Part shown: one piece after another, positions 1-64,000 of the stretch
Position numbering within the stretch: position 1 is the stretch's first letter
Layout: the number at the start of each line of letters is the position of its first letter
Source of the DNA: Utricularia gibba
Lineage: Eukaryota; Streptophyta; Magnoliopsida; Lamiales; Lentibulariaceae
Assembly: GCA_002189035.1 (NCBI GenBank)
Contig: CM007990.1
Coordinates: forward strand, 5,208,001-5,272,000
Reading direction: 5' to 3'
Length of the DNA: 64,000 bases
Translations under genes and position numbers: made by a program
Notes under the pieces: generated by a model
What the model was told of the DNA's origin: nothing
Seen by the model: the letters and a program-made list of their open reading frames with translations, nothing else
The model's database searches: none

Positions 1-143
1 CCTTTTCGGAAGATTTTTCACTTAGTGTTTCTGAAATAGAGTAAGAAAAAAAACACAAAACTATTGGAACTTTCCATGAATTCCATGATCTAAACATGCA
101 AAGGATAGGCACATCAGCTGCAATAATTGTATGGTAAGATTAC

Positions 144-3100
144 CTGTGAAATGCAGTCATACAGTTTTTCCTTGTTCATGACATCAAGTTGAACAGCAGA
201 GCAATTTGGAAGACCCTCAATAACCTGCAAAAAAATTTAAACTTATTTCGATGCCTTGAAAACAGAAAATGCTAGCATTCTATGCTGACCAGACCTCCTC
301 GGCATCTTTCAGAAAAAGTGAACCAACAATGATATGTACAGAAGTTCTCTCTTTGCTCTCCTTGTCCAAGTACGAGTTCAGCCATTGTTTTGATGGATGC
401 CCAACAGATGTTAGAAATTCTACAGCTGGTCGACACACATGACCAGCGCCTATAATCAGCACAGTTGATTCACAGACGATATCATTGTCCTTCTCAATGG
501 GCTTCTCAACTTTGAGAGACATCATGTTGTCGGTGCTCCTAATACTGGCATCACTGGCATTAGCCAGTGAACTCAAAGAATCTATAATTTCATCGAGAGT
601 GCTTTTGTCACGTGCACTAATCTGCATGAAAAATAAAATGCCATTTATATCAATCTATAATCTATATTGTAAACAAGCCATCATTGCTATGCCATTTGAT
701 ACGGTCACATTATTTTGGTATCCAGTTTTACACATTATACATAGCTCATTTCTTGTCAAAAGAAAAGGAAATATCTTTTCCACCAGGGCATTCATAGCAT
801 CTCATTGAATCTTACCTCAAGTTCTGAGTAAGTGGGAGCATCTGAGCTCTGGCCAACATGACATTTCACAAAATGAAAGGAGCCACCAGCTCCTTCAATG
901 ATATCCAGGGCCTCATTTATTAAGAACTTATCAAATAAATGGCCTGTTAAGGAGACCTAGAAAGAATACCACAGTTAACTACTCCCTCAAATTTCGATTA
1001 GATGATAATTAATTTGATAACCATAAAAACCTTTATGTCAACTAAGAAAGTAAACAAAAACCTTCTATTTGATCAAGTAAGGGTGACAATACATGTAAGT
1101 AGGGTAAGGTGAAATTCCAGATGATTAGAGCAAAAGTAATTTCTTAGAATTAAAAAATAGGATTCAAAAAAAAAAAGGAATTGCTATTTGTATATGACCG
1201 TGGGCTGCCCGGGATTCGAACCCGGAACGATTCGGATGGAGTAGATAATTTCTTTTTTAAGTTAGTTAAATAAAGAAAGACCGCTCCCCAAGCCGTGCTT
1301 GCATTTTTCATTGCACACGGCTTTTAGAAAACAATATGGGAAACAGCTAATACCAGTGTCGTGTACTTCACTTCTGCAGCCGTTGCATCTTGTGGAGTTT
1401 CTGATAAGTCGCTGCAAGGAAGAAATACAATTATGCTGTCACCAAGAACTCTGCTCATTTTGGCACAAGAGTTTGACGTGCAGATTAAACCAGAAATCTC
1501 ACGGAGATTAATAAATAACACTAAAAAAGAAAAAAAAAAAGAAACACTACTTACCCAGTATCTAAGTTTCTCATTCTAGAAATATATTGATATAAGGATG
1601 TGACAGCTCCAGAGTGAACTATGCACGATTTTTTTAAATGCTGTGGTAATGTATCAAGACATTTTGAAGATGCTAAGCTTCCAGTAAACTGAGATAGAAT
1701 GTCGCTGAAGTGTTGGGAAGCCTGCAATTAATAAAATCATGTCAATGTCGTATACATGAAGAAGGAAAAATTTTAAATGCAGAGGGCCGAAGAAAATTAC
1801 AGAATGAGGCTTCTCACCTCCCTAGCAAACTCAGTAGGCAGAATGTCAACAGCAAGGAAGATTATGCCATTGCCCTCCATGTTATGATGATATGATTCGT
1901 CAAAAGGATCGTATCTGCTTTTGATATCAGTTGCATTAATAAAAGCAGGATGCAGTAGAATAGCTCACGAAAGAAAGAAAAAAAAAAGGAAACTAAAGAA
2001 CCAAACATCTATGATTTCAATATACAGGAACCACAAAAGCTTACCTAAGGAAAGGCGAGTCAATAAACGTAGTCTGATTCACAAATTCTATTGAGCCACC
2101 CACGTCACATGTTATGTCTGATATTCCAACAAGTGGGCATCCTTTCCTTATCAGATCATGCAATTGCGTTGTAGTCAATAACCGAGGAAATCTTCTTTCC
2201 CAGTACATACAATTGACTGAAAAAACATTTGATGCCAAAATCATTCAGATATTGAAGCAACTAGTATTTTTATAAGAAGGAACTGGAAATCTTGTTCCAT
2301 TCACAAGATTAGAGAAGAGTGACAGAACCTAATACTGATGTGTATGGAGCTATTGTCTCATGGAAGACAGGTATATAGTTTTCCGGATGTGCATAGTAGT
2401 CAGCCTAACTCAATGCAACAAATAAATCTCCACTTCAGTTCAATCTTCAGTGTCAACATTACGAATGCAATCTAAAATTTGACCTTATCGAATGATTTAG
2501 AAGGATCTTTATGCTTCACAATATCCTGACAGGTTACGACACACCCATACACTTGAAAGACTCTCTTGGAAGTTCTTCCATGCGAAGAATATTTGGCCTA
2601 AAAACACATGTATAATCTATTTTGAAAGGATATTCGAGCCTAAAACCAGGAAGAGAGTTGGAAGAATAGTCACAGTACCTTAACATAATTGAAAGAGATT
2701 ACAGGATGAATCTAGAAAATCACCTTCTGAAACAGTTCAGGTAGCTGACTTGGGTGAACATATGTATGAGGAAGAAGCTTGAATATTTCTTGGGCTCCTT
2801 GGGAGACTGCAAACAACATGTACATAAGAACATTTTATGCACCAGTTTTTCCAAACCCACACTTGCAATGGAGCCAATATAATCTAAACAGCAACTGTAT
2901 ACCATTTCCCTTGCCAGTAAAGACAAAAACAAGGGGACAAATCCCTGATGGAAGTCCCATTGTAGCTATCTCTTCCCCTGCAGCAATCACGGCGGCCTTT
3001 GCAGCAACCAATGATGAATACATGTAAGATGCACCCAGAGAAATAAAAGGTGTTGAAAATCCAAGATTGAGAAATCCTGAAAGCACGAAACTTTTGTTAT

Positions 3101-3885
3101 GTTTTAATCTTAGATGAGATATCTATGAGATGAAAGGAAATATATTGCGTACGTTCTCCAAGGCCACCCAAAAAATCAAGCATCCCTGCTCTTCCTGCGA
3201 ATTTCCCGAATGCAAGTAGTCGTTTTCCATCATCTCCCGAAATAAGTTCATAATCAAATAAAGTAGACCCTTCAGCTAGAACCTAGTAAAAACAAGAACA
3301 TGCTGAAATAACGGCATTTTGTAAACTTAAAGAAAAAGATGAAATCACACACGCGTGCAAGAAAACCAAACAATGAGTTACAGCACAGCTGGTGTAAAAT
3401 CATATTGCATAGGAGAAAACCAGAAAGTATACATTTGTCAGTCTGCAACAGCCTTAGCATACCTTATCAAGAAGAGGCATATTTTCCTTCTGAGCCTTGT
3501 GAGTATGAGAAAAAAACGCATAGCCTCTGTTTGGAAGTATCATATTCAGCTGCATAAAACAAAAAACTAATTCACTAACACTAGAACAAATAAAGAGGAT
3601 TGATGAAGAACTATAAAGCGGTAGAATAATGGGAACCTCTGGGCGTTTGATACCCAATATCAGACCACACTCTGACAAGTCCTCTGATATCTCGCAACCA
3701 ACACCCTCATACAGCGCATCATGATGAATCCGCTTTGTGGATGGCTGCACAATTATGCGATCAACTCCAGTTTTTTCACGGCCTCCACGCAGCAATCTTG
3801 CACAATGCTCTGGAGTAAGGGGAACTCTCCTTTCCCACTTGTTTGTAGTCTCAGAGAGAATTCCCACAACTCCATTTCCAAGCAT
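144..3885 (-). CDS. LKR/SDH: Bifunctional lysine-ketoglutarate reductase / saccharopine dehydrogenase (3' part outside window)
   Basis: First enzyme of lysine breakdown in plants: LKR joins lysine and 2-oxoglutarate to saccharopine, and SDH splits it to glutamate and aminoadipic semialdehyde. Fourteen exons join in phase (minus strand): 3637-3885, 3463-3549, 3153-3282, 2903-3076, 2724-2806, 2484-2597, 2329-2404, 2045-2216, 1818-1914, 1555-1721, 1354-1411, 816-956, 295-621, 144-224. They give about 652 residues. The N-terminus starts LGNGVVGILSE, and the LKR core carries GLPSGICPLVFVFTG and VNCMYW. The SDH Rossmann motif VLIIGAGHVCRP begins in exon 13. The rest of SDH (several hundred residues in the family) lies beyond base 1. 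The chosen ATG is the first one in frame; the frame stays open upstream to a splice acceptor at 3897. Family match is recognised from memory; exon borders are inferred from splice sites and phase. Confidence 0.95.
1199..1325. other. Nuclear insertion of plastid DNA (trnK-UUU 3' exon and adjoining intron)
   Basis: About 125 bp inside the LKR/SDH intron between 956 and 1354 match, in my memory of chloroplast genomes, the complement of the trnK-UUU 3' exon (GCCCGGGATTCGAACCCGG, GATGGAGTAGATAATTTC) followed by the trnK intron segment toward matK (CCGTGCTTGCATTTTTCATT, GCACACGGCTTT). A few bases differ from the usual plastid sequence, as expected for a decayed insertion. It cannot make a tRNA because only one half is present. 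A mitochondrial copy of plastid DNA is a less likely source. Confidence 0.8.
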
Positions 3886-5141
3886 GGTGTACACTGTTAA
3901 CCAAAATCACATTACAATCAGAGAAACCATCATACAACAAACATTAAAATCAGAGAAACAAACAAGTGTGGTAGGTGACACTGTTTTAAGAGCAGTGTGG
4001 TCCAAATCCATTTCTGGAAAATTTCTATAGACAAGTCATCCCAGATGCACTGGTTTATATACATGTCAACAATCCAGACATGTGTACACGAAATTAGTTT
4101 TTGCAATTGATTTCGGACTCATTTGATACGTTAATTTATATTAAATAAACATGTTGATTACATATTTAGTAAACTATCGTATTTAATACTATTAATTAAA
4201 TATCCAATCAATTTTTTTATTTAAAATTTCATTTATTGTTCAACGAAAACTTATCTATTAATTGAATTCAGTTCATTCTAATGATAAAATACAATATGAT
4301 GCTTTTTATTTAGAAGTTTTTTGGTTCAATAATTTTTATGAATATTTTAGCAATATTGTATATAAAACTTTCTAATAAGCATATGATAAATAATACTTAA
4401 TACTCTATATAAAGTATAAATATATTTTTCAAACCATTTATTTTTATATAAATTAATTCATCCATATTTCACATCGAATCCTTAATAATTCAAAAAAAAT
4501 CTTTAATTATAAATTAAAAAATACCCCCTAAAATTCTGTAATGTGTAGCAAATACTTATTGAATTGTCTATTGAAAAAAAAAATGACCCTCTTACACGTC
4601 CGATATAATTATAATAATTAATATAGAAAATAAGTTCTATTAAAGTGTTCCTCCTAACACGGATATTCCATATTCCCGATTAAAAAGTTCAAAGTAGACA
4701 AGGGTCACGTGCAGCATACGTGACACCGCCGCTTTGGTAGCGCCACCGCATGCAACACACAACAAGCCACTGAAGCATATCATCAAACACATTGTATGCG
4801 GAGGAGCGATTAATTGGTTCGGAATAGTGCGGATTCTCACCTTCACGATGACGCTGATCGCTAATCTGGAAACCGATAGCGGCGAGACCCTCCACTCTGT
4901 GATTCGCAGTTCTCCAATCCAAACCTCATGTGCCTCAGTTCTGGATGGAGGTATTTATCGTGGCGCTACTACCAGAAAAAGGAGAAAACGTGGTGGGGTA
5001 AAGGATGCACGCAATATGGAAATGCACTTATCGAAATGAACATGGGTTCTGACGAGGATTCGTATCGTCAATTCCATCGACCAGGACGCCAGAAAATGGA
5101 CAAAAGTTGATAGGTTATGAATGAATAAATTTGACCAACGA
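3886..5141. other. LKR/SDH 5' leader: leader intron, AT-rich stretch and probable non-coding first exon
   Basis: Bases 3897-4640 are AT-rich and have no gene. On the minus strand a good donor (GAAG|GTGAGAAT, intron starting at 4840) could splice to the acceptor ending at 3897, giving a leader intron of about 940 bp. The sequence from 4841 to roughly 5050 would then be a 5'UTR exon. It holds a short upstream ORF on the minus strand (ATG at 4927-4929, stop at 4861-4863, 22 codons). A CACGTG G-box lies near 4706. No other gene is visible. Confidence 0.45.
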
Positions 5142-5214
5142 GGGGATGTAGCTCAAATGGTAGAGCGCTCGCTTTGCATGCGAGAGGCACGGGGTTCGAT
5201 CCCCCGCATCTCCA
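5142..5214 (+). tRNA. tRNA-Ala, anticodon UGC
   Basis: A complete 73-nt cloverleaf. The acceptor stem is GGGGATG/CATCTCC with discriminator A73 and contains the G3:U70 wobble pair that marks alanine tRNAs. The A box (TAGCTCAAATGG) and B box (GGTTCGATCCC) for RNA polymerase III are intact, and the anticodon loop reads TTTGCATG with anticodon TGC. A run of eight T follows at once, a normal Pol III terminator. It sits between the divergent LKR/SDH and PRXQ genes. No intron. Confidence 0.97.
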
Positions 5215-5410
5215 TTTTTTTTCCTCCTCCAGATAAAGCTCGGCCGTAAATTTGACACGCCAATGGTGTTCTATCAATTTGCCACCTCACCGGCTTCCCT
5301 CACCGTATGCTGCTGCCTGCCTACCTTCTTCAATCTTATCTCCCCCCGTTGCAACGCCACACACACAAGAAAGCAGCTCAAATCTCCTGCATTCTGCTTC
5401 TTACTCTCCA

Positions 5411-6577
5411 ATGTCTTCCTTTTCTCTTCACCCAAATCTCCCCGTACCTTCTCCGCTGCGCAGCACTTCAATCACCAGAAGCAAATCTTCCCAAACCGTT
5501 GCAATCCTACAAAAATCCCTCATTCCACATTTTCAGTTGAGGACTTCCCCTATCCCTTCTTCAGTCTCTGCCAAAACCCCCATCCTTGCCAAGGTACATT
5601 TATAGTCTACTTCCTTGTTGTTTGCGTGTTTTTTTTATTTCGCTGCATTCGAAAGCCTTTCTAGGAATTTTGTGGTGAGATATGCAGAGTTTGAACTGAT
5701 AATAGTCTAGTGGCATCGTTCTTCCTGAACTTGTACGGCATCCCGTCTGATTCCTGGTACTGGAACATGATTACAGAGGTGTGTCCATGTGATACTAGAT
5801 ATCAGTAAGCATAGCTTAAGGTAGACCCAAGTGACGACCATTATATCACACCCGTAGCTCCCTACTTTTTCCAGCAACCTGTTCGTTACAAAGAGCGAAA
5901 TTCAATCCGCTTCCATCGAAACCCGAGATGGGGTAATGCTTTATTGGATTGTGCAGGTGACACAAGGATCGTCTCCGCCATCCTTCACGCTGAAAGACCA
6001 AAATGGGAGGACTGTGAGCCTTTCAAATTTCAAGGGCAAGCCCGTGATTGTCTACTTCTATCCTGCTGATGAGACCCCGGCTGCACCAAACAGGTACGCT
6101 AGAAAACCATCAATGGATCATCTTCCTGTTGTGGATTCTTGTCTAGCATAGGATGTACAGTCTGTATGCATGATCCTTACTGAACAAAAATCAGGCATGC
6201 GCGTTCCGAGATTCATATGAAAAGTTCAAGAAAGCGGGAGCTGAGGTGGTGGGGATCAGCGGAGACGATGCAGCATCCCATAAGGTAACAATCACCAATA
6301 TTTCCTTCACCAAGAAAATCACCACACTGAGCGGTGCATGCATTATTCCTTGGAGCAGGTGTTCGCTGCTAAATACAAGCTTCCCTTCACTCTCCTCAGC
6401 GATGAGGGCAACAAGGTGAGGAATGCATGGGGAGTCCCCTCGGACCTCTTCGGTGCATTGCCCGGAAGGCAAACCTACGTTCTGGACAAGAATGGAGTCT
6501 GCAGGCTTGTTTACAACAACCAGTTCCAGCCCGAGAAGCACATCGAGGAGACTCTGAAATTCCTCCAGGCCAGCTAA
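5411..6577 (+). CDS. PRXQ: Chloroplast peroxiredoxin Q, with a frame break at the catalytic cysteine
   Basis: Thioredoxin-dependent thiol peroxidase that removes hydroperoxides near the thylakoid. Exons are 5411-5593, 5957-6093, 6195-6284 and 6359-6577. Exon 1 encodes a Ser/Pro-rich plastid transit peptide of about 60 residues; the mature part has [46 protein letters not shown] and a C-terminal [12 protein letters not shown]. Expected length is 209 aa. Exon 2 is 137 nt where 138 is needed: the family's ETPGCTKQ is out of frame because the C-run at 6075-6078 is one base short. As written, the peroxidatic Cys is lost and the downstream exons are out of frame. The rest is perfectly conserved, including the resolving Cys in ACAF, so a sequencing or assembly error is more likely than a pseudogene. 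The match to PRXQ is clear. Confidence 0.93.
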
Positions 6578-8668
6578 AAAATCCTGGAAAATTCAACCAA
6601 AAAAGAGATGCACACATTTTTTTTCTAAATTTCTTTATCCTTGTTCCTGAAGTAGAAACCGCTCCATTAGTTGCTGAATAGCTTCTTTCAAAAGAGCCTC
6701 CGCTTCCTCAGTAAATGTCTTAGTAGAATCTGGAATTAGGTGTAGCTATATCACAAGCTCATGTTTCTACGATCTCAATCTGTATTTACTTGAATGATGC
6801 TACAAATCTCCATCAAAATGCTTCTCGATTTTTTTATAATTGAACAAAAGCTAGGGTGGATGGTTTGAAGTTCGACGCGCGTTGTTCAGGCGCTATGTGA
6901 ATTGCTGAGAACTCAACTCAATCTCAACTCAATAACTTCCTGTAATAAACTTCCATGGAGGACGGCAGGAAAAAGGATGCTGAGTCTTTGAGCGTGTACT
7001 CTCAAAAAAGGCCTAACTGAAAAAAATAATCTTATTTTGTATTAAAATTTAAATAATAAATTATTATTTAATAAAATAAAAAATACTCATAGTTGGTTTT
7101 ATTAAGATTAAAAATACTAATAAAATAAAAAATTGATATATATTTATGAATGAGTGTAAAAAAATAAATTAGAATTGATTTATGTAAATAAAATATATAT
7201 AAAATCGTATATATTAATAAGATACTTTATAAATTTATAAATTAAAAAAAGATACTTCATAAATTTATTGATATTATAAACGCATTACATAAATCTATAA
7301 CTTTTAAACATAAATAAATTATTTTGATAATTTATTTGAATAAAGAATATATATATATATAGCATTTCAAAAGTTTATTTTAAAGAAAATTAAATAAATA
7401 TTCGAAACGTAACAACGACTCTAACAATGAAAAATGATTTTCTCGAAAATTTATTTTCCAAAAATCCATTTGGATTTATTATTGAATTTAAATAAATATA
7501 AGAAATTAGATATTTTTATTGAAATATAATATTTAGATTTGGTTAGATCCTCATTTTTATTATAATAAATTATTATTATTTTATTGTATGGTGTGGAAGA
7601 GATTTGGAGGCGTGGTGATCTTTAGACCACGTGGTTTTTTTATTACAAAAATAAAACATTTTATCGTTTTCCGTTTGAGGACACGGGAAAACTGAACGCA
7701 CTTATTGCCCTTTTCCCCCCCCTGGCATGTGCTGTTCACCTCGTGGGCCCAACACCTGGCCCAATTATTCCAACCTTATAGCGCGGCCCTATTCCTCTGT
7801 AATGGAAAAAACAAACCATTAGCCTTTTTCTAGTACGACCATAGGGCGTGTCGCTTCCTGATTGGCTGACGAGTTTGTTTACTATTAGTTAAGGATGAGC
7901 GGCCTACCACGTGCCACTTTTTTATTGGCTCTCGGACATCCTCCCTATCTATCCATTATCCATTATTGACGCTGTCTGCGCCTCTATATATCCATACATA
8001 TTTTTTTGAACTTTTAAATGTTAGAATACTCCCCTTTTATCCACACTCCATCTGCTGCTATGGGTGGAGAGTAAGCGGGTTCATTCCACTGTTGACCCGA
8101 CCCGACTAGGGGGTAGAAAAGCAGCAGCAGTAGTTTGGAGAGTTTTGTGTGGAATGATGGAGGGCTTGTTCTCTTCTCCCGCATCACGGTTATGTGATAA
8201 TGATTGCGACAATCTTAGTCTGATTCCCATGTTCCATCACGTCCGTGACTGGACTTCGCCATGTCCCACGTCTGAACATACCTAGACTCGCACTGTTGTA
8301 GTATACCTGCCAACCGGAGGGAGAAAAGGAACCCCCACCCGGACGAGTATCTTCCTCCTACCAAAACCTGAGCTGTGTACTGGAAATCAAGATTCAAGGT
8401 GTGATGTAAGGCGGTTTGTTTATTACAGACTTTGGGTTTTTGGGATGCAGTTGAGCTTTCAACGTCTCAGGATGAGGTTTCAGAGCTCAACTTGCCGGAC
8501 AAGAACTTATGCGTGTGCCCACCACAATGTTTCAGCCAATAACCTGTCACCTGAAACCTGTTCATTTTTAACGAATCTGATCATTTCTTCTCTTGTCTCC
8601 ATTCCTCCCCTCATTATTAAACCAGACCTAGAAGGAACTTGTGGTTACTTGTGAGGTATTAACATTCA
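6578..8668. promoter_or_regulatory. PRXQ 3' flank, AT-rich spacer, then promoter and 5' leader of the zinc-finger gene
   Basis: 6578-6830 reads as the 3'UTR of PRXQ. 7015-7600 is strongly AT-rich with an (AT)n tract near 7348 and no coding signal. From 7690 the base composition changes: a CACGTG G-box lies at 7908-7913, an ATTGGCT (CCAAT complement) at about 7860, and a TATA-like CTATATATC at 7984-7992. I infer that transcription of the next gene begins near 8015-8030, leaving a 5' leader of about 640 bases before the ATG at 8669. Short ORFs in this leader have no recognisable similarity. Confidence 0.4.
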
Positions 8669-9381
8669 ATGGGGGATGCTGGGAAATGCTCGAGGGATGA
8701 TAACCAACCCCAGTCCATGAATGCTGCATCTGGGGGTGAAGAAGATGGAGAAGAAGGTGTTTTTGGTTCTGGGGTTGAGGAGATCTCTTGCATTTGGCCA
8801 CCCAGAACTTACTCTTGCAGTTTCTGTAAGAGGGAATTCAAGTCTGCCCAGGCTTTGGGTGGACATATGAACGCTCACAGAGCAGATAAGGCAAAGCTGA
8901 GGCAATCCTTGGGTACTCCTCCTGCTGAGATTGATCCTCGCCCTTGGGCTTCTCCCGCTTCTTCCAAGGGAATCGGAGTCTCATCACCCCGATCCATTGA
9001 CTTTGTTATGATCAATGAGGGAAACCTGCCATTCCCACAAGGTATTAGTTGCTCCATTTTAGTTATCATCTAGTGAGCTAGCTGCATTCTCTTTTCCTCT
9101 TACCATTGCATTTCCTCGAGGCTAACATTTTCAAACTTGGATTCTGCTATCCCGGAACACAAGAAAAAGAAAAGAAGAAATCCATGGCTGTGGAGTTTGA
9201 TTTCGGGAGTGGGACCATAAGGGATCGCCCCATGAGCTTGAGATCAGCTGTTGACGGTGAGTTTGAGGCAGAAACGATGGGTTTCAGGAAAAGGGAAACA
9301 GAGGGAAAGCTCCTCTTCTCAGAAGCAACTGCATATGATGATTTGGACCTCGAGTTGAGACTTGGCGATGCTCCAAATTGA
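8669..9381 (+). CDS. SUPERMAN-like single C2H2 zinc-finger repressor
   Basis: Plant nuclear transcription factor of the SUPERMAN/RABBIT EARS/ZFP10 class. Residues about 50-75 form one C2H2 finger, [19 protein letters not shown] with the plant-specific QALGGH helix, preceded by the family's WPPR. The C-terminus ends DLDLELRLG, an EAR repression motif that recruits TOPLESS-type co-repressors. The two parts lie in different frames. They join in phase if an intron runs from the donor at 9042 (CAAG|GTATTA) to an acceptor at 9163 (ACACAAG), giving exons 8669-9041 and 9164-9381. A second in-frame acceptor at 9169 is possible. Most SUPERMAN-like genes I know have uninterrupted coding regions, so the intron is unusual. 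Which family member this is cannot be told. Confidence 0.8.
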
Positions 9382-10340
9382 GGCGAAGATCTGTATGCTC
9401 TTTTTATCTACAGCAACATATGCAGCATGCCTGTTTCTGGTTCACATTTCACAGTTGCTCCCTCTCGAGCTCCCTTATTGTTGCCAAATAACTCCATTCC
9501 ACAACTCAAACTAACAAGCTCTTAGCCACCCATAAAAACCCTAATCTTAAGATGTGTGTGTGTTTGTTTTCAGTGTTTAGAGGGAACTTGGAATATCATG
9601 ATTCTGAACAACAACCAAATGTCGTGAAGTCTAAAGTTTTTGTTACAGCATAAATCACTTGTATTGTAAACCCGGAATCTGCATGAGACATTTCCACCAC
9701 AAAAGGCGCAAACGAGTGAGCAAGTGGTGAGCTCTGAACCTGTGAATCTTGTAATAAAATCGCTCCATCAAGCAATAATCACCATTGATTTTTAAATTAC
9801 ACTTAAAACATTTCGCGAAATGGGGGGCGGACAGTGATTCGCTGGACACGATACCAGCTAGGCCGGGCCCACCACACCCCTAAATCCTTAAAATCAATAT
9901 TTTAAAATCATTAATTTAAATATTCGCATTGAATTGGATTCAAATAAACAATTGATTTTTTTTATATATTTTAGGATAAGTCTAATTAAAATATTACAAT
10001 ATTACAACCAATTAATTATTTTTTTTGATTTCATCAAAATTCAAAATTATTATTTCTATTGCAATCACACAATAAACGTAATTAATTTACTGAAACGCGG
10101 TAAAAGAGGAGTTGACGAGGTCTTCGGTAGTCTTTTTCATTTTTCAAATATTATTAATTGCGTAGGGTGACCGCTTAATCCATTGGCTAAATTAAACCGA
10201 ATTGGCTTCCCCTGAAGAGATTCGATATACTTATCAGTAATTTTACAAGGGCGCAGGTGGGGAAATGCAGAAGCACTCCGGGGGAGTTAATGAGAACAAA
10301 CCTGATACTTGTTTTGCTATGCACAAGTCACACAAGCAGG
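9382..10340. other. Spacer between zinc-finger gene and PRA1 gene (convergent 3' ends)
   Basis: 9382-9650 is probably the 3'UTR of the zinc-finger gene and contains a short (GT)n tract near 9554. 9900-10080 is AT-rich. 10200-10340 would be the 3'UTR of the PRA1 gene on the other strand. I see no gene, repeat or RNA here. Confidence 0.4.
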
Positions 10341-11647
10341 CTACAACTCGCTGTAGTTGCGCCAGACGGCACGAAACTCCTCCCTGAATGTGTTCAGCCG
10401 AGCCTTCAGGTTTGGAGTCCTCAGGCTTGCATGAAGAACGGTTGCTGAACAGAGAGAGAGCCAGAGGGGTCAGAGGAAGATGAGGTTAGAGCAGCAAGAG
10501 TAATAATTGAGGCACGGCATTACCCAGAAGCGCAAAAGCCGAGGCGTAGAGGAGAGTAAGAAGGCCACATGTGAGGAACCAGAGTATGAAGCTCACTGTA
10601 AGGAATATAGATATAGGGTCATTAGAATTGAGAAGATGGTGCCCGTTTTTTTGGAAAGGGGCAATGATCGAGGACTTGTTAAACCTCTCACCTGCAGAAA
10701 ATAAGAGGACAGACACCCATCGAGGCCTTCCACAGACATATATTGCTCGCTTTGCAGAGGGGCGCCCCCGAATAACAGGCCTGAGTAAGAGGAAAGTTTC
10801 AGTTTACAGTTGAAATCAAATTGGCAGCGATAGGTATGAGCAGGCATACTCACGTTAATGGGGGTCTCATTTTTGCAGCAAGATGTGGAGAGAGCTGCCT
10901 AACAGTTCTCGTGAACTTTTCATTGAAGGCAGTTGCAAAGCTGAAGAATAAACATCAACATCAACGACATCAACACGTGAATGGCTCATCTAGTTCATAA
11001 ACTTCAAAAAAAAAAGCACAAAGAGCTCAAAGAGCAGATGCATGTTGGGATATGTATACCTATCGTTCAGAAAAGCAATGCTTAGAGCGGTCATTAGAGC
11101 CGCAAAAATCGCCATCGGTCTCCTGAGGAACCCCATCGCTGAGACTCAAATGCATGCGAATGATTACCAAAACAAAAGCTCATGGAAATCAACCACCCCC
11201 CCCCCCCCCAGAGCAATACATGGTCCACGCTTACCAAGAATGAAGATGATCAGGATGAAATAGTTTGTTCGGTAGCTGCAAAACAAAAAATTGATTACAA
11301 CACACTGTAAAAGCTTGAAATGAAAAATATAACCTGTTCGCATGCCTATCAAAACAAAACTTCAATAAACCATCTTCAAGAAAAAAAAAAAAGTAGGATG
11401 GTACAAGTTCATCCAAATTCACACAACAACCAAATAGTGAAGCATCGTAACACACAACAAATCCAAAGAAGAAAAGAAAGGGAGCGTACTAATAAAGGTT
11501 GCACTTTACGCGACTGCTCCATTTTTCATAGGAGCGAGGAAACGTGAACCGCATGAAGAATTCCGAGGGAGAACGCGGAGGAGACGCCCAATCAACTTCT
11601 CTTAGCGCCTCGATCAAATCTTCTGCAGTTACACTACTCCAATCCAT
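10341..11647 (-). CDS. PRA1 family protein (prenylated Rab acceptor), A-clade like
   Basis: Small ER/Golgi membrane protein that binds prenylated Rab GTPases and helps vesicle trafficking. Seven exons on the minus strand join in phase: 11490-11647, 11235-11275, 11060-11138, 10854-10940, 10692-10780, 10524-10595, 10341-10444, giving 209 aa. The start reads MDWSSVTAEDLIEAL. The PRA1 domain has two hydrophobic pairs: TNYFILIIFILAMGFLRRP and the segment MAIFAALMTALSIAF, then VSVLLFSAVSFILWFL and LLTLLYASAFALLG. The C-terminus FREEFRAVWRNYSEL fits the Arabidopsis PRA1.A group as I remember it. The intron at 11139-11234 contains a 14-base C run (11196-11209). Confidence 0.93.
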
Positions 11648-11819
11648 CTCTCAATAATCCGGCGATTAAATTGAAATCGAAACACGGTAGATGAGCAAAA
11701 CCCTAGAAAATCGTTTGATCTTGGGGAAATCACCGAATTTTCGCTTGGGAAACAAGGCAATGATAGTCGGCTCGAAGGAGATGAAATGTGTAGGAATTGC
11801 ATGTCTAGTCCAAAGGGCC

Positions 11820-11865
11820 TCAATAAGCCCATTGACCGTGATGAGGCCCATTAATCAGGCCCAAT
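11820..11865. promoter_or_regulatory. Site II cluster upstream of the PRA1 gene
   Basis: Three GCCCA-type motifs lie close together: AGCCCA at 11826-11831, GGCCCA at 11845-11850 and GGCCCA at 11858-11863. They are about 180-215 bases upstream of the PRA1 ATG on the minus strand. Such clusters bind TCP factors in plant promoters active in growing cells. The role here is inferred from position and motif only. Confidence 0.5.
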
Positions 11866-12738
11866 ATCCCATATGTTTATGTGTTGCCACCTACCTTCTT
11901 CTCTTGCAGGAAGGGGGGAACTACGTTGCTGTATAGATCATGAGCCAGTGTCGATCTCTCACTATATTCGTGATGAGAGGCACGAATCATGATTCATACC
12001 AAATGTGTTGAAATTAAAGATTCGATAAATCGAATGAATATAAATGAAGATTAAATATATAAGAAACATGAATTATATTTTAAAAAATTAAATATAAATG
12101 ATTATTAATGATTCATAATCTTTTATATACATAACTATTTTACTTTCAATTTCGAATTTTGATTGGTTAGCTCAGAGGACTGCGATTTATTGAGTGTTTG
12201 GTGTGTCATGGATGGAATGGGGATATCAGGGGTGATCCCACATCGGTCTTCAGCCTGGATTAGGTACCGGAATTGTACATTCCTCAGCGATGGCAACTTT
12301 TCAGTTTCCAGTTAACAGCAAAGGAAAAGCTTACCATTACATTAGTTTTGTGAATGATACCTGTTGAAGAAGCAACCTCGGAGATGCTGTCACAGAAAAG
12401 GCGAATGAGAACCCCAATGACATCTCAGAGTTTCATAAACTGACAAGCTTGTACCTGTACTTGGGCAAACTCCAAGCAACTCGAACACAGAAGCTGGATA
12501 ACAGTCAATAACAAAGAAACAATCAAAATCGTGCTCAAGTTCCCCTTCCAGAAGGCCCTGAAACCTTCTTCTTCCCGACAACAAATCAAACCAAGGCCTG
12601 CGGAAAGACTTCACACGTGTCGCAGACAACTGCCCCTTAAAACCAACGTGTAAGAATCTGGGAGTTCTCATGTTTATCATGTCTACACGTAGCCTATCCT
12701 TACTGGGTACGTTGCACACCCCCACCGCCACCTTCCCA
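11866..12738. other. Spacer, no gene identified
   Basis: 12000-12130 is AT-rich; 12170-12740 has mixed composition, as in transcribed but non-coding DNA. A 144-codon open frame on the minus strand (12390-12824) has no similarity I recognise and overlaps the small cysteine-rich candidate in another frame. I do not call it a gene. Confidence 0.3.
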
Positions 12739-12942
12739 TCACCTTTTTGTTTTCCACTGATTCTTCTTATCTGGATGAAGACAAGTGTCGTCCTTGCTGT
12801 AGCAACACACACAGATATCTTCAAAGCACACTCCCCATTTGGAATGGGGAGAAATACAACACTCTCTGTAGTCAGTCGCTACTCCAGAATCAAAATACTG
12901 GAATTCCGAAAATCTGCAAAAAAGAAAACTGTGGCGAATCAC
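12739..12942 (-). CDS. Possible exon of a small cysteine-rich peptide (tentative)
   Basis: A minus-strand frame contains a dense cysteine pattern, CCISPHSKWGVCFEDICVCC, followed by YSKDDTCLHPDKK. The spacing C...C...CxCC...C resembles small secreted plant peptides of the MEG/ESF1 kind, but this is a pattern impression only. A good splice acceptor (TTCTTTTTTGCAG on the minus strand, ending near 12916) precedes it, which would supply the missing first exon with a signal peptide. I could not find that exon. The frame ends in a stop at 12739-12741. It may be chance. Confidence 0.2.
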   Translation of the reverse strand: MIRHSFLFCRFSEFQYFDSGVATDYRECCISPHSKWGVCFEDICVCCYSKDDTCLHPDKKNQWKTKR

Positions 12943-14868
12943 AGAAGATTTTTCTCGTGTTGTGGGGATTGAATAGATGGTTCTATTCTGGTCAGATGAT
13001 CCGGTTTGCTCTGACTAATCAAAGGAATATTGATTGGTGGGCCAAGGCGCTGGTGGAAAAAAGACGAGGAATATTGTCATTTTATTTTATTTTCTTAAAA
13101 AAATTTACAAACACAAAAGTGTAGGGAATCATATAAAACTTTTGGTTGGTGTAAATATTTTCTTGATTTTACATTTTTTGGATCATGATAGTTTATAATT
13201 TATTTAGAATGTAATTTATGAATTTAAATTTCAAATATATATAATAGATAAATTTAATTATATTTGATTTAATCTGACAAAAATATTTATATTGATACAA
13301 GGGCTAAAATCAATTTAAAATATGCTTTATTATAAAAAAATTTACATTAAATAAATTACTCTTTAAAATCATATCTAAATTCATCAACCGCATAACCAAC
13401 GCGTTGAAAACATGAAAATCAATCTAAAATCATTCGTGACACGTCATCAAAATAGACCACATCTCCGTGCTAATTAACACGCTAATGAGAATAATTAGGA
13501 TTCTAATCCGAAAATGTTGCGACAAAGCAAATGGACCAAAGGCATCGAATTTGTGAAAGGTGGCCGCCCACCTTTATAAACTCGTCACATGAGATATGTG
13601 TGCTTGGGGCTTCAATGACACTACACACGTAAGATAAGGTAATATTTTATTTGATAATGTTATAATAAGAAAATATGATTAATTATTTTATCTTATCGAA
13701 ATATAAGAAATGAGTATTGATATGTCACGATACATGTTTCTTTTATACGATATTGTTTATTTTAAATATCTAATTATTATGATTTTATGTTCTTATTTTT
13801 TTGTGAAAAAAAATTATATAAAATTGATATGATTTTTATATTTAATACCCTCTCATCCCATGTTTATAACTAATATAGGATATTATCATCTTTACATTCC
13901 ATCCCACTTTGCATTCTCGTTAATTGTTCCTTGTTCCATCATTGGTGCGGGTTCGAGTGGAACTATAATACCAAATATTATGATTCATGTTTCATTCGTA
14001 TTATATTATAAATTGTAAATGTTAAGTGAACGAAATAAACAATAGGAAAAATTTCATTAAAGCCATCAAATTTATAGTCCGATTTCAATTTTTTCATCAA
14101 AGTTTTTTTGTTTCAATAAAACTATTAAACATATCAAAAAAATTTGATTTCAAATATAAATATAAAAATGGATTTTTTGTAATTGAATAAAACTATAATA
14201 AATCTGATTTAATGAAATTCATGAAATATACATACAATTTCATTTTCATCATAAAAAAATTTATTCACTAAAAAACTTAAATCATTATACGAAAAGTATT
14301 AACAATGTTAAAACTATTTTATTTGTAATCAAAGACAAAAAATTATCAATTTTTGTATTAATTTTTGATGAATTTAATGAAATCTTTTATTAAATTAGAT
14401 TATATTTTAATCCATGCAAATATAAGTTTACATAAATAAAAAATGAATTTATATATTTATTTTTAAAATTAAACGATTTTCATATGTTGAATTGTTTTAA
14501 TGAAACAAAAAAACTTTGATTGCAAAATTGAAAATGGAATATAAGTTTAATGGATTTAATGAAATTTGACCTAAACAATATCCTATAATAAAATAATGTA
14601 TGATCATATGGATATGGTTTGGTGTGTCTCCTTCTTTTGGCGTCTTTTCCTTGGAGACTTCACTTGCCCATTGTAGCGGATTGCTTTGCTCTTTCTTTTT
14701 TGTTTTCTTTCTGATTTTATCCGTTCGTTCAGCGGCGGTTAAGTCCTTGACGGTGGTGGGGGCCTTCCCATTTTGCGTATAAATCTGGGGGTTGTGGGGT
14801 TGTTGTTTTTCGCAGCCACGATTCTGATTTTGGGGTTTTCTTTTGAGAGTGAAATTCCAGTCTTCGCT
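12943..14868. other. AT-rich intergenic region and 5' leader of the next gene
   Basis: 13120-14600 is very AT-rich with many short A/T runs and no coding signal, RNA gene or clear repeat ends. 14610-14868 is richer in G and C with T-rich tracts and probably holds the promoter and 5'UTR of the gene starting at 14869. No clear TATA box was seen there. Confidence 0.35.
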
Positions 14869-15601
14869 ATGGAGGGCAGAACGCAAAAGAGTCTCTCTTC
14901 TTGTTCCGATATTTTTGTATCCAAAACTCCTCCTTCCGGGATTCGCTCAACAGTTTCGCCTCCTCCTGCTACGGTAAACAAAATGAATATCCTTTTCTGT
15001 GCTCATTGTCATGTCCAATTGCAGTAATTTCATCATTTTTTTTTGTGTGTATGTCATCAGACGTCTTGGGGGAAAAAATCGCCGCTTTCTCCTGAACCTG
15101 AGAAGCTAAATGGCTCAGGGAGTGGAATTGAATGGCGGAGTGTAAACTCTGATGTTTCAGGTTCTATTCGTTTTCTGGGCTCTTTCGAATCTCTTCCGCT
15201 TACGGTTTCTTAAACAAATGGGATGGTTCAGGACAGAAAAGGGGTTCTACAAAGGAGATCTTTGAGCATTACCCCGAGGACAAAGTGACGCCTTTTCACT
15301 ACGGTTCTTCAATATACTATGGTGCCCAAGACGTCTACTTCCAGACAACAGAGACTAGCCATACACCAACAGTAAGAATCATCCAACCACTCTCACGTAT
15401 CTCGATTCAAAAATTCTTACACTCCCTGAACAGGTCCAAAAGAATGGCGGTGGAGAAGATTTAGACTCTGCTCTAAGAGGAAACTGGTTTCAGGGTATGC
15501 CTAATATCGACCTTGCCGAATCAGGATCCCTTGATATGATCCATCTGTTCATATTCACAACTTTTTCCCCTTGTCTTCTTGCAGGATCCCTTTACTACTG
15601 A
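14869..15601 (+). CDS. Conserved plant-specific protein of unknown function (C-terminal GNWFQGSLYY)
   Basis: Five exons join in phase: 14869-14973, 15061-15160, 15232-15371, 15434-15494, 15585-15601, giving 140 aa. The sequence starts MEGRTQKSLSSCSDIFVSK, is Ser/Pro-rich and probably disordered, then has the conserved block HYGSSIYYGAQDVYFQ, an acidic KNGGGEDLDSALRG and the end GNWFQGSLYY. I recognise this layout from a family of small uncharacterised plant proteins (At2g39855/At3g55646-like, from memory) that usually end GNWWQGSLYY. No catalytic motif, signal peptide or membrane segment is visible. The last exon codes for only five residues. Function unknown. Confidence 0.85.
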
Positions 15602-17228
15602 ACTCTTATTACCAACATACACACACGTTTCTTTAGGTATGCATCAAGAACCTCATTTGTGACAGACAACCCCACGGACTTTGATCCAATTACCACGCTA
15701 ATTCCTTATCTGCAGGATATGTAAAGGGGGTAACTGCAGCTGTGTAGATTGGTTTCCGAGCCGCCTTAAGCTATAGCGCTGTTTTTGTGCAACTGTAGCT
15801 ATAGGGGTTCGTCTGATAGCTCTGTGGTTTATGCAACTGTAGCTGGAAACCTTGGGCATTGACTTCTTTCTGAATCTGGAGTCTTTGGATCAATGTAACT
15901 ATGTGTATGTTTATGAAGAAGAAACATCATGTGTGTTAGTTGCAGGGATTCTCTCACTGAAATCCAGCTTGTGCCATGATACTGTACAGGGACAATCCAA
16001 TGCCTATTCAAGAATTGGTAATCTGAAAGAGCATAGAGAACAACCATGTTTTTACCCCATCCATGAAACTTCACAAGATCATAAGTAACCCTAAAATGAC
16101 TATCAGATCCTTTTCTCACACAGATAGAATTATTTCAGACTACCAAATCTTGAAGTTGCATAGAATTACTTCAGAATTACAAAATCTCACACATAATTAT
16201 TTTCTAAGAATTGATTTTGAAAATTGAATTTATTACTAAACACATTTTTAATAAAAAATTGTAATTAATATTATTTTCAAAATAAATACCAATTTATATT
16301 CTTTTTTATCATACTTTCATTGTACTTATATTTGAGTTTGATAAATATTAATATTATATAATATACATTGTTCAAAGAAATTTATAAAATATAATTATTA
16401 ATAAGTATGATTAAATATATCATTTACTTATAAAAATCAATTGTTATTTTTTACATTACAAACATCAACAATTTTTTTTTCTAAAAAATTTAAATAGAAT
16501 CAATTTTCATTGTATTATAATTTTTAATTATAATAAAATCAATTTTTAAGTAATTTTTTCAATCCTAAAATTTAAATTTTCAAATCATTTTCTCAAAGTG
16601 TTTATATTCTATTTTTTAACATAGGACATTAATATGATTTTTCTTAACAAAAAAATAGGAATAATTACTGTGAATAATGAGCTCAATTATCACATTCACT
16701 TCTTACCGTTCTTTACATTTATTACTCATTGAAGGTTTTGTAAAGGTTTTATCGTATGGAGTTGGAATATTCTAATTTGCACCACCGCCCATTACTCGGC
16801 TGCCTATTTTCGGATTTTATTGGTTTGGGCAGATTTTTCCCAGATATATAATTTTGTCGGATAATTAATTATTCAACAATTTCTAAAATTAGAAGATTCA
16901 ATAATTTTGCTTATTAATGGGCGTAAATGCACAGGCTACAAAAATAAATAATTCTCAAGCACAAACGGCCGGACCGGGTTACGCGGTCCACGCTATTGGC
17001 TCCGCGAGTGTTTGTGGAATCACGCGCCGTCGTGCTGGGCCCGATGCCACGCCATCTATAAAAGACTGACGCGCTCTTTTCCGTTTTATTGTTTCTTATT
17101 TTCTGGGACCCTCTTCGATTCTGGTGCTCACGTTGACTGCGAGTCGTTCGAATTCCCCGCCCTTGATTTTTTCAGTCTCTGCTTTGTGTTCATCTACCCT
17201 GCAAATGACTAGGTTTGAGTCGGTTTTG
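15602..17228. promoter_or_regulatory. Spacer with TATA-type promoter of the 17.2 kb gene
   Basis: 15602-16130 is probably the 3'UTR of the upstream gene. 16140-16720 is AT-rich, with imperfect inverted similarity between its ends (GATTTTGAAAATTGAATTT near 16210 and its rough complement near 16575), which could be an old MITE. From 16960 the DNA is GC-richer. A TATA box CTATAAAAG lies at 17056-17064, 165 bases before the ATG at 17229, so transcription should start near 17090. Confidence 0.5.
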
Positions 17229-18292
17229 ATGGCGGATGAAGGAGAGATCTGGTTGCCGTCGGAGTTTCTGACGGAAGAAGAGCTGTTGACGGACTTCAGG
17301 AGTCAAGATTTGATGGCTTCCCGAGGTGCCATGGTTTCCAGTCTGGGTTCGTTTCCTAGGTGGGTAACTGGAGGCTCGATTGAAAATGGGAGCGCCGAGA
17401 ACTACTCTATTATTCCGGGGCTGACGGGGAAATCTCCCCTGCAATATTTTCCATCTGAGAAGGTATGAAGATCTGCTAACACTTTCTTTTCTTCAAGTCT
17501 CTTGTTGTATCCTCTTATTCTCTTTGCTCGATTTCAGGGGAAGGCGTACGGAACTCCCCAATCAACTCTTTATTGCTGGGATTTGCTCTCTGCAGCGACG
17601 GAGGAGGCTGTGCGTATGAGAATGGTACATGAAACGACGGCGTTTCATAGCCCCCCTGCTCCTCCATTTTATCCTTACAGATCTCTTTCGGAGGCTTGTT
17701 TTGCGTATTTGCAACTCCGAGCTGTTAACGTTTGTCCCTCCCTGTTTCTCTTTTTGTTCGTGCTGTTGTTTGATTCGAGTTCATGGGTCAGCTTGCTTCT
17801 TGGTTTGTGCACAGCGGATGGTTCAACATCAGCAGAATAAAATCTCTGATCTCCAGCTCACCGGCGATTTCAGACGTACGGATTTCCCGCAACAGAGGCG
17901 GCAGCAACCCATATCTCCCGGTGCCCGCAATGGAACAGGGGTGTTTCTTCCACGGAGATTCGAACCTAGTGCTACGGTTGCCCGGAAACAGCACGGTATA
18001 TACTTCTCACTGCTTTTTTTTTTTTTTTTTTTTCTGGTTCCCCGGTCGATTGTTGCTGATTTGTATCTACTCTTTCTTTCTCCTATTCTCAGCATCCGTT
18101 CCTCCCGTAAAAGCCACGGATCCGAATCCAAGGGAATATTACGATAGTGCGTTTTCCCCTTTCAATCTCTGTGAATCCCAGCCGCAATCTTTCCCCGTCA
18201 ACGTTGCAGATGCCGCGGCGGTTGTTCCACAACGTCAGCATTTCCCGGCGGCGAATGGAGGCGTGGGGCTCCCCAAAGACTGTGCCCATTAG
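17229..18292 (+). CDS. Plant-specific protein of unknown function (WLPSEFL / GTGVFLPRR family)
   Basis: Four exons join in phase: 17229-17462, 17538-17723, 17815-17995, 18093-18292, giving 266 aa. An in-frame ATG at 17205 would add eight residues. The N-terminus EIWLPSEFLTEEELLTDF, the central WDLLSAATEEAVRMRM, the Gln-rich MVQHQQNK stretch and the basic GTGVFLPRRF are hallmarks of an uncharacterised plant family (At3g54000/At5g59050/At2g39870-like, from memory). These proteins usually end in LPQEWTY; here the end is LPKDCAH, so the last residues have diverged or the final bases are imperfect. The protein looks hydrophilic and disordered, with no membrane segment. Function unknown. Confidence 0.85.
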
Positions 18293-20860
18293 CGTAGCCG
18301 GAGGCCTCCGACCTAGGGCTTCTTCTTCTGAGCGTTTGTACTTGCAGCGACGCAGTGACAAATTGATGACACCTCACCGGCGGTAGCGAAGTTCATAGGT
18401 CACGTGATTAGTGAATAATTAGGCAGGCGTGGGAAAATGGAGTGTCTGATTAGTTTTTAAACCACGTGCACATAGCAGGTAATAACAGCATTAGCCTCCC
18501 GATCGCTTCTTGCCTCTTTGTAGTACTTGCTAACGTTATAATCTCCTCTTAATTTGTCAAAATAATAGAAAAATTGATCCCCAATAATTCAATATCGTAC
18601 GAAACAAAAATATTTAAAGTATAAAAGTTTAAAAATTAATTATACTGATACGTCAAATTTTAGGAATTAACTATATTTGATAACTAAAATTTTGAAAACC
18701 CAATTTGTGAGAACTGATAAAATACTTAATTTATATTAAAATAAGTGGGATATTTTTGTCAAAATATTAAATATTGACGTTTTTTATGCAATTTCTACAT
18801 CTAAAAATAAATTCATACATTCTTTAATTATACTACATAATTCGTTTGAAACATTCGATTCTTACGATGTTATATTATTTTTTTATAAAAAAAAGAGTTA
18901 ATACAAAATTAGAAGTATCATTTTATTTAAACATATATTTTCTCCATTAATAATCAATGTGGTATATAGTAACAAATCCCTTTATCTCATCCAATAAATT
19001 GAGAACCAAAATTAACTGTATTTTGTAATTTTTGTTATTATTTACAAAAAAAAAACACGGAGTGGAGTAGTAGTGTAGTGTGGCGCCCAATTCACAGCCC
19101 ATGTACAGCTACGAAGAGGAGGGAATTTGTCCCCACCATTTTTATTCTTTTTAAAACTGCGTAATTATGGATTATAAAGGCAGTTAGTTAATGACACCGA
19201 CAGGTCCAAAATATTAATAATATTTAAGAAAATATTTTATATTGGACTATAAATAAAATTAAAAAAGAATGATTAATGCACAATCATGACTGAGCACCAT
19301 CCCTGCTTTCATTACACACGACCGACTACCGAGGAAGTGGTCATAGCTTTGAAAAGTGTGCCACGCCTGACACTTTCCACATTGTCGATTTAGAAATTGC
19401 TTTACGTCCCCATTCCAATTCCAGACATGCTCTCCCAAATTCCACTATTTCCTTTATTGCCCGCCCCTCCCCATTAATCAATTTAAGACAAAATATAAAT
19501 TATAGATTTATATGATATTGTTATAATATGCATTATTTATGAAATATAATTATATATATAAACAATTTATATTGCACGATATTGTACATTTAAAACACTC
19601 AATATTTATAGTTTTATTTTTTTCTACATTATTTGACTGCCTTATTAAAAAGTCACACATTCTCACTTTATGTCATTCAAGCACATTTAACTTTGAAGTT
19701 ACTGCCTATCATATTCAATCATGTGAGTAAAAAAATCTTGTGTAAGATTTATATGATCATTCTATTCAATCAAATTCTATCTCTTATTCATAATTAATGT
19801 CAGATTTTCTTAAAAACCTTTCACTCTCCCTCCCTAGGATAGGACATCACACACACACACATATATATCTAATACACATGTTAAATTTTAGAGACTAATT
19901 ATATCTAATATATGAGATTTTAAGAACTATTTACCACTAGAAATAAATGACATAATTTATATTAAAAAATACCGAATAATTTTACTAAATGTTAAAATGT
20001 GGAGTTTTTTGATGAAATTTTCTCAATTTTTAATTTATATTATATCATAATTTTCAATTTTTTTCGATTAAAATGATTATCCCCTGGCATTAGGTCACAA
20101 AACATGTTTGATTACAAATCTACTGGTCATTAATCTGTTATGCCTCAGGAGAGTGACCACTGACCACTCCGTTCGTAGGCGTACCCCTGGGCCGAAGATG
20201 ACATGACACGGCGACAACCGGTGTCCAATCTGGGGGTCCACAATGTGGGCCCCCATGAGCCCTAATTAATTCATCTGCTGTGGCCGAGGACTTCGTTCTC
20301 AGTTGCCGAGTAAACTGACCCGTTTTTTCGCGCGGGGATTTCCTCTCTCTTTCGTACTCTTTCACCGGAACGGAAGTTTCCTTTCGGGATTTCAGACTGG
20401 GATCCTGGTGGTTTGCATTTCTTCTGCAGCTGTGAGATTTTATTCGCCTTCTGTTGTTCTTGTCTGCTTCCGTTGGGTGGTTGGGAAAGAGCTCTCTTTG
20501 TGGTGTGATTTCTTGTTTACTGCTGGATTTTGGTTTTTTTTTTTGGGATGCAAGAAACCAGTTTTTTTGTGGATCGTGATGGAGAGTGTTGCGTCTTCTT
20601 TAAAATGTTGCCGAAGATTTCAGCGCATTACTTAATTTTGGTGCAATTATTGTAGAGTTTGAGATTAGGGTGTTTTTGTTGTGGGTTTTGTGATGGGAAT
20701 CGTGTGAAAATAGTTGGAATCAGTTGTGCGATTTCATGTTCAGCATCTGCTTGTATGCGTTATGTGAACTGTGATGAGCATTTCGCTGCTTAATGGGCAA
20801 GATTTCTCGGATACTGCACTTCAATCATACATATGTAATTGTTGCAAACTGATGTTTCAG
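18293..20860. promoter_or_regulatory. Spacer and promoter/5' leader of the DUF3527 gene
   Basis: 18293-18480 includes the 3'UTR of the upstream gene and two CACGTG G-boxes (about 18401 and 18463). 18540-20090 is AT-rich with a (CA)n(TA)n microsatellite at about 19849-19868. From 20140 the DNA becomes GC-rich with a GTGGGCCCCC element near 20244. 20280-20860 is T-rich in the way of plant 5' leaders with an intron. A splice acceptor TTTCAG ends at 20860, immediately before the chosen ATG. No other gene seen. Confidence 0.4.
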
Positions 20861-23428
20861 ATGCAAAGGGATCCTGTGAAGATCAGGTCCCATAGTACGG
20901 CAAGATCTGTAAAAGAGTTGAAGCGTGTCTTTGAGCCGGAGGGTACTTTGAGAGATCTGGAATCATTGGATGATGTCAAAATGAGAAGCAAGGGATCATC
21001 CTGTGGAGTATCTAGGCAGGGGGCTGATGCATTTTCCGGGGCATGCCCTGTCCTAGAAGAGCCTGGAAAAGGCACAGATGATGAGGTTCTTCGGAACATG
21101 TCCAAGTTACCTGGATTTCTACAGAATGCGAATGAGGACTCTGTTCAAGATAAGGCACTGAATTTTGGTGTTATTGATTGGAAGCGGTTGGAGAAGTGGA
21201 AGTATAATGAACGGATGCCGGGAAAAAATATCATGAAAACGTCCATGGACAGGAAATCAAGCTTTTCTACAAATGGAGTGCCCAAAATCGATCCAACCAT
21301 AGAAAGAACTGCCTCGTTGCAGTCGTCAAGACAGTCCATACCGTCTGGTTCACGTTCCAGCTCAGTTCAGAGACAGTATCCCCCTAGAAGCTCACACCTC
21401 AGTTCATTGAGCAAAAACGAAAACGGCAGCTATAATGAATCTGGAAGTCATTCTGAGCCATCTTCCTTCAAAGATCAAATCTTTCGATACAGAGAGAATG
21501 GTGACGAGGTTATTAAACGTTTTTCATTATCCAAGGCCTGTGCAGAGGAACTCCCTCAGACAAATTTGAACATCAGCAGTACGGAGGATGTAATGGTAGA
21601 AATTCCTTGTAAGGAAGATGTTTCACCCTCAGTTCATAGCAGACAAAAGTTTTCTTCAATTCAACATGAAAACTTAAATACTTGTCCAGGACTTGGGTTC
21701 ACTTATCTGTCTTGCTCAGTGGACAAAGATTTTCCGTTGAATGCCTCAGAATGCTCTCAGCCCAATGGATCCAGGTCCTCATATGATGGAAATTCTGATG
21801 AAGAAACAGGGAATAGATTTTCTGATTTTTGCTCTCAAGAGCTTAACTCTACTGAGTCGCCCTTTGTTAGTGCACACTCTTGTCCTCAACCATCTGACTC
21901 CCCAAGTCAAGAAAATGACCCTGTTGGTCAATATTATGGTTATCCCTCCTCTAACGTTCAAAATTCAATCACATCCTCAATGTCAGAAGCCAGATGTTCG
22001 AGAGTTCCAGGAAAAGCTGTTGAGCCTTCATCATCACATTCTGAGTTTGGTGGCAAAAATCTTGTGAAAGTAAGAGCTCCCTCTCCTTCCCAAAGGTTTA
22101 GCTTTAGCCGTGGAAAGACGAGCAGAAGTTCCAACTTAGAAACCCCAGTAGTTCCAGAATCGAATTCCTCAGGCTCTTCTCTCGTATCTGGCGTGATGAA
22201 GCCTGAAGTTCCTTCTACTATTTCAGGTAGGTTTCAAAGAGACCATCCAAATGCTAATGCAAAGGGAAGATCCAGCCCTTACGCAGACTGTTGGATCCCT
22301 TTCTGAAGCATAAAACTGCTCAATCATCAGAGAGTATTCGGCCCAGGATGTTAGCTTACCTCCGAAACCTAAACCGCACACCAGTGGACCATCTAAGAGT
22401 AAACAGGGTGTGGTGTTGAAAGTTCAAGCTTTTTTGCGGGTAACTGTAAAGGATGAACTTCCCTTTACAAGCTTGTCATACAGACTAGTAACAGCATGCT
22501 AGTCGCGGCTGTAAAGAAGCTGTGGGTTCCCGGGAAACTTGATCCACTAGTGATTTACTCATTCTATTCAGTATGTGGGATCAAGAAAAGAAGCATGAAC
22601 TGGCTCACTAAAGGATCAAATAGCAAAACCTGCAGTCTTGCCTATCGCATGATCGGTCAGCTAAGGATTTCAAAGTCCTGTTGTCCAGAAGTAAGCTGTA
22701 GTGGTTCCAGCAAATGTGAGAAATGGGAAAGTGCATTGTATGCTTCTGATCCGCAGCAAGACTCCAAGCACAATTCTTGTGCACTCAAGAATGAGATTGC
22801 AGCCATTATTACAAATACCACAAATGAGGATTGTAATCATGATGAAGATAAAGATTTTCGTGGCACGGCAGTCATTCTTCCTGGTGGTGACCATGGTAAG
22901 CCCACTACAGGAGCACCATCTTCCTTAGTCAGCAGATGGAAGGGATCATGTGATTGCGGCGGTTGGGATATCGGATGCAAGCTGCGAGTACTTAAACAAG
23001 TCAGTGAAAACAGAAAGAATCTTCAAGAACCACTTCCCAACTCACCCACTGGCAGTTTAAAACTTTGTTTAGAGGTATGATGATCCTCCCTCACTTGTAT
23101 TATTATACTTCTAACCTATAAAAAGGTACACGATCGCAATGCCTTGCCATTTTCCTTGTAGGGTCAAGATAGCAGGATGGATCCTATCCTGAGCATCGAA
23201 CCATTGGACAGCGGGTTGTATTCCATCAAGTTTGATGATTCCGTGCCGGTATTAGAGGCTTTTGCTACATGTGTAGCACACCTTACTCCCCTAAAGTTCC
23301 CTGGAACCATCACCATGGTTACCAAAGAGCAAACAGATGTGGGAACTGATCCTACAAAAATCCCGGAACCATTCCGAGTAAAGGACCTTCCGGTGAAGAC
23401 CCCCCACGCCTCCGTTGGCAGGATCTGA
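20861..23428 (+). CDS. DUF3527 domain protein, frame broken three times
   Basis: Large plant protein of unknown role with a Ser-rich disordered N-terminal half and a C-terminal DUF3527 domain. Exon 1 is 20861-23074, exon 2 is 23162-23428. Landmarks are VIDWKRLEKWKY, the broken SPLRRLLDPFLK, LLVAAVKKLW, GAPSSLVSRWKGS, CDCGGWDIGCKL and the last exon SGLYSIKFDDSVPVLEAFA. Reading from the start, the frame shifts by minus one at three short C runs (22276-22278, 22342-22344, 22461-22463). Adding one C at each restores continuous similarity, about 827 aa. As written, the first shift ends the protein at 22304-22306. Start choice: the ATG directly after a TTTCAG acceptor; an open frame continues upstream to an ATG at 20774. 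Family assignment is from the DUF3527 motifs I know. Confidence 0.88.
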
Positions 23429-26400
23429 CGAGCAACGCCACGGCGGCGGCGGAAGGTCTGATTTTAGGATCCATTCTTGTGCAGTGTTATCTGAACTGCG
23501 AACTCAGGCATTTGCTTGGTGTAAGGCTGGAATTGTGAAAAGCCCTTTTCAGTTTCTGCTCAGCGAGCACAGTGTGCATCCAATCTTCTTGGTAATTCCA
23601 GGCATTCAGACTTCACCAAAAAAGAAAAGGTGACCAGATGTGGTGCACTACACCCAAGTGGACTGTGGACCCTTCTCTGAAGTATTGGGCCCACAGACCA
23701 CATGCAACATGGGTCGGGCCCACATTAGGCCCCACGTGCGTCGTTTTCTTTTTCGAAATTCATATTATGGTTTTTTTTCAGAAAAATAAGGTTTTCATTT
23801 ATTTTAGTAGTATCAAGTTAATAGTAATAATAATTCAATACATATATATTCATATATATGTATTTTATTTATTTATTTTAAAAAAATAACTATGTAATAA
23901 AATTTAAAACTGTTTAAAGCGTGAACTCGCGTGGGCGCGTGCCCCATAAATCTCCACGACGGACAGCACCACTTCGGAGCATTACGGTCGCCCATCCGAT
24001 GGGCTTGCGCGATACTGAAGTGTCTGGGTGGGAGAGGGCTTCCCGGCAGTTTCCGATGGTCCTCTTTGTTATGAGAAGGCAAGAGAATCTCCATTTTGAT
24101 TTCTGATTGGTTTTCTTGCATCGCCCACTACGTAAGTGTGCTGCTGTTTCAGATTTTGACGATATGGGAACTGGGTTGGTTGGCTTTACATATTGGGATT
24201 TGGAAGGGTTCCTTTTCTCGTGAGAAAGATGCGTATGTGAGAACTGTTTGCGCTGTGATGATAGAATGCCACTCCTCTTGGCTTCACTACGCTGAAGATG
24301 TCATTTTATATCGGTCGCGATGCCTCCATGCTTTCCCTGATTCATAATCTGATGGGTTTGCCCTTATTTTCCCTGCCAAGCTGTGGAAGAGGGTTTGCTC
24401 AGAGACAACAACAGAACTCAACTTCTCGCCGAAAATTGGAAGCATGTCTCCGGTGGTCTACTTTTCAGGTTTGATTAAACAAGAATTTTCTTGTTGGTAA
24501 CGTGTTTTCGTGTATTTGAACCAATCACGATCACCTTTTTTAAAAAAAATATTTCCCGGGTGTTTTACATGAAAGGGCTGGTTTAAGTGTTTCCTTTACG
24601 TAAACTGGCTTCTAGTGGTGATATTTTCTTACGTTGTGGACCACCAATCTGGAGATGTGAATATGTTAACGTTGACTTGATTTTTTGGGTGATAATTTTA
24701 CTTCTTGGAATCAATGTATTCCAGGGCTAGCAGCTCGCGGAGTTAAATTATCTACACCGATCTGGTCCCGTTCTTATGGATGTCGGCTTCTTTGTTTCTT
24801 CTACTCGTGATGTTGTTTGTTTTGCTGAAACCCAGGGGATAAAGCATATATTAGTAAAACTGCCTTGACCCTTGTTTTGCTGTCTTTTGTCTTGGATAGT
24901 TACCCTTGGTTTCATCTAGCTGCACTATGATTTTTTCGCATTTGTTCAATAAGAGCAATTTTATTTGAATAACTTGTGTATTCAACTCATCACCCAGGGG
25001 ACTTTCCATCCTTTCATATTGAAGACGAAGAAGCTTTATGCTTTTCATGTATGGTGCGGAGTGTTGGCCTTCTTAGTTGTAAGTAAGAATAAGTTCTTTA
25101 GGTACGTTGGATTTGCAGCTGGTAACTTGTCCAAAATAATTTTACTGGAAACTCAGGCTTGGCAGTTTCTTCTCATCTTAACATTTTATTCCATCCAACT
25201 TCCCGGTCCTAAAAATCACCGGCGAGCGGTAAAAGAAACATTTGATGCCATGCAACTCTAATGCTTCTTTATCAGTTTAGATTCTGTATAAATTCTACCA
25301 ACACTTTTTTGTTCTTATTTTCATCAACTATGTTTCTGTTGTTCTTCGTGGAGTGCTTTACAGTTTAGGGGATTTGATTTTCTCATCATTCTCTTTGGTT
25401 TTTGTTCTTACTTTGCATAACCATGGAACTTAGAGGTAAATATCCTTTATCCACCTTAGTGCACTCCCATTCTTCCTACATTCAGCTTCGCAATTCTCAT
25501 TATTTATATGGTTTCAAAGCTTTGTAAAAGTCTTCTCCTGGCTCACCGTTGTAATCTATAGTTTCTTTATCATTGCATCACGCAAGCACTAGACTGTCGT
25601 GGTCGCATTGAAAGATATGCTTTGTCCTGGAAAATACTATGTACCTCTCATGATCATGGGATGCTTTTGCCGTTAAGATACGAATAACATGCTGTTTTTT
25701 TCATTCGTCTCATGTCAACTTGAACCATGAAGTGCAGACTACCTGATCGGTCAATATCCCTCGTTCTCCCTGTGGCAGGCAAAACAAATCGATAGAAGAG
25801 TTGTGGAAGCCGGCGGATGGATACTAGATGACTATTATAGGCCGCAAAATGGCAAAATTTTGGAGGATGGAAATCATGTGGGCGAAACTGCACTGAATGA
25901 TTTGTGCAGTTTCTTTTGGTGGAGAATGGAAAGAAGAAATGGGAATTGGGAATCCATGTTCGGTTGTTCGGGTCTGGTCCTACATGCATTTGTGGGGTTG
26001 TCTCCTACTTCAGTGTTCCTCGTGGTTTCTTGTTCGGCATTAATTTGGGTCAAACCTCAATCAATAATGGCGGCCCACGCTCTGTCTCTTCTGTTTCATT
26101 ACAAAAAACCAACCAGACAAGGCTGCAACTTAAAGTGATGAAACTTTTAATGATCCTGGAATAAAAAAACGGTTTCTACAGAGGATGAATTGGTTCTCAA
26201 AGAATGTCATTTCCGTTATCATCCAGTTACACTGTGGATTTCTTGTGAAGAGATGAGACAATCTCTGACAAGACGCTCAATAATAACACTGTTCACCACA
26301 CGAAAGCTGTTTTGTCTTGGTGTGTTCATAAAAAGATCATGTATCATGTAACAGTGTTGGTTAGTTCAAAAGTTTCCCTTTTTTTCCTTGACAAAGCTCG

Positions 26401-26464
26401 TAGTTTCCGGATGCGATTTTTGGGTAACTAAAAGCTCAAAATATCTGTGTTTTGACGCCTGAAA
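23429..26464. promoter_or_regulatory. BSK upstream region: TCP-type motif cluster and probable long spliced 5' leader
   Basis: 23687-23738 carries GGGCCCAC at 23687-23694 and 23716-23723 and GGCCCCACGTG at 23728-23738, typical TCP/bZIP sites. An A/T stretch with ATATATATTCATATATATG follows near 23840. From 23930 to about 24110 the DNA is GC-rich, like a first exon. 24110-26460 is T-rich and intron-like with scattered GT and AG sites. I infer a non-coding first exon near 24 kb and a leader intron of up to 2 kb before the BSK ATG. Short ORFs near 25.9 kb have no similarity I recognise. Another, undetected gene is possible. Confidence 0.35.
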
Positions 26465-28673
<2,209 letters not shown>

Positions 28674-28905
28674 TGGCGTTTTACAAAACTTACCACTTTG
28701 TTGATTCACTTACTGTGGATTAAGAAATCTTGGATGCTTCACAAAGCCGGGCAATGATCACTGGTTATATCCTCTGCGGTGTACAGTTTGTTTAATCACC
28801 ATGCCTTTTGAGCCTTACATCCGATGCTGTCTCTCTAGTACGGTGAAGAACATAAAGGAAACTAGCTGAATGAGATTTAAATCATGGAAAAAAGGTGGGG
28901 GTCGC

Positions 28906-29584
28906 TTACAAGCTCCCCATCATCTTCTCGGATATGTTGAACCGAAAAAGCCACGAAATCACCAGAAAAAATATCATAAAACCCAGAAGAAAATTCAGAA
29001 ACCTCCGGACAAAACTCTGAGTCTCCAGCGCTGTCGCCGCCGTGGGAGCGAATAAAGTATGAGGTGCAGCTGCGGGTTGCTGGCCAGATTCTTCGCAGAC
29101 GACGACATTTCTCGCCACAGCATTGCAGATTTCGCAAGTCCTGAAAAAATCATTACCAGTGAACAACAACGAACTCCAGCTGAGATTCGCGAAAACAATT
29201 GCTTTAGAATAGATGTTCTTTTTACTTGTTTCCTTTGATTTTGAACCAAGTTTCAGCACATTGTTTGTGGGCGGAACCCAAATCATCTTTACAAGAACAC
29301 CCCAGTTCAATAGCAACCCCAGAACCAGAACCAGGGCTACAGGTCACCAAACTCAAATGACAAATCCTGCAAATTCTTTCAATCTTTTGCATCTCCACCA
29401 TTTTCGCTGCCACTGGATCGCTAAACAATCCTCCAGACTCCAAATCCCTCTCTTCCGAACTGCAACCGCAATCTCCATCGGCTACGGAGTAGAAATGTGA
29501 ACTGCAAGAACCCCCATCTTCCTCGGAGAAACATGCATTTCCCTCCTCAGTCGCACAGCCGCACCCAAAATCTCTGTCAGCCAT
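28906..29584 (-). CDS. RINGv (RING-CH, MARCH-type) membrane E3 ubiquitin ligase
   Basis: Probable membrane-bound ubiquitin ligase. Exons 29226-29584 and 28906-29140 join in phase to 197 aa. The first 60 residues are Cys/Ser/Glu-rich. The C4HC3 RINGv finger spans about residues 70-128: ICRICHL, GCSCKDDLGSAHKQCAETW, then CEIC across the exon junction. Near the C-terminus there is one hydrophobic segment, FLNFLLGFMIFFLVISWLF, likely a membrane anchor. Two-exon plant RINGv proteins of this size form a small uncharacterised group. It overlaps no neighbour; its 3' end faces the BSK 3' end 232 bases away, so the genes converge. Substrates unknown. Confidence 0.9.
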
Positions 29585-30155
29585 TTCTGCTGTAGCCCAC
29601 TACAAAACCCCGGTCTATGATTCAGTCTCTCATATCCTCATACATACTCGCGGAATAAAAATATTTCAAGTAGCAAAAGTTCATGGAAAAGGGGATTAGG
29701 TTGGCATTCAGGAACAACCCTGATGCCTGGAGCTCTACTTGTTGTGATTCTGCTGCACCTTTTCGGTAACCTGCCCACCAAAGAACACAAAAAAGGAAAA
29801 TGAGTGAAAGTGTAGCAGTTATGGATTTCTGGGAAGTGGAGTGGATAAACGAGACGAAGAGTTAGTTGAAAGAGCACTGCATGGTGCCTGCTAATCCTTC
29901 GATCCAGGACCAATTCAACATGTTAGTGTCAGGACTGGGCACAAGGGCGGTTCACTTTTTCTGCCACAACATCAGCTCATCTTTCAAGAAATCATTTTTA
30001 AGGCATTGGTTCGGATAAAAAGGAAGATGTGTAAATTAAACAGATCTCTATTTCTATTTCGGCCATTGAACTAATGCAAAGGCTGCATCGGAATCTAAAC
30101 ATTCCCTGCCGTTTTTGCACAGGCAGCTAAGGAGACCAACAACCGGAGACGAACG
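29585..30155. other. Spacer between RINGv and MYB genes
   Basis: About 570 bases hold the RINGv promoter (minus strand) and the MYB 3'UTR. No motif, repeat or extra gene stands out. Confidence 0.35.
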
Positions 30156-31404
30156 CTACAATGAAACACGCGCTGCGACCTCCGAGTCTGATCGGGTGAT
30201 GCTGTCTAATCCACTTCTTGCCCAAGCAACACTACTTATGTCTGCTGCTAATGCGGCTAGTTCATGGCAACTGAAGGGTGGAGATTCGGCATAGTCAGAA
30301 AACTCAGGACCAAGCAGCGAGCCTGCTGGGGATGCCTCATTCGGAGTTCTACAGCACCCATGACCACAATGGATAGGAACCAGTCGATCCCGATTCACTT
30401 CTTCAAGCAATCTGCAGATTCCTAAATTGATATTCGATATTTGGGGCGAAGATGACGAGCAGGTGGCGATTAGAGGGGGTGGAATAGCCTTAGCAGAGCC
30501 ACTGATTGGATTGTATACGCTGAAGGCACTAACTCGAGGAACCGGATGAGATATGGTATGCTGCCCGGATGATTCCTCGATGACTATATCCTTCTCTTGT
30601 TCCACCAAAGCGACATGATTTTCTTCAACAGACTTGAAAGAACCAGCTTCTCCATAAGATGGAGTTTCTTCAGAAGTTGGCCTTGGTTGTTCACTGCCTG
30701 CACCATCTTCCATGGCAGTCCTGGTTTCCAACTTGGGCTTCAGAAAATCCCCACATCGGCGTCTTAATGTTGAATTCCAATGGTTCTTGATAGCGTTGTC
30801 TGTTCTTCCTGGAAATAGCCTCGCAATCGAGGCCCATTTATTTCCATGAATAGCGTGAGCTTCGATTATCATCCGATCTTCTTCCTCTGAAAAATGTTCA
30901 ACACCCACCATATACTGAGAGCACACACAAAGTAAACACAAGCAAGATACAATGTAATGTACTAATATTTGACATGATTCACATTCCCTCACACTAAGCT
31001 ACCAATCAAGCATGCACAACAGGTCTAATACAATGGCTATGAGTTAATCTGTAACATGATCTTCGAATCCACAGAAAAATGAGCACAAATATCAATACAC
31101 TAAACACTTAACCAACCGAATTTATACGTTCGACAAATTAAAGGTTACCCGTAAATGGCTTTCGTTTAACCGAAGGATCGAGCTGATTACACCACCGGAG
31201 GCGGCAGGATTTTCCCGACCTGCCGGGAATTCCACGGGCAATGAGACTCCAATTCCGAGGCCCAAAATTGCTCACGAGTTGACTCAACAACGCGTCCTCA
31301 TCCGGTGACCATGGTCCTTTAACTCGGTCGTGAGCTCTTTTATTCATTGGGGCACGGCCGCCGATCACCACCGGCGCGCCATGTTCCTTCGATTCCATTT
31401 CCAT
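30156..31404 (-). CDS. R2R3-MYB transcription factor (MYB1/MYB25/MYB109-like)
   Basis: Nuclear DNA-binding regulator. Exons 31149-31404 and 30156-30886 join in phase to 328 aa. R2 spans about residues 27-75 ([41 protein letters not shown]). R3 spans about 80-128, with the first Trp replaced by Phe (KRKPFT) as usual in plants; the exon junction falls right after this Thr, then [20 protein letters not shown] and [11 protein letters not shown]. The wording [14 protein letters not shown]...[11 protein letters not shown] is typical of the MYB1/MYB25/MYB109 group, linked to stress and ABA responses in Arabidopsis (from memory). The C-terminal 200 residues are divergent, as normal. Exact orthology cannot be decided. 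Confidence 0.92.
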
Positions 31405-31784
31405 CCAATATTTTTGACTCTTTGAAGACTACGACTGCAACAGTTGGCAGTTGATGGAAATTCACTAGGGTTAAGGCGAAGAGTTGCTAGCGTAGCGAAT
31501 AACGACCGACTTTAGGGCCAAAACGACGCCGTATATTATTGTGGACAGAGCTGGGCTGGGTAAGCCCATTAGCAAATAGTAGAAACTTACAATCTTACTG
31601 GAAACCAACCACGGACCACCACGTGGAGAGATCTCGCCCATTCGTGAAGTTTATTCCGCGTCAGGTTGATCCCACGGTCCGTATTGCTCTGCTCCTGTCA
31701 GTCCAACGCCTCTCCCTTGTACATACAGATGACGCTCCTTGATCACGATCGTCAGCTCCAGAGCACGGCGCCATCCTCGACACT
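31405..31784. promoter_or_regulatory. MYB upstream region
   Basis: Contains the MYB promoter on the minus strand, with AGCTGGGCTGGG and TAAGCCCA motifs at about 31550-31567 and an AACGACGCCGTAT stretch near 31522. The part from 31620 on may be the decayed upstream part of the SOUL pseudogene. Confidence 0.3.
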
Positions 31785-32338
31785 CTCAAAGTGACCCTGA
31801 TACTCGGTAAAGTCAAGGTTGAAACGCCCAAATACGAGGTTCGATCAAACCTTTTTGTTAGAATGTAATCCGGAAGTGTCCGCCGGCGGTGATCGCGGGA
31901 GTTACATACGATCCCGCCGACTTTAAATCCGGCAAAGACGGCGGATTCACTCTCTTCGACGATTACATTGGTGCCTTCAGGAAGGAGAAGAATATAAAAC
32001 CCGAGCCCGTTGCCATGACGGCTCGCTGCCGACGAAGACCTCGGAGAATGTAGCGATGACGTTGCCGGTGGACCGGTGGCTACGAAGGACGGAAGAGAAC
32101 TGATGAAGACAACTTTTGTATTGCCGCCAAATTACACAACGGCTGCGACTGCGCATATGCCGCTAGATGGTAGAGTGCTGATTAGGGAAGAGGAGGCGAA
32201 GAAGTACGCGGCGGAGAGGTTCAGTGTGGTGGCGCGTGAGTACGTGATTGCTGAGAAGGGAAAGACGCTTAGGACATATTTGGAAGGAGATTTTGTCACT
32301 TGTTTTGGATGTGTTGCACGAATGATCCAAGTCAGATG
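31785..32338 (+). pseudogene. SOUL/heme-binding family pseudogene
   Basis: SOUL proteins are small heme-binding proteins. Pieces of one are recognisable in three frames: LGKVKVETPKYE (about 31803-31838), then CPPAVIAGVTYDPADF and GKDGGFTLFDDYIGAF with PEPVAMTA (31877-32020), then TKTSENVAMTLPVD, and finally KDGRELMKTTFVLPP and DGRVLIREEEAKKYAAERF (32076-32230). The core EPVAMTA matches the family's EKIAMTAP. Frame breaks occur near 31840, 32021 and 32070, no start codon is found upstream, and the family's usual end (PPWTLP...NEV) is replaced by unrelated residues before a stop at 32337-32339. The breaks are not in long homopolymers, so I read it as a true relic, though some could be sequence errors. 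Confidence 0.75.
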
Positions 32339-32464
32339 AACTCTATATAGGCTTCGTATAGGTCCAGATAGCGCAATGTACAAACCTTGTCAGCCCAGGA
32401 ACAGCCTCTCTGCACACACAGTTTCTTGGTTCTTTCTTTTCACAAAAACCTTGTGTGTTACGTA

Positions 32465-35158
32465 TTATTGTGAAGCAACAGCTACCCTCTGTGGCCTTCT
32501 TACACCAAGAAGCTGTTCTTTCTTCTTCTTCTGCTGCTGCTGTCTGTCACACACACAGCCAGGGTAAGGATTCGCGTAGAAATTCTCCTCTAGTCTTGGC
32601 ACATGCCCTGCTTTTCTTTGATACGGTGCACCAGTTCTGTTGTGGTGCAACTGCTTCACCTTCGAAGCCAACTCTTCCCACGAAATCGCGCCGTCATCGA
32701 ATGAGTCGATCAGGCGAACGAAGTTGAACCTGCAACCATCACACCATGATCCTTATTCCTGGAAATCATGCTGTTTTCTGTGCTTATCTGTGTATGAACA
32801 TACCGGTCTGGGTTGATTGTCCGTTTGAATCCCTCGAACCGCCGATGCCCCTGAACCGCTTTGGCCATGTTGCCATCGTAGGTGTAGAAGAAGACATCGC
32901 TATCCAGTGCTACAATGTGGTCCAAGGCAGCCAGGCGGTTTTGGTACCTGAGGAAAGGCTCCAACTCCAGTGCAGTTGCAAGTGTGGAATGGGAGAACAC
33001 ATTCGGATACTCCTGTCGGAGCCCGTCGATGCTGTTTCGGCCGTAGATTTCACCGGCGACGATGTAGATCTTCGTAGATTTCGGGTACTCCATGGCCTTG
33101 AGGAACAGAGCGGCCTCTCTGGGAGACATGGGGCATCCTCCCTGCAACCTTTTTTCTCTGCTATCGATCGCTTTTTCCTTCCAATGTTTCACTTTGTACC
33201 TCATTTCACGAAGCTCCCTGATCTCAGTAGCAGTCAAGTTATGGTCGCAGCCAGTGAACGCAAGCATATCCTTTTCATACCTGATTGAAGTTTTCGAGCT
33301 GGGATAAGTTTCTCAACAGATGAAACCACTGGTGTATAGCTGATAGTACCTCAGGTGGAGAGCAATGTAAGGTTCCCCGTCACCTCTCAACCTCTCAACT
33401 AATCTCTTGCCCAGCTCTTCGATCTCCGGCGTGTAGCGAAGAGCTTCGTAATTCGCGCGACACCTCAACTTTTGGATAGACGGCGCAAGTGCGTTGTTCG
33501 CGAGACGTGAATCTGTGTGTGTGAATTTGATCACCTTGTGCTTCTTCAGCAAAGGAAGAATCTCATGTCGGTAGTAACTGGCCTGTGTAGCAAAGAATCA
33601 AACTTGCAACAGCGAAACAATACCCAGAAAATATTGGTAGAAGATCTGCGAAAGCAACACCTTAGACCAAGAGACGGGTGCTTTGACGAAGGGTTTCATC
33701 GACGAGAACTCTGGAGGCAACTTCTCGGTGATCTTGATGTCGCTCTTCAGAACATGAATGAAATGTCTCCAATCAAAGATATCCTTGAAATCACTGGTGA
33801 AACGACAGAGTTGTGTAAGATGTAAGAGAACACAGAGGCTCTGGATCATTTGAAAGATAACCTTGGATCAGTCCAGAAGCTCTCATGATCAAGAGATGGT
33901 AGAACCAGAGTGGCGTTCATAATCTTTGCTACTGCAACCATATCGCATATCTGAGAGTAAAGAGAAAAAAACCCAGATGCTAGACGAGTGGAATTGATCA
34001 AAATCGCCACATACTATCAGGAAAGAACCTCGCTTACCCCTGTTCTCATTTGATTCAGTCCTCCATTAGCATGAACTAGAAGATAGCCATTGCTTACATA
34101 TTCAGCATCTGCGGACGTTGCAAAGTGGTTTCACTTGTACAAAATTTAACACGAAACGATCACTTGAGAAGGAAGTTCTCTGTTTACCCATTCTGTTTCC
34201 CTTCCGAGCAATGCATTTGTAGAAGTTATCACTGTTGGGTTTCATCCATAACTCCGAAACCTCCTAAAAGAAAATCCCAGGAATCAGAACGGAAACAGAA
34301 AAAGCCCCTGATATCTCTTTTTTTTACTGTATTTTTCCGGCGGTAACTGCAACAAAATGGACGTGGACTACTGGTCTGGGGAAAGTCGCAGAAGAAAACT
34401 AAAATATAGTGGAAATTTCAACCCCATCGTAGAAGTCCACGCCCACTAACACCTCGTGGGAAATTGAGAAACTGAAAATTAATGCAATTAATGAACAGAG
34501 AATTCATCTCTTCTTTCCCAGCTCCAACCATTTTTTCAATCATGAAATTCTGAACAAAAAAGTAGGTTGAATTTCAACTCACCGGAAACTGCGTCATCTT
34601 CCGTATCAGCGGAGCAACGGGGGTAGAAGGTTCTGAATTGGAAAGCGCCTTCTGCGCCATGGAAAAGAAGTTGTAATTGAAACTGTGTATGAACATAATC
34701 TCGTTCTCCCTTCCGGCGATTCTTTTCCCGACGACGTCGGGTTTGGGACATTTACGACCGCCATGAATCAAAAAAGAGAATTTAAAAACCGCCGAAACCA
34801 CCAGCATCAACAGAAGAAACGTGAACAGGGAACGCTCCACGTTTTTCCTCAACGAATTTGTACCCCACGACGCGTTCACCCAACATCTCTCCACCCACAC
34901 AACCCAATTATCCGGTATCCTTTTTCGCGTAAAAGGATACCTCGTGACGGCGAAAAGGTGAAGATTGTGACTACATTCGATGTCCCGGAACGTTGCCTCT
35001 TCACCCTCCAACACCATCGGCGCGTGCTCCCCTGACTTCTCCTCGTCGCTCAACTCCGCCGCCCTGCGGCGGTAATGGGCCGTCGTCGTCAGCATTTGGG
35101 CCACCGAATGTATCGGCGATTCTCCGTTCGGCATGCGCTCTGTAGACGGTACATACAT
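32465..35158 (-). CDS. Plant O-fucosyltransferase family protein (type II Golgi membrane)
   Basis: Predicted Golgi glycosyltransferase of the plant O-fucosyltransferase family, possibly acting in cell-wall or glycoprotein glycosylation. Eight exons join in phase: 34583-35158, 34188-34263, 34038-34108, 33862-33950, 33661-33793, 33350-33582, 32804-33280, 32465-32729; 639 aa. An in-frame ATG at 35134 ([10 protein letters not shown]) is an alternative start. A single hydrophobic segment ([18 protein letters not shown]) near residue 110 is the type II anchor. The lumenal part has [61 protein letters not shown] and [11 protein letters not shown], all family signatures. From memory its position next to RINGv and HAKAI genes resembles FRIABLE1 (At5g01100), a cell-adhesion gene; orthology is only inferred. 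Confidence 0.93.
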
Positions 35159-38648
<3,490 letters not shown>

Positions 38649-40065
38649 GGTAAAAATCCTGAAACTTACCTACTAGAGATTCCAAATTTTAAGCTTTATA
38701 CCCGGTGGTTGTGCTGCCCTACGGTTGGTTACGGTGTTTTTTTTTTTCGGTTTTGCATATTAAAGATTCATTCCAGCCTATGGTGAATCGAATTCTCAAG
38801 TCCGGTGATCTTGACCACCTTTATGGTGCATAGTGACATTCCAATAGCATGCTTTTTATTCAATGCCGATTATGGCCAATCCCCAATTGAGTTTTCGTTG
38901 GTTAACCTTTCTATGATGACTCGCCTCTTCTATGTTCAGTCATTCTTATGGTTGTTGCCGGTGAAAGATCCTAAAGCCCATTTTCTATTAGTGGAGAAAA
39001 CCTACTATGTTACCTTCATTCTGATCACAACCACACATCTGTTTCTTGCATCCCGTTCTCATTGCATGCTAAAATGGAACCAAATGAGTTCGGTGCATAT
39101 GCGTGCACATGGAACACAGCTGAGTCTTTATCTTCCATCCGATCCTCTGCTGAAATGCAGCTTCCTGTTTGCTTGTTTTGCAGAGATGCGGCAATGGGGC
39201 AGTCCTGGTGATCTGCTGCGGCGCCTCGTTGGCTTGTTTCTTTGATTTGTGAACCGTGTTTGTGATATGCTTCTTTCGTCTCTGGACGCATGCTTTCATT
39301 TCCAAGCCTTGATCCATACATTCAGATTGCCTTCGACCCACGCATTCACAAAGAAACGTGATTTTTCTTAAAAGTTGAAAAACAAAACCTTTTCATATCA
39401 TCTTCAATCTCGTAGAAATTTTAGATTTTTTTAAATAAAATATTTTCGAAAAATTTATAAAGTTTGTTCTTTTTTATAAAAAAATGTATTCGAAATTTTC
39501 TGAGGTTTGGGTTGGGTGTATAAGATGGCTCAATTCATAACAGCCCAATTAGACAATATAGGCCCACTAGAAGGTGTCCGGCCCAATTCGTTGCGGCATT
39601 AATCTCTCTCTCTCTATTTACTATTAGATGCGGCAAAATCTCCACGGTGTGTTGTGTTCTTGTGTAATCGTATCTTTAGGGTTTTGTGCTATTCGCAACT
39701 GCTCGAACTTTCCGGTAATGCATTTTCGTTGCTTATAGTTTTTCTCCTTTTTTATTTTGTGGATGTATGCTCTTTTGTATGCATACATGAATGTGAATTT
39801 TTAGTGTGCGCGGAGAATTTCCCTGTGTTTTTCTGATTTGTCGGTTTATATTTTCGTTGATTTCTTCGCGGGATGATTAATTTGTAGTGGGTTATAAAAT
39901 TATAGATTAAGGTTTCGTTGATTTCTGTAATGATCTGTGGCTTTATGCCACTGTTACCAGTTTACGTGAACCAGGTGTTTGTGTGTGTGTGCGTGTGTTG
40001 ATTGTATTTTCCGGGATATCTTGGATCAATTGTTTCATAATAGTTTAGTTTTTTTTCAGAGGAAG
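38649..40065. promoter_or_regulatory. Spacer and HAKAI promoter/5' leader
   Basis: 38649-39350 follows the ribosomal gene and is partly transcribed 3' sequence; a 146-codon open frame in it has no similarity I know. Upstream of HAKAI there are site II motifs AGCCCA (39542-39547) and GGCCCA (39561-39566, 39580-39585) and a telo-box TAGGGTTTT (39677-39684). A donor (CCG|GTAATG) at 39716 and an acceptor (TTTTTTTTCAG) ending at 40059 indicate a 5'UTR intron of about 345 bases, seven bases before the ATG region. Confidence 0.5.
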
Positions 40066-41654
40066 ATGCTGCAGATTCGGCTAAGCAAGCCGGCCACAGA
40101 TGCTGGTGGGAGTGTTAAACCTGGGCCCACGGAGTCAGTCAATGTTGCATGCCCAGGTCATCTTGTCTTAGCGGACCTTCCTGTGGCGAAGAGTTTAGGT
40201 ACACCGTTTTCCGGTGCTGTTGTTAAAAATGTTGGCCGAAGATCACGTCGGCAGCTTGGAGAACGTGTACATATCTGTGTGCAGTGTGAATTTCCTATTG
40301 CTATTTATGGCCGTCTGGTAATGCTTCATGTCTTTCTGCAGTATTTATCGTTCGAATTTTATAGCATTTCGTTTTTTGTAACAGTCTCTTGTTCTTGCAG
40401 AGTCCCTGTGAACATGCCTTCTGTCTGGACTGTGCCAGGAGTGACTTTGTGTGCTACCTGTAAGGCGCATTTGCTTCTTTATTCATTGGTCAGATGCTAT
40501 CTGTTGCCAAATCTAACTCATTGTTGTTTTTGTCTGGTCCTTGAAATTTACAGCTGCCATGAGCGCATTCAAAAGATCCAGACGATCAAAATGATGGAGG
40601 GACTCTTCATCTGTGCAGCCCTCACTGTCTCAAGTCTTTTTTAAAGAAGAGTGATTTTGAGTTTCATATTAATGAGAAGCATTCTGATCTTCTTCGCCAT
40701 GGTAAGGAAAAAGAAGGAAATGATTTTGAGGCTACCAGCTCCAGGAAACTTTCGGCTTCTGATTCTACTGTGCAAACACCTGCAAGATCAGTTTTTTCTC
40801 CTGGCTCAAAGTCCCAGAATCAAGATTATGACGAGAAATCACAGCGTGCCCAGGTTATTGAGCAGCAAAATCCTAGATCATCCTTGCAAATAAAACCGTC
40901 ACAACCCTTTTCTACACAGTTTCCAAATCATCCATATGCGCAACACCCTGACATCAATCAGTACCAAGTCCCTGATAGAGCAACTTACGGGAGTTTCCCT
41001 CCGCAAAGTTTTGGTCCCAACAGTGGTACGCAATTTGGTTCAAGTCAGATTTTTTCCCCTTATACATGGGATTCCAAAATGTGTTTCTTGATCTAATGAC
41101 CGATTTCTTCTGTACCAGTTAATCAAAATCCAACGGTGCCACCACATCAATATCCTTATGGTCTGTATTCATCTGATGTCGCACAACATTATGGTGGAGC
41201 TCCGCATGACTTGTCGAGGTCTGATTCTGCAACTGAGGCTGCACAGGGACAGGGTCCTTTGTCAAGTTACCAGCATGGCCCTTCTGGACACAGAATGAAT
41301 GTTGCACAAAACTATCCTCAGAATTGGAACTTAGGACCTACTTCGAAGGGTTTGGAACCACCTCTGGCTTCTCAAAGTGCCAATACCCTGCCTTTTGATC
41401 CACAAGGAAAAGGATTTTTCGCAATGGATTATGCACAAAATATGGAGGCCAGGCAAGGTGGAAGGACTGTAGATCCACGGGATGGAAATAGAGTACACCC
41501 CTTGTCTCGTCACCCGTTACCTTCTCTGCCGCAGCCCTACTTGGTACAAACTCAACGTGGTAGATCATTCCCTAGTGACGGAAGTCATGATGCGCCTCCA
41601 GGCTTTGGATGGCAGCCTGAAAGACGTGATAGCTTTGGACATGAACTGGACTGA
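40066..41654 (+). CDS. HAKAI: E3 ubiquitin ligase HAKAI homolog (m6A writer complex), one frame break
   Basis: RING E3 that in plants and animals belongs to the complex adding N6-methyladenosine to mRNA. Exons 40066-40317, 40401-40459, 40554-41037 and 41119-41654; expected 443 aa. Residues about 72-125 form the RING and adjoining C2H2 (HYB) domain: ICVQCEFPIAIYGRL, SPCEHAFCLDCARSDFVC, YLCHERIQKIQTIKM, FICAAPHCLKSFLKKS, FHINEKHSDLL. The rest is a Gln/Pro/Ser-rich tail ending RRDSFGHELD. In exon 3 the C run at 40619-40621 is one base short: the text reads AALTVSS and stops, but one more C restores AAPHCLKSF and the downstream frame. The tail from there on is open to the natural stop. Probably a sequence error. 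Identification rests on the distinctive RING order and tail. Confidence 0.93.
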
Positions 41655-41957
41655 CTCTGCAATGTCGGATGCCTGTAAGAAATATGGCCTCTTTAATCTT
41701 TCAGAGGATGTTACTTAGATTAAGGCATGCAGGTTTGGTGTTCGCTCTTTATTGCTTGTGAACACGATAGTTTATACATTGAAGGTGCTTACATTCTTAC
41801 AATCTGCTTTTGACATTCTCTAACTCACGTAGAGGAGGCTGAACTATTTGTGCCTGTGGGGGGTGAAGCAGCAAACCAACCAAAACACAAGAGCAAGCTG
41901 AAAAAACACAGTGGGGGTGGAGAACTTTGTCCATCAGCTTGATTTTACCTCTGATCT

Positions 41958-42870
41958 TCATTGAAGTATCTTGTCGATGCATACATCATGAAATCTTGTG
42001 TACAACTGCAGCAGTTTTCTGTGTCCGATTAGTGCATAGTTGTCGATATCGTCCTCGTAGATTTCATAAAACGCAGGAACTGTAAGAACAGCAAAAATAC
42101 CTGCAGCAGACAAACCAGGTATCATGTAGGAAACCATCTAGAAGATGAGCTGTGGTAATCATGTTATCCGCTTACAGATATAGCACAAGCTGAAGGCATC
42201 AAGCTGGCTCCCAAGAATGCTGATCACGAGAAGACCAGCTGCCACTTGGATGAATCTTCTTGTGTCTCGTCCCGTGGCAATTTCCTCAAACATGAAGAGC
42301 ACATCATTGACACTTCTGCTTATGGTGTCTGCAATTTCTCTCGTCGTCTCCTCCGAGAGATGCAGATGAGGCAGCGGTGGGGAAGGCCTGATTCAATTAG
42401 CTTTAGCAGTTGAGTTTTATATGATTCTGCCAACTCATCGAGCCTAATGTGTATCCTCAATCAAAGTTTCTGGATTGTGCAAAAAAGTGTAGATTTTACG
42501 CTAGACATGCTGTCTTAGAGGGAATCAATCAGCGTTCCCACCTGTAAAAGATTGCAGATGACTTCGCCCACACAAACAAGATGATGAAGAGAAGCAGCAG
42601 CACATTTGAGACGAACGACAGGAAAGTATAACCGTATATCTCAAACACCATCCAACTAGCCACAGTGAAGATCAAAACCTGCAGTGTGTAATCTTTTCTT
42701 CTCCAGAGAATTATATCCGCAACTACGAAAACATCAAGAAGGGAAGATCATCAAATCCGAGAAGACAAAGGAAGCTATTTTCCCACTCTTGAGAAACATA
42801 CATACCAGAGCCCCCCGAAGATCTCGTGAACTGTCCTCTTCCTGTAGAACAGCCGATCTGATGAACCCAT
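41958..42870 (-). CDS. RTNLB: Reticulon-like protein (RTNLB), frame break in exon 1
   Basis: ER-membrane curvature protein. Exons on the minus strand: 42806-42870, 42542-42722, 42176-42387, 41958-42100; about 200 aa. The reticulon domain begins DRLFYRKRTVHEIFGGG, then ADIILWRRKD, a long hairpin VASWMVFEIYGYTFLSFV / NVLLLLFIILFVWAKSSA, the loop PPLPHLHLSEETTREIADTI, a second hairpin FIQVAAGLLVISILGSQLD / IFAVLTVPAFYEIYED. Exons 2 to 4 join in phase. Exon 1 is two bases short (or one too long) for exon 2: the run of six C at 42811-42816 (G on the coding strand) would need eight to give GGGSVADI. It converges with HAKAI, 303 bases apart. Subclass not determined. Confidence 0.88.
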
Positions 42871-43917
42871 GTCTCCAAGTGGGGAATACACGCCACGAAA
42901 CCGACTGAATCATAAGCCTGGGCGGCCTCAGTCACCCCGAGCTGTAAAGAAACCAACAACAGCTCAACCCATCAATGACTGCTTCCTTTCTAATAAAGAA
43001 TCTACAGTAGACCTTGGGCTTTTCCCTGCGGATCAGGGAGGGGGCAGATGGGACCCGTTCATTAGGACCTGAAAATATCCATTTTTTTGGAGGGGATTCA
43101 TTTTAGGGGCAGCGCAAGATTAAACTCCCGGAGACAGTTGAGAAAGAGACAACGGCTCATAACGCCGACGTTGGGATAAGTTCTTTCAGATTGCCAGCCA
43201 GCACTCCGTTTTAATGTTATCTGTGAAGCATTTCGTTTCATCGGAGACGGCCTTCAGCTCACCTCAGGCGCACAGGCAAAACAGAGGCGATTTCTATGTA
43301 TGTTTACCAGAAAAAAGCACAAAAAGGAGAGCAGTCCGGAAGTGGCACAAGAGGGATGCCAGCGGAACAGCCGCATTCAGGTATTTGACCAATGGATAGT
43401 ACATGGGACTCGTTTCTAATAACCAATCATTCATATCATCATCAATTCATCTTCATTATCATTCAGCCCTGCATAAACGCATACAATTAACAAAAAAAGG
43501 CGTATGAGCGCGCCTTGGGAAAAAAAAATAATCTCTTCCCTTGTAAGGTTCCAAGAGAGGATCTCTTGTACGGCCTGAGTGAACACTGGCACGAGGCGGC
43601 GAAAGCCAAAATCTCATCTCAGCCACTGAGTGAACAAATTGCAGAAGGGAAAAAGAAACCACATTACTGAAATGAACATAGAGTTTGGTAACAAGTAGCA
43701 AAATGAAACGGTTATGGGGTGGGTATATCATACCTTCAAAAGACTAACTGCGCGGCAAGCAGATGGCGGCTGAGTAGGGAAAAACAGAGCCAGCCCTTGA
43801 GCCAGTGCCCACCATCCCCGGCGCGGCGCAAAATCTGGAGTCGTGAAAACGCCTCCAGAAAAAAAAATAGATCACTGCAAAAAGCTCGTTTTTTCATGGA
43901 AGACGTGTGTTTTTGAG
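42871..43917. other. Reticulon promoter and CPL2 3' region
   Basis: No gene recognised. 42871-43200 should contain the RTNLB promoter and leader on the minus strand; 43440-43917 is probably 3'UTR of the CPL2 gene. Short open frames in both strands show no family motifs. Confidence 0.35.
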
Positions 43918-46900
43918 TCACACTTCAGAAGCACTGTGTTTGGAGAACCCGTTATTGGCCAGGGGTTCTTCTGATGCAGGCTTCACAGGATCCCAGAGGA
44001 ATCCATTTTCATTGTCTAGACTGGGTTTGTGACTGTCATCAACCACCATCCCAGAACGCAATGAAACATGTGAAATGTAGCCATCTGCAGAGACATGTGT
44101 GCGATGATTGGTCTCCATGCAAAATGCTTGAGGCAAATGGGCATCAGCACCACAAAGGGTTTGGATTGATTATTGGGGCGATACTTACCAGCCAAATTGC
44201 GGAGGGCATTCTCAGCAGCTTGTTGATGGGCATCCTTTCTCGTCTTCCCTATCCCAGAACCAATCTTCTCACCGGTGTAGAACACCTACGAGGATACTTT
44301 AATAAGTTTCAAACTCTCCCCGAGGAGCAAAGAGGATATTGAATGCACTGGTAGCATTTCGGCTTATCAAAAGGATTATCTTAAGCTGACTGCATCATGG
44401 AACAATAATTTTGTGGAGCTAACCTCTACTGAGAAGCCCAAATCGCTGCTTGCTCTCGCAACCACCTTAAACTCGACCTAAAGAGAAAAAGTGAAGACAT
44501 GAGGAGGAAAGTCAGAAGAAAAGGGTAAAAAGTTTATTCACCTTCGAATTGCATCTTCTTCCGATCTCCTGTAGTACTCTAACGGATAGAGATTGCAATA
44601 GATTTGTTTCAACTCCATCCACTTTAGTTTCTCCACCTTCAAAGGGTGGTTGGGAATGATGATTAACGAGACCAGACTCTACAAATTGCGGGAAATGATG
44701 TATTAATCAATGAAACTATAAAACGGCTGAGATTTTAAGTCCATGAAAAAAAGCATATTACTCTTTTCTTATATTATTTTCAGTTGCCTTTATCCATAGG
44801 ACTTTGCGTTAAAAAAAAAAAAAAGCACAGTTACAGAGCATATGTATGATAAGTCTACCCTGATATATACCTGCAATATTGTTTGCCTGAGTGGAGACTC
44901 TGCTACTGACATCATACCCTGTATTAGACTGCACAAAAAAGACAGTTGTTCACATGCCCCATTCCACTGGAGAAATAAAGCAAACAGCCAAGTATCAACC
45001 TCGCCATTCCTCACTTGAGGTACATGAGGCTGTTCAGAGGTACTGCATAACGTTGCACCCTTGATTAAATTCTGCCGACCTCGTTGTCCATTCAAAGGAT
45101 CAGATTCCTGGGGTACTACTGAATCTTGACCACCTGAATTTGCTCCATTAGTGTCTTCCTCCACTAGCCAGCCTCCTTGAGATGGTCGGTGAGATGAATC
45201 AGGCCAAGGAACTTTAGATATCAAAGGTGGCTCCATAGAACGGCTCCTGCTATCTCTGCGAACTAGATCTCCGAACAAGCTAGGCTCTGATTGAAGCAGA
45301 AAAGTGACCAATCACATACAAGGTCAAAATATGAACAAATTAATACAGTAAAATCTAGTTGCGAAAATGTTTTCATAATGTGATTTTCACCATGATAACA
45401 TAATAAAAAATATTGAGCAATAAAGGACCGTACTTCCAGAAGGTAGTAGTCCCTTCGTTGATGCAAGAGCTGCTATTCCACTGGATGCAGAAGGTGGTAG
45501 AATATTCGAACTTTCAGGTTTCAACTCAGAATTATTGATAGGCAACGGACGAGAGACTGCACTTTCTACGGCCTTTTCCTCCTGACAAGAAGGGAATTAG
45601 AAAACAATCATAAGAATTATGTTTAGAGAAGTATAAAAAAATGAGATGTGCAATCTACCATAGTGCGAAATCTCTGGGCAACTTCTTGTCCAACCATTCC
45701 TTCAGCAAAAGGTGCATTTGGATTGCCATTTGGCATAAAACTAGCATCCTGATGAAATAACACGATCAAAATGCCATGATATTGAAATGAATGACAATTT
45801 ACCCACCCACCTCTGATATCATGTAATTGCTAACGTCTGGAGCACAAGGTAGATTCCCTGCCTCATCTTCGTAGAAAATCTCAGAGATTCTGCGTAGCAG
45901 ATTTTCATCGAACTCTCTGATTTTTAGGGAAAAATAACCAAAATATTAACATCAACTAGAGAAAAAACTCAGTAATGAGAATTACAGCATCATGATGAAA
46001 ATTCAACTTACTTGAAGAAACAAGTCCTCACATTGCATGCAACATTTCTAGCTACACAAAGGACAGCAAGAGAGTTTGCAGTCTGGAGAGGGAAAGAGAT
46101 CATTATGATTAAAACAATGCACAAGACATGTGTTTTCTTAATCAAAATCTCTTTTCAAAGGGAAGAAAAAAATGCAGGATAGAGATTCAAATGAAGGAGG
46201 AGAAAGAGCCAGAGACAGAAGAAATACCTCAGCCTGTGGGGAATAATATGGCGTGAATGGAGGAACAACATGTACACGAGGTTGGTCCATATCTTCCCAC
46301 ACTTTCATGCGATCATCTATCACCATTGCCATACTTGGATGACAGCTGCCATCCTGGAAGACATTGAGAAGAGATTTCCTTGACCCTGAGAGAAATTATA
46401 CAAGTGGGATTTATATTATTTGAGCATTAGTTCAAACAATCATCTGATAGTGTACAGAATATCATACAAAAATTCAGAATCTGCATACCAAAATGGAACA
46501 CAAACACATCCTTTGAGGGAGAATCATATGATATAAAAAAAGGTAATAATTCCTGGCATGGAAAAGATATAGCAACCACAAATAAAATCCCAACCTGCTT
46601 TGACACAAACAACACGGTCCAGCAACTGCTTTGCGTTAATCAGGCGTGCTTCTGGATCTAGAAGTCTCCACATTTCCAGAGCATAATCTCTTTCAGCCAA
46701 TGTACAGACAAAAACTTCAAATCTTTTTCGTTCTCTAGCAATTAAATAATTTTTTAATTCATCCCATGCAGGTCGCAATCTGACTAAGACGCTGGTGTCA
46801 CGGTTCTGAAAAAAGGAATATACTCATTACATAATAAAAACTGATAAAAAAGGGTAAATGAGGAATCGTAAGAACAAATCCAGGTCGAACAATGCGAGTA

Positions 46901-47851
46901 ATAGAAAATCTCCCAAGTCCTATTCTAACCTCAGGATTAATGCGAGTAAGAACAATGCTCTTCTCAGGCAATCTGACAACAGGTCGAACAACACGGTGAG
47001 TCTCACCAGAATTGAGAATAACTTCTTCTTGCTGCATATTATAAACTCTTCCACTGTCCACAACGCTGTCTGTCTCTGCATACTGCTTCAGTAATGCTCG
47101 ATCTTCAATATATCTCTTCATTTCTGCTGTCATCCCAGACTCCCGGATAGGGTCAGTTTCACGACCAATCCAAGCAGTCAAAGCTTCAATCCTATCCTCA
47201 AATGACTTCATTGTGTTAGCAACAATCAGTGTCTCATCAAGATCGAACACAATTGCTAGGCAACGAGTATTCAACATCCATAAACATGTGTCGTACAAAC
47301 CACATGGCACTGAGTAGCACCAAAAGCATGGAAACTTCTTCTGTTTGCTTGGCATTGCCACTAAATGTATTTCCTCAGATCCATGTAACACAACTGCTGT
47401 CTACATATTTTACCGAAACAAAAGAAAAGAACGTATTAGAGAAGACTCAAATTAACGCCACAAACACCAAAAACTTCACCCAATATTCCTCACGCGTGTC
47501 ACCGAGTAGATTTATCGTTACAACAAAACAAAAGAAACGTTAACTAAAACAACGGTGAAGTCAAACCTTCAGTTCATAGAAGCATGCTGCGTGAAGGTTA
47601 ATCAACGGAGACTGCTCATAGTTACAATTCGAATCTCCATTAGAACAGGGCTCGAGCTTGCACCGCACTGATGAGTACGCTACTGTCTGAAGAACTGATA
47701 GAGGATGACATCTCTCACTGTTTGTCGATATACGGTTGATACGAATCTCATTGTTCGGAAATTGAAAACTCCCCTCCACCGGAACCGCCTCCAGCACTCC
47801 TAAGTAAACATCCCCATGATAAACCACGGATTTAAACCCTAATCTATTCAT
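43918..47851 (-). CDS. CPL2: RNA polymerase II CTD phosphatase-like protein, CPL2 type
   Basis: Nuclear phosphatase that removes phosphate from the RNA polymerase II C-terminal repeat and tunes stress and hormone genes. Fourteen exons join in phase: 47567-47851, 46930-47400, 46595-46805, 46228-46385, 46012-46082, 45811-45916, 45659-45748, 45434-45581, 45000-45286, 44871-44928, 44542-44678, 44424-44477, 44189-44285, 43918-44084; 779 aa, close to Arabidopsis CPL2. The start [14 protein letters not shown] is CPL2-like; an upstream in-frame codon is not ATG. The FCP1-type catalytic motif [16 protein letters not shown] lies near residue 140, and [14 protein letters not shown] near 370 supplies later acidic residues. 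One double-stranded RNA-binding domain (ALQEIGRR-like [32 protein letters not shown]) lies near residues 640-720. No frame problem. Confidence 0.95.
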
Positions 47852-48706
47852 CTCCCCCAAATCGATGATCACAGAAAACGGAGACCACAACACTTCTATT
47901 CTGCTGAAAAATCATCTGAGACCAAAAACCGATCGATGACCACCGGCGACCAACGCATTCCGAAACCTCACACACTCTCTCTCTCTCCCACCCCCTGCCG
48001 CGCTTCTCTCACTTAACCTGGTCGCAAATTTGAACGACATGGGGTGTCACCGGCTTTATATAAATGAGCTGCGACCCTCATAATACCTAAATGGGTCTAG
48101 TTTCCTAGTTAATTACGGATGTGCCACGCAAACGCACGAAAGCTCGCAATACGCGTGGCTGCAGATAAGGACGTTAAAAAATTCCTCGGATGATCTCGAC
48201 GGTCGATCTTGAGAGCCTCATCTGGGCATAATAATAATAATGGAGATTTGGCGACCCATATGTGCAATTAACATGGAAAACGTGGTCTTTTCTATCAAAA
48301 ACCTCAGTGTTTTAAAATTGAATTAAATATTTTTAAATTTCAAAAAATTTTAATTCGCTATAAAAAAAATGTTCCCTAACTAATAACGGGATATCTAATT
48401 GGACGGAGTCCTATCCCGACCCGATAACACAATCATATCAACTTAAAGAACTATAAATGTTCTGATCAGGGTATGCTAACCTCAGGAGAAGGATACAGAA
48501 GCCCCTTATAACATGATCAAACGCTATATACACACCAGACTGAGCAAGGGGGGAACAATGCACCAAAGTGTACCTCATACATCACAGAGAGGTGATGCAA
48601 GCAAATCCAGGTGATGGTGCCAGATGCGATCTCGTGTATTTCCTCAGGCAGAGGAGTGAAATGCAGACATGGAAACTGTCAGTTACCTTCGCTGAGAGTA
48701 TTATGT
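47852..48706. promoter_or_regulatory. CPL2 promoter with TATA box
   Basis: On the minus strand a TATA box (TTTATATAAA) lies at 48055-48064, about 200 bases upstream of the CPL2 ATG. A (CT)n tract near 47970-47985 is in the predicted 5'UTR. 48290-48410 is AT-rich. 48480-48706 is likely the 3'UTR of the LIMR gene. Confidence 0.55.
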
Positions 48707-51607
48707 TCATGATGAAACATGGAGCCTTCCGCTGATTTTTCTTCTTCTCCACCCCTGCGGAAGCACCATAATATGAGATAGGATCGTTAGAGCTGTTTAG
48801 GGGAAAAAGGCTATCTATACGGTGAGAAAACTTACGAAGGCTGCGTAGTATAAGAACGTGAGGCCGGCTAGAATGACAAACCCGATTTGGAAAACATTAT
48901 ACCTGAAAAGATAGCACCGTTCTAGTGGGATAGAATGCAAGAAATGATGGTGACAGAGTAGTAGAAGAACAACTAGGTACTGACTTGTATAGATACTTGA
49001 TTCCACGGAGGGACTGCAGAGTGTGCCCAAATATTTCTTGAGCTGCTGTTGCCTGGGAGTAATATGCGAATGCCGTTGCACAAAACTGAATAACACTGCA
49101 CCACCGCGATTGAAACAATCTACTCTGTAAGCGCGATTGAGTAAAAAGCATATACAGATGGACCACAAGCGATCCGGGCAGCTACCTGATTGAACAAAGA
49201 AGTATGAGACCGACGTTGAAAAGGAATGAGTTCATGAGGGTAGCTCCCCATCTGTCGAGAAGAATAATTTTCAGCTACAATAGTCACCGTCTTCAGATAT
49301 ATGATACACAAAAGTAGTGAGCGTACTTCATAGGATGGATTGTGATGAACGCCAATTTGAGGCCCAGCATTGTTGCACCAGCAACCACAGCAATCAACAA
49401 GTAGAAGCAGAAGAATGCAAATGCTGCTGTTCCCAAAAGACCTAGGAGAGAGAGCCATAAATAGTTATGAACAAAAAGACGGGAGTATCGCAATGTAAAT
49501 GAGAACACGCTAAGCTCTAACTCCGATGAATAATAGCATGAAGGAGATTCATTTACCCCAGGCATCATCCAATCTGATGAAGACCTCATTAAGAAATGGA
49601 GAAAGGGGAGGGTTGATCAGCAAATAAATGATGATATGTGCAACCCAAGCCACAGAAACGATTAAACTGCCCAGAAAAATAAGTAATTTTATGCACAGGA
49701 TTTGTGGTGGCAAGGTTACGGATAAAAGCGTAGGAGCTTACCCCACAACGCCTAGTACCAGCTTAGCTAGATAGCCAAGTACTGTAAGAGCCCATGTAGT
49801 CTCAGCCTGAAACGTACAAAATTCAACATAACTTAGACCCTTCTCATTGTTTCAACTAACCATTCCTCCCAGCGCCATCTGTAGCATGCAAGGGCTCCTT
49901 CTCCTTATAGTAGTGCAGAATCAAACAAACAAATACAAATCTTCAAGATGTATTAGCTCAACATCACCTTTTCACCTTGAGGATACATCTCCTCCAATGA
50001 CTTCACATCGTCTTCCAGCTGAAGCAGTTCCTAAAAACACCAAGGTGTATGGCAGCAACAACTTCAATGCATTGTATTTTCAATTAGAATAAGGCCTGGA
50101 GTGGCGGGTAGTTGCAATCCTACCTTCTCAACAGCTTTCACATTTTTACGCCATTTCCTTCCCTTGCTTCCACTTCTTTCTTCCTGATGAAGTGCATCAG
50201 CCGTTCTTTTCAGTTCTTTTGCTTTTTTCCCAAGTTCGGTTGCTTCCTGCATTAACAGTAGAGAAATAGGAATCCAAGCCCACAATAGAAAAAACATAAG
50301 TCTTGAACTGAATGAGAATTAGACTGCAAAAGGATGTAATACCCTGATATACTGAGAGCGAGTAATAACAGCCTTTGGTCGACGAACAAACGAAAATATA
50401 AGTCCAAGCGGAAGGCAAGCAATTCCAATACCACCAAATATCTAAATAATTCGAAAGGCAAAATATCAGCTTGCATAATCCATCAAATAAATATTAGTTT
50501 GCAGACTTAATAAATGCCATATCCATAAAGAACACACATCTCTGAAATCTAAAAGCCAGTGACATAAATATTTCCAAGGTAAATGGTTTCCAATGTCACA
50601 ATGATAGACAATATATCTCATAAAAAGAATGAAAGGTGGTACGGTGATAATTTTAGAATGGAAGGGCATACAGTAAAAAACACAGATCCAACAATCGTAG
50701 CTAATGCAACGATATATTCAGGGAAAGTGGTACGCATAGTCCATGTCGTCTCAGCAGAAGCGTTAGCAGCATGTGCAGAGCACTGAAAATTAGATAACGG
50801 TGTAAAAAGTTAAAATTTATACACTGAAATCATAAGATGGTATTACAATGAAACCTCGATCTTTGCTGACCTGCATTGCTCCACTTCCAATGCACGGCTG
50901 GCTGCTGGAGAAATCCCACGATGATGGAAAGGAAGCAGTAGTAGAAGAAAGATGCATAACGGTGAAATCCACATACCCCACGAGCCCTTTAACACAAGCC
51001 ATACAAAATTGTTGTAGCATATGTAAGGCGCTAGGATAAAACAACATACGTGAACCTGAGAGTACCGAAGCAACTGTGAATTAAATTACCATACAAAATT
51101 CCCAAAATTAGCGCACATACAACAGCAGTCGCAATCACCCACGCTAACGCACTTTTCACCCTCTTCAAAACGCTCCTAAAACCCATATAAAAAAGTCAGA
51201 AATTCAGAACGAGATAAAGTTACCAGATACCTTAGAAACGACAAAAACAGGAACACACTTGTCCAAGTCGCCTTCGTAGTAAAACATCGCAAAAGGAATG
51301 ACAAAGAAAACGAGAACCGCGTCAATAATGTAAACGGCCAGCCACAAATCCTTCATCGGCAGCGTGAGCCTACACGCGCCGTTGTAAAGCGAATTCCGAC
51401 AGGCCTGCCGGTTAGCCACATCGGCAGGGAGCATGAGAATCGAGATTGCAGCAATCGAGAGCCCCAAAACCACAACGAACTTTGGGAAATAAGCCTGGTT
51501 CACGTCATCTGGGTGCTGATAATTGACGAGGAGGTAGACGTTGAAAATGAGAACCAGGACGCAAACAATTATCGCGACGATGAGCAGCGCTAAATTGAAA
51601 TCCCCAT
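48707..51607 (-). CDS. LMBR1-like (LIMR) multi-pass membrane protein, frame break at the start codon
   Basis: Conserved multi-pass membrane protein of the lipocalin-receptor/LMBR1 family; role in plants unclear. Fourteen exons: 51259-51607, 51090-51175, 50871-50986, 50672-50782, 50343-50441, 50124-50246, 49968-50030, 49742-49806, 49557-49666, 49327-49441, 49186-49251, 48985-49095, 48836-48902, 48707-48754; 509 aa once repaired. Hydrophobic segments alternate with motifs LLVNYQHPDDVNQAYFPKFV, KDLWLAVYIIDAVLVFF, ATELGKKAKELKRTADAL, NPPLSPFLNEVFI, GLLGTAAFAFFCFYLL, ATAAQEIFGHTLQSLRGIKY. The start needs ATG GGG GAT TTC; the text has ATGGGGATTTC (G run complementary to 51602-51605), one G short, so as written the ATG runs into a stop after five codons. 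Everything else is open. Confidence 0.93.
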
Positions 51608-52139
51608 GGCATCAAACCGAAGCTCCCCGCTCCTCCGGATTCCGATCAAAACGCTCTCAAAACCTAGGGTTTAGCTTCAATCGAAAACACAAATCCGAGA
51701 CCTGGAGACGTAGATTTGGGAAACCTGCAGAATCTGATATGCTATTCTCACATGGACGGCGTTCAAAGGCGCGAGACGGAAGGAGAAGGGAAAATTAAAA
51801 AAAGTCCGTAGTGACCAGTATGAAAAGACAATAATGCCCCGAACAGATATTTCGCGTGGGCGAAAAGGGACGATCACCGTACTAATCCAGGTGCTTGCTC
51901 TCGTACGCTGCATCGCAGAACGTCCTTTCTGCTTCCCTTCTCCTGTTTTCTTAGTATTCTGAAAGAATATCATACGCTTCAAAACCAGAGAAATTAAGTG
52001 AGAAAGGAAGATTTGCCAGCCGGTTTCTGGGAATGTAAACGAACCGGCAAGAAAGAGGAAGAGGGTCCAACATTAAGAAAAACATGGGAATTGCAACATA
52101 TTCAGGAGGTGATGGGGAGAGCATCACTTGATGATACCC
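51608..52139. other. LIMR promoter and MDL 3' region
   Basis: No gene recognised. The part next to 51608 is the LIMR leader and promoter on the minus strand; 52040-52139 is MDL 3'UTR. No clear TATA box. Confidence 0.35.
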
Positions 52140-53166
52140 CTAAAAGGTAGATCCATTCCAGCCAAAGAAGGAGCCCTGCAGAAACAACAATGGGGCATGA
52201 GTACCACTAGGGCAACGAACATGCGGGAATGGAGTTTTTCTAGACCATGGAGGACACAGCATCTAAAACCATGAAACCAGTGACTTCCAAAAAAGTGAAG
52301 GTTAGTTACATGATTTATAACTGGTGTAAAGCATGTAGACATTGTGCGTGTTCTTGAATTTGATGGTCCTATACAAGCACAACAATGGAATAAGAACCAC
52401 CGCAGGCATTCCACCAAATCATCTAGAGTATTCTGCATACCTTGGTGTCATAGAACTTGAGGTAAAATCTTGATTTTGGGATGGAGAGCTTGGTCTGAAG
52501 AATGGCTGCAATCGCAGCACTCAGTTTCTTGTTGATGTCAGCGTTCAGGCCTCCAATGGAAACCAGCTCTCCATATGCAGCGGGCTCCTCTGTCCCTCCA
52601 AAGGCAACCGGCACAGAGCCCTTCAGCACAACCATCACGTACTGCACCATATAACACAAGAAGATATGCCAATGAGATCTCCCACGACATCAATACGGAA
52701 CCCCTTAATAAACTTTCTGACACTCGTTACTTTCGTGCTAAGTATGCCAATGAAATCACTGAAGTGTAACCCCGTTTCGTGCAATTTCTCCTGAGTGCAT
52801 AAATACACATATCTTACCTTGGCTTCAAGCACTACATACACACTTGCTTACAATGTCTGAATCAAAACCCACCGTAATCTTACGAATTTGTTCCATTTGC
52901 GATAATCAACACAAAAATTCAGGGCACAAGCTTCATAATTTCAGAAATATTCAGCTAGATTTTTCACATAAATGAGGCGTATCAGTAGGGTTTATCGATA
53001 TTCACAAAAACCTTAAAAATGGTCTGCAAATGATACAAAAATGGAAAACACTAACAGCTTCAGGTTTTCCAATGATCTTTGCAGCGGAGGAAGAAATTTC
53101 CGATAGGATGGCGGAGGTGTTGACACACTCCAGGCTCACGTTAGTCGACAGATTAACACACGGCAT
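52140..53166 (-). CDS. MDL: MIF/D-dopachrome tautomerase-like protein (MDL)
   Basis: Plant relative of macrophage migration inhibitory factor, a small trimeric tautomerase-fold protein. Exons 53056-53166, 52441-52641 and 52140-52175 join in phase to 115 aa, the usual length. The start MPCVNLSTNV gives the catalytic Pro after removal of Met. Other landmarks: SSAAKIIGKPEAYVMVVLKG, VAFGGTEEPAAYGELVSIGG, LSIPKSRFYLKFYDTK and the end GSFFGWNGSTF. An upstream start in another context (53214) lacks homology, so I chose the ATG before Pro. Cytosolic or peroxisomal forms exist; no peroxisomal SKL end is present here, so a cytosolic protein is likely. Confidence 0.95.
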
Positions 53167-53766
53167 CGTTTCCCTCTTACTCTTCAGTTCGCAGAGGAAA
53201 AACGCATATTGCACGTCTTCACCCTTGCCCTAGTTTACTGATAAACTTTATTTAAAATAATAATAAAAAAACCGAAAAATGAAAAGTCCCTTTTTTGAAG
53301 GACCGGGAGCCGTTAATGGGGTGGGTCGAGAAAAATCTCCGCGCCAAGTTCCTACCGGCGGAAGGGTTAACGGAAATGGCGATCGCGAGAGTCGAATCCC
53401 GCCGGTAGCCACCGTCAGAGGCCACGAAGGGCGGCAACCACGTCACGAATAGGCAAAGATGATCATTTCTATGGTCCATAGCTGGGACCAACACCCTCGC
53501 ACTTATCGTGCATGCCGCCAATCGCCGTCGACGGTGGTTTTTGTTCTTGCTGTACTTCTGATAGATTCCACTATTTAGGCGGTGCATGAGTTCGCGGTAC
53601 CCAACAGGCCACATGGCGTGAACTATGCCATCCAATTTGTTTGATAATGGTGGGATGTTTAGGAGATAATAGATGTTTTCTCTAGAATTAACTACTTTTA
53701 TTCTGAGATAGAATCGGCTGATGATTACAGCTTTCACATACAAGTGAAAACGCCTTTGAACTAACT
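53167..53766. other. MDL promoter and Nudix 3' region
   Basis: A 179-codon open frame on the minus strand crosses this spacer but starts inside the Nudix last exon in a different frame and has no family motif. I treat the region as MDL promoter plus Nudix 3'UTR. No TATA box stands out. Confidence 0.35.
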
Positions 53767-54715
53767 CTACTTTGCAGAACTCAGCGTCCATTGCAATTGA
53801 CTGAAGTCCTGAAGGTTTTGGCTAAAAGATGGAGATCTATGGTAGATAACAGAAGCAGCATGAATTAGAATGCTTGCCGTTAATCCCGCCACAGTAAAAT
53901 TCCCTTGCTCAGTTTCCAGGTCAAATACATGGCATGCATATTTGCATCCTCTCCATTCTTTCTCTACACACTTGTGCCTGCCATCTTCCTGCAGCAGAAA
54001 AGTGGTAATTTCAGGAATAGATTGAAGGCAAGTGCAGAAAAGCATCTAGATTTGAGGTGAAACCTGAAGGAACATTTCGAGGGGAGCATCGAAAATGGCA
54101 TCCACTTCATCAGCGTTAAGGATAGGCTTGAAATCTTTGACTCTGGACAGGAGGCCTATAACTGGCACCACCGTAAGTAAATTCTGCATTTTTTTAAGCA
54201 TGAGTTACTTAAATGTTATGTGTGTAGTCTAAACAACATTTTTATATTGATTGAATCATCTTCTACCCATGAAATGAAGGGTTCCATGTTGGCAACAACT
54301 CGAACTAGGCTCGGATTCAGTCCGATTTCCTCCTTGGCTTCTCTCAAAGCAGTTGCAGAGTCATCCTTATCCCCCTCATCCATCTTTCCACCAGGCAACG
54401 CTACATCTCCTGAGAACACCAAACTCTATTTGGTAGAAGCTGAATGACAAGTATTTGCTTACAACAGCAAAAGTACCAACCTGGATGAGATGAGAGTTTC
54501 ATGGATCTCCTTGTAAGAATTACACGGAGTTCGCCTTCTGGGCCAATGAAAATACACACCAAAACCGCTGCTCTCTTCTTCCGGGGCAAAGGATGTGTTA
54601 CTTTAGCCATAGAAACTGGCATCCCATGATACAGAAGCTTATTCTCAAGATGGTGAAGCACCCCTTCTTGGGCTTCACCTTCGCAGCTATCCATAACACC
54701 ATCCTCAGACTTCAT
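53767..54715 (-). CDS. Nudix hydrolase, CoA-diphosphatase type (NUDT15/22-like)
   Basis: Hydrolyses nucleotide diphosphate derivatives, in this clade probably CoA or its esters. Exons 54481-54715, 54267-54409, 54064-54183 and 53767-53988 join in phase to 239 aa. Core motifs: KRAAVLVCIFIGPEGELRVI, LTRRSMKLSSHPGDVALPGG, then the Nudix box GGKMDEGDKDDSATALREAK followed by EEIGL (consensus REx2EE). Further on: VPVIGLLSRV, EVDAIFDAPLEMFLQ, VAGLTASILIHAASVIYHR. LTRR...SSHPGDVALPGG is the feature of the CoA-type Nudix proteins. The ATG at 54715 is the first in frame; the open frame goes up to a possible acceptor (TTTCTTTCTTCACTAG) near 54728. A separate upstream exon with ATGGCTTCAGCC near 54900 would be out of phase by one base, so an organelle-targeting N-terminus may be missing here. 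Confidence 0.9.
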
Positions 54716-55916
54716 TGCCTTGCTAGTGAAGAAAGAAATCAAAGATCTTGGTGCACATTTTCCATTTCAAAAATTGTGATCAGGTGACTGCATCTCCTAC
54801 TTCCTTATTATATATAGAAGGTTATTGAACCTCCACTTCAGAAATGTGTAAATGAAATAACAACGAAGAGGTGATTACCATTGAATGCAAGTTCGGCTGA
54901 AGCCATCCTAAGCCAACTACTTAGTGGTTAATCTCTTTCTTAATTACAAGATTTAGGTGCTAGCCTGGCGATCGCATTATTGGATATCCTTTTTTGATCT
55001 TCATTACTGTTGATCACTGTTTATTGGAGATTACAGTTGGTAGAAAGCTTAGTGTGGTGATATGCTACTGCGTAGAGAGTATTGATAATAATGTCTTTGC
55101 TATGAGACCACGTGCACTTATCTGGATTTCATTTCGAATATATGCCTTCCAGATTGGATGGATCGATATACACAAAATTGGAGATATTACTGATTTTGGG
55201 TTTGTTTCTCCTACCTCTCTTTTCTTATACTGATGGCTTGCACTCAAGTAATGTTCCTGATAGCCTAGTGGCATGTTGATTGATGAAGTCCGGGCTTCAT
55301 TTTTTTCATTACAGTAGAGCAGAGTTGAATGTTTTTACAATAGAATCAATGAAAGATTTGACTGTGGTTACCATGGTGCATTATACCGTAGGGGTAGTTT
55401 GAGGGTTCAGTTTGGAACGTACTTCATGGAGCTTCTTGGTCGTGAAATTGTACTTCGTGGATGGGAGAGGGCAGGGGCGGTCTAACTCGTGGACCCGGCA
55501 AGAAAGTGCACGACCCGCCGAGCCTAGCCTACCGGTTCATAATTTCCGCCTAGGCCTGTACAGGTTCACACTAGACCCGTGGGCTCAGGACAGTATGAAC
55601 ATGGTGGCAGGCCTGGTCTGTATGCCCGGAGAGCCCACCAGCTCTGTGCACGCCTGGCTCAGGTTCAGCTCTAGGGACTCAAAAGGCAAAAGGTCAGGAA
55701 AAGTGGAATATGTTGTGTTGTCTTCGTTGCTTTGGCAGGATTTGGATGCAAAACCATGTACATGACATGATGTTGTTGTATTACAATCAACCCTTTTTTC
55801 AAACTTGCAAGTTTGGATCACCGAAGACAGACAATCGCTTGTCAAATTACTGTGCAGCTTGCACTTACATTCAAGATACACAAAAATTAACCTTCAAGAT
55901 ACACAAAAATCAACCT
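54716..55916. other. Nudix upstream region and spacer
   Basis: A possible first Nudix exon (minus strand, ATG near 54906, donor AATG|GTAATC) is discussed with that gene. 54950-55400 shows no gene. 55470-55690 is an island richer in G and C (for example GAGCCTAGCCTACCGG, GCCTAGGCCTGTACAGG) set in AT-rich flanks; it looks like part of a repeat but I could not find its ends. 55700-55916 is DUF538 3'UTR. Confidence 0.3.
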
Positions 55917-57232
55917 TCAAAACTTGTCCACGGCAATGCCATCCCTCTGAACCTCATAAGCATCTCTGTTTCTGGATTTCTTGACACCAACAGTGAAATT
56001 TATCTTCGACTTCTCCGATGAAATGCACGTCACTTTCACCCAAACGATGAATTTTGTTTTCATTCCCTCTATGTCGGCAAGCTTACCTTTCTCTAGATAA
56101 CCAGTCACGGACTCTGAGAAACGCAAAACAGAGGAGTCCTTGTAGCCCACTTCACAGACTGATGGTATATAAACAGTGAGCTTTCCAGTTTCCTCGTTGA
56201 ACTCATAGTTGGTTGCATCTCGAGGGAATATACCGATTGGCAAGTCGTATTCCTTCAGGAGCTCTGGCAGAGGTTTCTGCATTTTTCCTGAGAAAAAGCC
56301 ACGTATTTGAGAGCTTAGGCAGGTTACCGGATTAGATTTCACGTCATGGTTCTACTGTAAAATAGAAGGAACCAATACATGAAGACAAAGATACAGAATC
56401 TAATTTGTGTAAAGAAAAAGCACATAGCTTCACGCAGTTCACATGACCTGGATCGAACGAGGACCAAAGGAATCTAACGGCTACTTATATGCCACAAACA
56501 TCAGTGCCCCCATAAACCCATAGGGCAAATACCGACATCAATGCTATACTTTCTGAAGAACGAGTTTCAAGAAAAATTCAGGAGTGAGAGTGTGATTCTT
56601 TAAACTAAGCTGAAGCATTATCTCAGTTTAAATATACAAGAAGCACAGCCCTTGGTCGACAAACACAGCATAGAAAACACCAACATCCAATTGAATCATT
56701 TTCTATTGTAATTGATGCATTGGGAACCTTCAATAGATGAATGAGTGCTAACCATTTGAAAACCACGGACAAAACTGCAAAAAATTCAAGCAGGAAAAAC
56801 CAGAGGATACAGAAAGGAAAAAAAATCTAACCTTTTATCTTGTTAACCAGCCACTTGGCTCCTCCTTCGATGCTAGTTGACAGAGACTATATAAGGAAAT
56901 AGAAACAAGAAAGAAACAACAATTAGCTGAAATCTGCACTTATCGGTTACATCAACGACAAATTAGGGAAAACGTGAACGGGCACGAATTCAGGAACCCT
57001 GATTGCAATTCCTCCAAAACAAATCCGCCGATAACCAAATATTAATAGTCACCCCAGATCTCAACCACCCACCGGATTCTCAAATAGAAAAACCAGTTTC
57101 CGATTAAACGTAAATCAAAACATCAAACAAAAGACGAATCCTCACGCTTATGTCATCGCCAACGGAGTTGATTTCCTTGTTGGCCTTTTGACCCAACCAG
57201 TAAGAACCCACTTTGTTCAAAATCTGATCCAT
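55917..57232 (-). CDS. DUF538 family protein
   Basis: Plant protein of unknown biochemical role; DUF538 members respond to stress. Exons 57146-57232, 56832-56886 and 55917-56287 join in phase to 170 aa, the usual size of this subgroup. The first part reads MDQILNKVGSYWLGQKANKE and SLSTSIEGGAKWLVNKIKG; the DUF538 domain follows: PLPELLKEYDLPIGIFPRDA, NYEFNEETGKLTVYIPSVCE, FSESVTGYLEKGKL, ending RDAYEVQRDGIAVDKF. No signal peptide, unlike other DUF538 proteins, so it is probably intracellular. It is transcribed divergently from the patellin gene 469 bases away. Match is clear. Confidence 0.95.
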
Positions 57233-57700
57233 CTGCAGAGACTTTGCAAGGATTCCTCAGCAATTGCACCTTCTCGAACCCTCCTGCTCTCAGCCAACCG
57301 TAAGGAGAGGGTTTCCCAATTTCCCCTCTTGAGATTTCGTCGGGGACCGACGACTTGTTTTTTTATTATTATTTTCTTTAATTTAAAACTGAGGTGTTTT
57401 ATTTTTCTTTTTTATTTTTTATTATTTTTATTATTTTTAATGAAAATATCTATTTCATTTTACAAGTACAAGGTACAAGCTCATCCTATAACACTGTCTA
57501 AATTCCGTATGTTTTATTTTTATTTGATAAATAAAAAAAAGTTGTAATAACAATTCTTTTTGAAAAAGAAAATGGGGGCGGTGCCCCCACCCCCACTCAC
57601 TGAAATCATATGCCCCCCCTCCCTCCCCCTACACGACACTCCACGCCATTGATTTGATTTTGCCTCCCTGCAAAAAGCTCTACTGCCATTTCCATTTCCG
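57233..57700. promoter_or_regulatory. Bidirectional promoter region between DUF538 and patellin genes
   Basis: Only 468 bases separate two divergent ATGs. The middle (57358-57545) is almost pure A/T with long T and A runs; the flanks are GC-richer. A short perfect inverted repeat CGTCGG-GGA-CCGACG lies near 57340-57354. No classic TATA box was fixed for either gene. Confidence 0.45.
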
Positions 57701-59367
57701 ATGGAGCCGACGTCACCCACTGCCGCGGCGACCCCCACCACCCATCTCTTCACTCCGGCGATTCCCACAAAGAAAGGCTTCGTCGCCTCGCTCATGGACG
57801 CCACCACTTCCTTTCGGGCGCCTCCCTTCGCCGAAGACACGTACCTCATCTCCCATCTCAAATCTTCGGAAAGAAAAGCTCTTGAAGAGCTCAAAACCCA
57901 GCTAGTCGCTGTCCACGGCCAGTGTTTCATGTGGGGCATTCCGCTCCTGGAAGATGGAGACGAACGAGGTGACGTCGTTTTACTCAAATTCCTCCGGGCT
58001 AGGGATTTCAGAGTCCCCGAGGCCCTCACAATGCTGTTGAAATCCCTCCTATGGAGAAAGGAGTTCAAGGCCGACTCCATTTTGGGGGAAGATTTAGGAT
58101 TCAAGGAACTTGAAGGAATCGTAGCCTACATGCATGAATTCGACAGAGAAGGGCACCCTGTTTGCTACAATGCTTACGGGATTTTCAAAGATGCAGAAAT
58201 GTACGAGAGGTATTTTGGAGATGAAGAGAAATTGAACAGTTTCTTGCGATGGAGAGTTCAGGTTCTCGAGAAAGGACTCAAGCTTTTGGATTTTAAACCT
58301 GGAGGTGTCAACTCCATTATTCAGGTTACAGATCTTAATGACATGCCCAAGAGACAACTCAGAGCTGCTTCAAATCGGATTCTCTCTCTGTTTCAAGACA
58401 ACTACCCTGAATTTGTTGCTAGAAAGGTGTGCCCCGTTTCACAAAGTTCCGATCTTGCATCTGGGATTTCATTAATCTCTCGCTAATTCCCCATTACAGA
58501 TCTTCATCAATGTCCCTTGGTACTTCAGCTTGTTGTACTCGATGTTCGGTCCATTTCTCACTCACAGAACAAAGAGTAAGTTTGTGATAGCTAGAGAAGG
58601 AACCACTGCTGAAACTCTTTACAAGTAAGCTTTTTTTTTTCTTTTTTGAAGATGAAGTTATTGCATTTCCTCATCATAAATGCTGCTCTTCTTTTTTTCG
58701 TTTTTGCGAATGTTTTCATTACACATGGACAACCGTGTTGAATGCATCTGTGCTCAGATTCATCTCCCCGGAAAATGTTCCGGTTCAGTACGGTGGCTTG
58801 AGCCGGCCAGGGGATGTATTGGACGGACCTCCGGCGCCGGCGTCGGAGTTCTCCGTGAAAGGCGGAGAGAGGGTTAATATTCAAATTGAGGGCATCGAGG
58901 TCATTGCCCATTATCCCTCGTTCTTCCCTCCGTCAGTTTTTTTCTTCCTACAGTCGAGATTCTCGCTGCTGACACACGACGACTTATCCGTCGATCGCTG
59001 TCCCCCTGATTTGGTTTTTGTCCTGCTAAAAACCGATTCTTTTTTTTTTCCTGAAAGAAAATAGTTTTCGAATTTGCGGTTGGTGTAGGCGGGGGCGACG
59101 ATCATGTGGGATATCGTGGTATCCGGCTGGGAATTGGAGTACGGCGCCGAGTTCGTGCCGGCGGCGGAGGACGCCTACACGATATCAGTGGAGAAGGTGC
59201 GGCGGGTCGGCAGGAAGGAGGAGGCGATCCGCGCCTCCTACACCGCGAAGGATGCCGGGAAGCTGGTGCTGTCTGTGGACAACGGCGGCTCTCGCCGCAG
59301 AAAAGTCGCAGCCTACAGATACATGGTCCGCCGATCCCCGACGCCTCGCTGCATCAACAATGTATAA
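57701..59367 (+). CDS. PATL6: Patellin-6-like SEC14-GOLD protein
   Basis: Phosphoinositide-binding protein acting at membranes and the cell plate. Exons 57701-58426, 58500-58624, 58758-58899 and 59089-59367 join in phase to 423 aa. Domain order: short N-terminus with KKGFVASLMDATTSFRAPPF; CRAL-TRIO-N region (LLEDGDERGDVVLLKFLRAR); SEC14 lipid-binding domain about residues 145-285 (GHPVCYNAYGIFKD, NSIIQVTDLNDMPKRQLRA, NYPEFVARKIFINVPWYF, GPFLTHRTKSKFVI); linker ISPENVPVQYGGLSRPGD; C-terminal GOLD domain (IMWDIVVSGWELEYGAEFVP, KLVLSVDNGGSRRRKVAAYR). The short acidic N-terminus is typical of PATL4-6 rather than PATL1-2. No frame problem. Confidence 0.94.
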
Positions 59368-60584
59368 AGAGAAGCGCGCATCACTTGCTTTCACTCCATT
59401 CTTCTCCCCTTTACTTGAAACCATGGCTTTCTTCCCTATTATCAATCAAACTCATTATCGTTTTCAAGAAGTTGCTTATCCCAAGCAAAAGCAAGTATCC
59501 ATACTTCAAAAACGTAGCAGAAGAAGATGGCATGTGAGGAAGGTGGCGGTTGAGGAGTAAATGAATAAGGATGAGGATTCAGATTCAATGGTGGGGGTCA
59601 CCACTCACAAATCATTCATTGATTCACCCCATGCCACATGCTTTCATTTCTTCTTATTATTTCACCGCAGAGACCACACCCCACCCCTTTCCTTTCAACC
59701 GACGCCACCGGACCGACCGACTGACCGGTGGGTACACCACGTTCCTCCAATGGGGCGGGGCGCCCGGAGATGCGGTCCTGTGGGATCACGGTTGCGTGTC
59801 ACTTTCTCCCCTTGTCGGCTGAAATTTGGATTTCATTCATCTGATTACTGTACGGCGTGTACCACTATACCCTCAAACAAAACTAGGGTTCAGAAGACCA
59901 CGTTTCAGTTCATCTGAACCAAAATCTAACTTCAGATCATCTACATTTCTGGGGGGAGCATTGATCTCAGGATCTAAAGAGTTGGATCGACAAACCCGAC
60001 CCGATTCCGGAGCCGCGAACGAGGGGGCCGTTAGGGGAAGACTTTGGAGGACGAACGCCTCGCCGCTGTCTCGTGATTCCTAAACCGGAAAGTAAAAGCC
60101 ATCATCGTCCTTCATCGCAATTACCCAACAACATCTCTTTCCATTTTTGACCCAGTTTTTGAAATTTTTGTAAGAAAAAATAATGCCCCTTTCTTTTTTT
60201 AATTTCGAAATTAAAATATTTTCCTAATAATGGAAAATAATTTCTCTTTTGGAGCATTGGCTTTCGAAAAGTATGTGAACAGAATGGGTGGATCAACAGA
60301 GTGGCCCATTCCGTTATAACGGGCCAGGTGTTGGACCGGCGGCTACGGGTCGACCCGCTGTCCAAGCGGCCCAGATCCGTTTGATTTAATGCATTTAAAA
60401 TAAAATTTATATAAAAAAAGCATAATAAAAATAGAAGGTAAAATCAGTATCTTCCTTCCTTCCTCTGGAACCGGAAGGTGTAACGCACGTGAAATGTACG
60501 GAAAGGTAAATAATAATTACCATTTTAATCCTCCAATTTAGCGCTTAAGGTAAAAATCCATCCAAGATGAAGTATACTGCAGAG

Positions 60585-60990
60585 GGTTGTTTGGTAATTA
60601 GCCTTCTCAAAGGTTGGTTTAATAAATTAACATTTAACTCAGGTTAAATATCGTATTTAGTTTTCAAGATATGTTTGACAAACTGTAGTAGCATTATTTC
60701 TAGAAAATTATATTAATTAATCAAAAGACACTTTTACCCTCCCTCAGTTAAAAAAAACATGAACCAATTTTACATGAAATGGATGAATTGCTACAATTAA
60801 AGAAAAAAATTATCTTCACATAAAGAATCAATACTAAATATGTTTCACCTTATGATTTTATGATATATCATAATTCACGTTTTTCTTTTATAATATTATT
60901 CATTTTCAACATTCAATTTTATTAGATTATTAAATAAAATATTTTGTCGCAATTATAGTAGTTAAAGTCATCTCATATTACCAAACATCA
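60585..60990. mobile_element. Possible MITE with short terminal inverted repeats
   Basis: TGTTTGGTAAT at 60588-60598 is found as its exact reverse complement ATTACCAAACA at 60977-60987. The about 400 bases between are AT-rich and non-coding. This is the size and build of a MITE, but the repeats are short and no target-site duplication is clear. Confidence 0.3.
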
Positions 60991-61039
60991 ATAATTGTAA
61001 AAAAAAGTAATTAATATATTTTACTATTACTATGATTAG

Positions 61040-61130
61040 TAAATATAAAAGCAATTGGTGGTTGAGGGACAAGATTTGATAGGAGTTGAACCGGCGGTCT
61101 AATCACTTGGACTAATCCTCCCACATACTT
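61040..61130 (-). mobile_element. tRNA-like SINE fragment
   Basis: On the minus strand an exact Pol III B-box GGTTCAACTCC (61082-61092) follows GGATTAGTCCAAGTGATTAG, which resembles the tRNA A-box region, then a stretch ATCAAATCTTGTCCCTCAAC. Plant SINEs have such tRNA-like heads. The A-to-B spacing is only about 11 bases, shorter than in a tRNA, so it is at best a deleted copy; no poly-A end or duplication is defined. Confidence 0.3.
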
Positions 61131-61568
61131 CCAACTGCACCTCAAATAAATCAACTTGACTTCCCATTTTACACTATTCAATTTTAAACGAATGTCACTT
61201 CAATTTTATTTTATTAACAAAAAAAGAAGAGTATCCACATGAATGATTGGAGGGTGTGTGTGTGTTTACGGTAGGGTTTGGTGTTTCAGAAACCATTAAT
61301 GTGATGAGTGTATAGCAAGAAGAGGGCGGACAGTGGAGGAGGCCGCCGGCGGCGTGAAGGCGCACACCTAATGACCGGAAAACTGAGGATCCGAAAGGAT
61401 GAGTAATCCCTGCTTATGGTTAATCAGGCTGCATTAGGAAAGGCCTGGAGGTGATGGGGGTGACGGAAGAAGGAAGGATCTTTACCGGTGATTTGCAGGT
61501 GCTGATCTGGTGCGTTGGAATGGGAAAAGAAGGAGTGGTCTGGATGGGGAAGATGGGCACATGAAGGA

Positions 61569-61778
61569 CTAACCCATGGTTGCGGTGATGCCGGGGAGAA
61601 GGCAGAAAAAGGGGTTAGTCGTGCACGTGCCCTGCTTCTCCATCTTGCACAGCACTCGTTCTCGCGCCTCGGCCGCCATTGCTGCAGTTGAGGAGGAAGA
61701 AGAAGAAGAAGAGAAGAAAACTATGACTACCATTACTTTCCCTTCCCACTTATTTATAACAAGGTTACTTAACGCCAC
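61569..61778 (-). CDS. Possible small protein ORF (tentative)
   Basis: A short minus-strand frame ends RERVLCKMEKQGTCTTNPFF then CLLPGITATMG and a stop. An inner ATG (MAAEARERVL) at about 61679 would give 36 residues. The DNA around is GC-rich and the local codons look coding-like, with a Ser-run upstream from an AGC/TCC-type repeat (GAAGAAGAAGA on the plus strand). I do not recognise a family. It may be a conserved micro-protein or chance. Confidence 0.25.
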   Translation of the reverse strand: MALSNLVINKWEGKVMVVIVFFSSSSSSSSTAAMAAEARERVLCKMEKQGTCTTNPFFCLLPGITATMG

Positions 61779-63337
61779 GCACCACTTCTCTCACTTTCTA
61801 TTTTCCAACACGTCTTTCATTTGTTTATATGTTCATTTTGCGAATGGGATGGGTTTGGGGAGGAAGAAAATGGGTTTGGGCTAGGGCTTATGACACCCAC
61901 CTAAACGCCTTCAAAAACTTGCCACTTAACGAGAATGGCCAGGGACAGAAATTCTCAACAGCTGGGAAATGAAGATCTTCTGTAACATAGCCTAGGAGGT
62001 TGAAGGCCTACTGAAAATTCAAAGTACAACCTGGTTTAATAGAATCAGTAGTAGCTTTTGAAAAAAAGGGAATTCAAGCTGTTGAAGTATGTTTCGCAAG
62101 AACGATCCAATTGGAGTAATGGAATTGGGAGTAGGTTATTCTGGAAAACTCTATGCATGATCATCGGAAGTGAAACCTTTTTTAAAGAAGTTATTTCGCT
62201 GCTCACAGCAGTCGATCTCGTTCTTAGACATGTTCCAGAGCAATGCTTTTTTGTTTTTCTGTAGGGTGGGAACTCTATCAATTGATAAGTCTGAAAGGTT
62301 ATACGTGATGGGAGGATTAGAGTATCCAAAAGATGGATGATCATCTATTCCTCTATAAGGTTGGAGGACAAGAACAACACAAAACCGTGGTGGCTGCCCT
62401 CCGGAAGAAAAAGCAGCATATTTTAAAAAGTCGACCGGAGCTGAGAAGGAGGACGGAGATGCCACCTGCGTGAGGGTTTACAGAAGCTCAAAATCGTGCA
62501 AGAAATCAACGATCTTTGATGTAACCTACCCAGTGTACAAAGTACCTTGCTGGATTCCAACCATCCATAATCATTTTTTATTTGCTTCTGTTTGACACTT
62601 CCCAAGAAGGCGTGGAGGTTAAAAGGCGAGGTGAATTAAGACAAAAGGTACAAGTACAGCGCTGGAGCATAAGGGGAGCATGTGGAGACGCGGGGAGTGT
62701 CGGTGTCGGGGACCCCGTCGACTCCCACCACTTACCATTCTCTTTCACTCGTACACCCATGGCTGCGCGAGTTTAAAGCAGAGTCCTTGTCCCCATGACA
62801 AGTCATACATCACCATTCATTCTTCGCTGCCCTATCTTCACCATACTTTCTTACATTAGCTATTACAGAAAGTTTACAAAAGAATGCCAACATACAATCT
62901 CAGAATCCAAAATCATATTAAGAACTCAGCATCGCTTCAGTTTTTCCAGATCCTTGTTCAGTTCAGGCCGATCGCTCCGCGCCATAACCAGCAGCTCGCC
63001 CTGCCTGCTGCAGCGTGACGAAGTTTGAAAAGGGTTGTGGTGTGGGCAGATTTCCCGAAATGGTGCAACGCAAATGTCAAACATTTTGAATGGTACATTG
63101 ATTAGAATCGGGAGGCGCCCACAATACCCTTCATGATTACATTATGGAAATTTGACATTTTAGAATACTCGGAGTCTGTGTATTTGTTCAAAACCTTGAG
63201 TACCATCAAACAAACAAACAAAATGAGCGTGATCTCATCTTCCTATTCCGAATTACAACACGTTGAAGTATGATCTCGACGATATTCGAACTACCATTCA
63301 AAAGCATTGATCTTACAATACCAAAATGACCATTTAG
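61779..63337. other. Region without recognised gene
   Basis: 62040-63060 has mixed composition and several short frames on the minus strand (for example around 62380-62465 and 62950-63040) that could be exons, but none shows a family motif and I could not join them in phase. 63060-63337 is AT-rich. Confidence 0.3.
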
Positions 63338-63621
63338 GGCACGTTTGGTGGGGGTGGTTAGGCTAGTTTTATCAGGTTGGGTTTAATATTATCCTTGTTT
63401 GGTAGAAGTGATTAGTTTAACATCAAGAGTAAATTAAACATCACTTTTTCTGGTTTTATAGGTTTAAATTCAACTCATCCCCCTCATGGGTTTAAAATAA
63501 ACAAGTCGCATTATAAACCCGGATTTAAATAAACACTACTACCAAATACGTTTTTATCTAAACCTGACATAAATTTAAACTTAATTTTAAACCTTAGTAA
63601 TTCTAACTACCAAATGTGCCC
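63338..63621. mobile_element. Tourist-like MITE (PIF/Harbinger type), 284 bp
   Basis: The element starts GGGCACGTTTGGTGGGGG and ends in the near-perfect inverted copy (CTACCAAATGTGCCC; reverse complement GGGCACATTTGGTAG). It is flanked on both sides by TTA (63335-63337 and 63622-63624), the 3-bp target duplication typical of PIF/Harbinger elements. No coding capacity, AT-rich interior. The two ends differ at only a few bases, so it is not very old. Confidence 0.8.
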
Positions 63622-63624
63622 TTA

Positions 63625-64000
63625 AGGAGTGACAAACACGGACAATAAACCTCAAAACTGTGCATGTACAAAGCTGGGCCTGGGAATTAGGCCTTCAATA
63701 TTCTGGACCTGCTGCATACCAGACATGGGCCACCTCAGACCCAATAAGGCCCGTAACGCCCCCATTCCACATGTATACTATATAACCCACGTGAACCAAA
63801 ACACTCACGCCACGGGGCCCTGCAACTACTACAACGTGGGAGCCCGTTGGGCCCAACAGCGTCAACGCGGCCCAATGTCCTAGCATCCGTACGGTTTTCA
63901 CGCCCACCATATCTAACACTACCTTCCAAATTCCAATCTCCATTGAAACAACGACTAAAAAAACAAAAACAATTACAGAACATGACCTGCGCCTCGTGCA
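63625..64000. promoter_or_regulatory. Cluster of GGCCC-type motifs, probable promoter near the right edge
   Basis: Between 63676 and 63875 there are many GGGCC/GCCCA motifs (near 63677, 63690, 63726, 63750, 63841, 63850 and 63869) and an ACGTGGG near 63834. This density resembles the promoters of PRA1, eL33 and HAKAI in this window. A gene may start just beyond base 64000 or on the minus strand, but none is visible. Confidence 0.35.

What the first reader, a model, noticed from the sequence alone, without database searches (positions are those of the whole stretch)
6075..51605. Systematic loss of bases in G/C homopolymers breaks conserved genes
Eight frame breaks occur in otherwise highly conserved genes, and each sits in a run of C or G: 6075-6078 (PRXQ), 22276-22278, 22342-22344 and 22461-22463 (DUF3527), 38606-38608 (eL33), 40619-40621 (HAKAI), 42811-42816 (RTNLB), 51602-51605 (LIMR). 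All go in the same direction: the text lacks one base, or two in RTNLB. Other G4/C4 runs are intact, for example in BSK and LKR/SDH. Independent pseudogenisation of six genes, two of them essential, all by G/C-run deletion, is not credible. The likely cause is undercalling in the assembly. Automated annotation here will truncate or split these genes.
Basis: partly seen in the sequence, partly recalled or inferred. Interest (0 to 1): 0.7.

Follow-up and report, generated by a model that had tools for sequence, protein, structure and literature searches.

The report
G/C-run undercalling in a plant assembly
Several normal plant genes in this stretch look broken only because the genome assembly very probably dropped single G or C bases, so the breaks are most likely a sequencing artefact that will mislead gene annotation rather than real gene loss.

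Summary
The frame breaks are real features of the text. The eL33 break lies in the C6 run at 38526-38531, not at GGG 38606-38608, which is a normal splice acceptor. I found two more in a SOUL gene (32024; about 32062-32073), at CC/GG doublets. That makes ten sites, eleven missing bases and no extra base, always G or C by position.

The effect is assembly-wide. Outside the window one base is missing at G/C runs in two HSP70 genes, an actin, a beta-tubulin, a CYP710A-like P450 and 2 of 17 tRNA-Ala genes. Broken HSP70s stay under strong purifying selection on both sides of the break. Among runs of four or more, 10 of 136 G/C runs are broken against 0 of 379 A/T runs.

The genome (100.09 Mb, 516 contigs) fits the Utricularia gibba PacBio-only HGAP/Quiver assembly. 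Quiver's weakness in homopolymers is published. Undercalling is by far the best explanation, but no reads were available to prove it. Not every break is an artefact: a tandem BiP copy, another HSP70 and a tubulin retropseudogene look genuinely decayed. Biological interest is low; the value is as an annotation warning.

The parts
6075..6080 (+). PRXQ exon, CCCCGG lacks one base just before the catalytic-site motif GCT
   Evidence: AhpC-TSA scores 41.9 and 30.6 bits as two pieces, 132 bits when read through with X; aligns without gap at the break to a solved peroxiredoxin
22276..22278 (+). DUF3527 gene, CCC lacks one base (break 1 of 3)
   Evidence: DUF3527 N-terminal part matches (E 1.2e-4) only when the three breaks are read through, no match in the single frame
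22342..22344 (+). DUF3527 gene, CCC lacks one base (break 2 of 3)
22461..22463 (+). DUF3527 gene, CCC lacks one base (break 3 of 3)
   Evidence: the following ORF carries DUF3527 at 73 bits
32024..32024 (+).
   Evidence: SOUL 29.5 bits as a piece, 47 bits read through
32062..32073 (+). SOUL gene, second missing base, placed only to within a few bases (GCC/GTGG)
38526..38531 (+). eL33 gene, C6 run lacks one base (corrected position)
   Evidence: two intact paralogues L050, L051; read through, it aligns end to end with tomato eL33 7qiw without gap
38606..38608 (+).
   Evidence: phase-0 intron in the same place in L050 and L051
40619..40621 (+). HAKAI zinc-finger exon, CCC lacks one base
   Evidence: read through, best PDB match is Hakai, weak (E 0.017)
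42811..42816 (-). RTNLB exon end, G6 (minus strand) lacks two bases
   Evidence: intact paralogues L054, L057, L059, L062 show GGN GGN GGN NNN G|GT
51602..51605 (-). LIMR gene, G4 directly after the start codon lacks one base
   Evidence: LMBR1 94.8 bits in the following frame; no in-frame ATG otherwise
5142..5214 (+). Intact tRNA-Ala(TGC), used as query: 2 of 17 full-length family members in the genome lack one C

Best explanation
The breaks are consensus errors of the assembly. In a long-read-only assembly (very probably Utricularia gibba, PacBio, HGAP plus Quiver) the consensus step occasionally merges neighbouring identical G or C calls and writes a G/C run one base, rarely two, too short. 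In coding exons this appears as a -1 or -2 frame break; in tRNA genes as a missing C in the T arm. The plant's genes are intact. Shown: the missing bases, their direction, their G/C context, their occurrence in other contigs, and preserved coding constraint. Inferred: that the true DNA has the longer run, the merging mechanism, and the identity of the organism and pipeline.
For: Ten sites, eleven missing bases, no extra base, all at G/C positions. Reading through restores family matches (PRXQ 42 and 31 to 132 bits; DUF3527 none to E 1e-4; SOUL 29 to 47 bits) and gap-free alignment to tomato eL33. Intact paralogues in the same genome show the expected length for eL33 and RTNLB. Same lesion elsewhere: HSP70 C451 and C496, actin C1, beta-tubulin C414 and CYP710A-like P450 C1, tRNA-Ala C451 and C98. 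HSP70 dN stays at or below 0.074 against dS of about 1 to saturated on both sides of the break, like intact controls. G/C against A/T runs of four or more: 10/136 against 0/379, P 1.3e-6. U. gibba was assembled from PacBio reads only with HGAP/Quiver, N50 3.4 Mb (PMC5793159); G000 is 100.09 Mb with contigs of about 3.4 Mb and four contig lengths that are exact multiples of 500. Homopolymers are a known Quiver weakness (PMC4853030, PMC5458083).
Against: No raw reads, RNA-seq or second assembly could be consulted. Published Quiver cases concern runs of six to nine bases and include an extra base, whereas most sites here are short (three written, four expected) and purely losses. Two SOUL sites are at doublets. 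The window's rate (8 of 52 G/C runs) is higher than in HSP70 (2 of 84; P 0.007), so coverage or selection effects must be assumed. Denominators rest on hand-placed exons. The missing base often falls at a wobble position, so its identity is not certain.
Confidence: 0.93

Rival explanations
1. Real, very recent deletions: the plant has a mutational bias that shortens G/C runs, and these gene copies are fresh pseudogenes or segregating alleles.
For: U. gibba has an unusually reduced genome and fractionated duplicates (PMC10663240). Real frame breaks do exist here: a BiP tandem copy broken identically in contigs C304 and C241, which otherwise differ by 16 mismatches in 4194 bases; a tubulin retropseudogene; an HSP70 on C255 with further disruptions. 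Several broken genes have intact paralogues.
Against: The probable real cases lie outside homopolymers and some carry further damage, unlike the sites in question. Three independent losses in 190 nt of one otherwise conserved gene, losses only, G/C only, and no relaxation of constraint do not fit pseudogenisation. Insertions and A/T runs are absent (0 of 379).
Confidence: 0.05
2. The genes are truly written this way and the cell restores the frame by transcriptional slippage or programmed frameshifting at G/C runs.
For: Breaks sit in slippery-looking G/C runs; coding constraint is kept on both sides.
Against: tRNA genes carry the same lesion, where recoding cannot help; intact paralogues use the ordinary frame; no shared context beyond G/C is seen; doublet sites are not slippery; functionally unrelated families are hit.
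Confidence: 0.01
3. Some of the breaks are wrong gene models: introns or alternative starts mistaken for frame breaks.
Against: Each remaining site has conserved residues on both sides with no room for an intron, and most have a family match that needs both frames; the RTNLB exon end is fixed by paralogues.
Confidence: 0.01

Closest known systems
Residual homopolymer indels in PacBio CLR assemblies after Quiver consensus (e.g. TAL effector genes, PMC4853030 and PMC5458083)
   Same: Single-base length errors of G or C homopolymers that shift the frame of functional genes; long reads only, Quiver polished.
   Different: Published examples are runs of six to nine bases and one class has an extra base; here losses dominate, in runs of about four, and also at doublets.
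Gene-fragmenting errors in long-read assemblies (Kastor, PMC12007338)
   Same: Deletions at homopolymers of about four to five bases pseudogenise conserved genes and can be found by comparison with relatives.
   Different: That study is on nanopore bacterial assemblies, with A/T runs affected more than G/C; here A/T runs are spared in coding DNA.

Membership tests
Consensus undercalling in a long-read assembly | Errors are length changes in homopolymers, in one direction | tested here: met
   8 of 10 window sites in runs of three or more, all losses; two at CC/GG doublets
Consensus undercalling in a long-read assembly | Occurs across the assembly, in unrelated and in non-coding genes | tested here: met
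   HSP70, actin, tubulin, P450, tRNA-Ala on other contigs
Consensus undercalling in a long-read assembly | Affected genes show no loss of selective constraint | tested here: met
   HSP70 dN at most 0.074 against dS of about 1 to saturated on both sides of the break; eL33 dN 0.04 upstream of its break
Consensus undercalling in a long-read assembly | Assembly made from long reads without short-read polishing | tested here: inconclusive
   Review states HGAP/Quiver from PacBio reads only for U. gibba; that G000 is this assembly is inferred from size, contiguity, 500-base contig lengths and one DCL locus without Dicer_dimer (with PMC8333044)
Consensus undercalling in a long-read assembly | Accurate reads support the longer run | not testable with these tools
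   No reads held
Genuine pseudogenes | Breaks of varied type, with further stops or relaxed constraint | tested here: not met
   Met only by other loci (tubulin retropseudogene L084, HSP70 on C255), not by the broken HSP70 and eL33 genes tested

The most novel reading that the evidence does not exclude
Utricularia gibba (or this clone) really loses single bases from G/C runs at a high rate, leaving many freshly broken genes and tRNAs: a live, base-specific deletion bias in a shrinking plant genome.
Probability: 0.04. Interest if true: 0.75.

Novelty: not a real feature. Interest (0 to 1): 0.2.

Why it matters
If correct, gene models in this assembly that cross G/C runs cannot be trusted, and claims of gene loss, truncation or pseudogenisation in this species need reads or transcripts behind them. 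A rough rate is 2-4% of G/C runs of four or more in the HSP70 and tRNA-Ala genes sampled, and about 15% in this window. The breaks could inflate counts of lost genes in a plant studied for genome reduction. One published truncation, DCL3, was checked by its authors with transcripts and RACE (PMC8333044); I find no Dicer_dimer match at that locus, so it does not look like one of these breaks.

Tried and rejected
A zinc-finger gene (8669-9381) and several P450/actin candidates looked broken but are introns or intact. Comparing near-identical contigs and duplicates for indels gave too few events. Histone table: no broken copy evident, no DNA fetched. P450 table: too many natural introns to give a clean rate. 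The primary U. gibba genome paper is not held. I found no held paper that documents G/C-specific losses in short runs for this PacBio chemistry.

Full report
Setting. The window is contig C2, 5208001-5272000, of a 100.09 Mb plant assembly in 516 contigs. It fits Utricularia gibba: size, many contigs of about 3.4 Mb, several contig lengths that are exact multiples of 500 (8,500,000; 6,192,500; 3,452,500; 2,492,500), and four dicer-like loci of which only one, C213, lacks a Dicer_dimer match, as reported for U. gibba DCL3 (PMC8333044). A review states that U. gibba was assembled with HGAP, which uses PacBio reads only and polishes with Quiver, contig N50 3.4 Mb (PMC5793159). The link between the 500-base lengths and Quiver's working window is my own knowledge; the identification is an inference.

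The eight sites. In PRXQ the conserved stretch VYFYPADET and the following GCTKQ are in different frames; AhpC-TSA scores 41.9 and 30.6 bits in two pieces and 132 bits when read through with an X. In DUF3527 the frame moves three times in 190 nt and returns to the start; the single frame gives no Pfam match there, the read-through gives DUF3527 positions 4-117 at E 1.2e-4. HAKAI read through aligns with Hakai in the PDB, weakly (E 0.017). In LIMR the conserved start MGDFNLALLIV is split directly after the ATG.

Corrections. eL33: two intact paralogues (C304 and C451) have the intron in phase 0 after ATG|GTAA and resume at CAG|GG; the window copy has the same junction, so GGG 38606-38608 is an ordinary acceptor. 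The break is in the C6 run 38526-38531, and the read-through protein aligns end to end with tomato eL33 without a gap. RTNLB: intact paralogues all end this exon GGN GGN GGN NNN G|GT, so exactly two bases are missing. Addition: a SOUL gene (31862-32336) has two -1 breaks at a CC and a GG-type site; SOUL rises from 29.5 to 47 bits when read through. Total: ten sites, eleven missing bases, none extra.

Chance. In the coding DNA of the broken genes a random one-base deletion touches a G/C run of three or more in 8% of positions and only an A/T run in 16%. Counting runs of four or more in window genes and HSP70 genes, 10 of 136 G/C runs and 0 of 379 A/T runs are broken (P 1.3e-6). The window (8 of 52) is worse than HSP70 (2 of 84, P 0.007) and tRNA-Ala (2 of about 51, P 0.09).

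Elsewhere in the genome. Without choosing by context I looked for frame breaks in HSP70 and fetched short stretches of candidates from actin, tubulin and P450 tables. One base is missing at a G/C run in HSP70 on C451 (AAGGG/AGT) and C496 (ATCCC/ACG), actin on C1 (C6 run), beta-tubulin on C414 (GGGG, placement slightly ambiguous) and a CYP710A-like P450 on C1 (CCC in the heme-cysteine motif FGAGPHQC; the subfamily name is from my own knowledge of the motif). Of 17 full tRNA-Ala genes, one lacks a C in CCCCC and one a C in CCCC, none has an extra base. The tRNA cases locate the loss exactly and cannot be explained by coding effects.

Breaks that are probably real. A tandem BiP copy is broken at ACC/ATG, outside a run, in both C304 and the nearly identical contig C241. 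HSP70 on C255 is broken at CC/G with further disruptions. An intronless tubulin copy on C1 has stops and many changes. These are the pattern true decay gives.

Constraint. Broken HSP70 genes have dN of 0.02-0.04 upstream and 0.006-0.074 downstream of the break with dS of about 1 to saturated, as in intact pairs. The eL33 copy has dN 0.04 with dS 0.9-1.6 upstream of its break. So these genes have been maintained up to the present or very near it.

Verdict. Undercalling is best supported (0.93). That Quiver leaves homopolymer length errors, with false frameshifts in functional genes, is published (PMC4853030, PMC5458083). What I could not find documented is the strict G/C bias in such short runs and the near absence of insertions; that detail, and the locally high rate, remain unexplained without the reads. 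Stepwise: missing bases and their context are shown; true length of the DNA, mechanism and species are inferred.

Noticed in passing
   Followed up: partly
window 1200-1325: Plastid-like piece: group II intron domain (RF00029, 54.8 bits) next to a trnK-like 3' exon, apparently plastid DNA within an LKR/SDH intron.
   Followed up: partly
C304:2234323-2238962 and C241:11334-19737 (L011, L024; L010, L022, L023): Tandem BiP-type HSP70 copies; C241 (31 kb) matches C304 at 99.5-99.7% and looks like a second haplotype or redundant contig; both share one frame break outside a run.
   Followed up: partly
G000 C213:2761967-2762970: Probable DCL3: RNase III pair without any Dicer_dimer match at E 0.001, in line with the published truncation and not resembling a homopolymer break.
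   Followed up: partly
L084 (C1:5059600-5059940): Intronless, stop-containing alpha-tubulin copy: probable processed pseudogene.
   Followed up: partly
L083 (C1:2388540-2388960): P450 with a CYP710A-type heme motif (sterol C22 desaturase by motif) broken exactly at the heme-cysteine motif by a missing base in CCC.
   Followed up: yes
contigs C1, C2, C409, C505: Contig lengths are exact multiples of 500 (8500000, 6192500, 2492500, 3452500), suggesting a windowed consensus caller.
   Followed up: no
L036 (C451:956505-956574): tRNA-Ala(TGC) with a compensatory acceptor-stem change (A-T to T-A against its siblings) but one C short in the T arm.
   Followed up: yes
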